This document shows, one piece after another, positions 1 to 64,000 of a stretch of DNA of 64,000 nucleotides. The notes under the pieces were generated by a model, which was not told where the DNA came from, did no database searches, and was given only the letters and a program-made list of their open reading frames with translations. How positions within the stretch are numbered: the stretch's first letter is position 1; each line of letters opens with the position of its first letter. The stretch is from positions 5,270,001 to 5,334,000 of the forward strand of contig NZ_CP011773.1 in the NCBI RefSeq assembly GCF_001021385.1. The letters are read 5' to 3'. The DNA is from Mycobacterium sp. EPa45 (GTDB lineage: Bacteria > Actinomycetota > Actinomycetes > Mycobacteriales > Mycobacteriaceae). A program made the translations under genes and the position numbers.

Positions 1-320
1 TCGACGACCCGGAAGACCTCCATGCTGCCGACGGTGACCTGCGTTCGGTCTTTGAGGGTCATCGGCGACTGGTAGACGATCGCGACATGCTCGCCGTCGT
101 CGCCAGCCACGACGAGATTCAGGTCGAACCGGATCTCGTCGAACATCTCCAGGTGGTCGACGATCCGCTTGACCGCCTGGTCATGAGTGAGCACCACCGC
201 TTCACCGACCTCGTGGCGAATCACGCTGTCGCCCAGCAACTGCTCGGCAAGAGCGATATCGCGGGTGTTCCAGACCACCAGGTTGTAGGTCTCGACGACC
301 TCGCGGGCAGTGCGGCTCAT
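1..320 (-). CDS. SnoaL/NTF2-like domain protein (partial, 3' end outside window)
   Basis: The visible N-terminal ~106 residues begin MSRTAREVVETYNLVVW and continue with the alternating helix-strand pattern of small SnoaL/NTF2-like cone-fold proteins: a helix that includes a D-x-A-E-Q-L-L-G segment, then HEVGEAVVLTHDQ and a strand-rich second half. Such proteins act as polyketide cyclases, ketosteroid isomerase-like enzymes or small ligand binders. The ATG overlaps the stop of the upstream kinase gene by 4 nt (ATGA), so the two genes are probably translationally coupled. The C-terminus lies beyond base 1. The fold is a fair inference; the function is unknown. Confidence 0.7.
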   Translation of the reverse strand, partial: MSRTAREVVETYNLVVWNTRDIALAEQLLGDSVIRHEVGEAVVLTHDQAVKRIVDHLEMFDEIRFDLNLVVAGDDGEHVAIVYQSPMTLKDRTQVTVGSMEVFRVV

Positions 321-1363
321 CCGAACACCTCCAGTGCGTCGATATCGGCGATCGTGGCCACCGCCCGGTCCGTCAGGGTCAGGCACAGATCCCGCGAGCG
401 CTGCGGCAGGGCATCCCAGCCAATGAGCGTGATGACGGGCAGCACGATCAGGAAGCCGGTCGCGAGCCGATAGTGCCGCCATGCTTCGTCGAACGAGTAG
501 CCGACGTCACCGAGGTCGTCGAGGTAACCGCGCAGCAGCGCCTCGTCCTGGCCCCGCCGGATATCGGTGGGCAAGCCCTGGCTGACCAGATAGGCGATGT
601 CCGCAGCCCCGGCACCGACGCAGGCGAACTGGAAGTCCACCACCTTCATTCGATCACCTGAGAAGAACATGTTGTCCGCCCGGATGTCGCCGTGCAGCAG
701 CATCGACCGCTCGGTCAGCCCGTCGAGCGCGATGGCGGCGTGCTCGGTGAACTGCTCGGCGAAGCCGGCAACGGCTTCAGGAACAGGCTGATCCGAGTTC
801 GCCCGGTAGATCTCCCACCCCGGCCCGAAGGCGGGCACCAGCAGATCCCGGACCGCGGGCATATCAAAGCCCGGAAATGCCTGCAGTGCTTGGATATTCG
901 CTGGTTGCATCGACCAAGTGTGCAACCCGGCCAGCTGCTTGATACACAACCGGGCTCGTTCGATCGACAGCCCCGCCAGGTGGTCGGCGTTCTCCCAGTC
1001 CTGAAGGTCCTCGAGCAGCAGCACGAAATCGGCGGATTCGTCGGCGATCCGTGCGGTGTAGACCTGCGGCGTGCCCATCGGTGCGCGGCCGGCAATGTCG
1101 CGGTAGAACGCCAGTTCCCGGCGGTAGCCGCCGAGCAGCTCCATGGCACCGCGGGCCTCCGACTGAGCGGCCAATTTCGCGATCACAGTCGGCGGAACAC
1201 CGTCACCGGTCAGGTGCAGCCGATACAGCAGCGACGAGAACCCGCTGTCCTGAGCGATCTGCTCGGCGACGACGCCGGTGACGGTCGTGCGCAGCGCCTC
1301 GGTGAGCCACGCCGGGTCAACGGCGTCGATGCCTGACGGCACCGCTGCCGTCGCTGAAGTCAC
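317..1363 (-). CDS. APH/ecdysteroid-kinase-like phosphotransferase
   Basis: A 348-residue protein-kinase-like small-molecule phosphotransferase. The catalytic loop reads LLHGDIRADNMFF (HGD plus downstream N) and the metal-binding loop reads VVDFQFACVG, where the usual D-[FW]-[EQ] motif is kept. Family members phosphorylate hydroxyl groups of small molecules, and many bacterial catabolic clusters carry one of unknown substrate. The GTG start lies 37 bp from the divergent TetR gene, and the stop overlaps the SnoaL-like gene. A second, different family member occurs at about 54.5-55.5 kb. The acceptor substrate cannot be predicted; real aminoglycoside resistance is unlikely in this context. Confidence 0.85.
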   Translation of the reverse strand: MTSATAAVPSGIDAVDPAWLTEALRTTVTGVVAEQIAQDSGFSSLLYRLHLTGDGVPPTVIAKLAAQSEARGAMELLGGYRRELAFYRDIAGRAPMGTPQVYTARIADESADFVLLLEDLQDWENADHLAGLSIERARLCIKQLAGLHTWSMQPANIQALQAFPGFDMPAVRDLLVPAFGPGWEIYRANSDQPVPEAVAGFAEQFTEHAAIALDGLTERSMLLHGDIRADNMFFSGDRMKVVDFQFACVGAGAADIAYLVSQGLPTDIRRGQDEALLRGYLDDLGDVGYSFDEAWRHYRLATGFLIVLPVITLIGWDALPQRSRDLCLTLTDRAVATIADIDALEVFG

Positions 1364-1400
1364 TCTCGCAAGATAGTTGTCGCCCGTCTAATATGCAAGG

Positions 1401-2009
1401 GTGCCCTCTCCCGCACGCGGATTGACGCAGCCCGAACGAGTCGAGACGTCCCGACGCCGGCTCATGGAGGCCGCCGCCGAGCTGATCGTCGAGAAGGGCT
1501 GGGAGGCAACGACCGCCGCCGAGATCGGCCGACGTGCCGGCTATAGCCGCACCATGGTTCACGCGCGCTTCGGCGGCAAGGAAGCCATCTTGGAGGACTT
1601 CCTGCAGGAGTATGTCAACCGGCTGAGTCCGGATCTCATGCCGCAGGCAACGGGTATGGACCAGGTGCTCGCTCACATCGACCGGATCCGCGACCTCTAT
1701 GCGCACGACCGCGACGTCTTGCGCGCGATGTTCGTCTCTACCTTCGAGGCGATGAAGACCACCTCACCACTTCGCGAGCGGGTCCAGCAGCAGTTGGCCG
1801 GGGGCGTCGCCAATGTGGCCGCCGCTCTTCGAAAGGGACAGCGGGATAAGTCAGTTCGCCGGGACCTTGATCTGGACCGGGCGGTCAGTGATATCACTGC
1901 TGCGTTCTTCGGTCTCGCCTTCCAGTGGGTCGCGCTGCCGTCCGGGTTCGACCTCGACACCGAATTGGACCACGCGCGGGCCAGGATTGTGCGGGACTAC
2001 GGCGCCTGA
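1401..2009 (+). CDS. TetR/AcrR family transcriptional regulator
   Basis: A 202-residue protein with an N-terminal TetR helix-turn-helix at about residues 15-60 (LMEAAAELIVEKGWEATTAA then EIGRRAGYSRTMVHARFGGK) and a divergent C-terminal ligand domain. It starts with GTG and is divergent from the kinase gene, so it may control the kinase/SnoaL pair and itself. Its stop overlaps the stop of the convergent hydrolase gene by 13 bp. No copy of the TACTGTAA palindrome lies in its 37-bp upstream gap, so it is not the best candidate for that regulon. The effector is unknown. Confidence 0.9.
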   Translation: MPSPARGLTQPERVETSRRRLMEAAAELIVEKGWEATTAAEIGRRAGYSRTMVHARFGGKEAILEDFLQEYVNRLSPDLMPQATGMDQVLAHIDRIRDLYAHDRDVLRAMFVSTFEAMKTTSPLRERVQQQLAGGVANVAAALRKGQRDKSVRRDLDLDRAVSDITAAFFGLAFQWVALPSGFDLDTELDHARARIVRDYGA

Positions 2010-3103
2010 GCCAGTTCCCGCAGAAACAGTTCGGTCTGCGCCTGCACCGCGCCCGAGAACAGATGTCCGACGTGGCCACCGTCGTGCCAGTACAGCTGGC
2101 CGCCCCAGTGTTCGTGCATGGCCAACGCGCACTGCCGGTACGCCATCTGGTCGTGCCAGGCGCCAACGATGAGCCGCCGGTCCGGTGGCGGTATCGGGTC
2201 CAGCGCGAGTGGATCGATCACGGACGTCAACTCCGAGACGATGTCGGATGCCATTGCAGCACCGACGATATCGGCCGCTGAACCCCACCGGTGCAGATGA
2301 CGGGCGATCATTCCGTTCAAGCCGAGGATCGGTGTGTAGAGGGCGACGGCGCCGACCCTTTTGTCCAACCCTGCGACCAGAGCCGCGACGGCACTTCCCA
2401 ATGACAACCCCGACAGCGCGATCGCCGTCGAGTCCGGCTCGATCCAGCCGATGACCGCACGGACCTCCGAGACGGCCCGCACCATTCCCGCGACGTTGGC
2501 GACCGGATCGGTCCCGGGATACGCCGGCCAGCGATTGCGCCGCGGTCCGTGCCCGGGCTGGACCGGCAGCGCAACGTTGAAGCCCAGGTCCCGGTGGATG
2601 CGTCCGACCCTGGCGACCAGGATGTCCGACATCCCACCCTGGCCGGCGCCGTGCACCCACACCAACCATGGCCTCGGACCGTCGCCGTGGCGGAACAGCA
2701 CCACTTCGGCACCGGCCGGGCCGTCGTGGCCATCCGCCAGTGCGGCTACCAGCCGCGGGTCGTGGTCGTAACTCATCCGCTCATAGGACAGCACGCCCGC
2801 ACGTACTGCTCGAATCTCTCGTACTCGCAACGGTTCCGGATCACGATGCGCACCGGTCACGCCAAGTGCGGCCAGCTCCGCCGCAACCCCGGCATATTGC
2901 TCGACCGGCCGCTCCATCCGTGGTGGCGACGACATCAGGGTCATCCCGGTGACCACGAGCTCGTCGAGTGCCACCTCGGCTACCTGGCGCACACCCGGGC
3001 CGGACAGTGGATTCCAGTCTGCCGATTCTCGCAGCGCGGCCACCGACCGTGGCAGCACGCCACCGAGTTGGGTGGCGAGCCGATGCACGTTGCTCAGCCG
3101 CAT
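1997..3103 (-). CDS. alpha/beta-hydrolase family protein
   Basis: A 368-residue protein from the ATG 4 nt after the monooxygenase stop. The reading frame stays open further upstream, but that part is antisense-like and overlaps the monooxygenase. An alpha/beta-hydrolase core is visible in the second half: the oxyanion segment VWVHGAGQGG, the nucleophile elbow LSGLSLGSAVAAL (G-L-S-L-G), a late acid in the VGAWHDQM segment, and a C-terminal histidine in DGGHVGHLF. It lies directly downstream of the Baeyer-Villiger-type enzyme, so hydrolysis of the ester or lactone made by that enzyme is an attractive but unproven role. Confidence 0.85.
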   Translation of the reverse strand: MRLSNVHRLATQLGGVLPRSVAALRESADWNPLSGPGVRQVAEVALDELVVTGMTLMSSPPRMERPVEQYAGVAAELAALGVTGAHRDPEPLRVREIRAVRAGVLSYERMSYDHDPRLVAALADGHDGPAGAEVVLFRHGDGPRPWLVWVHGAGQGGMSDILVARVGRIHRDLGFNVALPVQPGHGPRRNRWPAYPGTDPVANVAGMVRAVSEVRAVIGWIEPDSTAIALSGLSLGSAVAALVAGLDKRVGAVALYTPILGLNGMIARHLHRWGSAADIVGAAMASDIVSELTSVIDPLALDPIPPPDRRLIVGAWHDQMAYRQCALAMHEHWGGQLYWHDGGHVGHLFSGAVQAQTELFLRELAQAP

Positions 3104-3107
3104 CCGG

Positions 3108-4718
3108 CTACGCCAGCTTGAAGCCGACGTAGCCGCCGTCGGCGATCTCGTCGCAGCGGCGCCGGTACTCGGGGATTCCTGCCGTGTAGCCCATGTACAT
3201 CCGCTTCTTGCCGGGGACGTTGGCGCCGTTGTACCACGAGTTGCAGCTCGGATGGACCAGAACCGTCGACGCCACAAGGGATGTGGTGTGCTCGATCCAC
3301 TCCTGCTGCGCCTCCGGCAGCGCATCGATCGTGCGATATCCGTTGTTTTTGAGATAGGCGATGCAGTCGCCGATCCATTCGATGTGCTGTTCGAGCGCGG
3401 TGACGAAGTTCGTCGCCGCCGACGGGCTGCCCGGGCCCTGAACCGTGAAGAGATTCGGGAACCCGGCGACCGCCAGTCCGAGGTACGACAGCGGACCCTC
3501 GCTGGCCCAGACATCCCGCAGCAGGATGCCGTCCCGCCCCCGTATGTCGATGCGCGTGAGCGCACCGGTCATCGCGTCGAACCCGGTGGCATAAATGATC
3601 ACGTCGAGGTCGTAGTGCCCGGTCGATGTGTCGATGCCGCCTGGGGTGACCGTGCGGATCGGATCCTTGCGCAAGTCGACCAAGGTGACGTTGTCTCGGT
3701 TGTAGGTCTGGTAGTAACCCTGGTCGATGATCGGCCGCTTGCAGCCGAAGGGGTGGCTGGGCACCAGCGCCGCGGCGGTCGCGGGATCGTCGACTATCCG
3801 CGCGATCGCCTCTCCGTACAACGCGGTGGCCATCCGGTTGGCCTCGATATCGAAGAAGATGTCACCCCAGTTGAGCGCCCCCATGACACCGCACTCCTCA
3901 ACGGCGCGCGACTGCTCCTCCCGGCTGGCCGCCTTGATCGGAGGGCTGACCAACATGTCGATCAGGACCGAGAACGCCGAGAGACGCGCCGCGCCGACCG
4001 GGTGCTGACGCTGAGCTTCCCGGATCTCGCTGTAGTTCGCCTTCATCTCATCGAGCTCGCCGTCCTCGAACCGGCGCACCTCCCACGGCAGCGTGAAAGC
4101 CGGTGAGCGCTGAAAGACGAACAGCTGCTCCACTTCCCGTGCGATGACCGGAATCATCTGCACGCCGGTAGACCCGGTACCGATGACGCCGACTCGCTTG
4201 CCCGAGAGCTCAAACCCGCCCGCGGGCCATCGGCTGGTGAACAGCGAGTCCCCCGCGAAGGTCGCCATGCCCGGAATATCGGGCTCCAGCGGCACCGACA
4301 AGATGCCGGAGGCCGCGACGACAAACGGCGCGACGAACGTTTCCCCCGTGCCGGCTTGCAGCGTCCAGGTCGCGCTGTCTTCGTCGAAGGTCATCGCGGT
4401 GACGTCGGTGTCGAACCGGATATCGCGGCGCAGGTCGAGCCGGTCGGCGACGAAGTTCAGGTACGCCTCGATCTCCGGCTGCGCAGGCATGGTCTCGGTC
4501 CACACCCACTCCTGCTGGATCTCGTCGGAGAAGCTGTAGGAGTACTCGATGCTCTCGATGTCGCAACGGGCACCCGGATACCGGTTGAACAGCCAAGTGC
4601 CGCCGACTTTTTCGGCCTTCTCCAGCACCTGCACCCGCAACCCGAGCTGTCGCAGCCGGTGCAGCATGTAGAGACCGGAGAATCCCGCCCCGATCACGAG
4701 CACGTCAGCACTGTCCAT
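3108..4718 (-). CDS. flavin-dependent Baeyer-Villiger-type monooxygenase
   Basis: A 536-residue class B flavoprotein monooxygenase. The FAD Rossmann motif GAGFSG is at residues 10-15 and the NADPH motif GTGSTG at about 180. The segment GGTWLFNRYPGARCDIES is typical of cyclohexanone-monooxygenase-type enzymes, which insert oxygen next to a ketone to give an ester or lactone. The fingerprint F-x-G-x-x-x-H-x-x-x-W-P is present at residues 154-165, but the central His is Phe160. The ATG start is preceded by a purine-rich GAAGGG, and the upstream reading frame would run through the promoter. It is divergent from the LLM oxidoreductase across a near-perfect TACTGTAA palindrome and is followed by a hydrolase gene. 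Confidence 0.92.
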   Translation of the reverse strand: MDSADVLVIGAGFSGLYMLHRLRQLGLRVQVLEKAEKVGGTWLFNRYPGARCDIESIEYSYSFSDEIQQEWVWTETMPAQPEIEAYLNFVADRLDLRRDIRFDTDVTAMTFDEDSATWTLQAGTGETFVAPFVVAASGILSVPLEPDIPGMATFAGDSLFTSRWPAGGFELSGKRVGVIGTGSTGVQMIPVIAREVEQLFVFQRSPAFTLPWEVRRFEDGELDEMKANYSEIREAQRQHPVGAARLSAFSVLIDMLVSPPIKAASREEQSRAVEECGVMGALNWGDIFFDIEANRMATALYGEAIARIVDDPATAAALVPSHPFGCKRPIIDQGYYQTYNRDNVTLVDLRKDPIRTVTPGGIDTSTGHYDLDVIIYATGFDAMTGALTRIDIRGRDGILLRDVWASEGPLSYLGLAVAGFPNLFTVQGPGSPSAATNFVTALEQHIEWIGDCIAYLKNNGYRTIDALPEAQQEWIEHTTSLVASTVLVHPSCNSWYNGANVPGKKRMYMGYTAGIPEYRRRCDEIADGGYVGFKLA

Positions 4719-4753
4719 CCGGAGGACCCTTCTCTTCGTCTCACGGCGGATAA

Positions 4754-4772
4754 TACTGTAACTATTACAGTA
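4754..4772. promoter_or_regulatory. palindromic operator, TACTGTAA-CTA-TTACAGTA
   Basis: Perfect 8-3-8 inverted repeat that extends by AA/TT to 10-3-10 (4752-4774). It sits in the 64-bp gap between the divergent monooxygenase and LLM oxidoreductase genes, 2 bp from the GGAGG ribosome-binding site of the latter, a position suited to repression of both. It is the best-conserved of several copies in the window. The shape and spacing are typical of TetR-family operators; the binding protein is inferred, not shown. Confidence 0.8.
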
Positions 4773-4782
4773 TTGGAGGCGA

Positions 4783-5706
4783 ATGCGGTACACCCTGGAA
4801 TATCCGAGCGAACTGCCGACCGCACCCGACGACTCTCTCCTGCCGGATGTGATCCGCGACGTCGTGATGACCGCCGAAACCGCCGGGTTCTCCGCCATCG
4901 CGCTGTCCGAGCATCCCGCCCCGTCGTTGAAGTGGCGCCGCACCGGCGGCCACAACACCCTCGACCCCGTCGCGGCGCTGAGCTTCGTGGCCGGGGTCAC
5001 CACCGACATCAAGCTGATGACCAACCTGTTCGTACTGCCCTTCCGCAATCCCTATCTGTCCGCGAAGGCGTTGGGCAGCCTGGACATCCTGTCGGCCGGC
5101 CGACTCATCGCCGGTGTGGGAGCAGGTTATCTGCGCTCGGAGTTCGCCGCGCTCGGCGTCGATGTCGACGACCGTGCCCACCTGCTCGACGAGGCGTTGG
5201 CCGCTCTGCGGTCCATCTGGACCGATCCCGAAAAGCCGGTCAGTGGTGTGGGATTCACGGCGATCAGCCCGATGTGGCTACAGCCACCGGTGCAGCGGCC
5301 TCATCCGCCGATCTGGATCGGGGGGAACACGGCGGCTGCAGCACGCCGCGTCGTCGAGTATGGCAGCGGTTGGATGCCGCTCATCGCGCCCGCGGGTATG
5401 GCGTCAGCGATCGGCACGGCAGCGCCGGAGGACGCTGCCGCGTTCGGCGCCCGGCTGGGCCGGCTGCGCGAGGCGATGGCCGACGCGGGACGGGACCCGG
5501 AATCCCTTGACGTTCAGGTGATCTGCCCGTGGATTGACCTCGACGACGACTCCTCACTGCGCCAGGCACAGGACACGCTGAGTGAACTCGCCGGGTACGG
5601 CGCGAACTGGGCCGTCGCGCACGTCGACGAAGCCACCCCGGCGGCGGCCGTTGCATACATCTCCGCCTTCGGCGAGGCCGTCATCGCCGGCAACTTGGTC
5701 GATTGA
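4783..5706 (+). CDS. LLM-class F420-dependent oxidoreductase
   Basis: A 307-residue luciferase-like monooxygenase-fold protein. Typical segments are the N-terminal AETAGFSAIALSEHP, the TNLFVLPFRNPYLSAKALGSLDILSAGRL stretch (read here in two parts), GVGAGYLRSEFAALG and PPIWIGGN. In mycobacteria most such proteins use coenzyme F420 rather than FMN and reduce or oxidise alcohols, ketones or acyl groups. The ATG is preceded by GGAGG at a good distance. The gene shares its promoter region with the monooxygenase and precedes the Rieske oxygenase, so it is likely part of the same catabolic route. Confidence 0.9.
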   Translation: MRYTLEYPSELPTAPDDSLLPDVIRDVVMTAETAGFSAIALSEHPAPSLKWRRTGGHNTLDPVAALSFVAGVTTDIKLMTNLFVLPFRNPYLSAKALGSLDILSAGRLIAGVGAGYLRSEFAALGVDVDDRAHLLDEALAALRSIWTDPEKPVSGVGFTAISPMWLQPPVQRPHPPIWIGGNTAAAARRVVEYGSGWMPLIAPAGMASAIGTAAPEDAAAFGARLGRLREAMADAGRDPESLDVQVICPWIDLDDDSSLRQAQDTLSELAGYGANWAVAHVDEATPAAAVAYISAFGEAVIAGNLVD

Positions 5707-5815
5707 CTCGCAGCATGGTGCGGGTATATCGGGCGGCCTCGAGCCGGCGAATCGCGTCGAGTTCGTTGCTGACGCCGACCAGCCGGTGCATTCATCGACT
5801 TCTTTCTGAAAGCAC

Positions 5816-5834
5816 TACTGTAATACGCTTAGTA
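5816..5834. promoter_or_regulatory. degenerate copy of the TACTGTAA operator
   Basis: The left half-site TACTGTAA is perfect; the right half, GCTTAGTA, matches TTACAGTA at 4 of 8 positions. It lies 27 bp upstream of the Rieske oxygenase start, in the 154-bp gap after the LLM gene. It may be a weak operator or a decayed site. A nearby AGGAGG precedes the GTG start of the oxygenase. Confidence 0.45.
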
Positions 5835-5860
5835 CCGCTTCACGATGAGGAGGATCGCCC

Positions 5861-6865
5861 GTGAAAGTTCCCTTCACCTGGAAGGTCACCGGCTGGTTCA
5901 TGATCGGCTGGTCGGCGGAATACGCCGTCGGGGATGTTCGGTCGCTGCGCTATTTCGGTGAGGACCTGGTGATCTATCGCGACTCCTCCGGCGAATTGCA
6001 CGTGCTGGAGGGACACTGCAAGCACCTGGGCGCACACATCGGGCACGGCGGCACCGTTGTCGGCGACTGCGTCGAGTGTCCGTTTCACGGCTGGCGGTGG
6101 GGACCGGACGGCGCCAACACCCACATTCCCTACCAACCGGACCGGCCCAACAAAGGTCTTCGGCTGCGCGCCTACCCGGTTGCCGAGCAGCACGGCTGCA
6201 TCTTTCTGTGGCACCATCCGGGCGGCGAGCCACCGCGGTGGGAGCTCCCGGATATCTTCACCAAGTTCCCACAGTTCACCGCCGCCCCCGACGAGTACTA
6301 CCGGCCGTACCCGGAATTCTCGCGGTTCGCCGAGAACGAGCCTGTGCATCCGCAGATCGTGGCCGAAAACGGACCGGACAGTGCGCATTTCCACTACGTC
6401 CACAAAGCGACGGTCACACCGGTGTGCCTGGAATGGGAAGCGGTCGACGAAGAGTGGCGGTTCCTCACCGGCTGGCCGGACGCCCGCAGCGATGACCCGA
6501 ACAAGATGGCGCTGCGCATCCACAGCCACTTCTCCGGGCTCGGTTTCGCGATCAGCGCGTTCGAAGGCTCGTCGAACCATCGGTTGATCTTCGCCTGCAC
6601 GCCGGTCGACGACGAGGTGTCCAATATGTTCTATTCGATCTGGTGGCCGCGGACAGCCGGCGACACCAGTGACATTCCGCCCGATGACGTTCGCGAACGG
6701 GTGGAGAAGCAATACCTCGGTACGGTCTGGGACGACCTTGAGATCTGGCGCTACCAGAAGTATGTCGAGCACCCGGCGCTGGCCAAGGTCGATGCGAAAC
6801 CGTATATGGCGATGCGTGAGTGGGCGTTGCAGTTCTATGACGTGTCGGCGGCGACGCCGGTATGA
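5861..6865 (+). CDS. Rieske non-heme iron oxygenase, KshA-like terminal subunit
   Basis: A 334-residue oxygenase. The Rieske [2Fe-2S] ligands are C53-x-H55 and C73-x-x-H76. The mononuclear-iron facial triad shows as the D173-x-x-H176-x4-H181 motif, within ENGPDSAHFHYVH. Length and motif spacing resemble 3-ketosteroid 9-alpha-hydroxylase oxygenase (KshA) and related mycobacterial ring hydroxylases, but the substrate is not fixed by this. No reductase gene is adjacent, so electrons must come from elsewhere. GTG start after a strong AGGAGG; the stop overlaps the next gene by 4 nt. Confidence 0.93.
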   Translation: MKVPFTWKVTGWFMIGWSAEYAVGDVRSLRYFGEDLVIYRDSSGELHVLEGHCKHLGAHIGHGGTVVGDCVECPFHGWRWGPDGANTHIPYQPDRPNKGLRLRAYPVAEQHGCIFLWHHPGGEPPRWELPDIFTKFPQFTAAPDEYYRPYPEFSRFAENEPVHPQIVAENGPDSAHFHYVHKATVTPVCLEWEAVDEEWRFLTGWPDARSDDPNKMALRIHSHFSGLGFAISAFEGSSNHRLIFACTPVDDEVSNMFYSIWWPRTAGDTSDIPPDDVRERVEKQYLGTVWDDLEIWRYQKYVEHPALAKVDAKPYMAMREWALQFYDVSAATPV

Positions 6866-7467
6866 AATCCGAACTCGTCAACCCGGCGCACACCGTCGTC
6901 GTCACCCAGGAATTGCAGGGCGCCGTCGTCGGCCCGAACGCCGGACTGGCCACACTGGCCCGGGAAGCCGAGCGGGAGGCACTGCCCAACATTGCGCGCC
7001 TGCTGCCGGTGGCCCGCGCGGCGGGTGTGAAAGTGGTGCACTGCCTGGTGCAACGCCGCCCAGACGGGCTGGGCGCCAACCACAACGCCAAGCTGTTCGC
7101 GATCGGCGCCAGTGGTGTCGACATCGCGCCGGGCAGCCCCGGCGCCACGCTGTTGCCCCAATTCGGTCCCGAGCCAAGCGATCTCATGCTCAGTCGCTGG
7201 CACGGTCTCGGTCCGATGGGCGGTACCGATCTCGATGCCATCCTGCGCAACCTCGGGGTGACGACCATCGTGGCCGTCGGGGTGTCCCTCAACGTCGCCA
7301 TCCCGAATCTGGTGATGGATGCCGTCAACGCCGCCTACCGGGTCGTCCTGCCGCGCGACGCCGTGGCCGGCGTGCCCGCCGAGTACGGCGCGGCCATCAT
7401 CGACAACACGCTCGGACTGCTGGCCACCATCACCACCACCGACGAGCTGATCGAGGCTTGGCAGTGA
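6862..7467 (+). CDS. isochorismatase-fold cysteine-hydrolase-like protein lacking the catalytic Cys
   Basis: A 201-residue isochorismatase-fold protein, translationally coupled (ATGA) to the Rieske oxygenase. The fold signature VTTIVAVGVSLNVAIPNLVMDAVNAAYR is clear, but the residue that is the nucleophilic Cys in amidase-type members is Ala146. The N-terminal Asp position is Glu17 (TQELQ instead of D-x-Q) and the usual Lys is probably Arg112. Isochorismatases proper also lack the Cys, so the protein could catalyse a non-covalent hydrolysis or act as a binding protein. Its function in this operon is unknown. Confidence 0.8.
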   Translation: MKSELVNPAHTVVVTQELQGAVVGPNAGLATLAREAEREALPNIARLLPVARAAGVKVVHCLVQRRPDGLGANHNAKLFAIGASGVDIAPGSPGATLLPQFGPEPSDLMLSRWHGLGPMGGTDLDAILRNLGVTTIVAVGVSLNVAIPNLVMDAVNAAYRVVLPRDAVAGVPAEYGAAIIDNTLGLLATITTTDELIEAWQ

Positions 7468-7476
7468 TCGGTGGCG

Positions 7477-8499
7477 CTATGCGCCCAATGCGGGCCCGAT
7501 CGTCGTATTCCACGACTCCTGCATCTCGGACTCGAACAGGCCCCAGGTGTGCGAGCCCTCAGGTCGTACCACGTAGTGGATCGGAACGCCTGCGGCCGCT
7601 GCTGCATCGGCGAACCGCTTAGTGCTGTCGGCGACGATGCGCTCGATGAACCCGCCCGCGATGTTCGGGCCGAAGCCGGCAGGAAGCCGGTCGACGTCGC
7701 CCACCCCGCCGCTTTCAGATGCGGCGGCGTACACCGCGACGCCTTTGAGCCTGGGCGCGTTCTTCGACGGATCGTGTTGCACCCATATCGGCCCACCGAG
7801 CGGACCCCACATGGCTTCGGCGCTCTGACCGCCTCCCGACAGTGTCAGCGAAATGTTCTGCGCCTCATCTGGATCGGATACCGACGGGAACCCGCTGTAG
7901 GAGCCGACCGCCTTGAAGACGCCGGGTGCCTGGATGGCGTAGTCGATGGCGGTGCCACCCGTGCTTGACAACCCGCCGACGCCGTTCTTGCCGTTTGCGT
8001 GGTACTGCTTGTTGATCAGTGGCGGTAGCTCCCGGGTCATGTACGTCTGGTACTGCTTGCTGCCATCGGCCACCCAGTCCGTCCACCAGCTGAAGGCACC
8101 ACCCAACGGAGACACGACGTTGACGTTCTTGTTCGCGAAGAAGCCCTGGATGTCCGTCATCCCGAACCAGGCTTTCCCTCCGGGAGGGATCGTGCCGCCC
8201 GGGTCGAGGTCGTTCCCGCCGTCGATTCCCGGCAGCAGGTAGAACGTGGGCGCACCCGAGCTGGGTGCCTTGAACACGTCGTTGACGATGACGGTGTTCA
8301 TCGCGGGTGAGTACACCGACACCTTGTCCCAGCGGTCGTTGATGTGCTGGATGTCGGTGATGTAGGCGCCCTGCCCCAGGTCGGCAACGGCGACGGGTGC
8401 CGAGAGGGAGGGCAGCAGAGCCAGCGCAGCAGTCAGGCGGAGCGCACGTTTGGAGATCGAACTCCTCATGGTCGAACGGTGACGGCGAGATGTGATCAC
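7477..8499 (-). CDS. secreted antigen-85-like esterase/mycolyltransferase-family protein
   Basis: A 340-residue alpha/beta-hydrolase of the esterase D/antigen 85 family. It has an N-terminal export signal (basic RRHR/KR region, then LTAALALLPSLSAPVAVA with probable cleavage after AVA). The nucleophile elbow is GGLSSTGG (Ser178) and the catalytic-His segment is EGSHTWGLFE. Antigen 85 proteins transfer mycolates to trehalose or arabinogalactan; the weak similarity of the substrate-loop region allows other ester substrates. The GTG start is supported by AAGGA 8 nt upstream; an internal ATG (8469) lacks such a site. Convergent with the isochorismatase-like gene. Confidence 0.88.
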   Translation of the reverse strand: MITSRRHRSTMRSSISKRALRLTAALALLPSLSAPVAVADLGQGAYITDIQHINDRWDKVSVYSPAMNTVIVNDVFKAPSSGAPTFYLLPGIDGGNDLDPGGTIPPGGKAWFGMTDIQGFFANKNVNVVSPLGGAFSWWTDWVADGSKQYQTYMTRELPPLINKQYHANGKNGVGGLSSTGGTAIDYAIQAPGVFKAVGSYSGFPSVSDPDEAQNISLTLSGGGQSAEAMWGPLGGPIWVQHDPSKNAPRLKGVAVYAAASESGGVGDVDRLPAGFGPNIAGGFIERIVADSTKRFADAAAAAGVPIHYVVRPEGSHTWGLFESEMQESWNTTIGPALGA

Positions 8500-8694
8500 T
8501 GGGTTCCTTGGTCTCGAGACGGGTCGCGAACAGATCCATGACGCGTGCGTCAGCGCACAATTACGAAACTTTGCCTGACCACACGCAAGTGTGCAGAACG
8601 ATTCGCGAAAATTGCATGCGGACTTACCGCCAACATTTCCCGAATGTGTTTGCTGTAGCGGACTTGTCGCGCCGCTAACAACAGTCGTGTACGC

Positions 8695-8713
8695 TACTGT
8701 AATATTTACAGTA
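8695..8713. promoter_or_regulatory. palindromic operator, TACTGTAA-TAT-TTACAGTA
   Basis: Perfect 8-3-8 inverted repeat, ending 22 bp before the GTG of the P450 gene and about 10 bp before its AGAGGGG ribosome-binding site. It lies at the P450 end of the 236-bp gap between the divergent esterase and P450 genes. The rest of that gap shows no gene. Same motif as the copies near 4.76, 12.39 and 18.47 kb. Confidence 0.8.
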
Positions 8714-8735
8714 GGTCACTAGCAGAGGGGCTGCC

Positions 8736-9953
8736 GTGGGAAACCGAACCCAGGACACCGACGTCGCAGTGCCGCAACTGCCCGCCGACTACCTGCGCAA
8801 CCCCTACCCCTTCTTTGCCGAGATGCGCGGCGGAACAGGAATCTTCCGCGGCACGGTCATCGACCACTCCAAGACCCCCGAATCCCTTCGGCCCAAGAAC
8901 GAATACGCCGCGGTGTCCTTCGATGCCGTCAACAAGGTGTTCCGTGATGGCAGGGTGTTCAACTCCAAGATCTACGACTCGACCATCGGCCTGTTCATCG
9001 GGCCGAGCATCCTGGGTATGGAGGGCAAGGCACACTGGGAGCATCGCAACCTGGTCTCGGCCGCGTTCAAGTCGAGATCGCTGTCCCGGTGGGAACCCGA
9101 AATCGTGCGGCCCATCGTCGACGCCCTGATCGACGAGTTCATCGACGCCGGCGAGGTCGACCTGGTCCGGAAGTTCACCTTCGAGTTTCCCACCCGCGTC
9201 ATCACCCGGCTGCTGGGGCTGCCTGAGGAGGATCTGCCCACCTTCCGGCGCCGGGCGGTCCAGCTGATCAGCTATGCGGTCAACTACGAGAAGGCATTCG
9301 AAGCATCTGCGGCCCTCAAGGAGTACTTTCTCCAGCAGATCGACAAGCGCCGGTCCAAGCCCACCGAAGACGTCATCGGTGATCTGGTGACCGCGGAGAT
9401 CGACGGCGAGAAACTCAGTGACGAGGCCATCTACTCGTTCCTGCGGCTCCTGTTGCCTGCCGGCCTGGAAACCACCTACCGGTCGTCGGGCAATCTGCTC
9501 TACCTGTTGCTCACCCATCCCGAACAGCTGGCCGCAGTGCAGGCCGACCGCGCCCTGATCCCCCCTGCGATCGAGGAAGGTCTGCGTTACGAGACGCCAC
9601 TGACCACGGTGCAGCGATTCGCCACCGAGGACAGTGAGCTGGAAGGTGTTGCGATACCGGCCGGTTCGGTGGTCGACGTGTGCATCGGCTCGGCCAACCG
9701 CGACGAGCGACGATGGGAGAAGCCGGAAGAGTTCGACATCTTCCGCAAGCACATGCCGCATATCTCGTTCGCCGCAGGCGAGCACACCTGCATGGGTCTA
9801 CACCTGGCGCGCATGGAAACCCGGGTCGCCGTGGAGTCGCTGTTGGATCGGTTGAGGAACATCACGCTGCTGACCGACAACGACCCGCACATCCACGGGC
9901 AGCCGTTCCGGTCACCGACATCGTTGCCGGTGACCTTCGACGCCGTCCGCTAG
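8736..9953 (+). CDS. cytochrome P450
   Basis: A 405-residue soluble bacterial P450. The heme-binding loop FAAGEHTCMG carries the thiolate ligand Cys352; the I-helix oxygen-activation motif is AGLETT (242-247) and the K-helix ExxR is E281-x-x-R284. Redox partners are not encoded nearby. The start is GTG after AGAGGGG. The gene stands alone on its strand, directly behind a perfect TACTGTAA palindrome, and converges on the SDR/aldehyde dehydrogenase operon with 3 bp between the stops. Hydroxylation of an unactivated carbon early in the pathway is the likely role. Confidence 0.95.
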   Translation: MGNRTQDTDVAVPQLPADYLRNPYPFFAEMRGGTGIFRGTVIDHSKTPESLRPKNEYAAVSFDAVNKVFRDGRVFNSKIYDSTIGLFIGPSILGMEGKAHWEHRNLVSAAFKSRSLSRWEPEIVRPIVDALIDEFIDAGEVDLVRKFTFEFPTRVITRLLGLPEEDLPTFRRRAVQLISYAVNYEKAFEASAALKEYFLQQIDKRRSKPTEDVIGDLVTAEIDGEKLSDEAIYSFLRLLLPAGLETTYRSSGNLLYLLLTHPEQLAAVQADRALIPPAIEEGLRYETPLTTVQRFATEDSELEGVAIPAGSVVDVCIGSANRDERRWEKPEEFDIFRKHMPHISFAAGEHTCMGLHLARMETRVAVESLLDRLRNITLLTDNDPHIHGQPFRSPTSLPVTFDAVR

Positions 9954-9956
9954 CGG

Positions 9957-10805
9957 TCAGCCCTTCCAGGGTTTGGCTTTGACGAATCCGCCTGCGTCGA
10001 TGCGCATTTGAGTCCCGGTGATATAGCGCGAATCATCGCTGGCCAGGAACACCACCGCGGCCGACACATCGTAGGGTTCGATATAGGGCACCGGCATCGC
10101 CTGCATCGCGGGGAAGGACAGCTCTGCGTCGTCGCGCGTCGGCGAGGCCAGATCGGGCCGGAACACCCGGTACATGCCCTCGTTGTGCAGCATGTCGGTG
10201 TTGACGTTGGTCGGGTGCAGTGCATTGACCCGAATCATTCTCTTGGCCAATTGGATTGACAGGTCGTTGACGTAATGGGCGACCATCTGCTTGGCCAGGC
10301 TGTAGGCCGACCCGCCGGGGCCCTGGTTACTGGCACTGCCCAGTTGGGCGGCAAGGGAGCCGGTCGCGATCACCGACGCGCCGTCGTTGAGGTGCGGCAT
10401 GCTGGCCTGGATCACGTTGAACACCCCGACCAGGTCGGTGTCGATGGTGTCCGACCATGACTGTAAGGTCTGCCCCTTGCCCATCGGGCAGATGCCGGCG
10501 TTGGCAACGACGATGTCCAGGTGGCCCATCTCCTCGACGGCGTCGGCGATCGTCTGCCACACCGCACTTCGCTCACGGACGTCGCAGATCGCGGAGAAGC
10601 ACCGCCCGCCTTCCTTTTCCACCAACAGCGCGGTCTCGTCGAGGTCCTCCGGGCGCGCCAGCGGATACGTGTTGCCATCGAGGTCGGCGCAGATGTCGAA
10701 GATGATGACGTCCGCGCCTTCGGCGGCCAGCGCGATCGCGTGTGACCGACCTTGCCCACGGGCAGCTCCGGAGACGACGGCAACCTTGTTGTCCAACTTT
10801 CCCAT
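9957..10805 (-). CDS. mycofactocin-coupled SDR family oxidoreductase
   Basis: A 282-residue short-chain dehydrogenase. The glycine-rich motif GAARGQGRSHA, the long insert after beta-strand 2 (DICADLDGNTYPLARPEDLDET), the NAG motif and the S..Y-S-L-A-K active-site segment are those of the mycofactocin-coupled group (carveol-dehydrogenase-like), which keeps NAD tightly bound and passes electrons to mycofactocin. It lies downstream of the aldehyde dehydrogenase with a clear AAAGGAAG site, so alcohol to aldehyde/ketone to acid oxidation is a consistent reading. The start is the ATG of MGKLDNK; the longer frame overlaps the dehydrogenase gene. Confidence 0.92.
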   Translation of the reverse strand: MGKLDNKVAVVSGAARGQGRSHAIALAAEGADVIIFDICADLDGNTYPLARPEDLDETALLVEKEGGRCFSAICDVRERSAVWQTIADAVEEMGHLDIVVANAGICPMGKGQTLQSWSDTIDTDLVGVFNVIQASMPHLNDGASVIATGSLAAQLGSASNQGPGGSAYSLAKQMVAHYVNDLSIQLAKRMIRVNALHPTNVNTDMLHNEGMYRVFRPDLASPTRDDAELSFPAMQAMPVPYIEPYDVSAAVVFLASDDSRYITGTQMRIDAGGFVKAKPWKG

Positions 10806-10821
10806 TGGGCTTCCTTTCCGA

Positions 10822-12348
10822 TTAGGACTGGCGTGGCGCGCGGAACGCCAGGGTCTTCGTCTCCAGGTACTGCTGGAATCCCTCGATGCCGCACTGGCGT
10901 CCGACGCCGCTGTTCTTGAAGCCCCCGAACGGTGCGTCGGCACCGTAGAACATTCCCCCGTTGACACCGATCGAGCCGGTACGAATCCGTCGCGCGACCG
11001 ACATGCCCCGATCGATCGACCCGGACAGCACCGCGCCCGCCAACCCGTAGGCGCTGTCGTTGGCGATGCGAATTGCCTCCTCGTCGTCGCGGAACGGCAG
11101 CACCACCAGAACAGGCCCGAAGACCTCCTGCTGTGCGATCGCGGATCGGGAGTCGGCACCGACGATCACGGTGGGTGCGACGAAGTGCCCGCCCGCGAGA
11201 TGATCCGGCAGACCCTCGAAACTGCTCCCCCCAACCAGGATTTCGGCACCGTCGCAGCGAGCCTGGTCGCATGCGTCCAGGACCCGTTGCTTCTGCTTCG
11301 CGCTGACGACAGGACCGACGAACGTGTCCGGCAGCGCCGGGTCGCCCACCGGCACGGCTTGATAAGCGGCAGTGATGGCGGCCAGCGCCTCGGGGTACAG
11401 CGATTCGTGAATCACCAGCCGGGTGGTCAGCGCGCAAGCCTGGCCGGCATGCACGCACACCCCCACGGCTCCGCCGATGACGTGGGCCGGGTTGGCGTCG
11501 TCGAGCACGATCAGGGCGGACTTGCCACCCAGTTCCAAGAACGTGCGCTTCATCGTCTCGGCGCCGTCGCGCATCAACTGCTTGCCGACCGCAGTGGATC
11601 CGGTGAATGACACCAGGTCCACCCGCGGGTCGGTGGCCAGCAGTCCGGCGACCGCGTTGTCGGGCGTGGGCACCACGCCCAGGACGCCGGGCGGGATGTC
11701 GGTCTGCTCGGCGACCAGCCGGCCGATGCGGGTGGCGTTCCACGGGGTGTTCGGATCGGGCTTGAGCACGACGGTGTTGCCGGTGGCCAGCGCAGGGCCG
11801 AGTTTGTTGAGGATTACTTCGATCGGGTAATTCGACGGCGTGATGGCCGCAACCACGCCGACCGGCTCCTTGACGACGGTTCGCACGTTGCGCTCCCCGA
11901 ACATTCCACCGCCGTCAAGCCTTCGCTCCCAGTCGAATTGGTCGATCAGCCGGCTCGGATAGCGCAACGAGTCGGCCAGTGGCCACTCGAGCTGAGCGTC
12001 ACCGGTCGACATCACCGGGCAGCCGACTTCGGCGACGAGTTCCTCGCGCAGTTCTTCCTTCTCCGACTCCAGCGCGGACTGCAGCTGAGCGAGGCAGCGC
12101 TTGCGCAGTTCTCGATTGGTGGACCAGTCGGTGTCGTCGAACGCCCGCCTCGCCGCGGCGATCGCACGTTCCATGTCGGCGTGGCCGCCGGCGGCGGTGA
12201 CCCCGAGCACCCGGCCGGTGGCCGGACTCACGTTGTCGAACTCGGTACCGTCGGCCGCCGCGCACAACTTTCCGTCGATGAGCATCCGCGGCTCGGCCCT
12301 TCCCGCCGCGCGCAACCCCAGCTCGACGCTCGTATCCTGCTGGCCCAC
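10822..12348 (-). CDS. aldehyde dehydrogenase (NAD(P)+)
   Basis: A 508-residue aldehyde dehydrogenase. The transition-state Asn is in TPSNYP (N173), the general base in LELGGKS (E272) and the nucleophile in GQACALTTR (C305). The protein oxidises an aldehyde to an acid, here probably the product of the SDR encoded 16 bp downstream. The longer open frame (to about 12435) runs through the operator, so the GTG of VGQQDTSVEL, preceded by AGAAGGTGG, is chosen. It is divergent from a CoA transferase gene across a TACTGTAA palindrome. Confidence 0.93.
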   Translation of the reverse strand: MGQQDTSVELGLRAAGRAEPRMLIDGKLCAAADGTEFDNVSPATGRVLGVTAAGGHADMERAIAAARRAFDDTDWSTNRELRKRCLAQLQSALESEKEELREELVAEVGCPVMSTGDAQLEWPLADSLRYPSRLIDQFDWERRLDGGGMFGERNVRTVVKEPVGVVAAITPSNYPIEVILNKLGPALATGNTVVLKPDPNTPWNATRIGRLVAEQTDIPPGVLGVVPTPDNAVAGLLATDPRVDLVSFTGSTAVGKQLMRDGAETMKRTFLELGGKSALIVLDDANPAHVIGGAVGVCVHAGQACALTTRLVIHESLYPEALAAITAAYQAVPVGDPALPDTFVGPVVSAKQKQRVLDACDQARCDGAEILVGGSSFEGLPDHLAGGHFVAPTVIVGADSRSAIAQQEVFGPVLVVLPFRDDEEAIRIANDSAYGLAGAVLSGSIDRGMSVARRIRTGSIGVNGGMFYGADAPFGGFKNSGVGRQCGIEGFQQYLETKTLAFRAPRQS

Positions 12349-12378
12349 CGACGCACCACCTTCTGTTCTGGGACGGTC

Positions 12379-12397
12379 AACTGTAAAGGTTACAGTA
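12379..12397. promoter_or_regulatory. palindromic operator, AACTGTAA-AGG-TTACAGTA
   Basis: Inverted repeat with a perfect 7-bp arm (ACTGTAA/TTACAGT) around a 3-nt spacer; only the outermost left base departs from TACTGTAA. It sits 31 bp upstream of the aldehyde dehydrogenase start, between that gene and the divergent CoA transferase gene, so it could control both. Confidence 0.75.
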
Positions 12398-12488
12398 GTA
12401 TTCTGCGGTGGCGTTGGGCTGATTCGCTCGCCCACGGCGGCCGGGGTGTGAGAATGTGGTTACCACCGCCGGGCGAAAGGGACTGGAC

Positions 12489-13712
12489 TTGATCAAGGTG
12501 ATGGACGGCATCCGGGTACTGGAGGTCGCACAGTTCACGTTCGTACCGGCGGCCGGCGCGATCCTGGCCGACTGGGGCGCCGACGTCATCAAGGTCGAGC
12601 ACCCGGTCCGCGGCGACACCCAGCGCGGCTTCATCAACATGGGCGGATTCCAGCTCGACCCCAACCGGCACCCGCTGATCGAGCATCCCAACCGCGGCAA
12701 GCGCAGCGTCGGCATCGACGTCACGACGCCGGAGGGCCAGGAGGTGCTCTACGAGATCGCCAAGACCGCCGACGTCTTCCTGACCAACTACATGCCTGCG
12801 CAGCGCCAGAAGAACAAGTTCGACATCGAGCACATTCGCGCGGTGAACCCGAACATCATCTACGCCCGCGGCAGTGCCTACGGCGACAAGGGACCCGAGC
12901 GTCTGGTCGGCGGGTTCGACGGGACCGCGTTCTGGACCCGCAGCGGCGTCGGCCATGCCCTGACGCCCGAGGAGCTCGGTGGTGCTCTGCCGCAGGGCAT
13001 TCCGGCGTTCGGCGATTCCATCGGCGGGATGAACATCGCCGGTGGCATCTCCGCGGCGCTGTTCCACCGGGAACGCACCGGCGAAGCGGTCGAACTCGAC
13101 GTGTCCCTGCTGAGCACCGCCTGGTGGGCGGCGGGCGCCAGCGTCACCCAGGGCATGGAAACCGGCGAGACCATGCGGTCGCTGATGCCCGGCACCACGA
13201 CATCGGTCAACCCGTTCATGGCCAACTACCTGACCTCCGATGGCGGCACGATCAACCTGTGCATCGTCAGTCCGACCGGCTATATCCGCGATACGTGGGA
13301 GCACCTCGGTCTGCCCGAGCTCGCCGACGATCCCCGGTTCTCCGAGGTGATGCCGCTGATCCAGAACGCCGAAGAAGGGGTCCGACTCATCACCGAGGCG
13401 ATCGCCGCCAAGCCGTTCGAGTACTGGCGCCAGCACCTCAAGACGATGAAGGGCCAGTGGGCGCCGTTCCAGAGCCTCGTCGATCTGGCCTCCGATGAGC
13501 AGGCCGTCGCCAACGACATGATTGTCGAGGTGGACGCCGCCGACGGCGGGGCGCCGTTCAAAGTGGTGCGCGGGCCGGTGCAGTTCAATCACGAGCCGCT
13601 GGAAACGACTCGCGCACCGCAGGCCAGTGAGCATACCGAACTAGTGCTGATGGAAGTCGGCATCGACTGGGATCGCATTGAGGCGCTCAAGGAGTCGGGC
13701 GCGATTGCCTAG
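12489..13712 (+). CDS. CaiB/BaiF family CoA transferase
   Basis: A family III (CaiB/BaiF) CoA transferase of about 407 residues. Typical parts are MDGIRVLEVAQFTFVPAAGAILADWGADVIKVEHP, GKRSVGIDVTTPEGQ and the GMNIAGGISAALFHRERTGEAVELDVSLL core (quoted in pieces across residues 5-230). It moves CoA between an acyl-CoA donor and an organic acid, activating a carboxylic acid without ATP. The start is uncertain: a TTG 8 nt after GAAAGG is chosen, with GTG at 12456 and ATG at 12501 as alternatives. The opposing aldehyde dehydrogenase may make the acid that is activated. Confidence 0.9.
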   Translation: MIKVMDGIRVLEVAQFTFVPAAGAILADWGADVIKVEHPVRGDTQRGFINMGGFQLDPNRHPLIEHPNRGKRSVGIDVTTPEGQEVLYEIAKTADVFLTNYMPAQRQKNKFDIEHIRAVNPNIIYARGSAYGDKGPERLVGGFDGTAFWTRSGVGHALTPEELGGALPQGIPAFGDSIGGMNIAGGISAALFHRERTGEAVELDVSLLSTAWWAAGASVTQGMETGETMRSLMPGTTTSVNPFMANYLTSDGGTINLCIVSPTGYIRDTWEHLGLPELADDPRFSEVMPLIQNAEEGVRLITEAIAAKPFEYWRQHLKTMKGQWAPFQSLVDLASDEQAVANDMIVEVDAADGGAPFKVVRGPVQFNHEPLETTRAPQASEHTELVLMEVGIDWDRIEALKESGAIA

Positions 13713-13938
13713 GGGCGCGCCAACCGGAACGACCGAGTCGTCCGCCCCGTAAATGACCAGGAACGCCCCCTTCTGCATCCTGATCAACGTCGCACGGGGG
13801 AACAGATAGTTGGTCCGATATTTGGACGTCATGATCGGGTATTCATACCGCTGTCGGCGATAACATACTCGAGCCATCACTTCTAGTCGTCGCCCGTGGC
13901 GGCGATCGTTGCCGGTGGCAAGCGAGGGAGGTGGACGT

Positions 13939-15366
13939 GTGAGACGCCTCAACGGCATGGACGCGATGCTGCTGTACAGCGAGACGCCCAATCTGCACAA
14001 CCACACCCTCAAAGTGGCCGTGGTCGACGTGTCAGACCACCAGGAGTTCGGGTTCGAGGATTTCCGACGAATACTGGCCAGCCGGTTACACCTGCTCGAT
14101 CCATTGCGTTTCGTACTCATCGACATCCCATTTCGGGTGCATCACCCGATGTGGCTGGAGAACTGCGATGTGGATCTGGACTACCATCTGCGACGAGTCG
14201 AGGTGCCGAGTCCGGGCGGTCGACGCGAACTCGACGATCTCATCGGCCGAATCGCCTCCGCTCCCCTGGATCGTCGGCGACCATTGTGGGAATTCTATTT
14301 CGCCGAGGGTCTCGCCGACCATCGAGTGGCGCTGATCGGTAAACTTCATCACGCATTGGCCGACGGAGTGGCATCAGCCAATCTGCTCGCGCGCCTGATG
14401 GATTCTGATGTGGTGGAGCCGAATTGCTCGGACCTTTCCTGCCTGAGCCCGACGAAGCGTGAACTGCTGCAGGCCGCGGGGCGTGACCATCTGAGATTGA
14501 TTGCAGAGTTACCGGAAGTCGCGGCTACGGCCGTGTCCGGGTACCGGCGAATGCGGCATCGTGCCCACCAGCGTGATGAGCCGCCCGACCTCGCCCGAAC
14601 GCTGCACGCACCCCGTACCTTCCTCAACCACATCGTCTCTCCCACACGCACATTCGCCAGCTGCACGCTGCCCGTTTCGCACGTCAAGAACTGTGCCAAA
14701 CTCCTGCAGATCACGATCAATGATCTCGTCATGGCAACGGCGGCAGGGGCTTTGCGACGACTTCTCCTGCGCTACGACAATGGCGCCGACCAACCACTGG
14801 TCGCATCCGTCCTCGCCAGTACGGATAAGTCCTCCCAACGCATTGCGGGCAACCAACTCAGTGGTATGCCGGTGTCGCTTCCGGTCCACATCGATGATCC
14901 GCTCGAACGAGTGCGGTTGGCCAAGACGAGCACCACGATCGCCAAGGAAAACTACGAGCTGCTCGGGCCGGACTTGTTCGGCCGCCTGGTGACCTATCTC
15001 CCGCCGCCCGCAGCGCCGCCCGCATTTCGTTGGGTAGCAAAACGACAATCCCGCAACCGGCTCTTCAACCTGCCGATTTCGAACGTCACCGGCCCACGGA
15101 AACGCGGCCGGTTCGGCGGTTGCCCCGTCACGGAGATCTACTCCGTCGGCCCGCTCCCACCGGGATGCGGAGTCAACATCACCGTGTGGAGTTACGTGCA
15201 CCAACTCAACATATCGATCATCGCAGACGACATCACCGTACGAGACACCCATGAGATCACTGACGCGATGAGCGACGCTTACGCTGAAATATGCCACGCT
15301 GTCGGACTTCTGGACGTCGTGCCGCCCGCTGACGATGCCATGGCGCCCGCCAGGGCATCGTGGTAG
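13939..15366 (+). CDS. wax ester synthase/diacylglycerol acyltransferase (WS/DGAT family)
   Basis: A 475-residue member of the mycobacterial triacylglycerol-synthase family. The N-terminus VRRLNGMDAMLLYSETPNLH is characteristic, PLWEFY lies at 115-120 and the catalytic HHxxxDG motif is HHALADG at 137-143. It esterifies an alcohol or diacylglycerol with acyl-CoA for storage lipid. GTG start with GGGAGGTGG just upstream; a longer form from 13909 is possible. The 226-bp gap before it shows no gene. It ends exactly where the convergent acyltransferase gene ends, which suggests a lipid-assembly pair rather than a catabolic step. Confidence 0.93.
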   Translation: MRRLNGMDAMLLYSETPNLHNHTLKVAVVDVSDHQEFGFEDFRRILASRLHLLDPLRFVLIDIPFRVHHPMWLENCDVDLDYHLRRVEVPSPGGRRELDDLIGRIASAPLDRRRPLWEFYFAEGLADHRVALIGKLHHALADGVASANLLARLMDSDVVEPNCSDLSCLSPTKRELLQAAGRDHLRLIAELPEVAATAVSGYRRMRHRAHQRDEPPDLARTLHAPRTFLNHIVSPTRTFASCTLPVSHVKNCAKLLQITINDLVMATAAGALRRLLLRYDNGADQPLVASVLASTDKSSQRIAGNQLSGMPVSLPVHIDDPLERVRLAKTSTTIAKENYELLGPDLFGRLVTYLPPPAAPPAFRWVAKRQSRNRLFNLPISNVTGPRKRGRFGGCPVTEIYSVGPLPPGCGVNITVWSYVHQLNISIIADDITVRDTHEITDAMSDAYAEICHAVGLLDVVPPADDAMAPARASW

Positions 15367-16188
15367 TCAGCCCAACACCGGAAACCGACGTTCGCCGGCC
15401 AGACGGCCCAGCGCGGCCTGCATCAGTCCACGCACATGGACGTCGACTTCGCCGACATCCGGCTCGTCACCGAATTGACCGGCGATGTCCACGGGGGCAA
15501 GCACATCGGTGACGATCTTCGTCGGTAGCGGAATGTTGACCGGAAGAATGGCGCTCAAGCCGAACGGAATTCCTATCGTGAGCGGGAGAATGTCAGCCCG
15601 GAAGCGGGACAACCCCAGCCGTTTGGCCAACCACGTTCCGCGCGTCAGGAACAGTTGGCTTTCCTGTCCCCCGATCGAGGCAGCGGGCACGAGCGGAACG
15701 CCGGCATCGACAGCAAGTTTGACGTAACCCGTCCGCCCGTTGAAGTCGATGACATTCGACTGGCGAGTGGGCCGGTAGGCGTCGTGGAGGCCACCGGGAA
15801 ACACCAACACGACACCGCCGGTACGCAGGGCGTCGATGGCAGTCTGACGGTCAGCAGGTATCAGGCCGAACTGCGACATGACGTGCGCCAGCGGTCCGGC
15901 GAACAGTGCGTCATGTCCGAGCGTGTACAACGGGCGGTCGTAGCCGAAATGCGAATAGAACGCCGACGCCAAGATCAGTACGTCCGCGGTCATCATGCCG
16001 CCCGAGTGATTCGAGACCAGCAGAGCACCCCCCGCCGACGGGAAGGAGTCGAGACCCCGCACGTCCCAGCGGAAGTATCGCTTGCTCCATGGTGCAAGGG
16101 CGCCGATCAGTTGCTCCGCCGACCGCGCGTCCCACCCACCACTGAATCGACCTTCGACGGTGTCGATAGGTGAACACCTCCCGTGCAC
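15367..16188 (-). CDS. lysophospholipid acyltransferase (PlsC-like) family protein
   Basis: A 273-residue acyltransferase. The catalytic His lies in SNHSGGMMTAD, the spaced variant common in mycobacterial PlsC/hemolysin-like acyltransferases, and the glycerol-phosphate-binding segment is VVLVFPGGLHDAYRPT. It probably acylates a lysophospholipid or similar acceptor at the membrane. Convergent and abutting with the WS/DGAT gene. The GTG start has no strong ribosome-binding site; no better in-frame start was found. Confidence 0.85.
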   Translation of the reverse strand: MHGRCSPIDTVEGRFSGGWDARSAEQLIGALAPWSKRYFRWDVRGLDSFPSAGGALLVSNHSGGMMTADVLILASAFYSHFGYDRPLYTLGHDALFAGPLAHVMSQFGLIPADRQTAIDALRTGGVVLVFPGGLHDAYRPTRQSNVIDFNGRTGYVKLAVDAGVPLVPAASIGGQESQLFLTRGTWLAKRLGLSRFRADILPLTIGIPFGLSAILPVNIPLPTKIVTDVLAPVDIAGQFGDEPDVGEVDVHVRGLMQAALGRLAGERRFPVLG

Positions 16189-16263
16189 CCGACATCACTT
16201 CGCGTACCAAATATCTGTTCCAGACTACCACCCGGGGGACGCCCTCGCGTTCAACGATTCTGA

Positions 16264-18444
16264 CTAGGCGCTTTCGACCCGGACCGGGACGCCGGTCAGC
16301 CAGGCCATCCCCGCCAGCGACTCGACATCCTCGGGCGCGCTCGACGTCAGCCGGTTGACGTTGGACCCGCCTGCCCGATTCGCGAGTTTCCATGTGCCGG
16401 TGCCGCTGTGCCCCCAGCCGTGCGGGACGGCGACCACGCCGGCCATCAGGTCCTTGGTGGTGGTCACTTCGACCGTGATCTCGCCGTATGGCGACGACAC
16501 CCGCACCACGTCGCCATCGCTGATCGCCAATTGGGCCGCGTCGTCGACGTGGATCAGCGCGCGGTGTCCCCGCTCGCCCCGCATCAGCAGCGGTGAGTTG
16601 TGCATCCAGGAATTCTCCGAACGCGGCTCACGCATGCCGATCATCCGCAATGGATAGCCCACCGGATGACCGCTGCGCGCGAGCTTCTCGACCTCGGCGG
16701 CAATACCGGGGTGGGCGAGCCGGACCCGACGGGACACATAGGCCACCGAATTACGCAGAACCCCGGTGCGGATGTGCGGTGCCAGCACCACACCGTGCGG
16801 GTGGTCCTCGGTCAGCCGGCGATGCGTCAGCCCGCCGCGACGCAGACCGAACAAATCGCCGCCTTGCGACATCCGGATCAGGGCATCGATCATCATCCGT
16901 GGCTTGAGCGCTATCCCGAAGCGGCCCAGCGCCTTTCGCATGGTGGCGAATACCGCGAACGCACGCACACTGGGCGCCAGCCGGACCGCGAGGTCTTCGA
17001 CGATGTCCCACTCCGAGCGCGCCTGACCGGCCGGCGCGACGACGGCCTCGGTGGCCTGGCGAAACGGCGTGGCCTGGAACGCCTGGAACGTGTACGGGAA
17101 GTCGTCGCGTTCGTACATCGTGGTCACCGGCAGGATGTAGTCGCACCTCCCGGTCGTCTCGGTCACGTAGAAGTCAAGGGCCACAGAGAGTTCCAGCGAA
17201 TCGAAGGCTGCTTCGAGTTCATCGCCGTTGGGCACCGACAGCACCGGGTTGCCCGCGGAGACGAACATCGCCCGAATCTGCCGGTCGCCCGGCGTGGTGA
17301 TCTCTTTGGCCATCAGCGCGGCCGGTTCCATCGCGACGGCTATCGGGATCCCCCCGATGCGGGACCGATTGCGGTACGAACGGCGCATCGCGAGGCCCAT
17401 GATCGTGGCCTGCCAGCGTCCCCCGACGGTCTCCATCGTGCTGAACACCGACCCGCCGGGGGTATCGAGGTTGCCCGCGACGAGATTCACCGCGTCGATG
17501 AGGTAGGTGGTGAGGGTGCCGTATCGGCCGACGCACGTGCCGAGCCTGCCGTAGACGGCCGCCCGCGGCGCGCGCACCAGATCCCGTGCGAGCGACCGGA
17601 CGCTGTCGGCGTCGATGCCGGTGTGGGCGGCGGTGAACTCCGGGGTGAACCGCGCGCACAGCGCCCGCAGCCACTCGAGGCCGTCGGCCTGCGCCTCGAC
17701 CTTCGCGGTGTCGACGAGGCCCTCGGCGAACATCACCTGTAGCAGGGACAGCAGTAGGAAGGCGTCGGCGTCCGGCACGATGGGCAGCCATTCGAACGCC
17801 GCCGCCGTCTCGGTGCGGCGCGGATCCACGACGACCACTCGCCCGCCCCGCTTGACGATGTCGTGCATGCGGTCCTTGATCCGCGGCGCGGTCAAGAAAC
17901 TGCCGTGGGAGACAAGCGGATTGGCGCCCATCATGACCAGGAAGTCGGTGCGCGTCAGATCGGGGATCGGCACCGAGGTCGGCGCTCCGTACAACATCTG
18001 GCTGGCGATCAGTCGGCTGTTGGTGTCCTGGGATGACGCCGTGAAGTAGTGACCACCCGCGCCGAGGCCTTTGATGAACATCAGCGCCGCGAACGTGTGC
18101 GCGTAGCTGAAGGCGCCCGGGTTGCCCATGTACCAGCCGACCGCGCCCGCGCCGCGGGCCTCCAGAATCCGCGTCAACCGGCCGGCGATATCGGACAGTG
18201 CCTCGTCCCAGCTCACGGGCTGGTAGCCATCGGCAGTCTTGCGCAGCGGCGTGGTGACCCCGTCCGGATCGTTCTGCACCTCGGTGAACGCGATGCCCTT
18301 CTGGCAGGCGAAACCGGCCGAGAGCGGATGGTCCTTGTCTGGACGCAACGCCGTCAGACGGCCGTCCTCGACGGTGGCCACCATGCCGCACAGCGGTTCG
18401 CAGATGCGGCAGAAGGTGGTCTTGTGCTCGATGTTCGACGCCAC
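16264..18444 (-). CDS. molybdopterin-dependent oxidoreductase (DMSO reductase/formate dehydrogenase-like)
   Basis: A 726-residue catalytic subunit of the molybdo-bis(pyranopterin) family. An N-terminal [4Fe-4S] motif has C12, C15, C19 and C47, followed by the cofactor-binding body (WYMGNPGAFSY, MMGANPLVSHGS, VDPRRTET) and a C-terminal molydopterin dinucleotide-binding domain (LMRGERGHRALIHVDDA). No Tat signal is seen, so it is probably cytoplasmic. Where nitrate reductases and formate dehydrogenases usually have the Mo-ligating Cys or Sec after NSRL, this protein has Ile146 followed by Ala-Ser. The GTG start is chosen because the longer frame overlaps the operator and the divergent thiolase-like gene. 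The substrate is unknown. Confidence 0.88.
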   Translation of the reverse strand: MASNIEHKTTFCRICEPLCGMVATVEDGRLTALRPDKDHPLSAGFACQKGIAFTEVQNDPDGVTTPLRKTADGYQPVSWDEALSDIAGRLTRILEARGAGAVGWYMGNPGAFSYAHTFAALMFIKGLGAGGHYFTASSQDTNSRLIASQMLYGAPTSVPIPDLTRTDFLVMMGANPLVSHGSFLTAPRIKDRMHDIVKRGGRVVVVDPRRTETAAAFEWLPIVPDADAFLLLSLLQVMFAEGLVDTAKVEAQADGLEWLRALCARFTPEFTAAHTGIDADSVRSLARDLVRAPRAAVYGRLGTCVGRYGTLTTYLIDAVNLVAGNLDTPGGSVFSTMETVGGRWQATIMGLAMRRSYRNRSRIGGIPIAVAMEPAALMAKEITTPGDRQIRAMFVSAGNPVLSVPNGDELEAAFDSLELSVALDFYVTETTGRCDYILPVTTMYERDDFPYTFQAFQATPFRQATEAVVAPAGQARSEWDIVEDLAVRLAPSVRAFAVFATMRKALGRFGIALKPRMMIDALIRMSQGGDLFGLRRGGLTHRRLTEDHPHGVVLAPHIRTGVLRNSVAYVSRRVRLAHPGIAAEVEKLARSGHPVGYPLRMIGMREPRSENSWMHNSPLLMRGERGHRALIHVDDAAQLAISDGDVVRVSSPYGEITVEVTTTKDLMAGVVAVPHGWGHSGTGTWKLANRAGGSNVNRLTSSAPEDVESLAGMAWLTGVPVRVESA

Positions 18445-18455
18445 ACAGGCCAGGA

Positions 18456-18474
18456 TACTGTAAGTGTTACAGTT
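18456..18474. promoter_or_regulatory. palindromic operator, TACTGTAA-GTG-TTACAGTT
   Basis: Inverted repeat with a perfect 7-bp arm around a 3-nt spacer; only the last base departs from the consensus. It lies in the 69-bp gap between the divergent molybdoenzyme and thiolase-like genes, 12 bp from the former's start. It probably controls both directions. Confidence 0.78.
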
Positions 18475-18513
18475 CGTTTGCCCGTACGGCGGATCCCGAG
18501 AGGAAGACCATCG

Positions 18514-19659
18514 ATGAACGATGTCGCCATCATCGGCGTCGGCCTGCACCCGTTCGGCCGATTCGAAGGCAAATCCGCGATGGAAATGGGTGTCGACGCC
18601 ATCTTCGCCGCTGTCGCCGACGCCGGCATCGAGTGGAAAGACGTCCAGTTCGCCACGGGTGGCAGCTGGACTGTCGCCAATCCCGACGCGATCGTCGGCA
18701 TGGTCGGGCTCACTGGGATCCCGTTCACCAACGTCTTCAATGCGTGCGCGACGGCGGCCAGCGCCGCGAAGGCGTGCGCCGACGGGATCCGGCTGGGCGA
18801 CTATGACATCGGCATCGCGATCGGCTTGGACAAGCACCCGCGCGGCGCCTTCACCGAGGATCCCGCCCTGGTCGGTATGCCGCGCTGGTACGCCGAGAAC
18901 GGCCAGTACCTCACCACCCAGTTCTTCGGCATGAAGGCCAACCGCTACCTGCACGACCACGGGATCTCCCAGGCCACACTCGCCAAGGTCGCGGCCAAGA
19001 ACTTCCGCAACGGCGCGCTGAACCCCAATGCGTTCCGGCGCAAGCCCATTCCCGAGGAAGAGATCCTCAACTCGACGATGCTGAACTATCCGCTGACCCA
19101 GTACATGTTCTGTGCGCCCGACGAGGGGGCCGCGGCCGTGATCATGTGCCGCGCCGACATCGCACACCGCTACACCTCCAAGCCGGTCTACCTCAAGGCC
19201 GTCGAGGTCCGCACCCGAACGTACGGCGCCTACGAGGTCAACACCACCTTCGGCCCGGTCGACGAGGTCGCCGCACCGACGGTGTTCGCGGCCCGTGCCG
19301 CGTTCGAAAAAGCCGGTGTGGCACCGCAAGACGTCGATGTGATCCAGCTGCAGGACACCGATGCCGGCGCAGAGATCATCCATATGGCCGAGTGCGGGTT
19401 CTGCCCGGACGGTGATCAGGAGCGGTTACTGGCCGACGGCGAGACCGAGATCGACGGCTCGATGCCGATCAACACCGACGGGGGCCTGATCGCCAACGGT
19501 GAGCCGATCGGCGCCTCCGGGCTGCGGCAGATCCACGAGATCGTCCGGCAGCTGCGCGGCGAGGCCGGCGACCGCCAGGTTCCCGGTGAGCCGAAGGTCG
19601 GCTTCACCCAGTTATACGGCGCACCGGGTACCGCAGCCGCGACTGTTCTCACCCGCTGA
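18514..19659 (+). CDS. thiolase-like lipid-transfer protein (SCP-x/Ltp type)
   Basis: A 381-residue thiolase-fold protein. The N-terminal MNDVAIIGVGLHPFGRFEGKS, the nucleophile segment NVFNACATAAS (C78) and the C-terminal YGAPGTAAATVL fit the lipid-transfer-protein branch. The GHP motif of true thiolases reads GEPIGASG (Glu330 for His). That branch includes steroid side-chain retro-aldolases as well as thiolases, so C-C cleavage of a beta-hydroxyacyl-CoA is possible. No DUF35/MaoC-type partner gene is adjacent. ATG start with GAGAGGAAG upstream; 3 nt to the CoA transferase gene. Confidence 0.88.
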   Translation: MNDVAIIGVGLHPFGRFEGKSAMEMGVDAIFAAVADAGIEWKDVQFATGGSWTVANPDAIVGMVGLTGIPFTNVFNACATAASAAKACADGIRLGDYDIGIAIGLDKHPRGAFTEDPALVGMPRWYAENGQYLTTQFFGMKANRYLHDHGISQATLAKVAAKNFRNGALNPNAFRRKPIPEEEILNSTMLNYPLTQYMFCAPDEGAAAVIMCRADIAHRYTSKPVYLKAVEVRTRTYGAYEVNTTFGPVDEVAAPTVFAARAAFEKAGVAPQDVDVIQLQDTDAGAEIIHMAECGFCPDGDQERLLADGETEIDGSMPINTDGGLIANGEPIGASGLRQIHEIVRQLRGEAGDRQVPGEPKVGFTQLYGAPGTAAATVLTR

Positions 19660-19662
19660 GCC

Positions 19663-20844
19663 ATGGGCGTTCTCGACGGTGTGCGGGTTCTGGACTACGG
19701 CCGATTCATCGCCGCGCCCTGGTGCGGCGCACTGCTCGCCGACATGGGCGCCGACGTCCTGCGGGTTGAGAAGCGGGAAGGCGGCGAAGACCGCTGGGTG
19801 CAATCGGTCACCAGTGGTGGCGAGGGCGGCACCTTCCTGCAATGCAACCGCAATAAGCGCTCCCTGACGCTGGACTCGACAACGCCGGAGGGCGCCGCCA
19901 TCACCCGCCGGTTGGTCGCCCGGTCCGACATCGTGATCGCCAACATGCCGGCCGCAGGGATGCGGGCCAGCGGCCTCGACTATGAATCGCTGCGCGCCGT
20001 CAAACCCGACATCATTCTGGCCAGCGCGACCGCATACGGCGAAGGCGGCCCCTACAGCGACCGCATCGGATTCGACGGCGCCGGGCAGGTGATGTCCGGC
20101 GCCGTCTATCGACAGGGCCTGCCCGAGTTGCCGATCCGCACCGTGGTACCCCAGGCTGACTTCGGCACCGCGCTCACCCTGACCATCGGGGTCATGATGG
20201 CGCTGTACCACCGCAGCCAGACCGGGCAGGGGCAGCACGTCGAAGGTGCTTTGCTGCCAACGGCTTTGATGCTGTCCAACGCCTTCCTCATCGAGCGCGA
20301 GCTGCTCGGTGTGGACAAGCCCAGGGCGGGCAACCGCGGCACCTCGGTCGCCCCGTGTGACCTCTACGAAGTGTCCGACGGCTGGGTGCTGCTGCAGATC
20401 GCCGGTCAGCCGATGTTCAAACGGTGGTGTCGGTTGATCGGTCGGGAGGAGCTGTTCGACGATCCGCGCTTCGCCGACGACGACTCGCGCTGGGAAAACG
20501 GGGATGTCCTCAACGACCTGATGCAGCAGTGGTGCGCCGGCAAGACCAAGGCCGAGGTGCTCGCGCAGCTCGAATCGGCGAAACTGCCTGCTGCACCGTT
20601 GAACTCGCCGCAAGAGGTCCTCGACGATCCGCACGTCGCGGCGATGGGCTACCTCAAACATGTGCCGTTCCCCGGCGCGTCTCGACCCGTTCCCCTCATC
20701 GAGACACCGTTTCGCCTCTCGGCGACACCGGGTTCGATCCGGCACCGGGCTCCGTTGCTCGGCGAGCACACCGATGAGGTGCTGGCCGAAATCGGTTACA
20801 GCGCTGCGGAGATCACCAAGCTGCGCGGCAACAACATCGTCTGA
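19663..20844 (+). CDS. CaiB/BaiF family CoA transferase
   Basis: A 393-residue family III CoA transferase with VLDYGRFIAAPWCGALLADMGADVLRVEK at the N-terminus and a candidate catalytic Asp in VVPQADFGTA. It is cotranscribed with the thiolase-like gene (3-nt gap). The two CoA transferases of the window are clearly different in sequence, which suggests that two acids, or an initial acid and a released fragment, are activated by CoA exchange. Last gene before the SOS-controlled HNH gene. Confidence 0.92.
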   Translation: MGVLDGVRVLDYGRFIAAPWCGALLADMGADVLRVEKREGGEDRWVQSVTSGGEGGTFLQCNRNKRSLTLDSTTPEGAAITRRLVARSDIVIANMPAAGMRASGLDYESLRAVKPDIILASATAYGEGGPYSDRIGFDGAGQVMSGAVYRQGLPELPIRTVVPQADFGTALTLTIGVMMALYHRSQTGQGQHVEGALLPTALMLSNAFLIERELLGVDKPRAGNRGTSVAPCDLYEVSDGWVLLQIAGQPMFKRWCRLIGREELFDDPRFADDDSRWENGDVLNDLMQQWCAGKTKAEVLAQLESAKLPAAPLNSPQEVLDDPHVAAMGYLKHVPFPGASRPVPLIETPFRLSATPGSIRHRAPLLGEHTDEVLAEIGYSAAEITKLRGNNIV

Positions 20845-20864
20845 GAGCCGGCGGAACGTTTCAC

Positions 20865-20893
20865 TTGACATCGAACATATGTTCGAATAGAGT
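20865..20893 (+). promoter_or_regulatory. LexA-controlled promoter with SOS box
   Basis: A -35 TTGACA (20865-20870) and a -10 TAGAGT (20888-20893) are separated by 17 bp that contain TCGAACATATGTTCGA, a perfect match to the mycobacterial SOS box TCGAAC-N4-GTTCGA. The -10 ends 6 bp before the ATG, so transcription probably starts at or next to the start codon and the mRNA is probably leaderless. LexA bound here would cover the promoter spacer and block it until DNA damage. Confidence 0.88.
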
Positions 20894-20899
20894 CAAAGC

Positions 20900-22129
20900 A
20901 TGAACGCCGCAACCGCGGAACTCATCCGGATCGCCGAGGAACTGCGCGACCTGGAACTCGACGATGGTGACGTGATCGGTGAACTACGGGCGGTGCTGGC
21001 GGTACGCCATCTCGCCGACCACCGGACTGCGATGCTGGCCAACGTTCTGGCGAATTCGGAGGTCACGGTCCATGGCGGGCGACGACCGCGAGAAGTCCTG
21101 ATGTCGTTGGGGTGCGCACCATCAGTGGCCGCGCGAATGCTCCGTGTCGGGACGGCCGCTGAGGCGTTGCCCGTGGTGATGGCCCACGCTGCCGACGGGG
21201 CGTTGTCCGGTGAACACGTGGATGCAGTGGTGAAGGGCGTCAACCATATTCGGATACGGGCGGCGAAGCCGGTTGATGAGGACACCCGGTATCGGCATCA
21301 AGTCGATCTATTGGGTCAAGCCTTGTCCGGGGCCACTCCGGTCGAGATCGCAGACCGGGCAAGAAAATTGGGCAACCAGATCGCCGGGGAGAAGGGTGGA
21401 TTGCCGGCGGCAGAGGATCGCTCGATCAATGAAATGCACTGCGTCAAGACCTGCGACGGGCGCTGGAGGGTGCGGGGGGATCTGGATGCCGAAGTAGGGG
21501 TCAAACTCGCCGCCGCCTTGGAGGAAGGGTCAGCACCACGCCCCGAGCCCGACGGCACACCTGATCCCCGGCCTGCCGAGCGGCGCCGCGCCGACGCCCT
21601 GGAAGCGGTACTCGACACCGCCTCACGCGCCGGTGACAGCGCGTCAGCGCCGCGCACGCAGTTGTTGTTGACCGTGCCTGCAGACACCCCCGATGCGGCA
21701 GAGCTGGAATTCATGGGACCGATCAGCCTCGCTAGCCTGGGCAGGTTGTCCTGCGACACGAGCGTCACCACGATCATCGTGGACGGACACCGGGTTCCCC
21801 TCGACATGGGGCATGACAAACGCCTGTTCCCACCTCATCTGCGCAAAGCGCTGTATCTGCGGGATCGGTGTTGTATCAAGTGCGGTGCCCCCGCCAGCAG
21901 AACCCATTGCCACCACATTCAGCACTGGATCCACCAGGGCGAAACCAGCCTGAACAACGGCTGCCTACTCTGCCCAGGCTGTCACGCCGATGTCCACCAC
22001 AACGGCTGGAACGTCATCCTCGGCTACGACAAACACCCGTGGCTCATCCCGCCCGCAACGGTCGACCCAGAGCGAACACCACTACCCGCATACAACCGGC
22101 GCACCATGCACCTCGACAAAGCCGCCTAG
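20900..22129 (+). CDS. DUF222/HNH endonuclease-domain protein (13E12 repeat family)
   Basis: A 409-residue protein with an N-terminal DUF222 region and a C-terminal HNH nuclease fold. The latter has the CIKCGAP zinc knuckle, the HCHHIQHW catalytic His pair, Asn in SLNNGCLLC, the CPGCH second knuckle and the VHHNGW end. Such 13E12-type proteins are multicopy in mycobacteria, and some M. tuberculosis members have SOS boxes; REP13E12 copies also serve as phiRv1 attachment sites. The ORF is intact. The cellular role is unknown; the SOS box suggests a DNA-damage link. Confidence 0.9.
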   Translation: MNAATAELIRIAEELRDLELDDGDVIGELRAVLAVRHLADHRTAMLANVLANSEVTVHGGRRPREVLMSLGCAPSVAARMLRVGTAAEALPVVMAHAADGALSGEHVDAVVKGVNHIRIRAAKPVDEDTRYRHQVDLLGQALSGATPVEIADRARKLGNQIAGEKGGLPAAEDRSINEMHCVKTCDGRWRVRGDLDAEVGVKLAAALEEGSAPRPEPDGTPDPRPAERRRADALEAVLDTASRAGDSASAPRTQLLLTVPADTPDAAELEFMGPISLASLGRLSCDTSVTTIIVDGHRVPLDMGHDKRLFPPHLRKALYLRDRCCIKCGAPASRTHCHHIQHWIHQGETSLNNGCLLCPGCHADVHHNGWNVILGYDKHPWLIPPATVDPERTPLPAYNRRTMHLDKAA

Positions 22130-22233
22130 CCGTAAAAACTGAAATCTGCTATGCACCTTGATAATTCCACAGTGACACCACCCACGACCAACGTCGCCGC
22201 TACGCAGAAGATCTTAAGGGCCTCACTGGCTGA

Positions 22234-23439
22234 TCAGCTCAGCACCTTCACCGGCACGTTGCTCCAGCCCGCGACATTTTGCATGTTGACCCGCCTACAG
22301 CTGCTGAAATCCACTTCGTAGCGGGGCATGAAATCCAGCATCTTGTCCAGTGCGATCGCGCTTTCCAACCGGGCCAGAGCCGCACCCAGGCAGCTGTGGA
22401 TTCCGTAGCCCAATCCCAGGTTCTGGGCCTGTGTGCGGTCCCGGTCGATGTCGAATCGGTCGGGTTCGGTCCATGCCAGCGGGTCGCGGTTAGCTGATCC
22501 GCCGACCAAGAAGACCGGCTTCCCGGCGGGGATGGTGATGCCGTGCAGGGTGACCTCACGTAGCGAGCAGCGCACGTTGTACTGGGCGGGAGCTTCGTAG
22601 CGGAGCAATTCTTCGACGGCCAGCGGGACCTTGCTGCGGTCACGTTGCAGAAGCTCCCACTGATCGGGGTTCTGCGCGAACACCACCGCCGCGTTGCCGA
22701 TCAGCTTGGTCACCGTCTCCGCGCCCGCACCACCCAATAGCGTTGCGAATTCAGTGATCTCGATATTGTCCAGCGGCTCCATCTGACCGTTGTCGCGTTC
22801 GATCTCGGCGCAGATGAGCTTGCTCAACAGGTCGTCGCCGAGGTTCTCCCGGCGCTTCTTGATCAGCCGGAAGTAGTAGATCGCCATGTCTACGGCGGCT
22901 TTCTGGCCTGACTCGGTCATCTCGACGTCGCCGCTCTCGCGGTGCAGCAGTTCGTCGATCCACAGCCGGATCTGCTGCCGGTCGTCGGCGGGCACATCCT
23001 GCATGGCGGTCATGATGTCGACCGGGAACAGTGCCGAGAAGTCCTGCACGAAGTCGAATCCGGCCGGATCGACCGCGGAGAGATGCTTGTCGACCAGTTC
23101 GACGACCAGCGCCCGCTGCGCTTCGATCGCCCGTGGGGTGAACACCTTGTTGAGCAGACTGCGCATCCGGCGGTGTGCGGGCGGGTCCATCGCGATGATC
23201 GACCCATGCTTGGTGACCTCGCCCTTGCGCACCTGACCGAGATCCACGCCGTACGCCGAGGAATAGGTCTCGAAGTCCTTGTACGCGGCGGACACGTCGT
23301 CGTGCCGGGTCAGCGCGTAGAAGTCGTACTGGTGGCTGTAATAGACCGGCGCTTCCTCGCGCATCCGCCGGTAGGTCTCGTAGGGGCTGACGAAGAAGTC
23401 TTCCGAGAACGGATCGAAGACCACCGATGTCGTTGTCAT
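22234..23439 (-). CDS. cytochrome P450
   Basis: A 401-residue P450, last gene of the long minus-strand operon and overlapping the acyl-CoA dehydrogenase stop (ATGA). The heme ligand is Cys350 in LGLGYGIHSCLG; the usual Phe seven residues before the Cys is Leu343. The I-helix motif is GGAGAET (236-242) and the ExxR motif is EELLR (276-280). It may hydroxylate the substrate or an intermediate before beta-oxidation. It differs in sequence from the P450 at 8.7 kb. Confidence 0.95.
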   Translation of the reverse strand: MTTTSVVFDPFSEDFFVSPYETYRRMREEAPVYYSHQYDFYALTRHDDVSAAYKDFETYSSAYGVDLGQVRKGEVTKHGSIIAMDPPAHRRMRSLLNKVFTPRAIEAQRALVVELVDKHLSAVDPAGFDFVQDFSALFPVDIMTAMQDVPADDRQQIRLWIDELLHRESGDVEMTESGQKAAVDMAIYYFRLIKKRRENLGDDLLSKLICAEIERDNGQMEPLDNIEITEFATLLGGAGAETVTKLIGNAAVVFAQNPDQWELLQRDRSKVPLAVEELLRYEAPAQYNVRCSLREVTLHGITIPAGKPVFLVGGSANRDPLAWTEPDRFDIDRDRTQAQNLGLGYGIHSCLGAALARLESAIALDKMLDFMPRYEVDFSSCRRVNMQNVAGWSNVPVKVLS

Positions 23440-24638
23440 GTCGACGTCGAGACCTTCTTCGCCGGTGGGGAGTAATTCGGTTTGCCCAGCCCGAGGACAT
23501 GCTGCGCGATCATGTTGCGGAACACCTCGAGCGTGCCGCCGTAGATCCCGAACAGCGGAGCGAACCGGAAGGCGTATTCGGATGCGCCGTCATCAGCCGC
23601 CCCTTCGGTGTCGACGGGCAGCACCGAGGCGGCACCGGCGAGATCCATCAGATCCGGTGCGATGTCACGCATCGTCTGAGCCTGGGCCACCCGCCCGAAA
23701 ATGCTTGGCGTGGAAAGGGACGTCTCCAACCGAGCGGCAGCGCGCCCGAGCCGGTACGCGACGGCGCCGTCGTCGACCATTCGCTTTCCCGCGGCGTCAA
23801 CCTGCCCGACCCTGGCGGCGACGGCATCGACGGCGGCGGCCATCACGCCGGCCTGATGGGCCATGATCGACACGTCGGAGAGCCCGTCGGCTACCGTCGG
23901 TGCGGCACCGTGTTCGGCGTCCAGCGGCCCGCGCAGCACCGTCCAGCCCCCGTTGGCTTCGCCGAGCAGATACTTCTCGGGCACCCGGACGTCGGTGTAG
24001 TACACGATGTTCGTCCGGTCGCCGTCGACCGTGCGGATGCCCTGGATTTCGATGCCCGGCAGGTCCAGCGGCACCAGAAACATGCTCAGGCTCTTGTGCT
24101 TTGGCGCGTCGGGATCAGAGTTGGTGAGCAGGAAGACGTACTGGCAGTTGTGCGCACCGGTGGTGAACATCTTCGAGCCGTTAATAATCCAGTGATCGCC
24201 GTCTTGGACCGCGCGCGTCTTGCAGGTCGCCACATCCGAGCCGCCCTCGGGTTCGGTGTAGCCCAGGCACATGCGCGCCGTGCCGTCGAACACTCGCGGC
24301 ATCACCTCGTCGACCAGTTCCGGCTTACCGAAGGCAGCGACCGCCTTGGCGACCATCGTTGTGGTGCCCCACGTCACCCACGGCACGTGTGCCCGGCGAC
24401 GCTCGAGGTCCCAGATCCGGCGCTGGATACGGCTGAATCCGGCGTCGGTCCCCGTATTGAACTCCTGCTCAAGGTAACCGCGCGCGCCGAGGGCCAGGTG
24501 CACACCCTCGTGGAAGTTGTCCCCGGTCTGCCGGTCATGCAGGCGGACCTCGTCGGTCACCAGCTCGGACAGGAAGGTCCGCAGCTCGCGTTGGAACGCC
24601 GCATCATCGTCGCTCAGTTCGACTTCGGTGAAATCCAT
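23436..24638 (-). CDS. acyl-CoA dehydrogenase
   Basis: A 400-residue FadE-type flavoprotein with LCLGYTEPEGGSDVATCKTRAV (FAD/substrate loop), WIINGSKMFTTGAHN and the C-terminal IYGGTLEVFRNMI. The usual YEGT catalytic Glu position is Gly (YGGT), so the base must come from elsewhere or from a partner subunit. It is closely similar to the enzyme encoded at 25883-27082 (many identical blocks) and is separated from it by an amidohydrolase gene. Mycobacterial steroid pathways use heteromeric alpha2beta2 FadE enzymes, so a pairing with the small paralogue at 27.1-28.1 kb is possible. Confidence 0.92.
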   Translation of the reverse strand: MDFTEVELSDDDAAFQRELRTFLSELVTDEVRLHDRQTGDNFHEGVHLALGARGYLEQEFNTGTDAGFSRIQRRIWDLERRRAHVPWVTWGTTTMVAKAVAAFGKPELVDEVMPRVFDGTARMCLGYTEPEGGSDVATCKTRAVQDGDHWIINGSKMFTTGAHNCQYVFLLTNSDPDAPKHKSLSMFLVPLDLPGIEIQGIRTVDGDRTNIVYYTDVRVPEKYLLGEANGGWTVLRGPLDAEHGAAPTVADGLSDVSIMAHQAGVMAAAVDAVAARVGQVDAAGKRMVDDGAVAYRLGRAAARLETSLSTPSIFGRVAQAQTMRDIAPDLMDLAGAASVLPVDTEGAADDGASEYAFRFAPLFGIYGGTLEVFRNMIAQHVLGLGKPNYSPPAKKVSTST

Positions 24639-24647
24639 CGCAGCTCC

Positions 24648-25886
24648 TTAAGACTGGACCGCCAGTACCGGTGGGTTGAGCGCGGCGGGGTCCGGGTTGG
24701 CCAGCGGCAGACCCATGAACCGGCGGGCGTTGTCACCCATGAAGTCGTAGGTCCGGCGTTCGTCCATACCTTCGGCGTACTTCCAGAAGCCGCGCGGCTC
24801 GGCCAAGCCTTCTGGGTGCGGGTAATCCGACCCGAACAGCACCTTGTCCCATCCGACGGTGTTCACGACATCCGACACGCTGCCCTCCCAGAACGGGCTG
24901 ACCCAGATGTTGCGCCGGAACACGTCATGCGGATGCTCGGGGAAGTTCTGCGGCATCTTCTTGTAAAGGTCGTCGAAGTCGTTGAACAGCGGGATGATCC
25001 AGGAGCTGCCGTTCTCGACGCTGGCGATCCGTAGACGCGGAAACCGGGTCAGCGTGCCGTGGCAGATCAGGCTGGTGATCATGTCGGCGATCTCGCGGTG
25101 CCCCAGAACCATCCATCGGAACGCACTCATCGCCATGAAGTTCTGCGTGTGCGGCGGCTCCCACTTGCCGACGTAGGAGTCGAGCGGCGGGTAGCTGGCG
25201 TGCAGCACGACCGGCAGGCCCGCGGCTTCGACATCCCGCCAGAACGGATCGAACTCCGGCAGGGCCGGTGAGCGCCATCCGCGCACGCCGCGGACCGGAC
25301 CGGGCTTGATCAATGCCACCGCCGCGCCCTGAGACAGGATGTACTCGAGTTCGCGTTGCGCGCCGTCGACTTCGGACAGGTTGATGATCGGGGTGGAGAA
25401 CAGCCGATCGTCGTACACATAGGTCCAGTGCTCGGCCATCCATTGGTTGAGCGCGTGGATGATAGCCAGCGTCAGCTCCGGGTCGTCGGCCGAGGAATGC
25501 TCGACCAGGCTGGCCAGCGTCGGATAGTTCAGCGCCTCGACGACACCCTGGCGGTCCAGCTCGGCGATGCGGTCCACCGGGTTCTTGGTGGCCGTCGGCG
25601 CTTCGATTGCGGCGCCCTGCATTTCGCGCAGTGTCAGGCCCTCGGTGTTCTCACCGGCGAAGAATTTCTCGTGCGCACCCGGCGCGGCGACCCGCTCGAA
25701 CGTGGGATTCGGGATGAAATCGCTGACCCGGTTGTTGATCACCAGCCGGGTCTGACGGCCCATCTGCGCGTACTGCACCGCATAGCGGTAGCGCTCGGGC
25801 AGGTAGCGGGTGAGCGCCTCGGGTGTCTCGTACATGTGCTGATCGGCGTCGAAGATCGGCACTTCACGTAGCTGTGCGTCGGTCAT
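24648..25886 (-). CDS. amidohydrolase family protein (amidohydrolase-2)
   Basis: A 412-residue TIM-barrel metal-dependent hydrolase/decarboxylase. It starts with FDADQHMYE (metal-binding D-x-H type) and has VVLHAS, CHGTL and the late FGSDYPHPEGL Asp motif. The family includes amide and C-C bond hydrolases and non-oxidative decarboxylases of aromatic acids. It is related to, but not identical with, the protein encoded at 30575-31783 (both have a V-IPNPTF segment). The open frame runs far upstream over the next gene; the ATG that overlaps that gene's stop (ATGA) is the real start. The substrate is unknown. Confidence 0.9.
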   Translation of the reverse strand: MTDAQLREVPIFDADQHMYETPEALTRYLPERYRYAVQYAQMGRQTRLVINNRVSDFIPNPTFERVAAPGAHEKFFAGENTEGLTLREMQGAAIEAPTATKNPVDRIAELDRQGVVEALNYPTLASLVEHSSADDPELTLAIIHALNQWMAEHWTYVYDDRLFSTPIINLSEVDGAQRELEYILSQGAAVALIKPGPVRGVRGWRSPALPEFDPFWRDVEAAGLPVVLHASYPPLDSYVGKWEPPHTQNFMAMSAFRWMVLGHREIADMITSLICHGTLTRFPRLRIASVENGSSWIIPLFNDFDDLYKKMPQNFPEHPHDVFRRNIWVSPFWEGSVSDVVNTVGWDKVLFGSDYPHPEGLAEPRGFWKYAEGMDERRTYDFMGDNARRFMGLPLANPDPAALNPPVLAVQS

Positions 25887-27082
25887 GACACCTTCTTCGC
25901 TTGCGGTGCGTACGCGGGCTTGCCCAGGCCCAGGACGTACTGCCCGATCATGTTGCGGAACACCTCCAGCGTTCCGCCGTAGATACCCGACAGCGGCGCG
26001 AACCGGTACACATACTCCGACGCCCCGTCGTCCGCCGCACCGTCGGTCTCCACCGGAAGCGCTGCCGCAGCGCCTAATACGTCCATCAGATCCGGTGAGA
26101 TATCGCGCATGGTCTGCGCGATGGCCACGCGACCGTAGAGGCTCTGCGAGCTCAGGGCCACTTCCATTCGGGCGGCGCTGCGCCCGAGCCGGTAGGCCAC
26201 CGCGCCGTCGTCCACTGCGCGCCGGCCGTTCGCGCCGGTCCGGCCGACATTGGCGGCGACCTTGTCGACCGCAGTGGCCATGAAGTTGGCCTGATGCATC
26301 ATGATCGACACGTCGGCCAACCCGTCGGCGGCGGCGGCCACCGCACCGTGCTCGACGTTGAGCGGTTCGCGCAGCACCGTCCAACCGCCGTTGACCTCAC
26401 CGAGGCGGTACTTGTCGTCGACGCGGACATCGCTGTAATAGACGATGTTCGTCCGGTCGCCGTCGACGGTGCGCAGACCCTGGATCTCGATGCCCGGCAG
26501 GTCCAGCGGAACCAGAAACATGGTGAGGCTCTTGTGTTTCGGTGCATCCGGATCGGTGTTGGTGATCAGGAAGACGTACTGGCAGTTGTGCGCACCGGTG
26601 GTGAACATCTTGGAGCCATTAATGATCCACGTCGATCCATCACCGTCCCGCACGGCGCGGGTCTTGCAGGTGGCCACATCCGAGCCGCCTTCGGGCTCGG
26701 TGTAGCCCAGACACAGCCGGACGTGCCCGCTGAAAACCTTCGGCAGCACTTCGGCTTTGAGCTCATCGGACCCGAAGGTGTCGACCGAGCGCGCCACCAT
26801 CGAGGTGGTGCCCCAGGTGACCCACGGGACGTGAAACCGTCGCTTCTCCAGCTCCCAGATCCGCCGGCGAACCCGGGGGAACCCGCCGTCGGATTCCGGC
26901 TTCCACTCGGCCTCGAGGTACCCGGCCTCACCGAGCGCCAGGTGCACGCCCTCATGGAAATTGTCACCGGTCTCGCGGTCGTGCCGGATCACCTCGTCGG
27001 TGATGTGCGTTGTCAGGAAGTCCCGAACCTCGTCGAGAAAGCTCTGGTCTTCGGCGGAAAGCTCGACGTATGAGAAATCCAC
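25883..27082 (-). CDS. acyl-CoA dehydrogenase
   Basis: A 399-residue FadE-type protein that looks like a duplicate of the one at 23436-24638: both share FHEGVHLALG, HVPWVTWGTT, LCLGYTEPEGGSDVATC and IYGGTLEVFRN. It too has YGGT where YEGT is usual. The GTG of VDFSYVELS matches the paralogue's MDFTEVELS start and has AGGA upstream, so the longer frame is rejected. It lies between an amidohydrolase gene (ATGA overlap) and the small acyl-CoA dehydrogenase gene (7-bp gap). Confidence 0.93.
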   Translation of the reverse strand: MDFSYVELSAEDQSFLDEVRDFLTTHITDEVIRHDRETGDNFHEGVHLALGEAGYLEAEWKPESDGGFPRVRRRIWELEKRRFHVPWVTWGTTSMVARSVDTFGSDELKAEVLPKVFSGHVRLCLGYTEPEGGSDVATCKTRAVRDGDGSTWIINGSKMFTTGAHNCQYVFLITNTDPDAPKHKSLTMFLVPLDLPGIEIQGLRTVDGDRTNIVYYSDVRVDDKYRLGEVNGGWTVLREPLNVEHGAVAAAADGLADVSIMMHQANFMATAVDKVAANVGRTGANGRRAVDDGAVAYRLGRSAARMEVALSSQSLYGRVAIAQTMRDISPDLMDVLGAAAALPVETDGAADDGASEYVYRFAPLSGIYGGTLEVFRNMIGQYVLGLGKPAYAPQAKKVS

Positions 27083-27089
27083 TGCGGTC

Positions 27090-28136
27090 CTAGGCGGTTT
27101 CGCGGTCGGCGAGGATGTACGCAATCTGCTTGGCGCTGGCGCCGGGATCACCGCCGGCCAGCGGCCAGCCCCTGGCCCGAACCAGATAGGCGGTCGCGGC
27201 CGCCTCCGACGACACCCCGAGGCCACCCTGGATGTGCACGGCCATCGTGGCCGCCTTGGACGCTTCTTCAGCCATGAACACGAACGCCGACGGCGCCAGT
27301 TCGGGCCGCGCCTCGGGCTCGTTGTCCAGGAACCACGCCGCCCGCCGAGCCAGATTACGGCCACCTTCGACGGTGATCACCATGTTCGCCAACGGGTGGG
27401 AGATCGCCTGGAGGGTGGCGATGGGCACCCCGAGGGTATAGCGGGACTTGGCGAACTCGGCGGCGATGGTCATGGTCTCCTCAACGAGACCGACGAGCGC
27501 GGATGCGGTCAGCAGCCGCCATTCGTCCAGTGCCCGAGCGTATGCGGCGAGCGCGTCGGGCCCGCTGCCCAGCACCGTGCGGCTGTCGGCGGCCGCGGGG
27601 TCGACCCAGGCCATCGGAAGCCGGCCGATGTTGTCGACCTTTGCCGGCCGCGTCCCGAACGTCAGGAGCACCACGTCCTCGCCATTGGGGCCGTCGCGGA
27701 CGATGATGTGGTCGGCGATCGAACCCGTCGGGACCAGCCGCACTCCCGCGACACTGGCCAGGGAGGCGTCGAGCCCGGCGATCCGCTTACCGCTCATCAC
27801 TTCGTCGGTGAGCGCGCCCAACCGGGCCAGCAGCCGGGCCGCACATACGTGGTCGATCCACGGCACCGGTGCCAGGAAACGCCCCAACTCCTCGGCCACC
27901 AACGTCAGGTCCACCAGGGTGGCACCGTCACCGCCCGCCGATTCGGGGACCGCCATGGTGGTTGCGCCCATGGCGCACAGCCGTTCCCACAGGCTCTTGT
28001 CGAACCCGGTGGCCTCAGCCGCCCGCACCGTCTCGATGGTGCTGTGGGTTTTGAAGAACTGCCGGTAGGCGGTCTGCAGATCTTTGTGGTCGTCGGTGAG
28101 GCTGTAGTCCAGCCTGCGCAATTCGTAGCGGTCCAT
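27090..28136 (-). CDS. acyl-CoA dehydrogenase family protein (short, probable heteromer subunit)
   Basis: A 348-residue acyl-CoA dehydrogenase-fold protein, shorter than typical FadE enzymes and without the GSD-type FAD loop or YEGT motif, but with the N-terminal helical domain (WERLCAMGATTMAVPESAGGDGATL) and the C-terminal IQGGLGVSSEAAATAYLVRA. In actinobacterial steroid and cholate pathways such short members pair with a full-length FadE to make one active site. It abuts the two longer acyl-CoA dehydrogenases and may partner either. ATG start, 0-bp gap to the amidohydrolase stop. Confidence 0.9.
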   Translation of the reverse strand: MDRYELRRLDYSLTDDHKDLQTAYRQFFKTHSTIETVRAAEATGFDKSLWERLCAMGATTMAVPESAGGDGATLVDLTLVAEELGRFLAPVPWIDHVCAARLLARLGALTDEVMSGKRIAGLDASLASVAGVRLVPTGSIADHIIVRDGPNGEDVVLLTFGTRPAKVDNIGRLPMAWVDPAAADSRTVLGSGPDALAAYARALDEWRLLTASALVGLVEETMTIAAEFAKSRYTLGVPIATLQAISHPLANMVITVEGGRNLARRAAWFLDNEPEARPELAPSAFVFMAEEASKAATMAVHIQGGLGVSSEAAATAYLVRARGWPLAGGDPGASAKQIAYILADRETA

Positions 28137-28964
28137 TCAGCGCTCCCTGAAGAAGAAATCGTTGGCGTTGTTGTAGAGATAGTTGTCGAGGACTTCGGGC
28201 GGCAGGTCCAGCGCCTCGGCTTCCGGGACCACGCGATGCAATTTGAGCACCGGCCAGTCGGAACCGAACATCACCTTGTTCGGCCCACGCGTTCGCATGT
28301 AGTGAAGCAAGCTGTCCGGCAGCCGTTTCGGTGACCATGCCGAGGTCATCAGGCGCAGATTCTCGTACTTGATCATCAACCGGATGGCCACCTCCCACCA
28401 GGGATCGGCGCCGTGGATCATGCACAGTCGCAGTTCGGGGAACCGCACACACACCCGGTCCAGGTGGATCGGATTCTGAACCTCGCCCGGGATCGGCGGC
28501 CCCGGCAGTCCGGTGTTCAAGCACAGCGGCAGGTCCAGCTCGGCGCACTTGGTGTACAGCGGGTAGTAGACGGCATCGCTGGGCGGATATTGCGCGTCAC
28601 CCCAAAAGCTCGGTCCCACAGCGGCGTACACGACCGGTAGGTCGGCGACGATCGCGGTCAGCTCACGTAGGGTGGGCATCGGTCTGAGCAGATTCATGCC
28701 ACCCATGGCCAGTGCGAACCGGTCCGGCCTGGCTTGCGCGAATTTGCGCGCGGTGACGTGCGGCTTGACGATGTTGTCCATCAGGATGGCCTTCTGCACG
28801 CCGTGGGCGTCCATCTCGTCGAGCAGCTCACCGAGGTCGACCGGGGCGAACATCGACTTGGGACCCTTGAAGTAGTCGTCGCGGACCTTGAGCATCCAGG
28901 TCGGCTGCTGCTCCGCCTCGCCGAAGTGAACGTTGATCAGTCCGTCGATCACCTTGCGCGTCAT
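28137..28964 (-). CDS. amidohydrolase family protein (short form)
   Basis: A 275-residue amidohydrolase-2 family protein, shorter than the other two in the operon. Seen: IDGLINVHFG at the N-terminus (a single His at the metal site), LCLNTGLPGPP, LCMIHGADPWWEVA and the late Asp motif FGSDWP. The start overlaps the acyl-CoA ligase stop (ATGA), which indicates tight co-translation. Function within the pathway unknown; decarboxylation or C-C hydrolysis are possibilities for this family. Confidence 0.88.
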   Translation of the reverse strand: MTRKVIDGLINVHFGEAEQQPTWMLKVRDDYFKGPKSMFAPVDLGELLDEMDAHGVQKAILMDNIVKPHVTARKFAQARPDRFALAMGGMNLLRPMPTLRELTAIVADLPVVYAAVGPSFWGDAQYPPSDAVYYPLYTKCAELDLPLCLNTGLPGPPIPGEVQNPIHLDRVCVRFPELRLCMIHGADPWWEVAIRLMIKYENLRLMTSAWSPKRLPDSLLHYMRTRGPNKVMFGSDWPVLKLHRVVPEAEALDLPPEVLDNYLYNNANDFFFRER

Positions 28965-30571
28965 GGCAACGAAACCTTGCTGTCGGCAATCTGTTTGGCC
29001 CAGCGATAGTCGGCCTTGCCGTTACCCAGGCGCTTCACCTGTTCGACGACGATGAACTCTTTCGGGGCTTTGTAGCGGGCGAGCTGTTCGGTGCAGTGCT
29101 CATGCAGTACCTCGGGATCGACGTCGTTGCGCAGCGCGATCAGAGCCACTATCTCCGACCCCCATCGCTCACTTGGGCGGCCCACGACCAGGGCGTCGGT
29201 GACGGCAGGATGCGCGCGTAGCACCTCTTCGACCTCCTCGACGAAAACCTTCTCTCCACCGGTGTTGACCACCAGCGAGTCCCGGCCGAGAAGCCGCAGC
29301 GTCCCGTCCGGCGCCAGCGAGCCGCGGTCACCGGAGATCACCACCCGGGCACCGTCGACTTCGGGGAAGGTCTTTCGGGTGGCGTCGGCGTCGTCGAAAT
29401 ATCCCAGCGGGATCCGGCCAGCGCGGGCCACCCAGCCGACCTGATCCTCACCGGCATCCAGAAATCGGCTGTAGTCCTCGGCGAGAACCAGTGCGCCCTC
29501 GCGCAATTCGAAGGTGTCCTTGTGGTCACCGCGCATGCTGCGGCCGAACCCGACGTTGCCGGTCTCCGAGGACCCGTAGCCATTGATCAGGATGATGTTG
29601 GGAAGCAGCTCCAGCAACGCGTGCTGGTGCTTGAGGTTGGTCGCCGCTCCCCCGGTGGCCAGGGCGAACAACGAGGACAGGTCGTAGTCGCCGCGCCGCA
29701 GCTCGTCGACCAGCGGGGCGGCATAGGCATCGCCGACCATCGTCATCATCCCGACCTTGTGCCGCTGCGCGGTGGACAGTACGTGCTGCGGGTCGAATTT
29801 CGGTGAGTCGTAGAGCACCACCGTCTGTCCGTTGAGGACGGCGGCGAACGCCGTCCACATTCCGGCGGCGTGCATCAGCGGGGACACGGCGAACCACGGC
29901 GCGCCAGGAGTGCCGAGCTTGTCGTGGATATCGGTGACCGACTCATGGTCGGCCCCGTTCATCGAGACGGCGTAGGTGTCGGCCTGGCGCCACATCACGC
30001 CTTTCGGTCGACCCGTGGTGCCGCCGGTGCAGATCATCAGGACATCATCCGGTGACGGCTCGATGTCCTGATCCCGATCACCCTGCGCCAGCGCATCTTC
30101 CAGATCGATCGCGCCCGGCAGGGCTGCTTCGTCGCTGCCGTCCTCGATCGAGATCAGCAGCTCGGCGCTGTCGGGCGGCAGGACATCGGCGAACTTGGCG
30201 CCCAGCGACCGGTGGTAGATGACCGCACGCGGCTTGACGTACGCGAGCAGTTCGGCGACTTCGCGGGGCGTGTAGTGGTGGTTGACGTTGACCGGCACGA
30301 CCCGGCCCTTGAGACAACCGATCACCATGTCCGGATACAGGTCGTTGTGCATGATCAACGCAACCCGGTCCTGGCCACACTCCCAGTTCTCGAGGTCGGC
30401 CCGTTCGCGCTGCGCGCCGAAGCCCTTGCCCGCCAGAAAGTTCGCCAGCCGCCGCGTCCGATCAGCCGAATCGGCGAAGGTGCTGGTGCGCTCGCCGCAG
30501 ATCGTCATGGGCCGATCGGGGATGACCTCGGCGATGGCGTCCAGGACGGCGCCGATCGTCCATTCGGGCAC
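28961..30571 (-). CDS. acyl-CoA ligase (FadD-type, class I adenylate-forming)
   Basis: A 536-residue ligase. The ATP-binding A3 loop is CTGGTTGRPKGV, the aromatic/AMP motif is NGYGSSETGN, the A8 hinge region is GRDSLVVNTGGEKVFVEE and the catalytic Lys lies in GNGKADYRWAK. It forms an acyl-adenylate and then an acyl-CoA thioester, and resembles the FadD17/FadD19-type ligases that activate large cyclic substrates. The GTG start lies 3 nt after the upstream stop. It is the ATP-dependent entry for the long operon, in parallel with the CaiB-type transferases elsewhere. Confidence 0.93.
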   Translation of the reverse strand: MPEWTIGAVLDAIAEVIPDRPMTICGERTSTFADSADRTRRLANFLAGKGFGAQRERADLENWECGQDRVALIMHNDLYPDMVIGCLKGRVVPVNVNHHYTPREVAELLAYVKPRAVIYHRSLGAKFADVLPPDSAELLISIEDGSDEAALPGAIDLEDALAQGDRDQDIEPSPDDVLMICTGGTTGRPKGVMWRQADTYAVSMNGADHESVTDIHDKLGTPGAPWFAVSPLMHAAGMWTAFAAVLNGQTVVLYDSPKFDPQHVLSTAQRHKVGMMTMVGDAYAAPLVDELRRGDYDLSSLFALATGGAATNLKHQHALLELLPNIILINGYGSSETGNVGFGRSMRGDHKDTFELREGALVLAEDYSRFLDAGEDQVGWVARAGRIPLGYFDDADATRKTFPEVDGARVVISGDRGSLAPDGTLRLLGRDSLVVNTGGEKVFVEEVEEVLRAHPAVTDALVVGRPSERWGSEIVALIALRNDVDPEVLHEHCTEQLARYKAPKEFIVVEQVKRLGNGKADYRWAKQIADSKVSLP

Positions 30572-30574
30572 CGG

Positions 30575-31783
30575 TCAGGCCGCCGACGACACGGACACGC
30601 CGAGTAGATCCAATGCGTTGTCCCGCATCACCTTCCGGGTGTCTTCGGCACTGAATTCGGGGAACTGCGGAATGTCGGCGGTGAAACTCATCGGATCGGC
30701 CAGCCCCTCGCCGTGCGGCCAGTCCGAGCCGAACAAGATCTTGTCCACGCCGATGGTGTCGGCCAGCAGCTTGACGTCGTCCTCGTAGTACGGCGCGATC
30801 CAGACGTTGTTCTTCAGCTGCGCGACCGGATCCTCCTTGAAATGGTACGGCGCGGTATTGGCCGCCTTCTTCAATCGCTTGATCAGCCGGTAGACGAAGT
30901 ACGAACCGTTCTCGATGCTGGCCGCCTTGAGCTTCGGATGGCGGGTGAACACCTGGTGCACGATCATCGACGCCATCGAATCGTGGATGGCGCGGTCGTC
31001 GAGCAGCACCTGATCCAGCGGATCCTTTTTGCCGAATCCCTCGAACGTTGCCTTGCCGCCCCACTGCGCCGCGATCGCGAGGTAACCACTGTCGGACAGG
31101 TGGAAGACCACGGGAACCCCCGCCTCGGCCAGCCGAGCCCACACCGGGTCGTGCAGCGGGTCGCCGAGCGAGCGCGGTTTGACCACTCCAGGCACCGGAG
31201 CCGGCCGCACGCAGACGATCTTCGCGCCGCGGCTCAGCACGAACTCGACCTCCGCGACCGCGGCGTCCGGGTCGGCCAGTGAGATGATGGGCGCCGAGAT
31301 GAACCGGTGGTCGGGCCGGTCGAAGCCCCAGTCCTCGTCGAGCCATAGGTTGAAGGCATGCACCGAGGCCATGGTCGCCTCGACGTCGTGCTTGAGCGCC
31401 TCCTCGACGCCGCACGCGAATGTCGGCAGCATGAACACGGTTTCGAGGTTCTGTTTGTCCAGGATCTTCAGCCGGGCGTCCCGGTTCTGGTATTCGGGGT
31501 GGTCGCTGAGCCGGTCGACCTTCATCAGCGACGCCGGGTCGACACCTTCGGGGATCTCACCGCGGAACAACAGATCCAGGCATCCTGGCTCGATGATCGG
31601 GTCGAACGTCGGGTTGGGGATGAAGTGGTTGACGACACCACCGATCACCGCGAAGGTGCGCTTTCCCTCCGTGAGCATCTGCACGCCACGGCGCTTGAAC
31701 TCCTTGGGCAGATGCCGGGTGAACGAATCGGTCGGCTCGTAATAGTGGTTGTCGACGTCAATCGCCTTGTAGTCCAGAGTCAT
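30575..31783 (-). CDS. amidohydrolase family protein (amidohydrolase-2)
   Basis: A 402-residue TIM-barrel protein with IDVDNHYYEP (metal-binding region), VVFHLSDSGY, IENGSYFVYRL and FGSDWPHGEGL. Its architecture and FIPNPTF segment match the amidohydrolase at 24.6-25.9 kb, so the two are probably paralogues with related substrates. The ATG start is followed closely by the ligase gene downstream. Three such proteins among beta-oxidation genes is unusual and suggests C-C bond hydrolysis or decarboxylation of CoA- or acid-linked rings. Confidence 0.9.
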   Translation of the reverse strand: MTLDYKAIDVDNHYYEPTDSFTRHLPKEFKRRGVQMLTEGKRTFAVIGGVVNHFIPNPTFDPIIEPGCLDLLFRGEIPEGVDPASLMKVDRLSDHPEYQNRDARLKILDKQNLETVFMLPTFACGVEEALKHDVEATMASVHAFNLWLDEDWGFDRPDHRFISAPIISLADPDAAVAEVEFVLSRGAKIVCVRPAPVPGVVKPRSLGDPLHDPVWARLAEAGVPVVFHLSDSGYLAIAAQWGGKATFEGFGKKDPLDQVLLDDRAIHDSMASMIVHQVFTRHPKLKAASIENGSYFVYRLIKRLKKAANTAPYHFKEDPVAQLKNNVWIAPYYEDDVKLLADTIGVDKILFGSDWPHGEGLADPMSFTADIPQFPEFSAEDTRKVMRDNALDLLGVSVSSAA

Positions 31784-31796
31784 CGGTGTCGTCCTC

Positions 31797-32639
31797 TCAC
31801 GTCAGGGGCGGGAAGTTCGGGGGCCGCTTCTCGAAGAACGCGGTGATTCCTTCGATGAAATCGGGGCGCTGCATGGATTCGTGCATGAGCGTCTCGGCTC
31901 GCCGGCTGGCGTCTTCCGCCTCGCGCAGTGCGTCGCCATAGACCTGCCGCTTGATGACAGCCAACGAGCTCGGCGCGCAGTTGGCGGCGATTTCCTCGGC
32001 GTATTCAATTGCGCGGCTCAGCAACTCGTCAGGCGGCACAACTTCTTTGACCATGCCGAGCTCGAACGCCTCCTCGGCGTAGAACACCCGGCCGCTCATC
32101 AGCAGATCCAGCGCCGCGCCCCAGCCGACGACTTTCGGCAGAATCCACGAGATGCCGTACTCGGCGATCAGGCCGCGGCGCGCGAACGACGTGGTGAACT
32201 TGGCGCCGGCCGCGGCGAATCGAACGTCGCAGAACAACGCCTGGGTGAGCCCGATGCCGGCACAGGCTCCGTTGATCGCGGCGATCACCGGCTTGGTGAC
32301 GGTGGTGACGAACAGCGGATGCCGCTCCCCCACCATCTTGGTCAGGTCAGCCTCGCCGGCACTGTCGACACTGGCCGAACTGATCGACGCCAGGTCGCCC
32401 ATATCGGCGCCCGCACAGAAAGCCCGCCCACGTCCGGTCACCACGATGGCCCGCACATTCGGATCGGCCTCGGCAGCATCCATGCCCGCATAGAAGCCGG
32501 CGGCCAGGCCACCGCCCCACCCGTTCATCCGTTCGGGACGGTTGAACGTCAGGACCGCCACCCCGCTGTCGAGCACTTCGTAGAGAACGGGCTTGGCAGC
32601 AGCGGACGTCGCGGTTAGGTCGGCCTTGGTTTCGGTCAC
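31797..32639 (-). CDS. enoyl-CoA hydratase/isomerase (crotonase) family protein
   Basis: A 280-residue crotonase-fold protein. The oxyanion-hole segments are RAFCAGADMGDL and NGACAGIGL; the second catalytic-Glu region reads RRGLIAEYGISW (Glu kept). Likely hydrates or isomerises an enoyl-CoA. The GTG start has CGGAGG well placed. It is the first gene after a 78-bp gap that holds a degenerate TACTGTAA site, so it may head its own transcript reading through to the P450 at 22.2 kb. Confidence 0.92.
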   Translation of the reverse strand: MTETKADLTATSAAAKPVLYEVLDSGVAVLTFNRPERMNGWGGGLAAGFYAGMDAAEADPNVRAIVVTGRGRAFCAGADMGDLASISSASVDSAGEADLTKMVGERHPLFVTTVTKPVIAAINGACAGIGLTQALFCDVRFAAAGAKFTTSFARRGLIAEYGISWILPKVVGWGAALDLLMSGRVFYAEEAFELGMVKEVVPPDELLSRAIEYAEEIAANCAPSSLAVIKRQVYGDALREAEDASRRAETLMHESMQRPDFIEGITAFFEKRPPNFPPLT

Positions 32640-32685
32640 CTAGGGGTACCTCCGAGAATGGCGCGCCAACATGCGGATTTGTCCA

Positions 32686-32704
32686 TACTGTACACCTATC
32701 GGTA
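32686..32704. promoter_or_regulatory. degenerate copy of the TACTGTAA operator
   Basis: TACTGTAC-ACC-TATCGGTA: left half 7 of 8, right half 5 of 8 identical to TACTGTAA-N3-TTACAGTA. It lies 47 bp upstream of the enoyl-CoA hydratase start at 32639, in the only sizeable gap of the long minus-strand gene run. If functional, it would place the ligase, dehydrogenases, amidohydrolases and P450 under the same regulator. Confidence 0.45.
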
Positions 32705-32717
32705 TCCCCTTCCGCAA

Positions 32718-33725
32718 TCAGTGTTCGATGAGGCCGAGCCGCCGGTATGCCTTCTCGATCTGAGTCTTTCCAGCGTCGGGCAATTCAGTCTGCGGCGGGC
32801 GCGAATGCGGATAGCCACCGATCGGCAATCCCAGCAAGGACGCGGCGTACTTGAACGCGCCGCCCCAGTGGGTGAAGTAGTCGGGACGACCCGGGTAGCA
32901 GGTGAACCAGTTGCCCATGTCGATACCGAACTGATCGAGTCCGGACCGCTCGGCGTAGTCCATCGCATCGATGAGTTTGTCGGCCCAGACCAGCTCCCAG
33001 TACTCGGAGATGATCGGCCGCTGCGGCGTTTCGTTCAGATAGCCCGCGGTCCCCAGCTGGGCGGGGCCGACGATCCCGGCTCGCAACCAGCCCGCGCGGT
33101 ACACCGTGAGATCGCATTCCCAGATCACCAGGCCCGGCGCCAGCTCGTGCAGCAACCGGGTATTTCCCGGACGGAAGGCACCCTCCTTCGTCGCGCACAC
33201 CGCAGGAATCTCGGCGTAGATACGTGCCCCCTCCGCGGGCGTCAGCACGTATCCCGACGATGGCGAGTTGAACATGCCGAGCGCGATGTCGGTGCGATCG
33301 GCGACGTAGTGAAAGAAGCGCAGCACGCCCTCACCGCCATGGGTTTCCATCATCGGCGTCTGGATATAGGCGATGTCGGCGCCCGCTTTCTGGGCATGCC
33401 GGGTGAGTTCCAGGCAGTCCTTGGCGGCCGTGGCCGCGGTGCAGGCTTGGATGACGACGTCGGGGTTGGCGCGCCGCCCCTCCTCAATTGCGACTTCCAG
33501 CAACCGCTTTCGCTCATCGAGCGTCAGCGACCAGAACTCGGCGATACCGCTGGTGCACCACAGCATCGGATGCTTGAGCTCCCCGACGCAGTACCGCACC
33601 AATGCCCGATAGGCGTCCCAATCAATCTCGTCACCGTCGGTTCCGGAAAACGGTGTGTAGAGGCTGTCGCCGATACCGTGCAGTCCGGTGCGTGCCCAGT
33701 CCCGGGCATCGCGCGCTGTGGCCAT
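32718..33725 (-). CDS. dihydrodipicolinate synthase family aldolase/lyase
   Basis: A 335-residue DapA/NanA-fold protein. The Schiff-base lysine is K180 in CATKEGAF; the usual active-site Tyr of the YNxP motif is Phe152 (MFNSPSSG). At about 335 residues it is longer than DapA (about 295) and close in size to the hydratase-aldolases of aromatic-ring degradation, which cut a pyruvate unit from an unsaturated side chain. Retro-aldol cleavage is thus a reasonable guess. The ATG at 33725 is preferred to the GTG at 33728 because of the GAGGAG spacing. Confidence 0.87.
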   Translation of the reverse strand: MATARDARDWARTGLHGIGDSLYTPFSGTDGDEIDWDAYRALVRYCVGELKHPMLWCTSGIAEFWSLTLDERKRLLEVAIEEGRRANPDVVIQACTAATAAKDCLELTRHAQKAGADIAYIQTPMMETHGGEGVLRFFHYVADRTDIALGMFNSPSSGYVLTPAEGARIYAEIPAVCATKEGAFRPGNTRLLHELAPGLVIWECDLTVYRAGWLRAGIVGPAQLGTAGYLNETPQRPIISEYWELVWADKLIDAMDYAERSGLDQFGIDMGNWFTCYPGRPDYFTHWGGAFKYAASLLGLPIGGYPHSRPPQTELPDAGKTQIEKAYRRLGLIEH

Positions 33726-33734
33726 CACTGCTCC

Positions 33735-34532
33735 TCAGGTGAAGTCGGACCCGCCGTCGACGTTGATGTTGGCGCCGGTCATATACGAGTTGCGTTTGGA
33801 GGCAAGGAAGGCGACGACGGGACCGATCTCGTCGGGCAGCCCCGCGCGCGGCAGATGCGCCGGATGGCCGAAATGTTCGTCGATGGCGGCCATCAGCGCG
33901 TAGGGATCGTTGCCGTCGACACCGACCGACTCGGCCCAGCCGGTGAGCGCTTCCGAGGCGATGCTGCCCGGTGAGACGACGTTGACCAGGATCTCATCGG
34001 ACGCGAGGTGCAGCGACAGGTTCTTGGAGACGCTGGCGACCATGGCCTTGGCTGCGGTGTATGCCGACAGCCGCGGGCTCTGCCGTTGCGTGGACTGCGC
34101 GGCGAAGTTGACGATGCGCGCCCACTCCGCGGCCCGCAGCAGTGGTAGCGCCGCCCGCACACAACGGACCATGCCCAGAGCGCCCTCGTCGATCGCGGTG
34201 CGCCACTGGTCGTCGGTCAGGTCGTCGAAAGTGCCTTGCACACTTGGCCCGACGGCATTGATGAGGATGTTGAGCCGGCCGCCCCACCGCTGCCGGATCT
34301 GGGCGAACACGTGCTGAACCTGGGTGTCGTCGCCGGTGTCGGCCACCAGTCCGACGGCATCCGGGCTGCCTCGCCCGCTCAGTTCTTCGGCCGCAGCGTC
34401 GAGCACCGCAGCCGTACGGCCGATCAGCGCGATGCGGGCGCCGTCGTCGGCCAGGCATCGCGCCGCGGCCAGTCCCATTCCGCGACCGCCGCCGACCACG
34501 ACGGCGGTCGCGTCACCGAGCCCGAGATCCAC
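33735..34532 (-). CDS. short-chain dehydrogenase/reductase
   Basis: A 265-residue SDR. Cofactor motif GGGRGMG at 14-20, NAVGP in place of NNAG, active-site S-x10-Y-x3-K in QSTQRQSPRLSAYTAAKAM, and the C-terminal SYMTGANINVDGG. Probably oxidises a hydroxyl or hydroxyacyl-CoA. The GTG start lies 12 nt after the enoyl-CoA hydratase remnant and the gene is followed by the aldolase gene 9 nt downstream, so all are in one transcript. Confidence 0.92.
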   Translation of the reverse strand: MDLGLGDATAVVVGGGRGMGLAAARCLADDGARIALIGRTAAVLDAAAEELSGRGSPDAVGLVADTGDDTQVQHVFAQIRQRWGGRLNILINAVGPSVQGTFDDLTDDQWRTAIDEGALGMVRCVRAALPLLRAAEWARIVNFAAQSTQRQSPRLSAYTAAKAMVASVSKNLSLHLASDEILVNVVSPGSIASEALTGWAESVGVDGNDPYALMAAIDEHFGHPAHLPRAGLPDEIGPVVAFLASKRNSYMTGANINVDGGSDFT

Positions 34533-34544
34533 GACCGGTTGGGC

Positions 34545-34904
34545 TTACGTACCGGTCCAATTCGGCGCACACTTCTCGGCGAACGCGACGGCACCTTCGC
34601 GGGCGTCGTTGGAGGTGAACACCGGAATGATGAGTTCCATCTGCTTCTTCCACATCTCCGCCCGGCTACAGTCGGCGGATTGCAGCAGCACGTCTTTGGT
34701 CGCGGCGAGGGCGAGCGGGCCGTTCGCGCTGATCTTGCCGGCCAGTCCGATCGCCCCGGCCAGGTCGGGGTCGCTGTCGAGCTCGTCGATCGCGTCGGCA
34801 AGTCCTCGGCTAACAGCAAGATTCACCGCATTGCGCGCTTCGGGTCGATTGATCGTGATGATCAGTTTCCGGCCTTGGCGTTCCCGCAGCACTGCGTCCG
34901 ACAC
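34545..34904 (-). pseudogene. enoyl-CoA hydratase remnant with internal in-frame deletion
   Basis: An open frame of 119 residues from a GTG placed 6 nt after GGAGGAG (an upstream GTG at 34919 is possible). Residues 1-50 match the N-terminus of crotonase-family proteins (LIITINRPEARNAVN, DELDSDPDLAGAI) and the rest matches their C-terminal third (LAGKISANGPLALAATKDVLL, EGAVAFAEKCAPNW). The middle of about 120-130 residues, with both oxyanion-hole loops and the catalytic Glu, is absent without a frame change. It is first after a TACTGTAA-type operator. It is most likely a non-catalytic remnant still translated at the head of the operon. Confidence 0.75.
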
Positions 34905-34947
34905 CCGCGGCTCCTCCACTGTCTGGTTCGCTGGTATCGGTAAAACC

Positions 34948-34966
34948 TACTATAGGCTTTACAGTA
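34948..34966. promoter_or_regulatory. palindromic operator, TACTATAG-GCT-TTACAGTA
   Basis: Right half perfect, left half 6 of 8 identical to TACTGTAA. It lies in the gap between the divergent enoyl-CoA hydratase remnant (head of the long minus-strand operon) and the TetR gene at 35067, so it could serve as autoregulatory site for that TetR protein and as operator of the operon. Confidence 0.65.
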
Positions 34967-35066
34967 ACGGGACGAGACCGAAGGATTCGGAGCGGAGACG
35001 CAGTTCACACCCCACTTCGGGGTAAAGTTTCCACCCGCTGATTTTCGAACGGAAGGTGGACCTGCA

Positions 35067-35804
35067 GTGGCCAAGCCAGCGACCGCCGCCAAGCGGCCCC
35101 GGCGCGAGCGTGGGTCGATCAATCCCGACGACATCATCGCGGGTGCCTTCGAACTCGCCGAGCAGGTGTCGATCGACAACCTGAGCATGCCTTTGCTGGG
35201 CAAGCACCTCGGCGTCGGCGTCACCAGCATCTACTGGTACTTCCGCAAGAAGGACGACCTGCTCAACGCGATGACCGACCGGGCTCTGGGCCAGTATGTG
35301 TTCGCCACGCCCTACGTCGAGGCGGCCGACTGGCGTGAGACGTTGTCGAACCATGCGCGCGCGATGCGAAAGACATTCATGGGCAACCCGATCCTGTGCG
35401 ATCTGATCCTGATCCGCTCGGCGCTGAGCCCGCGGGCAGTGCGGGCCGGTGAGCAGGAGGTCGAGAAGGCGATCACCAGTCTGGTCGAGGCCGGCCTGTC
35501 CGCCGAAGACGCATTCGACACCTATTCGGCGGTGTCGGTGCACGTTCGCGGTTCGGTTGTGCTGCACCGGCTTTACGAGAAGAACCGGGCCGCCGGCGAG
35601 GATGCCCACCAGCTCGAGGACGCGATCATCGGCAATGCCGAGAGCACGCCGCTGCTCGCCAAGGTCAGCGCCGAGGGGCACCGGATCGGCGGCGCCGATG
35701 AGCACAACTTCGAGTTCGGCCTGGAGTGCATCCTCGACCACGCGGCGGCGCTCATCGAGGAAGGCAAGAAATCCTCATCGCCGAAGTCGCGCCGGAAGGG
35801 TTAG
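35067..35804 (+). CDS. TetR family transcriptional regulator, candidate regulator of the TACTGTAA sites
   Basis: A 245-residue regulator. A basic N-terminus (AKRPRRERGSIN) precedes the TetR DNA-binding domain at about 15-65: DDIIAGAFELAEQVSIDNLS, MPLLGKHLGVGVTSIYWYFRKK and DDLLNAMTD. The large C-terminal domain is expected to bind a hydrophobic effector, perhaps an acyl-CoA. The protein ends in a basic tail (SSSPKSRRKG). GTG start after GGAAGGTGGA. It is divergent from the long catabolic operon and has a copy of the palindrome 100 bp upstream. That it binds all the copies is inference from position and motif type. Confidence 0.9.
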   Translation: MAKPATAAKRPRRERGSINPDDIIAGAFELAEQVSIDNLSMPLLGKHLGVGVTSIYWYFRKKDDLLNAMTDRALGQYVFATPYVEAADWRETLSNHARAMRKTFMGNPILCDLILIRSALSPRAVRAGEQEVEKAITSLVEAGLSAEDAFDTYSAVSVHVRGSVVLHRLYEKNRAAGEDAHQLEDAIIGNAESTPLLAKVSAEGHRIGGADEHNFEFGLECILDHAAALIEEGKKSSSPKSRRKG

Positions 35805-35818
35805 TCAGCTCTCTCCGC

Positions 35819-35874
35819 GAGCAGACACAAACTCGCACTCCGGAGCCCGAAAACGCGCGATTTTGCGTCTGCTC
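35819..35874. terminator. inverted repeat between convergent genes, probable bidirectional terminator
   Basis: Two 18-nt arms, GAGCAGACACAAACTCGC and GCGATTTTGCGTCTGCTC, pair at 16 of 18 positions around a 20-nt loop. They fill the 80-bp gap between the ends of the TetR gene and the convergent thiolase gene. There is no U-tract, as is usual in mycobacterial terminators. The element may also be a dispersed intergenic repeat; only one copy was noticed in this window. Confidence 0.5.
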
Positions 35875-35884
35875 GGCGCAGAAC

Positions 35885-37060
35885 CTAGACCTCGATGACG
35901 ACCGCGCCGCCCTGGCCGCCGCCGGCGCACATCGCCGCGACACCGATGCCGCCGCCCCGACGGCGCAGCTCGTAGATCAGCGTGGTGATCATCCGGGCGC
36001 CGGAGGCCGCGATGGGGTGGCCGAGACTGCAGCCGCTGCCGGAGAAGTTCACCAGCTCCTCGTCGATGCCGTACTCCTTGCAAGCCGCGATCGGCACCGA
36101 GGCGAAGGCCTCGTTGATCTCCCACAACGCTACGTCCGACGGCTTCAGGCCCGCCCGGCCGAGCACCTTGCCGATGACGGCGACCGCGCCGAGGCCGGTG
36201 TCGCGCGCGGGCACGCCCGCGGCTCCCCACGCCTTCACGGTGGCCAGCACGTCGAGTGAGTTGGAGCTCGCGTAGTCGCGCTCGGTCAGGGCGACGGCGG
36301 CGGCCGCGTCGTTGGTTCCGCTGCTGTTACCGGCGGTGATCGAGAATCCCTCGATCTCGGGGTGCAGCACCTTGAGACCGGCGAGCTTCTCGACCGTGGT
36401 GTCGCGGCGCGGGTGCTCGTCGACGGCAAATTCGGTGACCGAGCCGTCGAACTGCTCGACCTTCAGCGGGATGATTTCGTCGGCGAACTTGCCCGCGTCC
36501 TGGGCGGCGACGGCACGCTGATGGCTGCGCGCGGCCCATTCGTCGAGCTGTTCCCGGCTGATCCCGTAGGACTGGGCGGTGTTCCAGCCGACGGTGATCG
36601 ACATGTCGCGCGCCGGCGCATCGGGGGTCTCGACGTGGATCGGCGGCAGCCAGCGCTCTTCGAACTTCAGCTCTGGGCCGGGGATGCGCTGGTTCATCAG
36701 GGGCGTCATCGACAGTGACTGCACACCACCGGCGACGAGCACGCGCTCCATGCCCGAACCGATCTGAGCCGAGGCGTTGCCGATTGCCGTGAGGCTGCCC
36801 GCGCAGTGCCGGTTGACGGCCTGACCGGGCGCGTTCTCGAAGCCCGCGACCAGCGCGGCGTAGCGGGCGAGATCGCCGCCGCCGTAATGCGATTCGGCGA
36901 TGATGACGTCGTCGATCGCGTTCGGGTCGATGCCACCGCGGCGAACCACCTCGGGCAGCACGGCGCCCAGCAGCACCTCGGGCGGGGTGTTGACCAGCGT
37001 GCCCTTGAACGAGCGACCGATCGCGGTCCGGACGGCACCGACAATGACTGGTTCGGGCAT
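35885..37060 (-). CDS. acetyl-CoA acetyltransferase (thiolase)
   Basis: A 391-residue thiolase with a full active site: nucleophile NRHCAGSL, GHPIAASGAR and the C-terminal CAGGGQG. It cleaves a 3-oxoacyl-CoA with CoA. The ATG of MPEPVIVGAVRTAIG has GAGG upstream; the longer frame reaches into the promoter gap. Two inverted repeats lie 24-72 bp upstream. It is in line with the enoyl-CoA hydratase gene upstream but separated by 93 bp, so it may have its own promoter. Confidence 0.95.
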   Translation of the reverse strand: MPEPVIVGAVRTAIGRSFKGTLVNTPPEVLLGAVLPEVVRRGGIDPNAIDDVIIAESHYGGGDLARYAALVAGFENAPGQAVNRHCAGSLTAIGNASAQIGSGMERVLVAGGVQSLSMTPLMNQRIPGPELKFEERWLPPIHVETPDAPARDMSITVGWNTAQSYGISREQLDEWAARSHQRAVAAQDAGKFADEIIPLKVEQFDGSVTEFAVDEHPRRDTTVEKLAGLKVLHPEIEGFSITAGNSSGTNDAAAAVALTERDYASSNSLDVLATVKAWGAAGVPARDTGLGAVAVIGKVLGRAGLKPSDVALWEINEAFASVPIAACKEYGIDEELVNFSGSGCSLGHPIAASGARMITTLIYELRRRGGGIGVAAMCAGGGQGGAVVIEV

Positions 37061-37083
37061 GACGACCTCACTTCGACGTTGAG

Positions 37084-37104
37084 ACGTTGCGCTGTGCGCA
37101 ACGT
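37084..37104. promoter_or_regulatory. 9-3-9 palindrome upstream of thiolase gene
   Basis: Perfect inverted repeat with arms ACGTTGCGC and GCGCAACGT around TGT, ending 24 bp from the thiolase start. A second imperfect repeat (CAACGTTACA and TGTAGCGTTG, 37099-37132, 9 of 10 pairs) overlaps it. The pair is a probable regulator-binding region and is unrelated to the TACTGTAA motif. The binding protein is unknown. Confidence 0.55.
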
Positions 37105-37153
37105 TACAAAAATAACAGAATCTGTAGCGTTGACGGTAAGTGGTCCACGTCAC

Positions 37154-38020
37154 TCACGGTTCTGGCACGAAAAAGTGCTCGTCACGCAGCCGGAACGCCT
37201 CTTTGGCCCCGACCTGGGCCCGGGTCTTGACGAAGTTGAACTCCCCCGGTGCGAACTGCAGGTTGGTGCCGTACGCGTGGAACAAATAGCTGGCAACTTC
37301 TTCACCCTGGTAGGCCTGGCTCTGCTCGACGAGCCGGAAGGCCTCCTTGGCGATGACGACGCCGTCGGCAGGCATCTTGGCCGCCTTCTCGGCCCAGTAG
37401 CGAGCCCGGGCCGCGACCGAGCCGGCGTCGCAGGTGTCGGTGAAGACGCCGAGGTGCTCGACGTCGCCCGCGGTGATGATGTCACCGGTCAGCAGCAGCC
37501 GCCGGGCCAAGACCGGGCCGAGCCGGTGGAAGAACATGTGCAGGCTGCCCAACGCGGGTCCGAGGAACCGGGTCGCCGGCATCCCGATCTTGGTGTCGCG
37601 CGCGATGACCGAGATATCGGTCATCAACGCCATCTCGAAACCGCCGCCGAGCGCGTACCCGCTGATCTCCCCGACCGTCACCTTCGGGAAGCCCATCAGG
37701 TTGTGGTAGAAGCCGAATGACCTGCGGTCCACCGTGAGTCGGCGACGTTGGCTGGGCCGGCGTTTCGCCTGCGCCTCGGACTCCTCGCCGTACCAGGCGT
37801 ACGCGTTGTTCATGTTCGCGCCCGTGGAGAACACCCCCTCCGCACCCCGCAACAGCACGACGGTGATGTCGTCGTCCTCGGCAACGGCATCCAGGTGGCG
37901 GCCGACGGTCTCCCGCATCTGGGCGTCGTAGGAGTTGCGTTGCGCGGGGTTGTTCAGCGTGATGGTGGCGATGCGCTTGTCGCGATCCACCTCGAACAGC
38001 ACGCGGTCGTCGTCCGTCAT
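37154..38020 (-). CDS. enoyl-CoA hydratase/isomerase (crotonase) family protein
   Basis: A 288-residue crotonase-fold protein. The oxyanion-hole loops are GVFSTGANMNNAY and GYALGGGFEM. The usual catalytic-Glu regions read less typically (PATRFLGPALGS), so the exact reaction is open: hydratase, isomerase or C-C hydrolase. The ATG has GAGGAA; the longer in-frame extension overlaps the GntR gene and is rejected. It is 10 nt downstream of the GntR gene and so likely under its control. Confidence 0.9.
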   Translation of the reverse strand: MTDDDRVLFEVDRDKRIATITLNNPAQRNSYDAQMRETVGRHLDAVAEDDDITVVLLRGAEGVFSTGANMNNAYAWYGEESEAQAKRRPSQRRRLTVDRRSFGFYHNLMGFPKVTVGEISGYALGGGFEMALMTDISVIARDTKIGMPATRFLGPALGSLHMFFHRLGPVLARRLLLTGDIITAGDVEHLGVFTDTCDAGSVAARARYWAEKAAKMPADGVVIAKEAFRLVEQSQAYQGEEVASYLFHAYGTNLQFAPGEFNFVKTRAQVGAKEAFRLRDEHFFVPEP

Positions 38021-38030
38021 CGTCGGTTCC

Positions 38031-38831
38031 TCACCTGGGGTCCGGGTTCGAAATGAGCTTGGCCTCAATAGTTCTGTCCCGGCCGAAAGCCAGGGTGTTG
38101 CGGCGCGCGGCGGCGAGGTGGTCCTGCGCCAGCCGAACCGCGCGGTCGGCGTTGCCGTCGCGGATGGCGTCGAGCATCTTGTGGTGATCGCGAAGCGCGG
38201 CGCGCATGGTCTTGTGCCGCATCGGGTCCGGCTCGTCGCTCCACACGGACGACTCGTGGGCCGACCAGATCACCTCCAGCGAACCGATCAGCAAGATCAT
38301 CGGCTCGTTGCCGCACCGAGACACCAGTGCCTCGTGAAAGCGTCGGGCGTTCGGGACATACTGCGATGTGTCGTCGAATTGTGCTTCCTGCCGGTCGATT
38401 TCGGCCTGCAAGTACGGTACGACCTCGGTCAGCCGATCCTCGCGGGCAGCGCACATGCCTGCGCAGATCGGCTCCAGGTGCATCAGCGCCCCGCTGACGT
38501 CGGCCGGGGTCGAGGAACGCGATTGCAGCACCATGCTGATCATGTGGGCGGTGCGGTCGGCCGACGGTGAATGCACGACGGCGCCGCCCATGTTGCCGCG
38601 GCGCACCGACACCAGGCCGTCGACCTCGAGCATGTGAATCGCCTCCCGCAGCGCGGGCGGGCTGACGCCGAACTCGGTGAACAGGCTCTCCTGCGAGGGC
38701 AGGACATCACCTTCCCGCAGCCGGCCCGACAGGATGTCGTCGCGCAGCCGCGAGGCGACGATCTCGGCGACGCGGGGCTGACGAATACGCGGTGCGGCGG
38801 CGGTCATCCGTCGGTCCGCGGCGTCACCCAT
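38031..38831 (-). CDS. GntR family regulator (FadR/FCD type)
   Basis: A 266-residue regulator. Winged-helix domain at about 20-85 (EIVASRLRDDILSGRLREGD, LPSQESLFTEFGVSPPALREAI, RRGNMGGAVV) and an all-helical FCD ligand domain with the metal-binding pattern of Asp/Asn and His (RRFHEAL, RDHHKML). FCD regulators often respond to acids or acyl-CoAs. Two start codons are possible (ATG at 38831 or at 38807). It faces the plus-strand crotonase/ligase operon across a perfect 20-bp palindrome and heads the enoyl-CoA hydratase gene downstream. Confidence 0.92.
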   Translation of the reverse strand: MGDAADRRMTAAAPRIRQPRVAEIVASRLRDDILSGRLREGDVLPSQESLFTEFGVSPPALREAIHMLEVDGLVSVRRGNMGGAVVHSPSADRTAHMISMVLQSRSSTPADVSGALMHLEPICAGMCAAREDRLTEVVPYLQAEIDRQEAQFDDTSQYVPNARRFHEALVSRCGNEPMILLIGSLEVIWSAHESSVWSDEPDPMRHKTMRAALRDHHKMLDAIRDGNADRAVRLAQDHLAAARRNTLAFGRDRTIEAKLISNPDPR

Positions 38832-38856
38832 CCGGTCCCCTCATCAGGCCATCCTT

Positions 38857-38876
38857 GCTATCTTGTACAAGATAGC
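38857..38876. promoter_or_regulatory. 20-bp perfect palindrome, probable GntR operator
   Basis: GCTATCTTGTACAAGATAGC reads the same on both strands. It lies between the divergent GntR gene (start 38831) and the crotonase/ligase operon (start 38922). A TTGTACAA centre is common among GntR/FadR-type sites. It is therefore the likely autoregulatory operator and would also control the plus-strand operon. The motif is unrelated to TACTGTAA. Confidence 0.8.
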
Positions 38877-38921
38877 ACTACTGTTGGACTATCCGTAAAG
38901 TCGCGAAGGGCGGAATCATCG

Positions 38922-39734
38922 GTGGGTGACGGGGCCCGGGCGGCCGACGGAGTCGTGACGACATCACGCGATGGTGCCGTGCTGCACATCGTGCTCGACC
39001 GGATTGACCGGCGTAACTCCCTGAGCCACAGCATGATCGACGCTCTCACCGGCACGCTGGTCGCCGCGGCGAGCGACGATGCATTGCGCGCGGTCCATCT
39101 CAGCGGAGCCGGGTCGGACTTTTGCGCAGGCGTGGACTGGGTGGGCTCGAACAGTGGCGCGCAGCGCCCCCGCACCGGCGACCTGGTCCGTCGCATCCCA
39201 CACACCGCGCACCGGGTCATCGAACTGGTCCACACCCTGCACCTACCCGTCGTGTGCACGGTCCGCGGGTGGGCGGCCGGTATGGGCTGCAATCTGGCGC
39301 TGGCCGCTGACTTCACCGTGGCCGCCACCGACGCCGTGTTCTGGGAGCCGTTCCTGGCCCGCGGCTTCAGCCCGGACTCCGGCTCCACCTGGTTGCTGCC
39401 CCGGCTGGTGGGAATCGCCCGCGCCAAGGAGATGCTGCTACTCGGCGAGAAGGTCGATGGCGCGACGGCGGCGCAGTGGGGTCTCATTCATCGCAGCGTC
39501 GACGATGCCGACCTCGATGCAACCGTGGCGGCGCTGCTGGACCGGCTGGCATCCGGCCCGACCGTCGCGATCGGACTGGCCAAGCAGGCCGTCAACTACG
39601 GTCAGCATGCGACCCTGAGCCAGGCCATGACGCAGGAGTTGTTCAACCTCGAACTATCCTGCCGGACATCGGACTTCAAAGAAGGCCTGGCGGCTTTCCG
39701 AGAGAAGCGTGCACCCGGCTTCACCGGGCGATGA
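38922..39734 (+). CDS. enoyl-CoA hydratase/isomerase (crotonase) family protein
   Basis: A 270-residue crotonase-fold protein. The oxyanion-hole loops are GSDFCAGVDWVG and GWAAGMGCNL; the catalytic region is FLARGFSPDSGSTWLLPRLVG, where the usual Glu is Asp/Ser, as in isomerase-like members. The GTG start (GDGARAADGV) follows GAAGGGCGG; the frame is open much further upstream but that part is antisense to the GntR gene. First gene of a seven-gene plus-strand run controlled from the palindrome at 38.86 kb. Confidence 0.88.
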   Translation: MGDGARAADGVVTTSRDGAVLHIVLDRIDRRNSLSHSMIDALTGTLVAAASDDALRAVHLSGAGSDFCAGVDWVGSNSGAQRPRTGDLVRRIPHTAHRVIELVHTLHLPVVCTVRGWAAGMGCNLALAADFTVAATDAVFWEPFLARGFSPDSGSTWLLPRLVGIARAKEMLLLGEKVDGATAAQWGLIHRSVDDADLDATVAALLDRLASGPTVAIGLAKQAVNYGQHATLSQAMTQELFNLELSCRTSDFKEGLAAFREKRAPGFTGR

Positions 39735-39751
39735 GAGATGAGGAACCACGG

Positions 39752-40555
39752 ATGTCCTACGACACCATCGGCTACGAGGTCGAGGGCCACACCGCCACGA
39801 TCACGCTGAACCGGCCCGAGGCGCTCAACGCGTTGAGCCCGCACATGATCACCGAGTTGCGCGCCGCGTATGACCAGGCGGAGAGCGACGACAACATCTG
39901 GCTGCTGATCGTCACCGCGACGGGACGCGCCTTCTGCACCGGTGCCGACGTCAAGGAGATTCCCGAAGACGGCAAGGTGATCAACGAGCGGCCCTATCTG
40001 TCCACCTATGACCAATGGGAGGCTCCCCAGGAAGGCACTCCGCCGTTCCGGCGGATGGCCAAGCCGGTGATCGTGGCGATCAACGGAATCTGTTGCGGCG
40101 CAGGTCTGGACTGGGTGACCACGGGTGACATCGTGATCGCGTCGGAGAAGGCGACGTTCTTCGACCCGCACGTGTCGATCGGTCTGGTCGCGGGCCGGGA
40201 GATGGTGCGGCTGGCGCGGGTGTTACCGCGTACGGTGGCGCTGCGGATGGCGATGATGGGCAAACATGAGCGCATGGACGCCGCACGCGCCTATGAGCTC
40301 GGCCTGATCACCGAAATCGTGGAACACGACCGGCTTCTCGAGCGGGCCCACGAGATCGCCGACATCGTGACCCGCAACGCACCCCTGGCCGTGCGCGGCA
40401 CCCGGCTGGCGATCATCAAGGGCCGCGAAATCCCGATGCACGAGGCCGAAATGCTCGCCGAGGCATTCCGTGAGCGCAACCTGCACACCGTCGACTCGCT
40501 CGAAGGACCCAAGGCCTTCGTCGAGAAGCGCCTACCCGAATGGCAATGCCGATGA
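39752..40555 (+). CDS. enoyl-CoA hydratase/isomerase (crotonase) family protein
   Basis: A 267-residue crotonase-fold protein: N-terminal ATITLNRPEALNALS, oxyanion-hole loops RAFCTGADVKEI and NGICCGAGLDW, then DPHVSIGLVAGREMVRLARVLP where the catalytic Glu is in GREM. It probably hydrates or isomerises an enoyl-CoA. The ATG of MSYDTIGYEV has GAGGAA upstream. It is closely related to the protein encoded next (both have FFD-HVS-GLV blocks), which suggests gene duplication. Confidence 0.92.
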   Translation: MSYDTIGYEVEGHTATITLNRPEALNALSPHMITELRAAYDQAESDDNIWLLIVTATGRAFCTGADVKEIPEDGKVINERPYLSTYDQWEAPQEGTPPFRRMAKPVIVAINGICCGAGLDWVTTGDIVIASEKATFFDPHVSIGLVAGREMVRLARVLPRTVALRMAMMGKHERMDAARAYELGLITEIVEHDRLLERAHEIADIVTRNAPLAVRGTRLAIIKGREIPMHEAEMLAEAFRERNLHTVDSLEGPKAFVEKRLPEWQCR

Positions 40556-41337
40556 CCGCCGCATTCGAGACGATCCTGCTCGACTTCGACCGGACCGACC
40601 ATGTCGCCACCATCACCCTCAACCGGCCCGACCAGCTCAACGCGTTCAACCGCACCATGTGCGAAGAGGTCGCCGCGGCATGGGGAATCGTGAAGAACGA
40701 CAACGCAATCCACGCAGTGGTGCTGCGCGCGGCCGGGGACCGCGCGTTCAGCGCAGGCTTGGACATCAAGACCCCCTACGGCCAGCCGCAGAATGTGTGG
40801 AACCACGAGGATCCGGGCGAACTGCTCAGCCCGAAGTGGCAGAAGATGTGGAAGCCGGTCGTGTGCGCAGTGCACGGCATGTGCACCGCCGGGGCGTTCT
40901 ACTTCGTCAACGAGTCCGATGTGGTGATCTGCTCGGAGGACGCCACGTTCTTCGACTCCCACGTCAGCGCCGGCCTGGTGTGCGCACTCGAGCCGATCGG
41001 GCTGATGCGCAAGATCGGCCTGGGTGAGTCATTGCGGATCGCGTTGATGGGCAACGACGAACGAGTCGGCCCGGAGACCGCTCTGCGCATCGGACTGGTG
41101 TCCGAAGTCGTCAAGCCCGACGACCTCTGGTCACGCGCGCACGAGATCGCCGCCACGATCGCGGCCAAGCCACCGTCGGCCACCCAGGGCACGGTCAAGG
41201 CCATCTGGGAGTCGCTGGACAAGCCGTATCGGGCGGCGATGGAGCAGAACCTGATCTACACCCGGCTGGGAAATCCGCTGGGTCAGGCGGAACTGGCCGA
41301 GCAGGAGAAGGTCCGGATCACCCCGACGGTGCGCTAG
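40552..41337 (+). CDS. enoyl-CoA hydratase/isomerase (crotonase) family protein
   Basis: A 261-residue crotonase-fold protein, duplicate-like with its upstream neighbour: VATITLNRPDQLNAFN, RAFSAGLDIKTP, HGMCTAGAFYFVN and FFDSHVSAGLVCALEPIGLMRKIG. The ATG that overlaps the upstream stop (ATGA) is chosen over in-frame ATGs at 40540 and 40546. The second oxyanion loop has Ala-Gly-Ala instead of Gly-Gly, and the catalytic Glu is shifted, so the reaction may differ from that of the paralogue. Confidence 0.9.
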   Translation: MTAAFETILLDFDRTDHVATITLNRPDQLNAFNRTMCEEVAAAWGIVKNDNAIHAVVLRAAGDRAFSAGLDIKTPYGQPQNVWNHEDPGELLSPKWQKMWKPVVCAVHGMCTAGAFYFVNESDVVICSEDATFFDSHVSAGLVCALEPIGLMRKIGLGESLRIALMGNDERVGPETALRIGLVSEVVKPDDLWSRAHEIAATIAAKPPSATQGTVKAIWESLDKPYRAAMEQNLIYTRLGNPLGQAELAEQEKVRITPTVR

Positions 41338-42782
41338 TGTCCGTGCACCCACTGAGCCGGCGAATTTCCGATGTCCTCGACCTGGATCCTGAGGGCCATG
41401 CGATCGAGTACGACGGCCACTGGTACAGCTGGGGTCAGCTCGCGGCCTTGAGCCGACACATCGCCACGGCCCTGCAGCCGGGTGCCCAGGTGGGAATCCT
41501 GTTGCGCAACACCCCCGCTCACGTGGCCTCGCTGCTGGCGGTGCTGTCGGCCGGCGGTTGTGTCGTGGTGGTCAACCCCTCGCGTGGCGACGAGCGGATC
41601 AGGGCCGATCTCGCCGCGCTGGACCTGCCGGTCATCATCGGCACCTCCGATGACATCACCCGACTGGCGCAGCCAGGCAACACCACAACCGTGGTGACCA
41701 TCGAAGGCGAATCTGCCCAGGTAAGGCCCGGCGCGCCGATCGATAGCGGCCCGGCGACGGTGGCGGTTCGGATGCTGACCAGCGGCACCACCGGTCCACC
41801 GAAACGGGTGGATCTCACCTACGACATGCTGGCGGTCTCGGTGATCGGCACCGACTTCACCACCGCATCCGCACCGACGACGATCTCCGGCAGCGTCGCC
41901 ATCGTCAACGCACCGCTGGTGCACATCGGCGGGGTGTACCGGGTGTTGCAATGTATCTGTCAGCCAAGGCCGTTCGTACTCCTGCCGCGCTTCGAGCTGG
42001 CCTCCTGGGCCGACGCGGTGCGCCGCTACGCCCCCAAGGCGGTATCGCTGGTGCCTGCGGCGCTGCGGATGGTGCTGCATTCCGACCTGGGGCCTGAGGA
42101 CCTTGCCGGAGTCCGCGCCGTCACGTCCGGCACCGCGCCCCTGTCGGCCGACGACGCCGACGCGTTCACCGAGAAGTTCGGCATCCCCGTACTGACCTCC
42201 TATGCAGCAACCGAATTCGGTGGCGGCGTCGCCGGCTGGACGCTGGCGGATCATCGGAGGTACTGGCAGTCCAAGCGCGGCAGCGTCGGGCGGGCCAGCT
42301 TGGGCGCCGAGCTACGGGTGGTGTCCGAGGACGGTACGCCCCTGGAGCCGGATCAGCAGGGCCTGCTCGAGGTGAAGCCGGGTCAGTTCGGACGCGACGC
42401 CGCGTGGGTGCGGACCACCGACCTCGCGCGCATCGACGCCGACGGGTTCCTGTGGATCCTGGGCCGGGCCGACCAGGCGATCATCAGAGGCGGATTCAAG
42501 GTGCTCCCCGACGACGTACGAGCCGCAGTGGAAACCCACCCCGCCGTTCTTGGCGCATCAGTGGTCGGCAGGTCCGACGAACGCCTGGGCGAGACACCGG
42601 TCGCCATGGTCGAAATGTGCCCCGGCGAATCGGTCACCGTCGCCCAGCTGCTCGACTATCTGCGGACTCGGCTGGCACCGTACGAGATTCCCTCGGAGAT
42701 CGCGGTGGTCGAGGCGATCCCACGCACCCCGTCCGGCAAGGCGGATCTCACCGCGGTACGGCAACACTTCGCCGGCGCATGA
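41337..42782 (+). CDS. class I adenylate-forming ligase (AMP-binding), unusual A3 loop
   Basis: A 481-residue acyl-CoA ligase-type protein. The A3 loop is MLTSGTTGPPKRVDL, with Arg where most family members have Gly; the A5 motif is TSYAATEFGGG, the A7/A8 region has TTDLARID and GRADQAIIRGGFKV, and the catalytic Lys is in PSGKADL. The start GTG shares its G with the upstream TAG stop. First of three tandem ligases; probably activates a different acid, or a later intermediate, than the ligase at 29-30.6 kb. Confidence 0.9.
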   Translation: MSVHPLSRRISDVLDLDPEGHAIEYDGHWYSWGQLAALSRHIATALQPGAQVGILLRNTPAHVASLLAVLSAGGCVVVVNPSRGDERIRADLAALDLPVIIGTSDDITRLAQPGNTTTVVTIEGESAQVRPGAPIDSGPATVAVRMLTSGTTGPPKRVDLTYDMLAVSVIGTDFTTASAPTTISGSVAIVNAPLVHIGGVYRVLQCICQPRPFVLLPRFELASWADAVRRYAPKAVSLVPAALRMVLHSDLGPEDLAGVRAVTSGTAPLSADDADAFTEKFGIPVLTSYAATEFGGGVAGWTLADHRRYWQSKRGSVGRASLGAELRVVSEDGTPLEPDQQGLLEVKPGQFGRDAAWVRTTDLARIDADGFLWILGRADQAIIRGGFKVLPDDVRAAVETHPAVLGASVVGRSDERLGETPVAMVEMCPGESVTVAQLLDYLRTRLAPYEIPSEIAVVEAIPRTPSGKADLTAVRQHFAGA

Positions 42783-44245
42783 CCGTTGACACCGTCGGCC
42801 GCCTACTGCGCGAACAAGCCGCCAACCGCGGCGACCATCTGCTGCTGGTCTGCGATGCCGAGCGGCTCACCTACCGCGAGGCGCAGGAACGCTCGGCCTC
42901 GCTGGCGCACGGGCTGCTCGCGCTGGGTGCGGGCAAGGGCACTCACATCGGGTTGCTCCATCCCAACAGCTCGGCGTTCGTGGTCGCACTGCTCGCCGCG
43001 GCGCGCATCGGTGCGGTCGTCGTTCCATTTTCCACCTTCTCGACCGGCCCCGAGCTGGCCAATCAACTCGTCCACAGCGACACCGAGATCCTGCTCGCCA
43101 CCGCATCTTTCCGGGGACACGACTACGCCGCCCGGCTCAGGGACGTGACGGCGCCGTGGCTGCGCCACATCGTGTTCGACAACCAGGTGGTCGCCGAGTC
43201 GGAGCTGACGACGGCCATCGAAGAGGATGTCGACGGCTGCGACCCGCTGGTCATCGTCTACACATCGGGGTCCACCGGGGCGTCCAAGGGTGTGGTGCAC
43301 ACCCACGAGTCGCTGCTCGGACATCAGCGCAACCTCAATGAGATTCGTGGCCTGACCGCACAGGACCGGTTGTTCTGCAATTCACCGTTCTTTTGGATCG
43401 GCGGTTTGGCATTCGCACTGCTGGCGACGATGGTCGCGGGTTCGACACTGGTGTGCTCCAACGCCACCGACGCCGGTGACGTTCTCGACCTGCTCGAGAC
43501 GGTCCGGCCGACGATCACCAACGGGTTCGCCGCCGGCGTCGCGCATCTGGCGCGTCATGAGAGCTTCCCGCACCGTGATCTGTCATCGATGCGGCGCGGG
43601 AACCTCTACCCGATCATGGCTCCCGATGTCCGGCCCGCCGACCCGGAGTTGCGCCATAACATGCTGGGGCTGACCGAAGCCGGCAGCGTGCTGTTACTCA
43701 GCGGGGACGAGTCCGACCAACCCGAACACCGCCGCGGTTCGTTCGGAAGGCCGGCACCGGGATTCGAGACGAAGATCGTCGACGGTGAGCTGTGCATCCG
43801 GGGCCGTTATCTGATGCAGGGCTATTACAAACGCAGCCGCGAGGAGTGCTTCGACGCCGACGGCTGGTTCCACACCGGTGATCTGGTGCGCACCGACGCC
43901 GACGGGTACGTGTACTTCCTCGGCCGGCGCGGTTCGATGATCAAAACCGCTGGCGCCAATGTCTTTCCGGCCGAGGTGGAGAAGGCGATCGCGAGACTGG
44001 GCAATGGGTTGGTCGCCCATGTGGTCGGCCTCCCCGACGCCGATCGTGGACAGATCGTAGCGGCAGCGGTGGTGGTGCCCGCCAACGGGTCGTTCGACGA
44101 AGCAGCGGTGCGCGAGAAGCTCAAGACGGAGCTGTCGTCGTACAAGATCCCGCGACGCTTTGTCGCACTGACCCCCGACCAGCTGCCGCTGATGTCCAGC
44201 GGCAAGGTCGACCTGCCCCGACTCCTCGCGGTGTTCGATGCCTGA
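42779..44245 (+). CDS. class I adenylate-forming ligase (AMP-binding)
   Basis: A 488-residue ligase. A3 loop YTSGSTGASKGVVHTH, motif HNMLGLTEAGS where the aromatic residue is replaced by Leu/Gly, FHTGDLVRTD, RRGSMIKTAGANVFPAEVE (hinge and A8) and the catalytic Lys in SSGKVDL. It is closely similar to the next protein and likely arose by duplication. The ATG overlaps the upstream stop by 4 nt; the longer frame lies inside the previous gene and is rejected. Confidence 0.92.
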   Translation: MTVDTVGRLLREQAANRGDHLLLVCDAERLTYREAQERSASLAHGLLALGAGKGTHIGLLHPNSSAFVVALLAAARIGAVVVPFSTFSTGPELANQLVHSDTEILLATASFRGHDYAARLRDVTAPWLRHIVFDNQVVAESELTTAIEEDVDGCDPLVIVYTSGSTGASKGVVHTHESLLGHQRNLNEIRGLTAQDRLFCNSPFFWIGGLAFALLATMVAGSTLVCSNATDAGDVLDLLETVRPTITNGFAAGVAHLARHESFPHRDLSSMRRGNLYPIMAPDVRPADPELRHNMLGLTEAGSVLLLSGDESDQPEHRRGSFGRPAPGFETKIVDGELCIRGRYLMQGYYKRSREECFDADGWFHTGDLVRTDADGYVYFLGRRGSMIKTAGANVFPAEVEKAIARLGNGLVAHVVGLPDADRGQIVAAAVVVPANGSFDEAAVREKLKTELSSYKIPRRFVALTPDQLPLMSSGKVDLPRLLAVFDA

Positions 44246-45704
44246 CACCGTCGATGCGCTGATCCGCGGACAAGCGAATCTCGGTGACAAGCCGTTCGTC
44301 ATCGACCCGACGACCCGAATGAGCTATGCCGACCTCGACAGCGTGACAAGCACTCTCGCGGCGGGCTTCGTCGGTGCGGGTATCGGCAAAGGCACGCGGG
44401 TCGGCCTGATCATGCCGAACAGCGTGCGGTGGGTGCAGCTCGCGCTGGCACTGACCCGGGTGGGTGCGGTCCTGGTTCCGCTGAGCACACTGCTCACCGG
44501 GCGGGAACTCGCCGCACACCTTCGCACCGCGTCAGTGCAATACCTGATTGCCGTCGACGAGTTTCGCGGCCACCGCTATCTCGATGATCTGCCGGCACTT
44601 CCCGCACTGCGACACCTATGGCGGGCCGCCGAGCTACCAACGGGTGCCGGCCAGATCGACGAACTCGCCGACACGGTGGTACCGGCCGACCCCATGGTCA
44701 TCATGTTCACCTCCGGCAGCAGCGGGCCGCCGAAGGGGGTGATCCACTCGCACGGCAATGCGCTGGCGGCCGTGCGATCCGGGCTGACGGCCCGCTGCAT
44801 CGACATCGGCACCCGGCTGTACCTACCGATGCCGTTCTTCTGGGTCGGCGGCTTCGGTGGCGGAATCTTGTCCGCGCTGATCGCCGGGGCAACGTTGGTG
44901 ACCGAACAGATCCCGAAACCAGAAGCGACGCTTCGCCTGCTGGAACGGGAGAAGGTGACGCTGTTCCGGGGCTGGCCCGACCAGGCCGAGGCTCTGGCCC
45001 GCCGGGCGACCGGTGCCGATCTGTCCGCGCTGCGCGCGGGCAGCCTGGACGCCCTGCTGCCTACCGAGCAGCGCGCCGCCCCGGGTGCGCGGGCGAAGCT
45101 GTTCGGGATGACGGAGTCCTTCGGTCCCTACTGTGGCTATCGTGCCGATACCGACATGCCGCGAACGGCGTGGGGCAGTTGCGGAAAGCCGTTCGCCGGC
45201 ATGGAGGTTCGCATCGCCGACTTCGACAGCGGTGAGCCGGTGCAGCCTGGCACGATCGGCATGATCCAACTGCGCGGTCCGCACACATTGCGCGGTATCT
45301 GCCGTCGCAGCCGCGAGGAAGTGTTCACCGCCGACGGGTTCTATCCGACCGGCGACCTCGGGCACCTCGACAATGCCGGGTTCCTCTTCTACCACGGCAG
45401 AACCGACGACATGTTCAAGGTCAGCGGCGCCACGGTCTACCCGACCGAGGTCGAGGCGGCCCTGCGGGAGATCGACGGTGTGCGGGCCGCGTTCGTCACC
45501 GACGTCAACGGCCGGGTCGGCGCCGCCGTGCTCTGCGAGCGGTACGGGCTGGACGAGCTGCGGGCCGAGGCGCGCCGGAAGCTGAGTTCGTTCAAGGTGC
45601 CGACGGTCTGGGTGCTACTCGATTCCGACGAGGACATTCCCCGCGGGAGCACCGGCAAGGTCGACGTCCGCCGCCTGCGTGAGCTTCTTGCCGGGCAGGC
45701 GTAG
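44238..45704 (+). CDS. class I adenylate-forming ligase (AMP-binding)
   Basis: A 488-residue ligase, third in the tandem. A3 loop FTSGSSGPPKGVIHSH, motif KLFGMTESFGPY, YPTGDLGHLD, GRTDDMFKVSGATVYPTEVE and the catalytic Lys in STGKVDV. Similar in length and order of motifs to the preceding protein. It overlaps the upstream gene by 8 nt. Whether the three ligases act on different substrates, or in a relay, cannot be told from sequence. Confidence 0.92.
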   Translation: MPDTVDALIRGQANLGDKPFVIDPTTRMSYADLDSVTSTLAAGFVGAGIGKGTRVGLIMPNSVRWVQLALALTRVGAVLVPLSTLLTGRELAAHLRTASVQYLIAVDEFRGHRYLDDLPALPALRHLWRAAELPTGAGQIDELADTVVPADPMVIMFTSGSSGPPKGVIHSHGNALAAVRSGLTARCIDIGTRLYLPMPFFWVGGFGGGILSALIAGATLVTEQIPKPEATLRLLEREKVTLFRGWPDQAEALARRATGADLSALRAGSLDALLPTEQRAAPGARAKLFGMTESFGPYCGYRADTDMPRTAWGSCGKPFAGMEVRIADFDSGEPVQPGTIGMIQLRGPHTLRGICRRSREEVFTADGFYPTGDLGHLDNAGFLFYHGRTDDMFKVSGATVYPTEVEAALREIDGVRAAFVTDVNGRVGAAVLCERYGLDELRAEARRKLSSFKVPTVWVLLDSDEDIPRGSTGKVDVRRLRELLAGQA

Positions 45705-45715
45705 CTTCAACAGCC

Positions 45716-46324
45716 ATGACACTGCAAGCACACGTCGACACCTATCGCCGGGCCGGGGACCACGTCATATCGGTGGCCACGCAGGTGCCCGCCGATCGGT
45801 GGGATTCGCCTGCGCTCGGGACGTGGACCGTTCGCACACTGGTCGGCCATATCGGCCGATCGTTCACCACCGTCATCGACTACTCGGCCCGGCCGGCCGA
45901 GCGGGCGGAGGTCAGTGACTCCGCTCAGTACTACCTGGTGATCGCCCCGATGCTGACCGACCCCGAGCAGATCGATGCCCGCGCCGTGCAGGCCGGACTG
46001 TCGCTGGGTGAACGTCCGCTGGACGTCCTGCGCGAACTTCAGGATCGCGCGAGCACCGTGCTGGACACCGACGATCGGATCATCCAGACCATCGCGGGCG
46101 GTATGCGCCTCTCCGACTATCTGCCGACCCGGATCTTCGAACTCGGCTTGCACAGTATTGACCTGGCCCGCGCGATCGGTGCGCCCGAGTCGTTGCCACC
46201 CGAGGTCGCCGACAGCATCCTTACGCTCTCGCTAGACGTCGCGCGGCGTCGCGGCGACAGTCAGGCACTGTTGTGCGCGCTCACCGGGCGAGGCGCTCTT
46301 GCGGCGGGCTATTCCATCGTCTGA
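45716..46324 (+). CDS. DinB-like/maleylpyruvate isomerase N-terminal domain protein
   Basis: A 202-residue four-helix-bundle protein of the mycothiol-dependent DinB/maleylpyruvate-isomerase type. Metal-ligand histidines are seen in RTLVGHIGRS (about residue 45) and FELGLHSIDLA (about 146). Members use mycothiol or a metal for isomerisation or detoxification; others have no known reaction. It ends the seven-gene run and its stop overlaps the convergent GntR gene by 16 bp. Confidence 0.85.
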   Translation: MTLQAHVDTYRRAGDHVISVATQVPADRWDSPALGTWTVRTLVGHIGRSFTTVIDYSARPAERAEVSDSAQYYLVIAPMLTDPEQIDARAVQAGLSLGERPLDVLRELQDRASTVLDTDDRIIQTIAGGMRLSDYLPTRIFELGLHSIDLARAIGAPESLPPEVADSILTLSLDVARRRGDSQALLCALTGRGALAAGYSIV

Positions 46325-46992
46325 AATCGCTGCGCCACACCCTGTTTCACGAGGTGCTCGATCAGCGGAGCCGCTCCCGCCGCCAGGTGCTGCGACATCG
46401 CAGCCCTGGCCCGATCCTCGTCGTGTGCCTTGAGCGCGGCCAAGATGCGCTTGTGGTCGGCAACCGACTTGGCCGGCCATCCCTCGATCGTCGGGAACAC
46501 CGATTCCGGTGCGTACCGGGTGATCTGGGACATGAGCTGGGCCAGTTTCGGGGAATCCGCTGCGACGTTGATGGCGCGGTGGAACTCGTGATTGAGCCGT
46601 ACCGCGCGGGCATCGTCGGCATCGTAGGCCGCGACCAACTCGTCGTGAATCGAGGACAACACGGCCAGTTGGTCGTCGGTGATGTTCACCGCAGCCCGGG
46701 CCGCCAGCTCGCCCCCGACATACGCCTGCAGGTTCGAGACATCGGTGATGTCGCGATCGGTGAACGGCAGCACCACGAATCCGCGCCGCGGCAACTGGTC
46801 CAACAGACCCTCGCCCCGCAACTCGAACAACGCTTCCCGGACCGGCGTGACACTGATACCAAGCTCGGCGGCCAACTGATCCAACCGGATGTACTCGCCG
46901 GCAGGGTAGGTGCCGTTGAAGATCCGGGTCCGGACGAACCGGGCGACATCCTCAGCCAGCTGCGGGCGCGGGGCGAAATCCGGTGCGCTCAT
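46309..46992 (-). CDS. GntR family regulator (FCD type)
   Basis: A 227-residue regulator. Winged-helix at about 12-75 (VRTRIFNGTYPAGEYIRLDQ, LAAELGISVTPVREALFEL, GLLDQLPRRGFVV) and an FCD domain with LNHEFHRAI and a C-terminal helix carrying QHLAAGAAPL. It is the last gene of a four-gene operon FabG-thiolase-acyl-CoA dehydrogenase-GntR with overlapping or 1-nt junctions, which suggests local feedback control by a pathway acid or acyl-CoA. The probable operator is the inverted repeat at 50181-50199. Confidence 0.92.
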   Translation of the reverse strand: MSAPDFAPRPQLAEDVARFVRTRIFNGTYPAGEYIRLDQLAAELGISVTPVREALFELRGEGLLDQLPRRGFVVLPFTDRDITDVSNLQAYVGGELAARAAVNITDDQLAVLSSIHDELVAAYDADDARAVRLNHEFHRAINVAADSPKLAQLMSQITRYAPESVFPTIEGWPAKSVADHKRILAALKAHDEDRARAAMSQHLAAGAAPLIEHLVKQGVAQRFQTME

Positions 46993-46993
46993 G

Positions 46994-48187
46994 TCAGATC
47001 CGATAGTCGGCGAGCAGCCGCTTGCTGATGATGTTCTTCTGGATCTCGCTGGTGCCCTCGCCGATGAGCAGGAACGGTGCGTCGCGCATCAGCCGCTCGA
47101 TCTCGTACTCCTTGGAGTACCCATAGCCACCGTGGATGCGGAAGCTCTGCTGGGTCACCTCCGCGCAGAACTCGCTCGCCAGGTACTTCGCCATCCCGGC
47201 GGCGACGTCGTTGCGCTCGCCGGAGTCCTTCAGCCGCGCGGCGTTGACCATCATCAGGTGTGCCGCTTCGACTTTGGTGGCCATCTCGGCGAGCTGGAAG
47301 GCGATGGCCTGATGCTCGGCGATCGGCTTGCCGAACGTGCTGCGCTGCTGGGCATAGCGGATCGCCAGCTCGAAAGCCCGGATACCCACCCCGCATGCTC
47401 GGGCCGACACGTTGACCCGGCCGACCTCGACTCCGTCCATCATCTGGAAGAAACCCTGGCCCGGCTTGGCGCCAAGGACGTCGTCGGCACTCGCGACGTA
47501 CCCGTCGAAGATCAACTCGGTGGTGTCGATGCCCTTGTAGCCGAGCTTGTCGATCTTGCCCGGGATCGTCAGGCCGGGCACGACTTCACCGAAGCCGGAG
47601 GGCTTTTCGATCAGGAAGGCCGTCAGATTGCGGTGTGGCTTGTCGGCACCCTCGTCGGTGCGCACCAGCGCGGCGACCAGAGTCGAACTGCCGCCGTTGG
47701 TCAGCCACATCTTCTGGCCGTCGATGGTGTATGTGCCGTCGCCGTTGTCCCTGGCCCGCGTGCGGATCGCGGCGACGTCGGAACCGAGCTCGGGCTCCGA
47801 CATCGAGAATGCGCCCCGCACCTCCCCGGTCGCCATCCGGGGCAGGAAGCGCTGCTTCTGCTCGTCGGTGCCGTGCTGGCGGATCATGTACGCCACGATG
47901 AAGTGGGTGTTGATCACGCCCGAGATGCTCATCCAGCCCCGGGCCAACTCCTCGACGCACAGCGCGTAGGTGAGCAGCGACTCCCCCAGCCCGCCGTACT
48001 CCTCGGGAATCATCAGACCGAACAGCCCCAGATCCTTCATCTGGTCAACGATGGCCTGCGGGTAGGTGTCGGAGTGCTCGAGTTCCTGGGCGCTGGGGAT
48101 GATCTCCCTGTCGACGAATTGCCGTACGGTGGAGATGATTTCGGTCTGGACCTCGCTCAGTCCAAGTGTCTGGGCGATGCGGGTCAT
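46994..48187 (-). CDS. acyl-CoA dehydrogenase
   Basis: A 397-residue classical acyl-CoA dehydrogenase: MSEPELGSDVAAIRTRA (FAD/substrate loop), KMWLTNGGSS, QRSTFGKPIAEHQAI and the C-terminal GEGTSEIQ, where Glu of GEGT is the expected catalytic base. It introduces the 2,3-double bond of an acyl-CoA. The ATG overlaps the thiolase stop (ATGA); the longer frame lies inside the thiolase gene. It keeps the typical active site, unlike the long-operon paralogues. Confidence 0.95.
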   Translation of the reverse strand: MTRIAQTLGLSEVQTEIISTVRQFVDREIIPSAQELEHSDTYPQAIVDQMKDLGLFGLMIPEEYGGLGESLLTYALCVEELARGWMSISGVINTHFIVAYMIRQHGTDEQKQRFLPRMATGEVRGAFSMSEPELGSDVAAIRTRARDNGDGTYTIDGQKMWLTNGGSSTLVAALVRTDEGADKPHRNLTAFLIEKPSGFGEVVPGLTIPGKIDKLGYKGIDTTELIFDGYVASADDVLGAKPGQGFFQMMDGVEVGRVNVSARACGVGIRAFELAIRYAQQRSTFGKPIAEHQAIAFQLAEMATKVEAAHLMMVNAARLKDSGERNDVAAGMAKYLASEFCAEVTQQSFRIHGGYGYSKEYEIERLMRDAPFLLIGEGTSEIQKNIISKRLLADYRI

Positions 48188-49401
48188 GCGTTCACCTTTT
48201 CGAAGACCGCGGCCAGGCCCTGCCCGCCACCGATGCACATCGTCTCCAGCCCGTAGCGACCATCGCGCCGGTGCAGTTCGCGGGCCAGGGTCGCCAGCAT
48301 CCGCCCTCCGGTGGCGCCCACCGGATGTCCGAGTGAGATTCCCGAGCCGTGGACGTTGGTGCGCTCGAAATCCGCTGCGGTGAACTTCCATTCGCGAGTG
48401 CACGCCAGGGCCTGCGCCGCGAACGCCTCGTTGAGTTCGATGAGGTCCATGTCCGCCAGCGTCAGGCCGGCCTTGGCCAACGCGACCTCGGTGGCCGGTA
48501 CCGGTCCGATGCCCATCACGTTCGGGGCGACACCCGCAACACCCCACGACACCATCCGGACCAACGGCGTGAGACCCAGGTCGGCCGCGCGGTCGCGAGT
48601 CGTCACCACACACATCGACGCTGCGTCATTTTGTCCACTGCTGTTGCCTGCCGTCACCGTTGCTTCCGGATCCGATTCAGCCAGAACAGGTTTGAGCTTT
48701 GCCAAGGACTCGGTGGAGGTGTCGGCGCGGGGATGCTCATCGATCTCGATCAGCTCGTCACCAGCACGGCTGGTGACGAGGACGGGAATGATGGTCTGCG
48801 CCAGCAGACCGTCCTTTTGGGCAGCTACCGCACGCTGGTGCGAGCGGACCGCTAGCTCGTCCTGCTCGGCACGGCCGATGTCGTATTGCCTGCGCAGATT
48901 CTCTGCGGTCTCCAGCATTCCGCCGGGAACCGGGTAGTGCTTCCCGCCCGCTGTCGTACGCCCACGAGCTAGCGCATCGTGCACCGTGATGCCGCCTCGA
49001 GCCCCGCCCCACCTCATATCCGTCGAGTGGAAAACCACGTTGCTCATCGACTCGGCACCGCCGGCGACGACGAGTTCGTTGTTGCCACTCGCCACTTGCA
49101 TGCAGGCCTGGATCACGGCCTGCAGTCCCGAGCCACAGCGCCGGTCGATCTGCATCCCTGGAACTGTCACCGGCAGCCCGGCGTCCAGCGCGATCACCCG
49201 GCCTATCGCCGGTGCCTCCATACTCGGGTAGCAGTGCCCGACGACCACGTCCTCGACCGCATCCGCCGGGATGCCGGTGCGCTGCAACAGACCGGTCAGC
49301 GCCGCCACCCCGAGATCCACCGCGGTCAGGGACTTGAACATCCCGTTGTAGCGCCCGATGGGTGTCCGTACGGGTTCGCAGATGACGACCTCGTCGGTCA
49401 C
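48184..49401 (-). CDS. acetyl-CoA acetyltransferase (thiolase)
   Basis: A 405-residue thiolase with a complete active site: DRRCGSGLQ (nucleophile), [21 protein letters not shown] and MCIGGGQG. It cleaves 3-oxoacyl-CoA to acetyl- or propionyl-CoA and a shortened acyl-CoA. The GTG start overlaps the FabG-like gene's stop (GTGA). Second gene of the operon that starts at 50138. Confidence 0.95.
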
Positions 49402-50138
49402 AGGTGCCGACCGCCGGTGACCTCGAGGACCGTCCCGGTCATGTACGACGACAGGTCGGAGGCCAGGAACAGCGCCACCTTGGCGACCTCGGACGGCTCA
49501 CCGGCACGACCCAGCGGTACTTCGGCGACCTTTGAGTCCCAAATACGTTGCGGCATGGCCTCGGTCATCGCCGAGCGGATCAGGCCGGGCTGGATGGCGT
49601 TGACGCGCACGCCGAGGTGGGCAAGTTCCTTGGAGGCGGCCTTGGTCATGCCGACGATGCCGGCCTTGGCCGCCGAGTAGTTGGTCTGCCCGATCATGCC
49701 GACCTTGCCGGAGATCGAGGACATGTTGACGATCGCGCCGCTCTTCTGTTCGCGCATCACCGACGAGGCCTTTTTCAGGCCGTTCCAGGTGCCCTTCAGG
49801 TGCACCTGGATCACCTGATCGAACTCGTCCTCGGTCATCTTGCGCAGGGTGGCGTCGCGGGTGATCCCGGCATTGTTCACCATGATGTCGAAGCGCCCGA
49901 ACTGCTCGATGGCCGAGTCGACGAGTGCGTCGACATCGGCGTAGGACGTGACGTTGCACTGCACCGCGCGGGCGACGTCGGCGCCGCCGAGCTTATTGAC
50001 CGCTTCCTCGGTGGCATCGAGATTGAGGTCACCGAGCACCACGCGGGCGCCCTCGGCGATGAACTGCTCCGCGATCGCAAAGCCGAGGCCCTGCGCTCCA
50101 CCGGTGATGACCGCGGTCTGGCCGGCCAGCAGCGACAT
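49398..50138 (-). CDS. 3-oxoacyl-(ACP/CoA) reductase, FabG-like SDR
   Basis: A 246-residue [11 protein letters not shown] cofactor motif, [14 protein letters not shown] (FabG type), [21 protein letters not shown] active site (S..Y-x3-K) and [16 protein letters not shown]. Probably interconverts 3-hydroxyacyl- and 3-oxoacyl-CoA for the adjacent thiolase, although ACP substrates cannot be excluded. The ATG has AGGAG upstream. It heads the minus-strand operon, divergent from the acyl-CoA dehydrogenase at 50234, so the two transcripts probably encode one beta-oxidation unit. Confidence 0.92.
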
Positions 50139-50180
50139 GTGAACTCCTAAGCTCCTCGAACGGACCCCCGAATGGGCAAC

Positions 50181-50199
50181 ATCATATTTCATATATGAT
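50181..50199. promoter_or_regulatory. inverted repeat in divergent promoter, possible GntR operator
   Basis: ATCATAT-TTCAT-ATATGAT has 7-bp arms and a 5-nt spacer; the region is also AT-rich in an otherwise GC-rich window. It lies between the FabG-like gene (start 50138) and the acyl-CoA dehydrogenase gene (start 50234). The GntR gene at the end of the FabG operon is the natural candidate to bind it. It differs from the TTGTACAA and TACTGTAA motifs. Confidence 0.5.
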
Positions 50200-50233
50200 C
50201 GCCGCAGCCAGCGCCCCCGACCCAAGGAGCCTG

Positions 50234-51409
50234 ATGACCGGCCAGACGTCCGACGTCAGCGACGACGACTTCCGCGAAATCTTGGCGCAGACACGCCAGT
50301 TCGTGCGGACCGCCGTGGTCCCGCGGGAGGCCGAGATCCTTGCCGAGGACAAGGTGCCCGATGACCTGCGCGACCAGGCCAAGGCGATGGGCCTGTTCGG
50401 TTACGCGATTCCGCAGGAGTGGGGCGGCCTCGGGCTGCACATCGCGCAGGACGTCGAGTTGGCGATGGAGCTGGGGTACACGAGCCTGGCGCTGCGGTCG
50501 ATGTTCGGCACCAATAACGGCATCGCCGGGCAGGTGCTGGTCGGGTTCGGCACCGATGAGCAGAAGTCGCGCTGGCTCGAACCGATCGCCTCCGGCGAGG
50601 TGGTCGCGTCGTTCGCGCTGACCGAGCCGGGCGCCGGGTCCAATCCGTCCGGCCTGAAGACGAAAGCCGTTCGCGACGGCCAGAGTTGGGTGATCAACGG
50701 CCGAAAGCAGTACATCACCAACGCCCCGGTGGCGAACCTGTTCATCGTGTTCGCCCGCACCCGGCCCGCCGACGACAACGGCGCTGGGATCGCGGTTTTC
50801 CTGGTGCCCGCGGACACTCCGGGCGTCGAGATCGGGGTTAAGGACGCCAAGATGGGCCAGGAGGGCGCCTGGACGTCGGATGTGAACTTCACCGACGTCC
50901 GGGTCGGCGACGACACCCTGATCGGCGGTAGCGAGGACATCGGTTACCGGGCGGCGATGACCTCGCTGGCGCGCGGGCGGATTCACATCGCCGCGCTGGC
51001 GGTCGGCTCTGCCCAGCGTGCGCTCGACGAGTCCGTCGCCTACGCGGCGACCGCGACACAGGGCGGCACTCCGATCGGGAATTTCCAACTTGTGCAGGCG
51101 ATGCTGGCCGACCAGCAGACCGGGGTGATGGCCGGGCGCGCACTCGTGCGCGACGCCGCACGAAAGTGGGTGGACAACTCCGACCGCCGGATCGCGCCGT
51201 CGGTGGCCAAGTTGTTCTGCACCGAGATGGCCGGCAATGTCGCCGATCTTGCGGTACAGGTGCACGGCGGCGCGGGGTACATGCGTGGTGTGCCCGTCGA
51301 GCGGATCTATCGCGAGGTCCGTCTGCTACGACTGTATGAGGGCACCAGCGAGATTCAGCGCCTCATCGTCGGCGGCGGACTAGTCAAGGAAGCGCAGCGC
51401 AAGCAATGA
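50234..51409 (+). CDS. acyl-CoA dehydrogenase
   Basis: A 391-residue acyl-CoA dehydrogenase with [18 protein letters not shown], the C-terminal [11 protein letters not shown] with the catalytic Glu in YEGT, and [20 protein letters not shown]. Starts at the ATG of MTGQTSDVS, which is preceded by AAGGAG; the longer frame from 50195 lacks a site and crosses the operator. Its stop overlaps the SDR gene (ATGA), so the two are co-translated. Confidence 0.95.
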
Positions 51410-52227
51410 CAGGAAAGCTCAGCGGCAAGGTCGCATTCATCACCGGAGCAGCTCGCGGTCAGGGTCGTGCGCATGCGGTGAAGATGGCCGGCGAGGGCGC
51501 CGACATCATTGCCGTCGACATCGCGGGGAAGCTGCCCGACTGTGTGCCGTACAACCCGGCCACCCCGGAGGAATTTGCCGAGACCGTCCACCTGGTGGAG
51601 GCAACGGGCCAGCGCATCGTGTCGTCGATCGTCGACACCCGCGATCTCGAGGGACTCAAGGACGTTGTTCGAGACGGCATTGCGAAGCTGGGTCGCCTCG
51701 ACATCATCGTCGCCAACGCGGGTATCACCTCGCCGGCCGCGTGGAACGAGATCACCCCGGAGGCCTTCCGAGATGTCATGGACGTCAACGTCACTGGCAC
51801 CTGGAACACCGTGATGGCCGGCGCACCCGCCATCGTCGAAGGTGGTCGCGGCGGTTCGGTGATCCTGATCAGCTCGGCAGCAGGTATCAAGCTGCAGCCC
51901 TTCATGGTCCACTACACCGCCAGCAAGCACGCGGTGACCGGCATGGCCCGGGCGTTCGCCGCCGAGCTCGGCAAACACAACATCCGGGTCAACAGCGTGC
52001 ACCCGGGGCCGGTCAACACCGATATGGGCACCGGTGACATGGTGGCCGAACTTGGCAAGGCGATGGAGACCAACCCGGCGCTGGAAAAGATGATGATGCC
52101 GTTCCTGCCGGTCTACATCGCCGAGCCGGAAGACATCGCCGACACGGTGTGTTTCCTGGCCAGCGATGACGCGAAACTGATTACCGCTGAGGCGATTTCA
52201 GTCGATCAGGGCTCGACTAAGTACTGA
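51406..52227 (+). CDS. mycofactocin-coupled SDR family oxidoreductase
   Basis: A 273-residue SDR of the mycofactocin-associated group: GKVAFITGAARGQGRAHAV, the insert after beta-2 (DIAGKLPDCVPYNPATPEEFAET), VANAGIT and active-site SSAAGIKLQPFMVHYTASKHA. Likely oxidises a secondary alcohol or hydroxyacyl-CoA with bound NAD recycled through mycofactocin. Paired with an acyl-CoA dehydrogenase. Its stop overlaps the convergent hydrolase stop by 11 bp. Confidence 0.92.
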   Translation: MTGKLSGKVAFITGAARGQGRAHAVKMAGEGADIIAVDIAGKLPDCVPYNPATPEEFAETVHLVEATGQRIVSSIVDTRDLEGLKDVVRDGIAKLGRLDIIVANAGITSPAAWNEITPEAFRDVMDVNVTGTWNTVMAGAPAIVEGGRGGSVILISSAAGIKLQPFMVHYTASKHAVTGMARAFAAELGKHNIRVNSVHPGPVNTDMGTGDMVAELGKAMETNPALEKMMMPFLPVYIAEPEDIADTVCFLASDDAKLITAEAISVDQGSTKY

Positions 52228-53122
52228 ACGTGCGGGCCAGGAAGGCTACCTGATCGGCGGCGGCCTTCTCGAACCAGTCGTGGCCCGGCCAGACGTCGAA
52301 GTGGTCGCACGGGTAGTGGTGCACCACTCCCCTGCCCAACACCGCGGTCTTGACCACCGACTCGGCCGGCACATAGCGGTCGAAGTCGGCGATCTGGACC
52401 AGCAGCGGGCTGCGTAACCGCTTGGCGGCATCCGCCGTTCGGATCGAGGCGATCTGCAAACCCACCGCGGAGTCGACCTCGTTGCGCCACGTCGGTCCGG
52501 CCATCGCGGTGTAGCTTTCGTAGGCACCGTCCAGGGCCAGAGCTCCGGGCTCACCGGGATGGGCGACCAGTGGCATCAACGTCGGTCGGCGGCCGCGGGC
52601 CACGTCGATACGGCTCTTGAGCCCCACCATTGTCCACTTCAAAGCCTGCCCGACATCGCGGTGCTCGACGGCCGCGCGGCTGACCGCCACCCCGCTTGTC
52701 AGCGGCGTCATCGCGATGACTCCCGCGACATCGGCATGATCGGCAGCCACCCGAATGACATGGCCGCCGGACATCGATGAGCCCCAGAGCACAACGCGAT
52801 TCGGATCGACGCCAGGTAGTCGCTTGGCCGCAACGATCGCGGCTTCGAAGTCGGCGATCTGCGCCGAAACCGAAACAGTTTGGCGCGGTGTGCCTTCCGA
52901 GGCGCCGAAGCCGCGGTAGTCGATGGCGAGCACGTCGACCCCGGCGGCGCTGATCCGCTCGGCGAACGGCTCCAACCCGGAGTCTTTGGTGCCGCCGAAG
53001 CCGTGGCCCATCACCACGATCGGGCGTCCGGCCGGGCCCGCGAATGCGTCACCTTGCCCTGGGAAATACCAAGCGCTGCACTGCACTCCGCCGGAGTCGA
53101 AGGTGATATCGCTGCGGCTCAT
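52217..53122 (-). CDS. alpha/beta-hydrolase family protein
   Basis: A 301-residue serine hydrolase: oxyanion segment VVMGHGFGGTKDSG, nucleophile in LWGSSMSGGHV (G-S-S-M-S), acid in IADFDRYVP and the C-terminal His in CDHFDVWPGHDWF. Similar proteins are often named X-Pro dipeptidyl-peptidase-like or esterases; the substrate is probably a small ester, amide or lactone. Overlaps the FMO gene stop by 4 nt and closes the operon that begins at 57132. Confidence 0.9.
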   Translation of the reverse strand: MSRSDITFDSGGVQCSAWYFPGQGDAFAGPAGRPIVVMGHGFGGTKDSGLEPFAERISAAGVDVLAIDYRGFGASEGTPRQTVSVSAQIADFEAAIVAAKRLPGVDPNRVVLWGSSMSGGHVIRVAADHADVAGVIAMTPLTSGVAVSRAAVEHRDVGQALKWTMVGLKSRIDVARGRRPTLMPLVAHPGEPGALALDGAYESYTAMAGPTWRNEVDSAVGLQIASIRTADAAKRLRSPLLVQIADFDRYVPAESVVKTAVLGRGVVHHYPCDHFDVWPGHDWFEKAAADQVAFLARTFST

Positions 53123-54462
53123 ACGGCCACCCTTCGGCGATGTAATGCGGCCCGCTTCATGCCGGCGGGCAGTTCGCGCGTTCGGATGTCATGGTCGTAA
53201 TGGAAATAGTCGACCTGCTGGGTGTGCCGGGGCCGGTCGGTGCAGTGCCCGACATAGAGTTGCTGGTCGGCGTCGATGACCCGCTCCATCTCGGCGGTGG
53301 GTGGTAGGGCGTACCGGCCCACCGCGTATGCGGCCAGCAACTTCGCCTGGCACTCGATGAAGGGGAACAGCGTCGGCACTGCCTGCGCAAACCCGATGAA
53401 CACCAGATTGTCCATGCCCGGGGAGAACATTCGTTTGTACAGCCGGATGGCGTCGTCCGGCGCGTTGATGAACTCGGGGTCGAAGAACGGGAACGTGATG
53501 TTGTAGCCCGTCGCGTACACGATCACGTCGAACTCGCCGCTGGTGCCGTCGTCGAAGTGGACGGTGCGTCCGTCGAGACGACTCACGTTCGGCTTGGGGA
53601 TGACGTCACCGGACCCCAGCCGCAGCGGCAGCTCCACGGACTGGGTGGGGTGCGCCTCGAAGAGTTTGTGATTCGGTGCGGGCAGACCGTACAGCTGAGG
53701 ATTGATGCCCATTGCAGGCGCCAGCAGCTGAACCGCCTTGCGCTGCCAGGACAACGGAATGTGCGGCGACGTCTGCCAGACGCTGTCACCCGGACGGCCA
53801 GCGATGTACTTCGGCACGATCCAGGCGCTCGAGCGGGTGGACAGGGTCACGGTGTTCTGCAACGTCCTGGAGGATAATTCGACGGTGATATCGGCAGCGC
53901 TGTTGCCGATACCGACCACCAGGATCCGCTTGCCGGTCAGGTTCAACGGGGTCTGCGGATCAATATAGTGGTGGGAATGGATTGTCTCGCCGGTGAATTC
54001 ACCGGGGAAGTCCGGGTAGCGGGCATCCCAGTGGTGGCCGTTGCCGACAACCAGCAAATCGAACTCGTGGGTTGTTCCGTTCTGGTCGGTGATGTCCCAG
54101 TTTCCGTCGGCGTTGAGTTCGGCGTGCTGCACGCCATTGTTGAACTCGATGTGGTCGAGCAGTCCGAAGGTCTCGGCGTAGGAGTCCAGATAGGTCTTGA
54201 TATCGCTGTGGTGCGGGAACGACGGAAAGTGCTCCGGGATCGGAAAGTCCTTGAACGACAACCGTTGTTTGGAGGTGTCGATGTGCAGGGAGCGGTAGGC
54301 GCTGCTCAGCCCGTTGGGATTGGCGAACGCCCAGTTGCCGCCGATGCGGTCGGACAGCTCGAAGGTGGTGTAGGGCACGCCGTAGTCCTTGAGCATCTTG
54401 CCCGAGGTCAGTCCGCTGATGCCCGCACCGATGATGGCGGTGCGCGGCAGGGATTCGCCCAC
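53119..54462 (-). CDS. flavin-containing monooxygenase (FMO/class B)
   Basis: A 447-residue flavoprotein monooxygenase. FAD motif GAGISG (residues 12-17), NADPH motif VGIGNSAADI, and an intact class B fingerprint FTGETIHSHHYID (F-x-G-x3-H-x3-Y). It differs from the monooxygenase at 3.1-4.7 kb, which is longer and has the WP-type fingerprint with a substituted His. It oxygenates a nucleophilic heteroatom or a carbonyl compound. GTG start after AGGAG; followed by a hydrolase, as is the Baeyer-Villiger-type gene at the other end of the window. Confidence 0.92.
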   Translation of the reverse strand: MGESLPRTAIIGAGISGLTSGKMLKDYGVPYTTFELSDRIGGNWAFANPNGLSSAYRSLHIDTSKQRLSFKDFPIPEHFPSFPHHSDIKTYLDSYAETFGLLDHIEFNNGVQHAELNADGNWDITDQNGTTHEFDLLVVGNGHHWDARYPDFPGEFTGETIHSHHYIDPQTPLNLTGKRILVVGIGNSAADITVELSSRTLQNTVTLSTRSSAWIVPKYIAGRPGDSVWQTSPHIPLSWQRKAVQLLAPAMGINPQLYGLPAPNHKLFEAHPTQSVELPLRLGSGDVIPKPNVSRLDGRTVHFDDGTSGEFDVIVYATGYNITFPFFDPEFINAPDDAIRLYKRMFSPGMDNLVFIGFAQAVPTLFPFIECQAKLLAAYAVGRYALPPTAEMERVIDADQQLYVGHCTDRPRHTQQVDYFHYDHDIRTRELPAGMKRAALHRRRVAV

Positions 54463-54470
54463 GTGTGCTC

Positions 54471-55544
54471 CTAGTTGCTGATCAGTTCGAGTGTGCCGAG
54501 ATCGCGGATGGCGGCGCATCCCCGGCGCAACATCGCGGCCATCATGTCGTCACCACGTTCGGTTTCCACTGCGAACGCACAGCCGAGCGCGGAGATCAGC
54601 GGCACCTGGATCATCCCCAACAGGTAGTCGTGCCAGCAGTCCGCCTCGTCGTAATCGTTCACCCCGGTGGCGAGCAGCGCCCGGTGGTATTCCCCCACCA
54701 GGTCCTTCTCCGCCTCGGCCCGCAGCGCGGGTTCCAGGCTGGTGCCGGTGAAGTACGCCAGGTCGCGCCCGGCCAGCCCGACCCCGAGGGTCTGCCAGTC
54801 GACCACGCTGACGCGCTCGCCGTCGAAGAGCAGATTGTCCAGCCGATAGTCGCCGTGCAGCAGTGCGAACCGCTGCGGTGCGTTCAACAGCCACGGCGTT
54901 ACCAAATCCATAGCAGCAACGAGTGTTTCGGCGTCCTCGGCGTTCAGTCGGGTCCCGAGTTTCTCGATCGTGATGCCCGCGGCCATCTTCGAGATGTCAC
55001 CGAGACCGCGGATGGCGTCCTCGCCGACGACGGACATCGCCAGGCCTGGGAAGGTCTGCCACCGCTCGTCACACCAGGTGGGCCCGTGCAGACCGGCGAG
55101 GGCTCGCACGGCCAGGCGTGCCTCGGACAGACCGCAGCCGGCGATCTGGTCGCCCTGGACGGCCGGGGCTTGGTCGGCGAGCAACAGCGCGTAACTGGCT
55201 CCCTCGTCGGCGATTTCGACGTGGTAGCACCGCGGGATCGGGATCGTCACCAGATCGGCGACGGACTGATAAAACGCGCACTCACTGCGGTAGCCCAGCG
55301 TCACCCGGTCGCGTACGGCATCATCACCGGCGGGCAGCTTGAGGATGAAGCTGTCGGGCAGGTTGTCGGGGTTGCTCGCATAGCTTGCTGCAACACGGAA
55401 GGTGGCACCCGTCTGGCCAGTGCCCACCGGTGTCACGTCGACGCTCTCCACCTCGATCGGCGCACCGGCGGTGCTGAGCACGTCGGCCAGCCAGTTTCCG
55501 GTGACGTCCGAGGGGTAGCGAGGGATCGCGGTCGCGGCGCTCAT
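54471..55544 (-). CDS. APH/ecdysteroid-kinase-like phosphotransferase
   Basis: A 357-residue kinase-like phosphotransferase. The catalytic loop reads FALLHGDYRLDNLLF (HGD, N) and the metal loop VVDWQTLGVG (D-W-Q). Together with the kinase at 0.3-1.4 kb it makes two members of this family in one catabolic cluster. The two share domain organisation but only scattered identities. The ATG overlaps the SDR stop (ATGA). Substrate hydroxyl unknown. Confidence 0.87.
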   Translation of the reverse strand: MSAATAIPRYPSDVTGNWLADVLSTAGAPIEVESVDVTPVGTGQTGATFRVAASYASNPDNLPDSFILKLPAGDDAVRDRVTLGYRSECAFYQSVADLVTIPIPRCYHVEIADEGASYALLLADQAPAVQGDQIAGCGLSEARLAVRALAGLHGPTWCDERWQTFPGLAMSVVGEDAIRGLGDISKMAAGITIEKLGTRLNAEDAETLVAAMDLVTPWLLNAPQRFALLHGDYRLDNLLFDGERVSVVDWQTLGVGLAGRDLAYFTGTSLEPALRAEAEKDLVGEYHRALLATGVNDYDEADCWHDYLLGMIQVPLISALGCAFAVETERGDDMMAAMLRRGCAAIRDLGTLELISN

Positions 55545-56365
55545 GGTGTCGGTTGCCTTCTGTCGGAGCGTTGTCGGTCGACGAACCGCACAGCCATTCG
55601 GTTGAGCAAGCCGGGTGCCAGACGGGCGAAAAGCCATGCCGCGCGGGCCTGACGGGGTGCGACCAGGAGGGCCTTGTTGCGTTCGATGGCCCGCAGCGTA
55701 TCGGCGGCCAGCCGGTCGGGGCTATAGAAGGTCTCACTGCGCTGGCCCATCTGATAGAACTCGCGGCCGTTGAAGTCGCCGAGCCAGCCCTTGTCCAGAA
55801 TCGGGGTGTCCACCGCGGTGGGGCAGATGGCCAGCACGCCGACGCCGTGGCCGAGGGCTTCGGTGCGCAGCGCCAGCGACAGGCCGACGACGGCATGCTT
55901 GGTCATCACGTAGCTGGTGATCCGGCCCGCGGCCGCCAGACCTGCCATCGACGCGGTGTTAACGATGTGGCCGCTGCGCTGGCGAACCATGTGCGGGTAG
56001 GCGGCGTGGACGCCGTGCACGACACCGCGGATGTTCACGTCGATGATGCTGTTCCACTGATCCAGGCTGAGCAGTTCGGTGTCACCGCCCCAGGTGATTC
56101 CAGCGTTGTTGAACAGCAGATCGATGCGGCCGGTCCGCTCCACGACACCGTCGACCGCATGCTGGACGGCGGCGGCGTCGGTGACGTCGAGTTGCCGAGC
56201 ACTACCCCGCTTGCCCAACGATTTTGCGGTGCGTTCGGCGGCCGCGCCGTCGATGTCGGTGCACAACACGTCGGCTCCGGCGCCAGCCAGCGCCCCGCAC
56301 AGCGCCGCACCGATTCCCGAACCCGCCCCCGTGACGAGGGCTTGTCGTCCGGCGAACCGCGTCAC
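55541..56365 (-). CDS. short-chain dehydrogenase/reductase
   Basis: A 274-residue SDR: TGAGSGIGAAL, NNAGITWGGDTEL, active site TASMAGLAAAGRITSYVMTKHAV, and an extended basic C-terminus (FVDRQRSDRRQPTP). The sequence type resembles hydroxysteroid- or retinol-type dehydrogenases. GTG start overlaps the preceding SDR stop (GTGA). The adjacent SDR may act on another position of the same substrate. Confidence 0.9.
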   Translation of the reverse strand: MTRFAGRQALVTGAGSGIGAALCGALAGAGADVLCTDIDGAAAERTAKSLGKRGSARQLDVTDAAAVQHAVDGVVERTGRIDLLFNNAGITWGGDTELLSLDQWNSIIDVNIRGVVHGVHAAYPHMVRQRSGHIVNTASMAGLAAAGRITSYVMTKHAVVGLSLALRTEALGHGVGVLAICPTAVDTPILDKGWLGDFNGREFYQMGQRSETFYSPDRLAADTLRAIERNKALLVAPRQARAAWLFARLAPGLLNRMAVRFVDRQRSDRRQPTP

Positions 56366-57132
56366 GCCGAAGCCATCCGGTCGACGTGCGCGAGCACGTC
56401 GGGATAGCGCTTGAGGTGAGCACCGCCGTTGAGGTCCAGGACCTCGCCGGTGAGCCAGGATGCTTGGTCCGAGCAGAGGAAGAGCACCGCCTCGGAGACG
56501 TCCTCGGGGACCCCGACCCGGCCAAGAGGAGTGTTCTCGATGTAGTCCTCGAGGACACCGTCGGCCATGGTGACCAGCTCGGTCAGCGGCGTGTGGACGA
56601 AACCGGGCGAGACGGCGTTCACCCGGATTCCGCGCGGGCCGAGCTCGAGGGCGGCGACCTGGGTCAGCATGGCCAGCCCGGCCTTGGCCGAGCAGTAAGC
56701 ACTCATCCCGGGTGCGGCGAGGCGGGCGTTGAGCGAGGTGATCGAGACCAGCGATCCACCCTCGCGCAGGTGGCGACCGGCGTGCTTCATCACGATGAAC
56801 CCGCCCGTGAGGCAGCAGTCGACGATCGCCCGGAAGTCCTCGACAGCCAGCTCGGTGATGCGGCCGAAGCCGCCGAAACCGGCCGTGTTCACCACGATGT
56901 CGACGTCTCCGACGGTGTCGAATAGCGCTGCGACACTGGCTTCGTCGGTGACGTCCACACCGGCGGCGTCATGCGGCGCGCCGAGCTCGGTGGCTCGCTC
57001 TGCGGCGCCGTCGGCGTTGCGGTCGGCTATGGTCACGCGCCGGCCGCTGGCGGCCAGCCCCTGGGCCACTGCCCAGCCGATCCCCGATGCGCCACCGACG
57101 ACCACCGCCCGTTGCGCTGCACTCTTCGACAT
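56362..57132 (-). CDS. short-chain dehydrogenase/reductase
   Basis: A 256-residue SDR: VVGGASGIGWAVAQ, NTAGFGGFGRITEL, active site ITSLNARLAAPGMSAYCSAKAG, SWLTGEVLDLNGGAHL. It probably uses NAD(P) on a secondary alcohol or ketone. First gene of the operon SDR-SDR-kinase-FMO-hydrolase, with AGGAGG just upstream of the ATG and a TACTGTAA half-site 46 bp further upstream. Confidence 0.92.
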   Translation of the reverse strand: MSKSAAQRAVVVGGASGIGWAVAQGLAASGRRVTIADRNADGAAERATELGAPHDAAGVDVTDEASVAALFDTVGDVDIVVNTAGFGGFGRITELAVEDFRAIVDCCLTGGFIVMKHAGRHLREGGSLVSITSLNARLAAPGMSAYCSAKAGLAMLTQVAALELGPRGIRVNAVSPGFVHTPLTELVTMADGVLEDYIENTPLGRVGVPEDVSEAVLFLCSDQASWLTGEVLDLNGGAHLKRYPDVLAHVDRMASA

Positions 57133-57177
57133 CCGACCTCCTGAGGACGCTCGCGCGGGGCCCGCTCAAGTCGCGTC

Positions 57178-57196
57178 TACTGTAAGACATACGGCA
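57178..57196. promoter_or_regulatory. degenerate copy of the TACTGTAA operator
   Basis: TACTGTAA-GAC-ATACGGCA: left half perfect, right half 5 of 8 identical to TTACAGTA. It lies in the 86-bp gap between the SDR gene (start 57132) and the 3' end of the TetR gene upstream. If functional, the SDR/SDR/kinase/FMO/hydrolase operon would belong to the same regulon. Confidence 0.5.
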
Positions 57197-57218
57197 AGAG
57201 TCGCGGCAGACAACTCGA

Positions 57219-57809
57219 TCAGGCTGTCCCAGATTCATCCGTTGCCTTGTCATCGGACCCGAGCACCGCCTGGGTGAGGATGTCCAGAATCCGGGCGTGC
57301 AGCGCATCGGTGTCATCTTCGCGCGCGATGCTGCTGAGAAACAGTGCCGATCCCGCCGCCATCGCGATGACGGCGTGGGCGTCGTGTTCCAGACCGGCGG
57401 CTTCAGATGCGAACAAGGCGACCGCCGGTCCGCTGAAGTTCGCCCACAACCTTCGGCGCATCTCGTCGTTCTCCGCCATCGCGAGTAGCAGGCCCGGCAC
57501 GGCGGCGCGCACTTCCGGGCGTCCGAACAATTGGCGGCTGCCCCGTACCACCCATGCAATCCAGCCCGAGCGGTCGGTGCCTGCGAACGGCGCCAGATCC
57601 GGCGCGGCACCGAGTATCGCGTGCAGCACCAGCTCCGCCTTGGACGACCAGCGGCGATTGATACTCGAACGGCTCACTCCCGAACGGGCCGCAATCAACC
57701 GCAGACTCATCTCGTCCCAGCCGACGTCGACAAGCAATTCCCTGGTGACCTGGAAAACGCGGTCGTCGATGGAATCATCGCGCGGGCGACCCGCCTTGGT
57801 GTCCTCCAC
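57219..57809 (-). CDS. TetR family transcriptional regulator
   Basis: About 196 residues from the GTG of VEDTKAGRPRDD (a start further upstream, up to 57854, cannot be excluded; neither has a clear ribosome-binding site). Helix-turn-helix at about 12-55: VFQVTRELLVDVGWDEMSLR, LIAARSGVSRSSINRRWSSK. The C-terminal helical domain is expected to bind a small effector. It is in line with the SDR operon 86 bp downstream and may control it, in which case the TACTGTAA-like site there could belong to this protein instead. Confidence 0.88.
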   Translation of the reverse strand: MEDTKAGRPRDDSIDDRVFQVTRELLVDVGWDEMSLRLIAARSGVSRSSINRRWSSKAELVLHAILGAAPDLAPFAGTDRSGWIAWVVRGSRQLFGRPEVRAAVPGLLLAMAENDEMRRRLWANFSGPAVALFASEAAGLEHDAHAVIAMAAGSALFLSSIAREDDTDALHARILDILTQAVLGSDDKATDESGTA

Positions 57810-57951
57810 GAGAGCAATTGAACCCCACGCCGAGCAAGCCGATGGGGACGTCAACCTGAACGCCCACCGCTGCGCCAGCGGTTCAGCAGCGACTTACGTT
57901 GCTGTAGAAGGGCTTCGGCGCGGGCGACAGGGTGGCGCGGTCGACGTAAAG

Positions 57952-58923
57952 CTACGCGGTGAACGATTCGACAATGGCGTCGGCCGGCGAACGCCACGTC
58001 ATCCCGAGGTCGGCCAGCGTCGCCGAATCATCCGTCGGTGTTGCGGCGGTGAGCAGCAGCGCGGCCTCGTAGCTCAGGCCGTCCCCAAGCGGGACGAAGC
58101 GTCCGACAACGTCACCTACCCTGCCGGCAGTTCGAAAGATTCTCTGGTTCATTGGTATCCGAGTGAATCGGCGGCCGCTGCCGCGCTCCAGTGCATCGAC
58201 CATCTCGTCGAAGGTGAGCAGCACTCCGCCACACACATACCGCCGCGGCCCGCGCCCCGGCGTCATCAGCGCGGTGTGCACATCGGCCACGTCGCGGACA
58301 TCGATCATCTGCATCCCGCCGTGTAACTTCGGCGCGACACCGAAGCGCACCATCGGAGCCCAACCACGCTCGGTGACACCAGGTGCGGTGTGAAACGCCG
58401 CCCCGACAACACTCGAGGGATAGGTGACGACCACCGGGGCGCCCTGCTGCTGCAGTCGGCGCGCCACCCGGTCGGCGTACCCCTTGGTCTGGCCATAAGC
58501 GCTGCGCCCCACCGCCGTCGGCGAATCCGGTCCGATGATGCCGTCCGGCGGCGGGAACAAAGCGCTGTAACTGCTCACCGACACCACCGGGTCAAGGCCC
58601 GCATGCACCGCTCGGGTGAGCACCGACTCGGTGGCGTAGGCGTTCACCTGCCACATCAACGCATCGCGCCGACTGTCCGTGCCCACCACTCCCGCGGCGT
58701 GCAACATCGCGTCACACCCGTCGAGCAACTCCGCAACCGTCGCGTCGCTGCGGATGTCACCGGACTGCACCTCAACGTCACCGCTGCTCGCCAGGCGGTC
58801 GATGACCGGCAGGCCGGCGGCGTCGGGCCCGACCAGCAGTCGCACCTGGTGTCCGGCGCCGAGCAGGCCGCGGACGCAGTGCGCTCCGACGTAGCCGGTT
58901 CCGCCGGTGACCGCGACAAGCAT
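57952..58923 (-). CDS. NAD-dependent epimerase/dehydratase (3-beta-HSD-like) family protein
   Basis: A 323-residue extended SDR: VAVTGGTGYVGAHCVRGLL cofactor motif, HAAGVVGTDSRRD, SSYSALFPPP and the Y-x3-K active site in SAYGQTKGYADRVA. The subgroup includes 3-beta-hydroxysteroid dehydrogenases and dihydroflavonol reductases. GAGGAG lies well placed before the ATG; the frame extended upstream would overlap the divergent gene. Faces the OYE-like gene across a 51-bp gap with a TACCA-A-TGGTA repeat. Confidence 0.9.
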   Translation of the reverse strand: MLVAVTGGTGYVGAHCVRGLLGAGHQVRLLVGPDAAGLPVIDRLASSGDVEVQSGDIRSDATVAELLDGCDAMLHAAGVVGTDSRRDALMWQVNAYATESVLTRAVHAGLDPVVSVSSYSALFPPPDGIIGPDSPTAVGRSAYGQTKGYADRVARRLQQQGAPVVVTYPSSVVGAAFHTAPGVTERGWAPMVRFGVAPKLHGGMQMIDVRDVADVHTALMTPGRGPRRYVCGGVLLTFDEMVDALERGSGRRFTRIPMNQRIFRTAGRVGDVVGRFVPLGDGLSYEAALLLTAATPTDDSATLADLGMTWRSPADAIVESFTA

Positions 58924-58968
58924 GACGTTCTCCTCAGATCCGGGCGGGCGCCGGCGTGCTATATTTCG

Positions 58969-58979
58969 GTACCAATGGT
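58969..58979. promoter_or_regulatory. short palindrome TACCA-A-TGGTA at the start of the OYE-like gene
   Basis: A perfect 5-1-5 inverted repeat that overlaps the first ATG of the NADH:flavin oxidoreductase gene (ATG within AATGG). It lies in the 51-bp divergent gap with the epimerase-like gene. Could be a regulator site; too short to be sure. Confidence 0.3.
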
Positions 58980-60180
58980 ATCGCATCTACCGGGCGCGCC
59001 AATGCGGCCTTCGACAGCGTTCACATCCATGACGCTGGGCCCGCTCACGCTCAAGAATCGCTTCATCAAGGCTGCGACCTTTGAGGGCCGAATGCCGCGC
59101 GGGGAAGTCACGCAGGAACTGATCGATTTTCATGTCGAGGTGGCTCGCGGCGGAGCAGCGATGACCACCGTGGCCTACTGCGCGGTGTCGCCGGGCGGTC
59201 GGGTGCATCGCAACACCATGGTGCTCGACCAGCGGCGCGCTGCGGCGCTGCGTCCGTTGACTGATGCGGTGCACGGCCACGGCGCGCTGGTGTGCGCCCA
59301 GATCGGACATGCGGGTTTGGTGGCCAACACCCTGTCCAACCGCGCGAAGACCTTGGCGCCGTCGACACGGTTCAGCGCGCCGGCCATGGGTCTGGTGCGC
59401 GGTGCGACCGTCGAGCAACTCGACCAGGTGATCGATGATTTCGGCGCGGCGGCCCGCAACGCCGTCGAGGCCGGATTCGACGCTGTCGAATTGCATTTGG
59501 GCCACGGATATCTCTTGAGTTCGTTCTTCAGCCCCAACCTCAACAAGCGGACCGATCGCTTCGGTGGCGACACGGTGCGACGTGCCGAACTGGCGCGCCG
59601 GGTGGCCGAGCGGGTACGCGCCGAAGTCGGCGACCGCATCGCAGTGACGGCCAAGTTCAACATGGACGACGGCGTTCGGGGCGGCTTCTGGCTCACCGAA
59701 AGCCTGCCGACGGCGCAGTTGCTCGAGTCGGACGGGCACCTCGATGCGCTCGAATTGACCGGGGGCAGTTCACTGCTCAACCCGATGTACTACTTCCGCG
59801 GCGATGTGCCTATGGCGGAGTTCATCGCGTCGCAGCCCGCGCTCGTCGGTCTCGGACTGCGCGTGATCGGCAACCGGATGTTCCGCACGTATCCCTTTGA
59901 AGAGGCGTTCTTCCTACCGCAGGCTCGTCAATTCAGGGCGGCGCTCACCATGCCGCTCATTCTCCTCGGCGGCGTGAATACGATGGACACCGTCGACGCG
60001 GCACTCGACGAGGGTTTCGAATTCGTCGCGATGGCTCGTGCGTTGTTGCGTGACCCGTTGCTGATAACCAAGTTTCGCGACGGGTCCACCCGCGAAGGAC
60101 TGTGTGTGCACTGCACCAAGTGCATGGCAACCGTTTACGACGGCACGCGGTGCGTGCTACGAGCGCCCGGAGACCAATAG
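58975..60180 (+). CDS. NADH:flavin oxidoreductase (Old Yellow Enzyme family)
   Basis: A 401-residue TIM-barrel flavoprotein. OYE features: GPLTLKNRFIKAAT, CAQIGHAG, AVELHLGHGYLLSSFFSPNLN and RTDRFGG. A C-terminal cysteine group, CVHCTKC followed by GTRCV, is seen as in several relatives of 2,4-dienoyl-CoA reductase, although the second large FAD domain of that enzyme is absent. It probably reduces a conjugated C=C of an enone or dienoyl compound. The start is uncertain (ATG 58975 or 59002); neither has a Shine-Dalgarno, so a leaderless transcript is possible. Confidence 0.9.
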   Translation: MVSHLPGAPMRPSTAFTSMTLGPLTLKNRFIKAATFEGRMPRGEVTQELIDFHVEVARGGAAMTTVAYCAVSPGGRVHRNTMVLDQRRAAALRPLTDAVHGHGALVCAQIGHAGLVANTLSNRAKTLAPSTRFSAPAMGLVRGATVEQLDQVIDDFGAAARNAVEAGFDAVELHLGHGYLLSSFFSPNLNKRTDRFGGDTVRRAELARRVAERVRAEVGDRIAVTAKFNMDDGVRGGFWLTESLPTAQLLESDGHLDALELTGGSSLLNPMYYFRGDVPMAEFIASQPALVGLGLRVIGNRMFRTYPFEEAFFLPQARQFRAALTMPLILLGGVNTMDTVDAALDEGFEFVAMARALLRDPLLITKFRDGSTREGLCVHCTKCMATVYDGTRCVLRAPGDQ

Positions 60181-60218
60181 GAGCCGAGCTCCCCTGCGCG
60201 TCGACCGTCAAAGAATGG

Positions 60219-60292
60219 TGGCCAGGGCCGGGATCGAACCGGCGACCTTCCGCTTTTCAGGCGGACGCTCGTACCAACTGAGCTACCTGGCC
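60219..60292 (-). tRNA. tRNA-Phe (GAA)
   Basis: A full cloverleaf of 74 nt on the minus strand: acceptor GGCCAGG/CCTGGCC, D-arm GCTC...GAGC, anticodon stem TCCGC/GCGGA with loop CTGAAAA (anticodon GAA) and T-arm GCCGG-TTCGATC-CCGGC. The 3' CCA is encoded next to the discriminator A (60216-60218). First of three clustered minus-strand tRNAs. Confidence 0.96.
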
Positions 60293-60335
60293 GGAAGGCA
60301 CTGTCACCATCCCAAGTGCCTCACCACATACCTGG

Positions 60336-60409
60336 CGACCCTGACGGGACTCGAACCCGCGACCTCCGCCGTGACAGGGCGGCGCGCTAACCAACTGCGC
60401 CACAGGGCC
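60336..60409 (-). tRNA. tRNA-Asp (GTC)
   Basis: Cloverleaf of 74 nt on the minus strand: acceptor GGCCCTG/CAGGGTC (one G-T pair), anticodon loop CTGTCAC with anticodon GTC, T-arm GCGGG-TTCGAGT-CCCGT. CCA is encoded (60333-60335). Lies 43 bp from tRNA-Phe and is probably in the same transcript. Confidence 0.96.
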
Positions 60410-60450
60410 TCACTTGTACTGCTCGCTTCAGACGATACCGTCGTCACGCG

Positions 60451-60523
60451 TACCCCCAACGGGATTCGAACCCGTGCTACCGCCGTGAAAGGGCGGCGTC
60501 CTAGGCCACTAGACGATGGGGGC
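60451..60523 (-). tRNA. tRNA-Glu (TTC)
   Basis: Cloverleaf of 73 nt on the minus strand: acceptor GCCCCCA/TGGGGGT with a terminal G-T pair, anticodon loop CTTTCAC with anticodon TTC, T-arm ACGGG-TTCGAAT-CCCGT. The 3' CCA is not encoded. Probably the first gene of the Glu-Asp-Phe tRNA transcript; the 122-bp gap to tRNA-Lys must hold the divergent promoters. Confidence 0.96.
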
Positions 60524-60645
60524 CAGAACCGAATCACTCCGGGGTACTCACAACGAGTGCACGTTAGAGCGTCGTTAGCTTAGGGCACCACAGGCGCAAT
60601 CCCAAAACCGGGCAACCGCGACCGAGGCAGTATTGTGTGCGACGC

Positions 60646-60718
60646 GCCCCTATAGCTCAGTCGGTAGAGCTACGGACTTTTAATCCGCAGGTCCCAGGTT
60701 CGAGCCCTGGTGGGGGCA
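60646..60718 (+). tRNA. tRNA-Lys (TTT)
   Basis: Cloverleaf of 73 nt on the plus strand: acceptor GCCCCTA/TGGGGGC, D-arm GCTC...GAGC, anticodon loop CTTTTAA with anticodon TTT, T-arm CCAGG-TTCGAGC-CCTGG. CCA not encoded. A TATTGT about 10 bp before the start may be its -10 element. Confidence 0.96.
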
Positions 60719-60786
60719 CGACGGGGGTGGGACGGTGAGCGCGGACCTTTTCCGAGATCGCCCCTCGCAATCGGGGGTGACCTATC

Positions 60787-61461
60787 GTGAACGACATGAG
60801 TGACGCGACGCCGCAGCCTGCGGATAGCGCTGGACAAGGTCCACGCCACGGCGTCGACCGCCAGACCGGCAGGCATGTGATCGCGCGTCTGGCCGGCCCA
60901 GAACACGACCAGACCGTGCGGGCGGTCGTCGACCTGATTTCCGGCGAGCAGAGCGCAGTCGACTCAATCGTCGAAGACGCCCTATCAGAGCCCGAGCGGC
61001 TGGAGACGTTGGAGCGCCTCGGCAATCACGACGACAACCGGAGCGCGACCCTGGATCGGGTGGCCACGCTGACCGTCGAGGCGCTGGGCACTCAGTTCGC
61101 AGCGGTGTCCGTCGTCTACCCCGACCGTCAGGTGCTGGCGGGATGCAATGCGAGCGACGAAGAAATGCCGCGGGTTCGCCCCATCGAGATGTCGATCTGC
61201 AAGTACACCGTGGCCAGCCGGGAGCCGCTGGTGGTCGACGACACCCGAACGCATCCATTGCTCGCAGATCATCCGGCGGTAGCCGATGGGGTGTTGGCCT
61301 ACGCGGGAATTCCGTTGATCGACAACAACGGTCACGTGGCTGGGACGTTGTGCACGTGGGACACGCGCCCGCGGCATTGGTCCAGTGGCCAGGTGCAGAT
61401 CCTCAACGATCTCGCCGCAGTCGCACGCCAACGACTACTCGCGGAACCACACGACAAGTGA
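60787..61461 (+). CDS. GAF domain-containing protein
   Basis: A 224-residue protein. A disordered N-terminus of about 30 residues is followed by a helical stretch rich in Glu/Asp and a GAF domain at about 85-220 (ATLTVEALGTQFAAVSVVYPD, EMSICKYTVASREPLVVDDT, AYAGIPLIDNNGHVAGTLCTWD). GAF domains bind small ligands or cofactors; there is no output domain, so it may sense a signal for a partner or be a free redox/ligand sensor. GTG start after GGGGGTGA; an ATG at 60796 is an alternative. Confidence 0.88.
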   Translation: MNDMSDATPQPADSAGQGPRHGVDRQTGRHVIARLAGPEHDQTVRAVVDLISGEQSAVDSIVEDALSEPERLETLERLGNHDDNRSATLDRVATLTVEALGTQFAAVSVVYPDRQVLAGCNASDEEMPRVRPIEMSICKYTVASREPLVVDDTRTHPLLADHPAVADGVLAYAGIPLIDNNGHVAGTLCTWDTRPRHWSSGQVQILNDLAAVARQRLLAEPHDK

Positions 61462-61559
61462 CTGTTGTTGAAGTTCGCCACACGGGGGGATATATGACTC
61501 GATGGGTAGTGAAGCCGGGTAGCCTCCCGCTTGTGGTTCGGTGGGTGAAGTGAGCGGTC

Positions 61560-63044
61560 ATGGCCATACGAACACTTCACGTCGAGCGTCCGCCGGCCAC
61601 GCCGGTTCATAACAGCAAGCTGGCCCCGCGCAAAAAGACCTTTGCCGAGCGAGTCCGCACCGACCCGCTGAGCACGATCATCACCGTTGCCATCGATGTC
61701 TTGTCCGTGTCGATCGCGACCGCCCTCGGCACCTGGTGGGCAGTCTCCAAGCACGAGTACCCCCCGGGCCAATGGTGGGTGATCCTGTTCGTGCCGGTCG
61801 TGATCGCCATGCTCGGCGCGCGCGGCGTATACCGGCGGCGTCTGAACCGGGAATTCCTCGACGAGCTCGGCCCCATCGAAGCCACGGTCGCCATCTCGAC
61901 GATGTTCCTGCTCGGCGGCATGCTGATCGGCAACGAAACCGGGCGACCCGGCGCGACGGTGGTCAAGATCTGGCTTTGCGCCGCGGTGTTGATGCCGTTC
62001 GGCCGGTTGGTCCGGGTGATCATTCAGCGCAGCCTGCGGCGCCACCACCATTTGGTCGCACCGACGCTCATCGTCGGCAACGGTCGCGTCGCCGGTCACA
62101 TCATCAACCGCCTCGAGGAATTCCCCGAATACGGTCTCGGACCGGTCGGCATCATCGACGCCGAGCCATGGTTCGGCCAGCCCGGTGATCCACGTCCGGA
62201 CATCCCCTACCTGGGGCCGCCGGAAGACATCAACAAAGCCATCCGGGACACGGGCGCCCAGAACGTCGTCATTGCGTTCTCCCGGACGCAGGACCAGGTG
62301 CTCACCCATGTCGTCCGGGCTGCCCACCAGAACGGGCTGCGGGTTTGGGTGGTGCCGCGGATGTTCGACACGATCGGCGAGCGAGCCCGGATAGAGCACA
62401 TCGGCGGTACGCCGCTGCTGGCGCTACCCCACACCAACCCCCGCGGCTGGCAGTTCACGGTCAAGCACATATTCGACCGGGTGGCGTCTTTCCTTCTGCT
62501 GCTGCTCATTTCCCCGGTGTTCCTCAGTCTGGTGCTTCTCGTGAAGTTGAGCTCGCCCGGGCCGATCTTCTTCCGGCAGCCCCGGGTGGGACGCGACGGC
62601 CGCGTATTCGACTGCTTGAAGTTTCGGACGATGCGAGCGCCCGACGCCGCCGATGCCGCCTTCCGGCTCAAGACCGGTGCCGCTCCCGGCGGCGTCGAAG
62701 GTGTCGACCGGCGCACCAAGATCGGCAAAATCCTGCGCGCCACATCACTGGACGAACTGCCGCAGTTCCTCAACGTCCTCAGGGGCGAGATGAGCCTGGT
62801 GGGTCCGCGACCCGAACGGCCGGAGTTCGTCGAGTTGTTCGAGGCGCAGATCCAACGCTACGGCGAGCGGCACCGCGTACGAGCGGGTGTCACCGGTTGG
62901 GCCCAGGTGCACGGGCTACGTGGGCAGACGTCCATCGCCGATCGTGCCGAGTGGGACAACTACTACATCGAGAACTTCTCGATCGCCCTCGACCTCAAGA
63001 TCCTGGCGCTGACCGTGCCGGCAGTGCTGCGCCGTGCCGAGTAA
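61560..63044 (+). CDS. polyprenyl-phosphate sugar-1-phosphate transferase (exopolysaccharide type)
   Basis: A 494-residue membrane glycosyltransferase. An N-terminal region with hydrophobic segments (about 38-60, 72-90, 110-125, 130-150) precedes a Rossmann-like CoA-binding-like domain (TLIVGNGRVAGHIINRL). One more membrane segment (VASFLLLLLISPVFLSLVLLV) leads into the catalytic bacterial sugar transferase domain, with KFRTM, DELPQFLNVLRGEMSLVGPRPERPEF and VTGWAQVHGLRG. It transfers a sugar phosphate to undecaprenyl/decaprenyl phosphate to start a cell-envelope glycan. Only the first gene of a possible cluster is visible. Confidence 0.93.
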   Translation: MAIRTLHVERPPATPVHNSKLAPRKKTFAERVRTDPLSTIITVAIDVLSVSIATALGTWWAVSKHEYPPGQWWVILFVPVVIAMLGARGVYRRRLNREFLDELGPIEATVAISTMFLLGGMLIGNETGRPGATVVKIWLCAAVLMPFGRLVRVIIQRSLRRHHHLVAPTLIVGNGRVAGHIINRLEEFPEYGLGPVGIIDAEPWFGQPGDPRPDIPYLGPPEDINKAIRDTGAQNVVIAFSRTQDQVLTHVVRAAHQNGLRVWVVPRMFDTIGERARIEHIGGTPLLALPHTNPRGWQFTVKHIFDRVASFLLLLLISPVFLSLVLLVKLSSPGPIFFRQPRVGRDGRVFDCLKFRTMRAPDAADAAFRLKTGAAPGGVEGVDRRTKIGKILRATSLDELPQFLNVLRGEMSLVGPRPERPEFVELFEAQIQRYGERHRVRAGVTGWAQVHGLRGQTSIADRAEWDNYYIENFSIALDLKILALTVPAVLRRAE

Positions 63045-63159
63045 AGGTTCGATAACGACGCGGTTAGCTGGTGTGTGAAAAATACGGGGAGTGGGTAACC
63101 GCCAGTTAACGCATCGGGGAGCGGGGCAGTCCTGTTTCACGCGCGCCTCAGGAGTTAAC

Positions 63160-63318
63160 ATGAGTCACCCCTTGCTCACCTCGACCGATGTTATTCGTCA
63201 CGCCATCGCCGACGAGGTCCGGCGCCTCGGCGGCACCGACGAGAACATCGATGACATTGCCTTCGCTGCGTCATATGCCGTCATGTGCTGGGGATTGACT
63301 GCGTCAGAAGCCAATTGA
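63160..63318 (+). CDS. small hypothetical protein (52 aa)
   Basis: ATG with AGGAG at the right distance, then 52 residues (MSHPLLTSTDVIRHAIADEV then RRLGGTDENIDDIAFAASYA and VMCWGLTASEAN). Acidic, predicted mostly helical, single Cys. No family is recognised. The frame and good ribosome-binding site argue for a real gene. Follows the sugar transferase by 115 bp and may have its own promoter. Confidence 0.6.
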   Translation: MSHPLLTSTDVIRHAIADEVRRLGGTDENIDDIAFAASYAVMCWGLTASEAN

Positions 63319-63565
63319 CGTCTTCGTCAGTTCCGCGACGCAGCCGCCTTCGAAGCTTGATCGAGCCCGCCCGCGTGATCGGACAGGCGACGGGCGAGTG
63401 CCGCAATCCATTTGCCTGACGACGCCTCACGATCAGCCGCGCTCAGCGCGAGAAGCCATTGTTGCCGTCGGCAAAAATTGCGCTGGCAAGCATTGGCGGG
63501 TTCCGAGCCCGAAGTTGCTGGCATGACCGGCCATTGGGGCTTTGACTTCTGATTTCGTCGTCAAA

Positions 63566-64000
63566 CTACGATATTGCCGCGTTTTCCGCCGGGCATGCGT
63601 CGCCCAAGTAATGAATTCCCTTGTCACGCTCCGCCTCTGGCGGCAGATTCCGCGGCGGGGTGTGAACCAGCGGGCTGTCGAGCGGAATTCGCCCGGTGGC
63701 CCGGTCCCAACCCCCACGAGCGCGCGGGTGCATCCGGCGACGCTTGGGCAACGTCTTGAACGCCAAATTCACCATTCGGCCGAACAGCCAATGCAGTCGC
63801 TCGTCTCGCTTGGACCATGTGTAGCCCATCAGGTCGCGGACCGGCTGATCGTAGAGACCGACCGTGACCCACACCGCGAAGGGGCCGAACGCCTTGAGAT
63901 ACGCCGACCACAGGAAATCTGGAATCCATTGCAGTGAAGGATGTTTCGGCATTGTCGATAGGTCAAGCACCTCACGGGTAGCCCAGTTGTTCTCCAACAC
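63566..64000 (-). CDS. oxygenase MpaB/DUF2236 family protein (partial, 5' end outside window)
   Basis: The visible 144 C-terminal residues have the end of the MpaB/DUF2236 family: VRDLMGYTWSKRDERLHWLFGRMVN and LPKRRRMHPRARGGW followed by PLVHTPPRNLPPEAERDKGIHYLG. Family members include heme-dependent latex-clearing-type and mycophenolic-acid-type oxygenases, and many mycobacterial members have unknown substrates. The heme-ligand region lies upstream, outside the window. The 247-bp gap before it (63319-63565) shows no convincing gene. Confidence 0.75.
   Translation of the reverse strand: MLENNWATREVLDLSTMPKHPSLQWIPDFLWSAYLKAFGPFAVWVTVGLYDQPVRDLMGYTWSKRDERLHWLFGRMVNLAFKTLPKRRRMHPRARGGWDRATGRIPLDSPLVHTPPRNLPPEAERDKGIHYLGDACPAENAAIS

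Follow-up and report, generated by a model that had tools for sequence, protein, structure and literature searches.

Five copies of a 19-bp palindrome, TACTGTAA-N3-TTACAGTA, lie within a catabolic gene cluster and are likely the operators of a TetR-type repressor, TetR_B. This protein is predicted to keep its own gene and some 20-25 catabolic ones repressed until a compound of the pathway releases it. The copies were located by a pattern scan of the window, that is, the whole stretch of 64,000 nucleotides analysed (Table 1).

The palindromes and their surroundings

Table 1. Predicted operators and genes of the cluster, with positions in the window (BVMO, Baeyer-Villiger-type flavin monooxygenase; LLM, luciferase-like).
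Feature	Position	Strand	Sequence or basis of assignment	Mismatches and context
Predicted operator 1	4754..4772		TACTGTAACTATTACAGTA, 10-3-10	0 mismatches; between BVMO (start ~4718, -) and LLM oxidoreductase (4783, +)
Predicted operator 2	8695..8713		TACTGTAATATTTACAGTA	0 mismatches; upstream of P450a (8736, +)
Predicted operator 3	12379..12397		AACTGTAAAGGTTACAGTA	1 mismatch; between aldehyde dehydrogenase (-) and CoA-transferase 1 (+)
Predicted operator 4	18456..18474		TACTGTAAGTGTTACAGTT	1 mismatch; between molybdoenzyme (start ~18444, -) and thiolase-like protein (~18514, +)
Predicted operator 5	34948..34966		TACTATAGGCTTTACAGTA	2 mismatches; between large catabolic gene run (-) and TetR gene (+)
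BVMO	3108..4718	-	start read from sequence	
F420-type LLM oxidoreductase	4783..5706	+	TIGR03619 above cut-off	
Rieske oxygenase, distantly KshA-like	5861..6865	+	Rieske + KshA_C; KshA structure match E 2e-33	
Isochorismatase-fold hydrolase	6862..7467	+	PF00857	
Cytochrome P450 (P450a)	8736..9953	+	PF00067	
Mycofactocin-coupled SDR oxidoreductase	9957..10805	-	TIGR03971 above cut-off	
Aldehyde dehydrogenase	10822..12348	-	PF00171; TIGR04284/Rv0768 relative, below that cut-off	
CoA-transferase family III (CoAT1)	12456..13712	+	PF02515	
Molybdopterin oxidoreductase	16264..18444	-	PF00384, PF01568, PF04879	
Thiolase-like / lipid-transfer protein	18514..19659	+	PF22691, PF00108	
CoA-transferase family III (CoAT2)	19663..20844	+	PF02515	
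Contiguous 12-gene run	22234..34919	-	gene calls, Pfam	starts at operator 5
TetR-type regulator TetR_B	35067..35804	+	TetR_N, TetR_C_1	

An earlier, sequence-only reading had reported the five copies with half-site counts of 8+8, 8+8, 7+8, 8+7 and 6+8 and a 10-3-10 extension of the first; all five were found where it had placed them, and both the counts and the extension proved correct. It had put four copies between divergent genes, where in fact all five are so placed. A match rate as high in coding DNA as in promoters, which that reading had named as grounds for abandoning the motif, was not seen, all five sites being intergenic.

Shuffling the window 100 times with dinucleotide content kept produced no palindrome match, and at up to two mismatches the 6.18-Mb genome held five copies, all within one stretch of about 30,000 letters. 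At up to three mismatches the palindrome occurred at eight places genome-wide and the reversed control pattern at four, and the three 3-mismatch places represent no excess over that control. Two such matches, one in the window (57178-57196) and one elsewhere (G000:4515090), were dropped as members because matches of this kind are no commoner than the control genome-wide, and a looser pattern performed worse than its own control (9 forward matches versus 18). Other weak candidate sites precede a carboxylase gene that lies upstream of the window and occur at 32686 and 38879. The 3-nt spacer that the copies had been said to share was present in all 74 distinct sites (at most one mismatch) across 3.09 Mb of retrieved loci, 60 of these loci having been obtained with this or a similar pattern and the remainder by protein or coordinates; spacers of 0-2 and 4-12 nt yielded no site at that threshold in the same loci. 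Flanks outside the 19 bp were not conserved. Short palindromes are generally common, and nothing further speaks for a chance or otherwise non-regulatory repeat, such as mobile element ends or a structural palindrome. Against it stand the shuffles, the non-conserved flanks and the orthologous placement described below, and we regard this explanation, of negligible probability, as already refuted by conservation.

The predicted operators lie 10-100 bp before start codons (10-58 bp for most), a placement from which we infer repression, since they would overlap promoters. Activators exist among TetR-family proteins. Nothing specific favours the reading that TetR_B binds the sites yet activates the genes or regulates them in both directions, and the short distances to most starts, the divergent gaps and the location of one site beside the TetR_B gene itself argue against it, so that we consider it improbable. 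KstR and KstR2 are described as repressors with such an operator layout (PMC1995591, PMC3068626). Operator 5 has one weak half-site, TAC[T/G]ATAG, and TetR_B would for that reason bind its own promoter with lower affinity. The esterase to the left of operator 2 may escape control, because its start is about 200 bp away.

TetR_B as the candidate binder

TetR_B carries an N-terminal HTH (PF00440, 46.1 bits against a cut-off of 24) and a C-terminal ligand domain (PF02909, 51.8 bits against 21). Its structural model, moderately confident (pLDDT 75.8), matched ActR and TetR structures, with TM-scores of 0.54-0.66 by query and 0.61-0.78 by target among the 50 matches listed. The HTH and the modelled all-helical fold thus identify it, by prediction, as a TetR family regulator.

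Across the genus, a site with at most one mismatch was found in 187 of 297 genomes (reversed control, 2/297), and its presence tracked TetR_B. Specifically, 186 of the 232 genomes with a TetR_B ortholog (E < 1e-65) had such a site, compared with 1 of the 65 lacking one, TetR_B being the TetR gene that the sequence-only reading had included in its regulon. In the sole exception (G115) the site sits in a 3-kb locus with no homologue of the window proteins. Co-occurrence alone cannot name the binder, because the regulator is passed on along with the genes of the pathway; in the 65 genomes without TetR_B, no P450a match at E <= 1e-100 exceeded 48% identity.

Three regulators of the window, TetR_B, a GntR/FCD protein (38031-38831) and a second TetR, TetR_A (1401-2009), were compared for co-occurrence. 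Binding by GntR, by TetR_A or by the TetR_B paralogue of some relatives would be a competing explanation, as these regulators lie in or beside the cluster and sites occurred in 93 of 98 GntR genomes and 54 of 61 TetR_A genomes, correlations that arise because the whole cluster is passed on as one unit. Yet among the 187 site-bearing genomes 94 lacked GntR, 133 lacked TetR_A and one lacked TetR_B; 89 of the 186 site-bearing TetR_B genomes had neither GntR nor TetR_A, and two genomes with TetR_A and no TetR_B (G067 and G098) had no site at up to one mismatch. Moreover, the GntR gap holds a separate, perfect 22-bp palindrome (38856-38877), and the next-best relative of TetR_B in the source genome is only 30% identical. 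We consider binding by one of these other regulators unlikely, and TetR_B the best candidate of the three compared, the two others fitting far worse.

Of 79 named relatives, 75 had a site with up to three mismatches in front of the TetR_B gene (reversed control, 0/79; shuffles, 1/1580). TetR_B was present and the strict site absent in 46 genomes; 20 of these, with coordinates listed, were examined, and all 20 retained a site of up to three mismatches before TetR_B. Counted over the 22 examined genomes with TetR_B and no strict site, a weak site was kept in 20 and absent in two. TetR_B was also present without the palindrome at loci L130 and L132. In one genome (G171, locus L161) TetR_B retained its site where the catabolic genes were absent from the surrounding 20 kb. 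HTH residues 51-61 were invariant in 100 TetR_B copies from the genus and 20 from other genera.

The recognition helix failed as a predictor of the site. TetR_B paralogues of 45-62% identity were present in 11 genomes without strict sites, and in 10 of the 11 the helix was nearly identical, so that by itself it is not predictive; upstream of these paralogues no match better than six mismatches was found. Two paralogue carriers (G161 and G205) had been counted as TetR_B-positive, and they are the two without a weak site among the 22 examined genomes. Additionally, a second TetR, 48-54% identical to TetR_B, follows P450a in some relatives and might there occupy the sites alongside TetR_B or in its place.

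Conservation within the genus and in other genera

The genus search returned 30 loci. In 29 of them the site was adjoined by an ortholog of a window protein, and P450a orthologs adjoined it in 19. Ten relatives, picked for carrying sites and TetR_B, were used for promoter comparison, and in these 48 of 50 promoter slots retained the site: operators 1, 3, 4 and 5 were kept in all ten and operator 2 in eight. In the two relatives without operator 2, P450a lies directly behind the Rieske and isochorismatase genes. In G292 the molybdoenzyme and thiolase genes are apart, and both retain a site (3 and 1 mismatches).

In six further genera, sites with up to two mismatches were found in all 16 genomes with TetR_B (control, 4/16) and in 1 of 19 without it (control, 6/19), several of them at orthologous promoters. 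At the own promoters of 20 TetR_B-like copies from other genera, the best match had up to three mismatches in four, four in five, and more in 11. Plasmids gave one TetR match, with 43% identity over 68% of the query. A lack of conservation in orthologous promoters, which the sequence-only reading had offered as a way to refute it, was thus not observed, the sites being kept within the genus and beyond it; together with uniqueness in the genome and co-occurrence with TetR_B, this supports its candidate regulon.

The predicted pathway and comparison with known regulons

From operator 5, the 12-gene run encodes Ech2, an SDR, a DHDPS-like aldolase, Ech1, an amidohydrolase, an acyl-CoA ligase, an amidohydrolase, two acyl-CoA dehydrogenases, an amidohydrolase, an acyl-CoA dehydrogenase and P450b, and its spacing points to a single operon. 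Judged by its genes, the cluster may encode a pathway that handles a cyclic compound and depends on P450 and CoA. Two P450s, the Rieske oxygenase, the BVMO and the mycofactocin-coupled SDR would oxidise a cyclic hydrophobic compound, the acyl-CoA ligase and CoA-transferases would load it on CoA, and beta-oxidation, hydrolysis and a step catalysed by the aldolase would then break it down. In the regulatory scheme that we favour, TetR_B would bind the palindromes as a dimer, the genes downstream of each would be co-transcribed, and a pathway-derived ligand, probably a CoA-thioester or an oxidised compound from an early step, would release the repressor. The substrate is not readable from solved structures, because those matching P450a, P450b and the aldolase were general family members only and the acyl-CoA ligase had no match at E <= 1e-60.

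A published parallel is motif X of Mycobacterium sp. VKM Ac-1817D, a phytosterol-linked palindrome. It precedes P450, aldehyde dehydrogenase and SDR genes, its candidate regulator is the TetR protein G155_05115 (the Rv0767c orthologue), and autoregulation has been suggested (PMC6593523). Identity with the present palindrome is very unlikely. Motif X was reported at 14 operons, as against five sites in this genome, and the reported Rv0767c sites are enriched in GAC/GTC and depleted in TAA/TTA (PMC10312376), where this palindrome contains TAA and TTA; we judged the two different on operon number and reported site composition. PMC4482099 also names Rv0767c as one of the regulators shared by a number of mycobacteria, and TetR_B is missing from 65 of 297 genus genomes.

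In structure, the TetR_B model matched TetR(D)-, ActR- and SimR-type repressors best (2opt ActR, TetR class B/D, SimR), and TetR-class repressors, SimR and ActR were also among its sequence matches. Identity was only 20-26% among the 50 fold matches listed, and it is catabolic genes that adjoin TetR_B.

We recognised no description of this operator in the open-access literature searched for the half-sites, mycobacterial TetR regulons and the gene combination, so that the suggestion of an undescribed regulon stands within that literature and operator and regulon are apparently new. The palindrome had also been held distinct from the KstR and KstR2 motifs, which agrees with the lack of exact matches in the window to either published motif. 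KstR resembles the TetR_B case in being a TetR-type repressor with a palindromic operator at its own promoter and in many lipid-metabolism intergenic regions; its operator, TnnAACnnGTTnnA, is 14 bp long (PMC1995591), compared with 19 bp and a 3-nt spacer here, and had no exact match in the window. Unlike in the KstR regulon of cholesterol catabolism, the oxygenase of this cluster is a distant relative of KshA. KstR2, whose regulon concerns HIP-CoA and the steroid C/D rings, is a TetR protein with a small local regulon; three operators lie close to its gene, and the system is conserved in actinobacteria. The KstR2 operator, AnCAAGnnCTTGnT (PMC3068626), likewise had no exact match in the window, where the core CAAGnnCTTG occurred once, at 30734, within a coding region.

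The KstR and KstR2 operators served to list the mycobacterial genes of cholesterol catabolism, and if the present operator works alike it would delimit a large, widely conserved catabolic pathway. If the proposal is true, the operator would offer a reporter for an inducer search, the repressor to delete would be named, and the diet of environmental mycobacteria would become testable at one locus. Finally, the chances seem to us evenly balanced that one repressor and one 19-bp operator control about two dozen genes for the degradation of a cyclic natural compound, in the majority of the species of this genus and also in six other genera; mycobacteria and related bacteria would then have a third major catabolic regulon of the TetR type, distinct from those of KstR and KstR2.

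Predicted operators between divergent genes and their shape

A search of the window for TACTGTAA-N3-TTACAGTA, with up to three mismatches allowed, returned six matches, comprising the five palindromes named by the sequence-only reading (operators 1 to 5) and one three-mismatch match at 57178, against none in shuffled windows. Across the genome (6,177,406 bases, one contig), eight places matched at this level versus four for the reversed pattern used as control, and all five places with two or fewer mismatches fell within 4754-34966. Thus, the five operators are far above chance expectation and the three-mismatch places are not, the match at 57178 being no better than chance.

With gene starts derived from reading frames and homology, all five operators sit in gaps between divergent genes; the divergent placement described earlier stands, but for five copies rather than four. 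The operators lie about 10 to 100 bp from the nearest start codon, apart from the esterase (about 200 bp). Gaps are short or genes overlap throughout the 12-gene minus-strand run, from 34919 down to 22234, such that one operator may serve all 12 genes. Across 233 oriented sequences with two or fewer mismatches, information was limited to 16 of 19 positions, with the 3-nt centre and flanks unconstrained. Among spacers of 0 to 12 nt in the fetched loci, a length of 3 was the sole one found.

Predicted operators and associated features in the window
Feature	Position	Context
Operator 1	4754-4772	gap BVMO/LLM
Operator 2	8695-8713	gap esterase/P450a
Operator 3	12379-12397	gap aldehyde dehydrogenase/CoA-transferase
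Operator 4	18456-18474	gap molybdoenzyme/thiolase
Operator 5	34948-34966	gap large minus-strand catabolic run/TetR
TetR_A	1401-2009	TetR-type regulator
TetR_B	35067-35804 (+)	TetR-type regulator
GntR	38031-38831	regulator
Operator-like match	57178-57196	3 mismatches; ahead of SDR gene outside cluster
Weak operator relative	32686-32704	4 mismatches; before Ech1
Weak operator relative	38879-38897	5 mismatches; before Ech4/GntR
Perfect 22-bp palindrome	38856-38877	gap ahead of GntR/FCD gene
Ech2	34545-34919	124 aa

The weak relative before Ech4/GntR has a counterpart in many relatives that reads TACTGTATGGGTAACCGTA (three mismatches). The neighboring 22-bp palindrome, TGCTATCTTGTACAAGATAGCA, is predicted to be the GntR/FCD gene's own operator, a likely assignment.

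Conservation of the sites within the genus

Strict sites, that is, those with at most one mismatch, were present in 187 of 297 genomes of the genus (reversed control, 2/297), and an ortholog of a window protein adjoined the site in 29 of the 30 loci returned by this search, P450a in 19 of them. Conservation in orthologous promoters had been proposed as a test in the sequence-only reading, and the sites were indeed kept at the same gene borders in ten relatives from which the whole cluster was fetched, picked because sites and TetR_B had already been seen there. Operators 1, 3, 4, and 5 were kept in all ten and operator 2 in eight. The two genomes missing operator 2 (G053, G093) were the only ones of the ten with P450a directly behind Rieske and isochorismatase genes, an arrangement that leaves P450a no promoter gap of its own. 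In a third genome, G292 (L239, L240), about 7 kb of extra DNA parts the molybdoenzyme and thiolase genes, which share operator 4 in the window, and each retains an operator-like site (three and one mismatches, respectively). These cases are consistent with operators that would serve promoters.

Outside the window, a three-mismatch site (G000:C1:5266019-5266037, in the window's genome, 3982 bp before the window; L236) shortly precedes an acyl-CoA carboxylase (carboxyltransferase) gene, a possible extra regulon member. The site was retained in three genus relatives (L150, L155, L161) and absent in four other-genus loci (L188, L196, L204, L205).

The regulator accompanying the sites

Three window-encoded regulators were compared across the same 297 genomes. 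Strict sites occurred in 186 of the 232 TetR_B-carrying genomes and in one of the other 65 (Fisher p about 1e-33, overstated since the genomes are related), and this TetR gene, included in the proposed regulon from the start, tracks the sites. The corresponding counts were 93/98 and 94/199 for GntR, and 54/61 and 133/236 for TetR_A. In the sole site-bearing genome without TetR_B (G115), the 3-kb site locus holds no window-protein homologue. TetR_B without a strict site was seen in 46 genomes; all 20 of these with listed coordinates, which were fetched, had a site with two to three mismatches upstream of the gene, and two more (G161 and G205; gene 61-62% identical) had best upstream matches with six and eight mismatches. 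Upstream sequence was long enough in 79 of the 80 named loci (the best 80 of 287), and in these the TetR_B promoter carried a site at up to three mismatches in 75, at four in two, and none in L130 and L132; the reversed control never fell below five mismatches in the 79. The right half of this operator was usually intact and the left half weak, TAC[T/G]ATAG, possibly reflecting TACTAT doubling as a -10 element.

In G171 (L161), TetR_B and its site remain and the catabolic genes are absent from the surrounding 20 kb. This uncouples the site from the operon, without formally uncoupling it from all other proteins. Since the 65 genomes without TetR_B also had no P450a above 48% identity, the regulator and pathway system is inherited as a block. 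In 11 genomes without a strict site, TetR_B paralogues (45-62% identity) had no comparable site upstream, and in 10 of them the recognition helix was nearly identical; hence, the helix alone is no proof of specificity. Additionally, a second TetR, 48-54% identical to TetR_B, directly followed P450a in five of the ten fetched relatives (L245, L247, L250, L251, L254), and the window's genome had, besides TetR_B, no relative of it above 30% identity.

A search for TetR_B relatives at E <= 1e-60 across 251 genomes sampled from the family found them in 36, of which 20 belong to the window's genus and 16 to six other genera. Sites at up to two mismatches were present in all 16 of the latter (control, 4/16) and in 1 of 19 genomes listed without TetR_B (control, 6/19). 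Those in other genera preceded orthologs of P450a, aldehyde dehydrogenase/CoA-transferase, molybdoenzyme, P450b, thiolase, and TetR_B. Own-promoter sites of other-genus TetR_B-like copies had up to three mismatches in 4/20, four in 5/20, and more in 11/20; five other-genus genomes had two such copies 16-24 kb apart. The conserved regulon signature is real, and TetR_B is its well-supported predicted regulator.

Predicted pathway and relation to known regulons

Domain searches identified two P450s, a Rieske oxygenase with a KshA_C domain, a BVMO, an LLM oxidoreductase, a mycofactocin-coupled SDR, an aldehyde dehydrogenase, a molybdoenzyme, two CoA-transferases, an acyl-CoA ligase, three acyl-CoA dehydrogenases, enoyl-CoA hydratases, thiolases, three amidohydrolases, and a DHDPS-like aldolase. 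From the families' established roles, this would be oxidative, CoA-dependent breakdown of a cyclic hydrophobic compound; none of the solved relatives indicates a substrate. In Ech2, some 0.4 kb of the central crotonase region is missing in frame, a segment kept in five close relatives (L069, L070, L071, L238, L240); little is left of the gene in L242 and L244.

The operator matches neither the KstR nor the KstR2 motif, the difference having been recognized correctly from the sequence. Text searches for the half-sites in an open-access library found no description of such an operator; 30 mycobacterial TetR motifs appear as logos in PMC4482099. The nearest published candidate is motif X of strain VKM Ac-1817D, compared here by its published description, whose assigned regulator is the Rv0767c orthologue (PMC6593523). 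Rv0767c binding regions are described in PMC10312376 as enriched in GAC/GTC and depleted in TAA/TTA, a composition unlike that of the operator here. The system is predicted to be a further one among TetR catabolic regulons.
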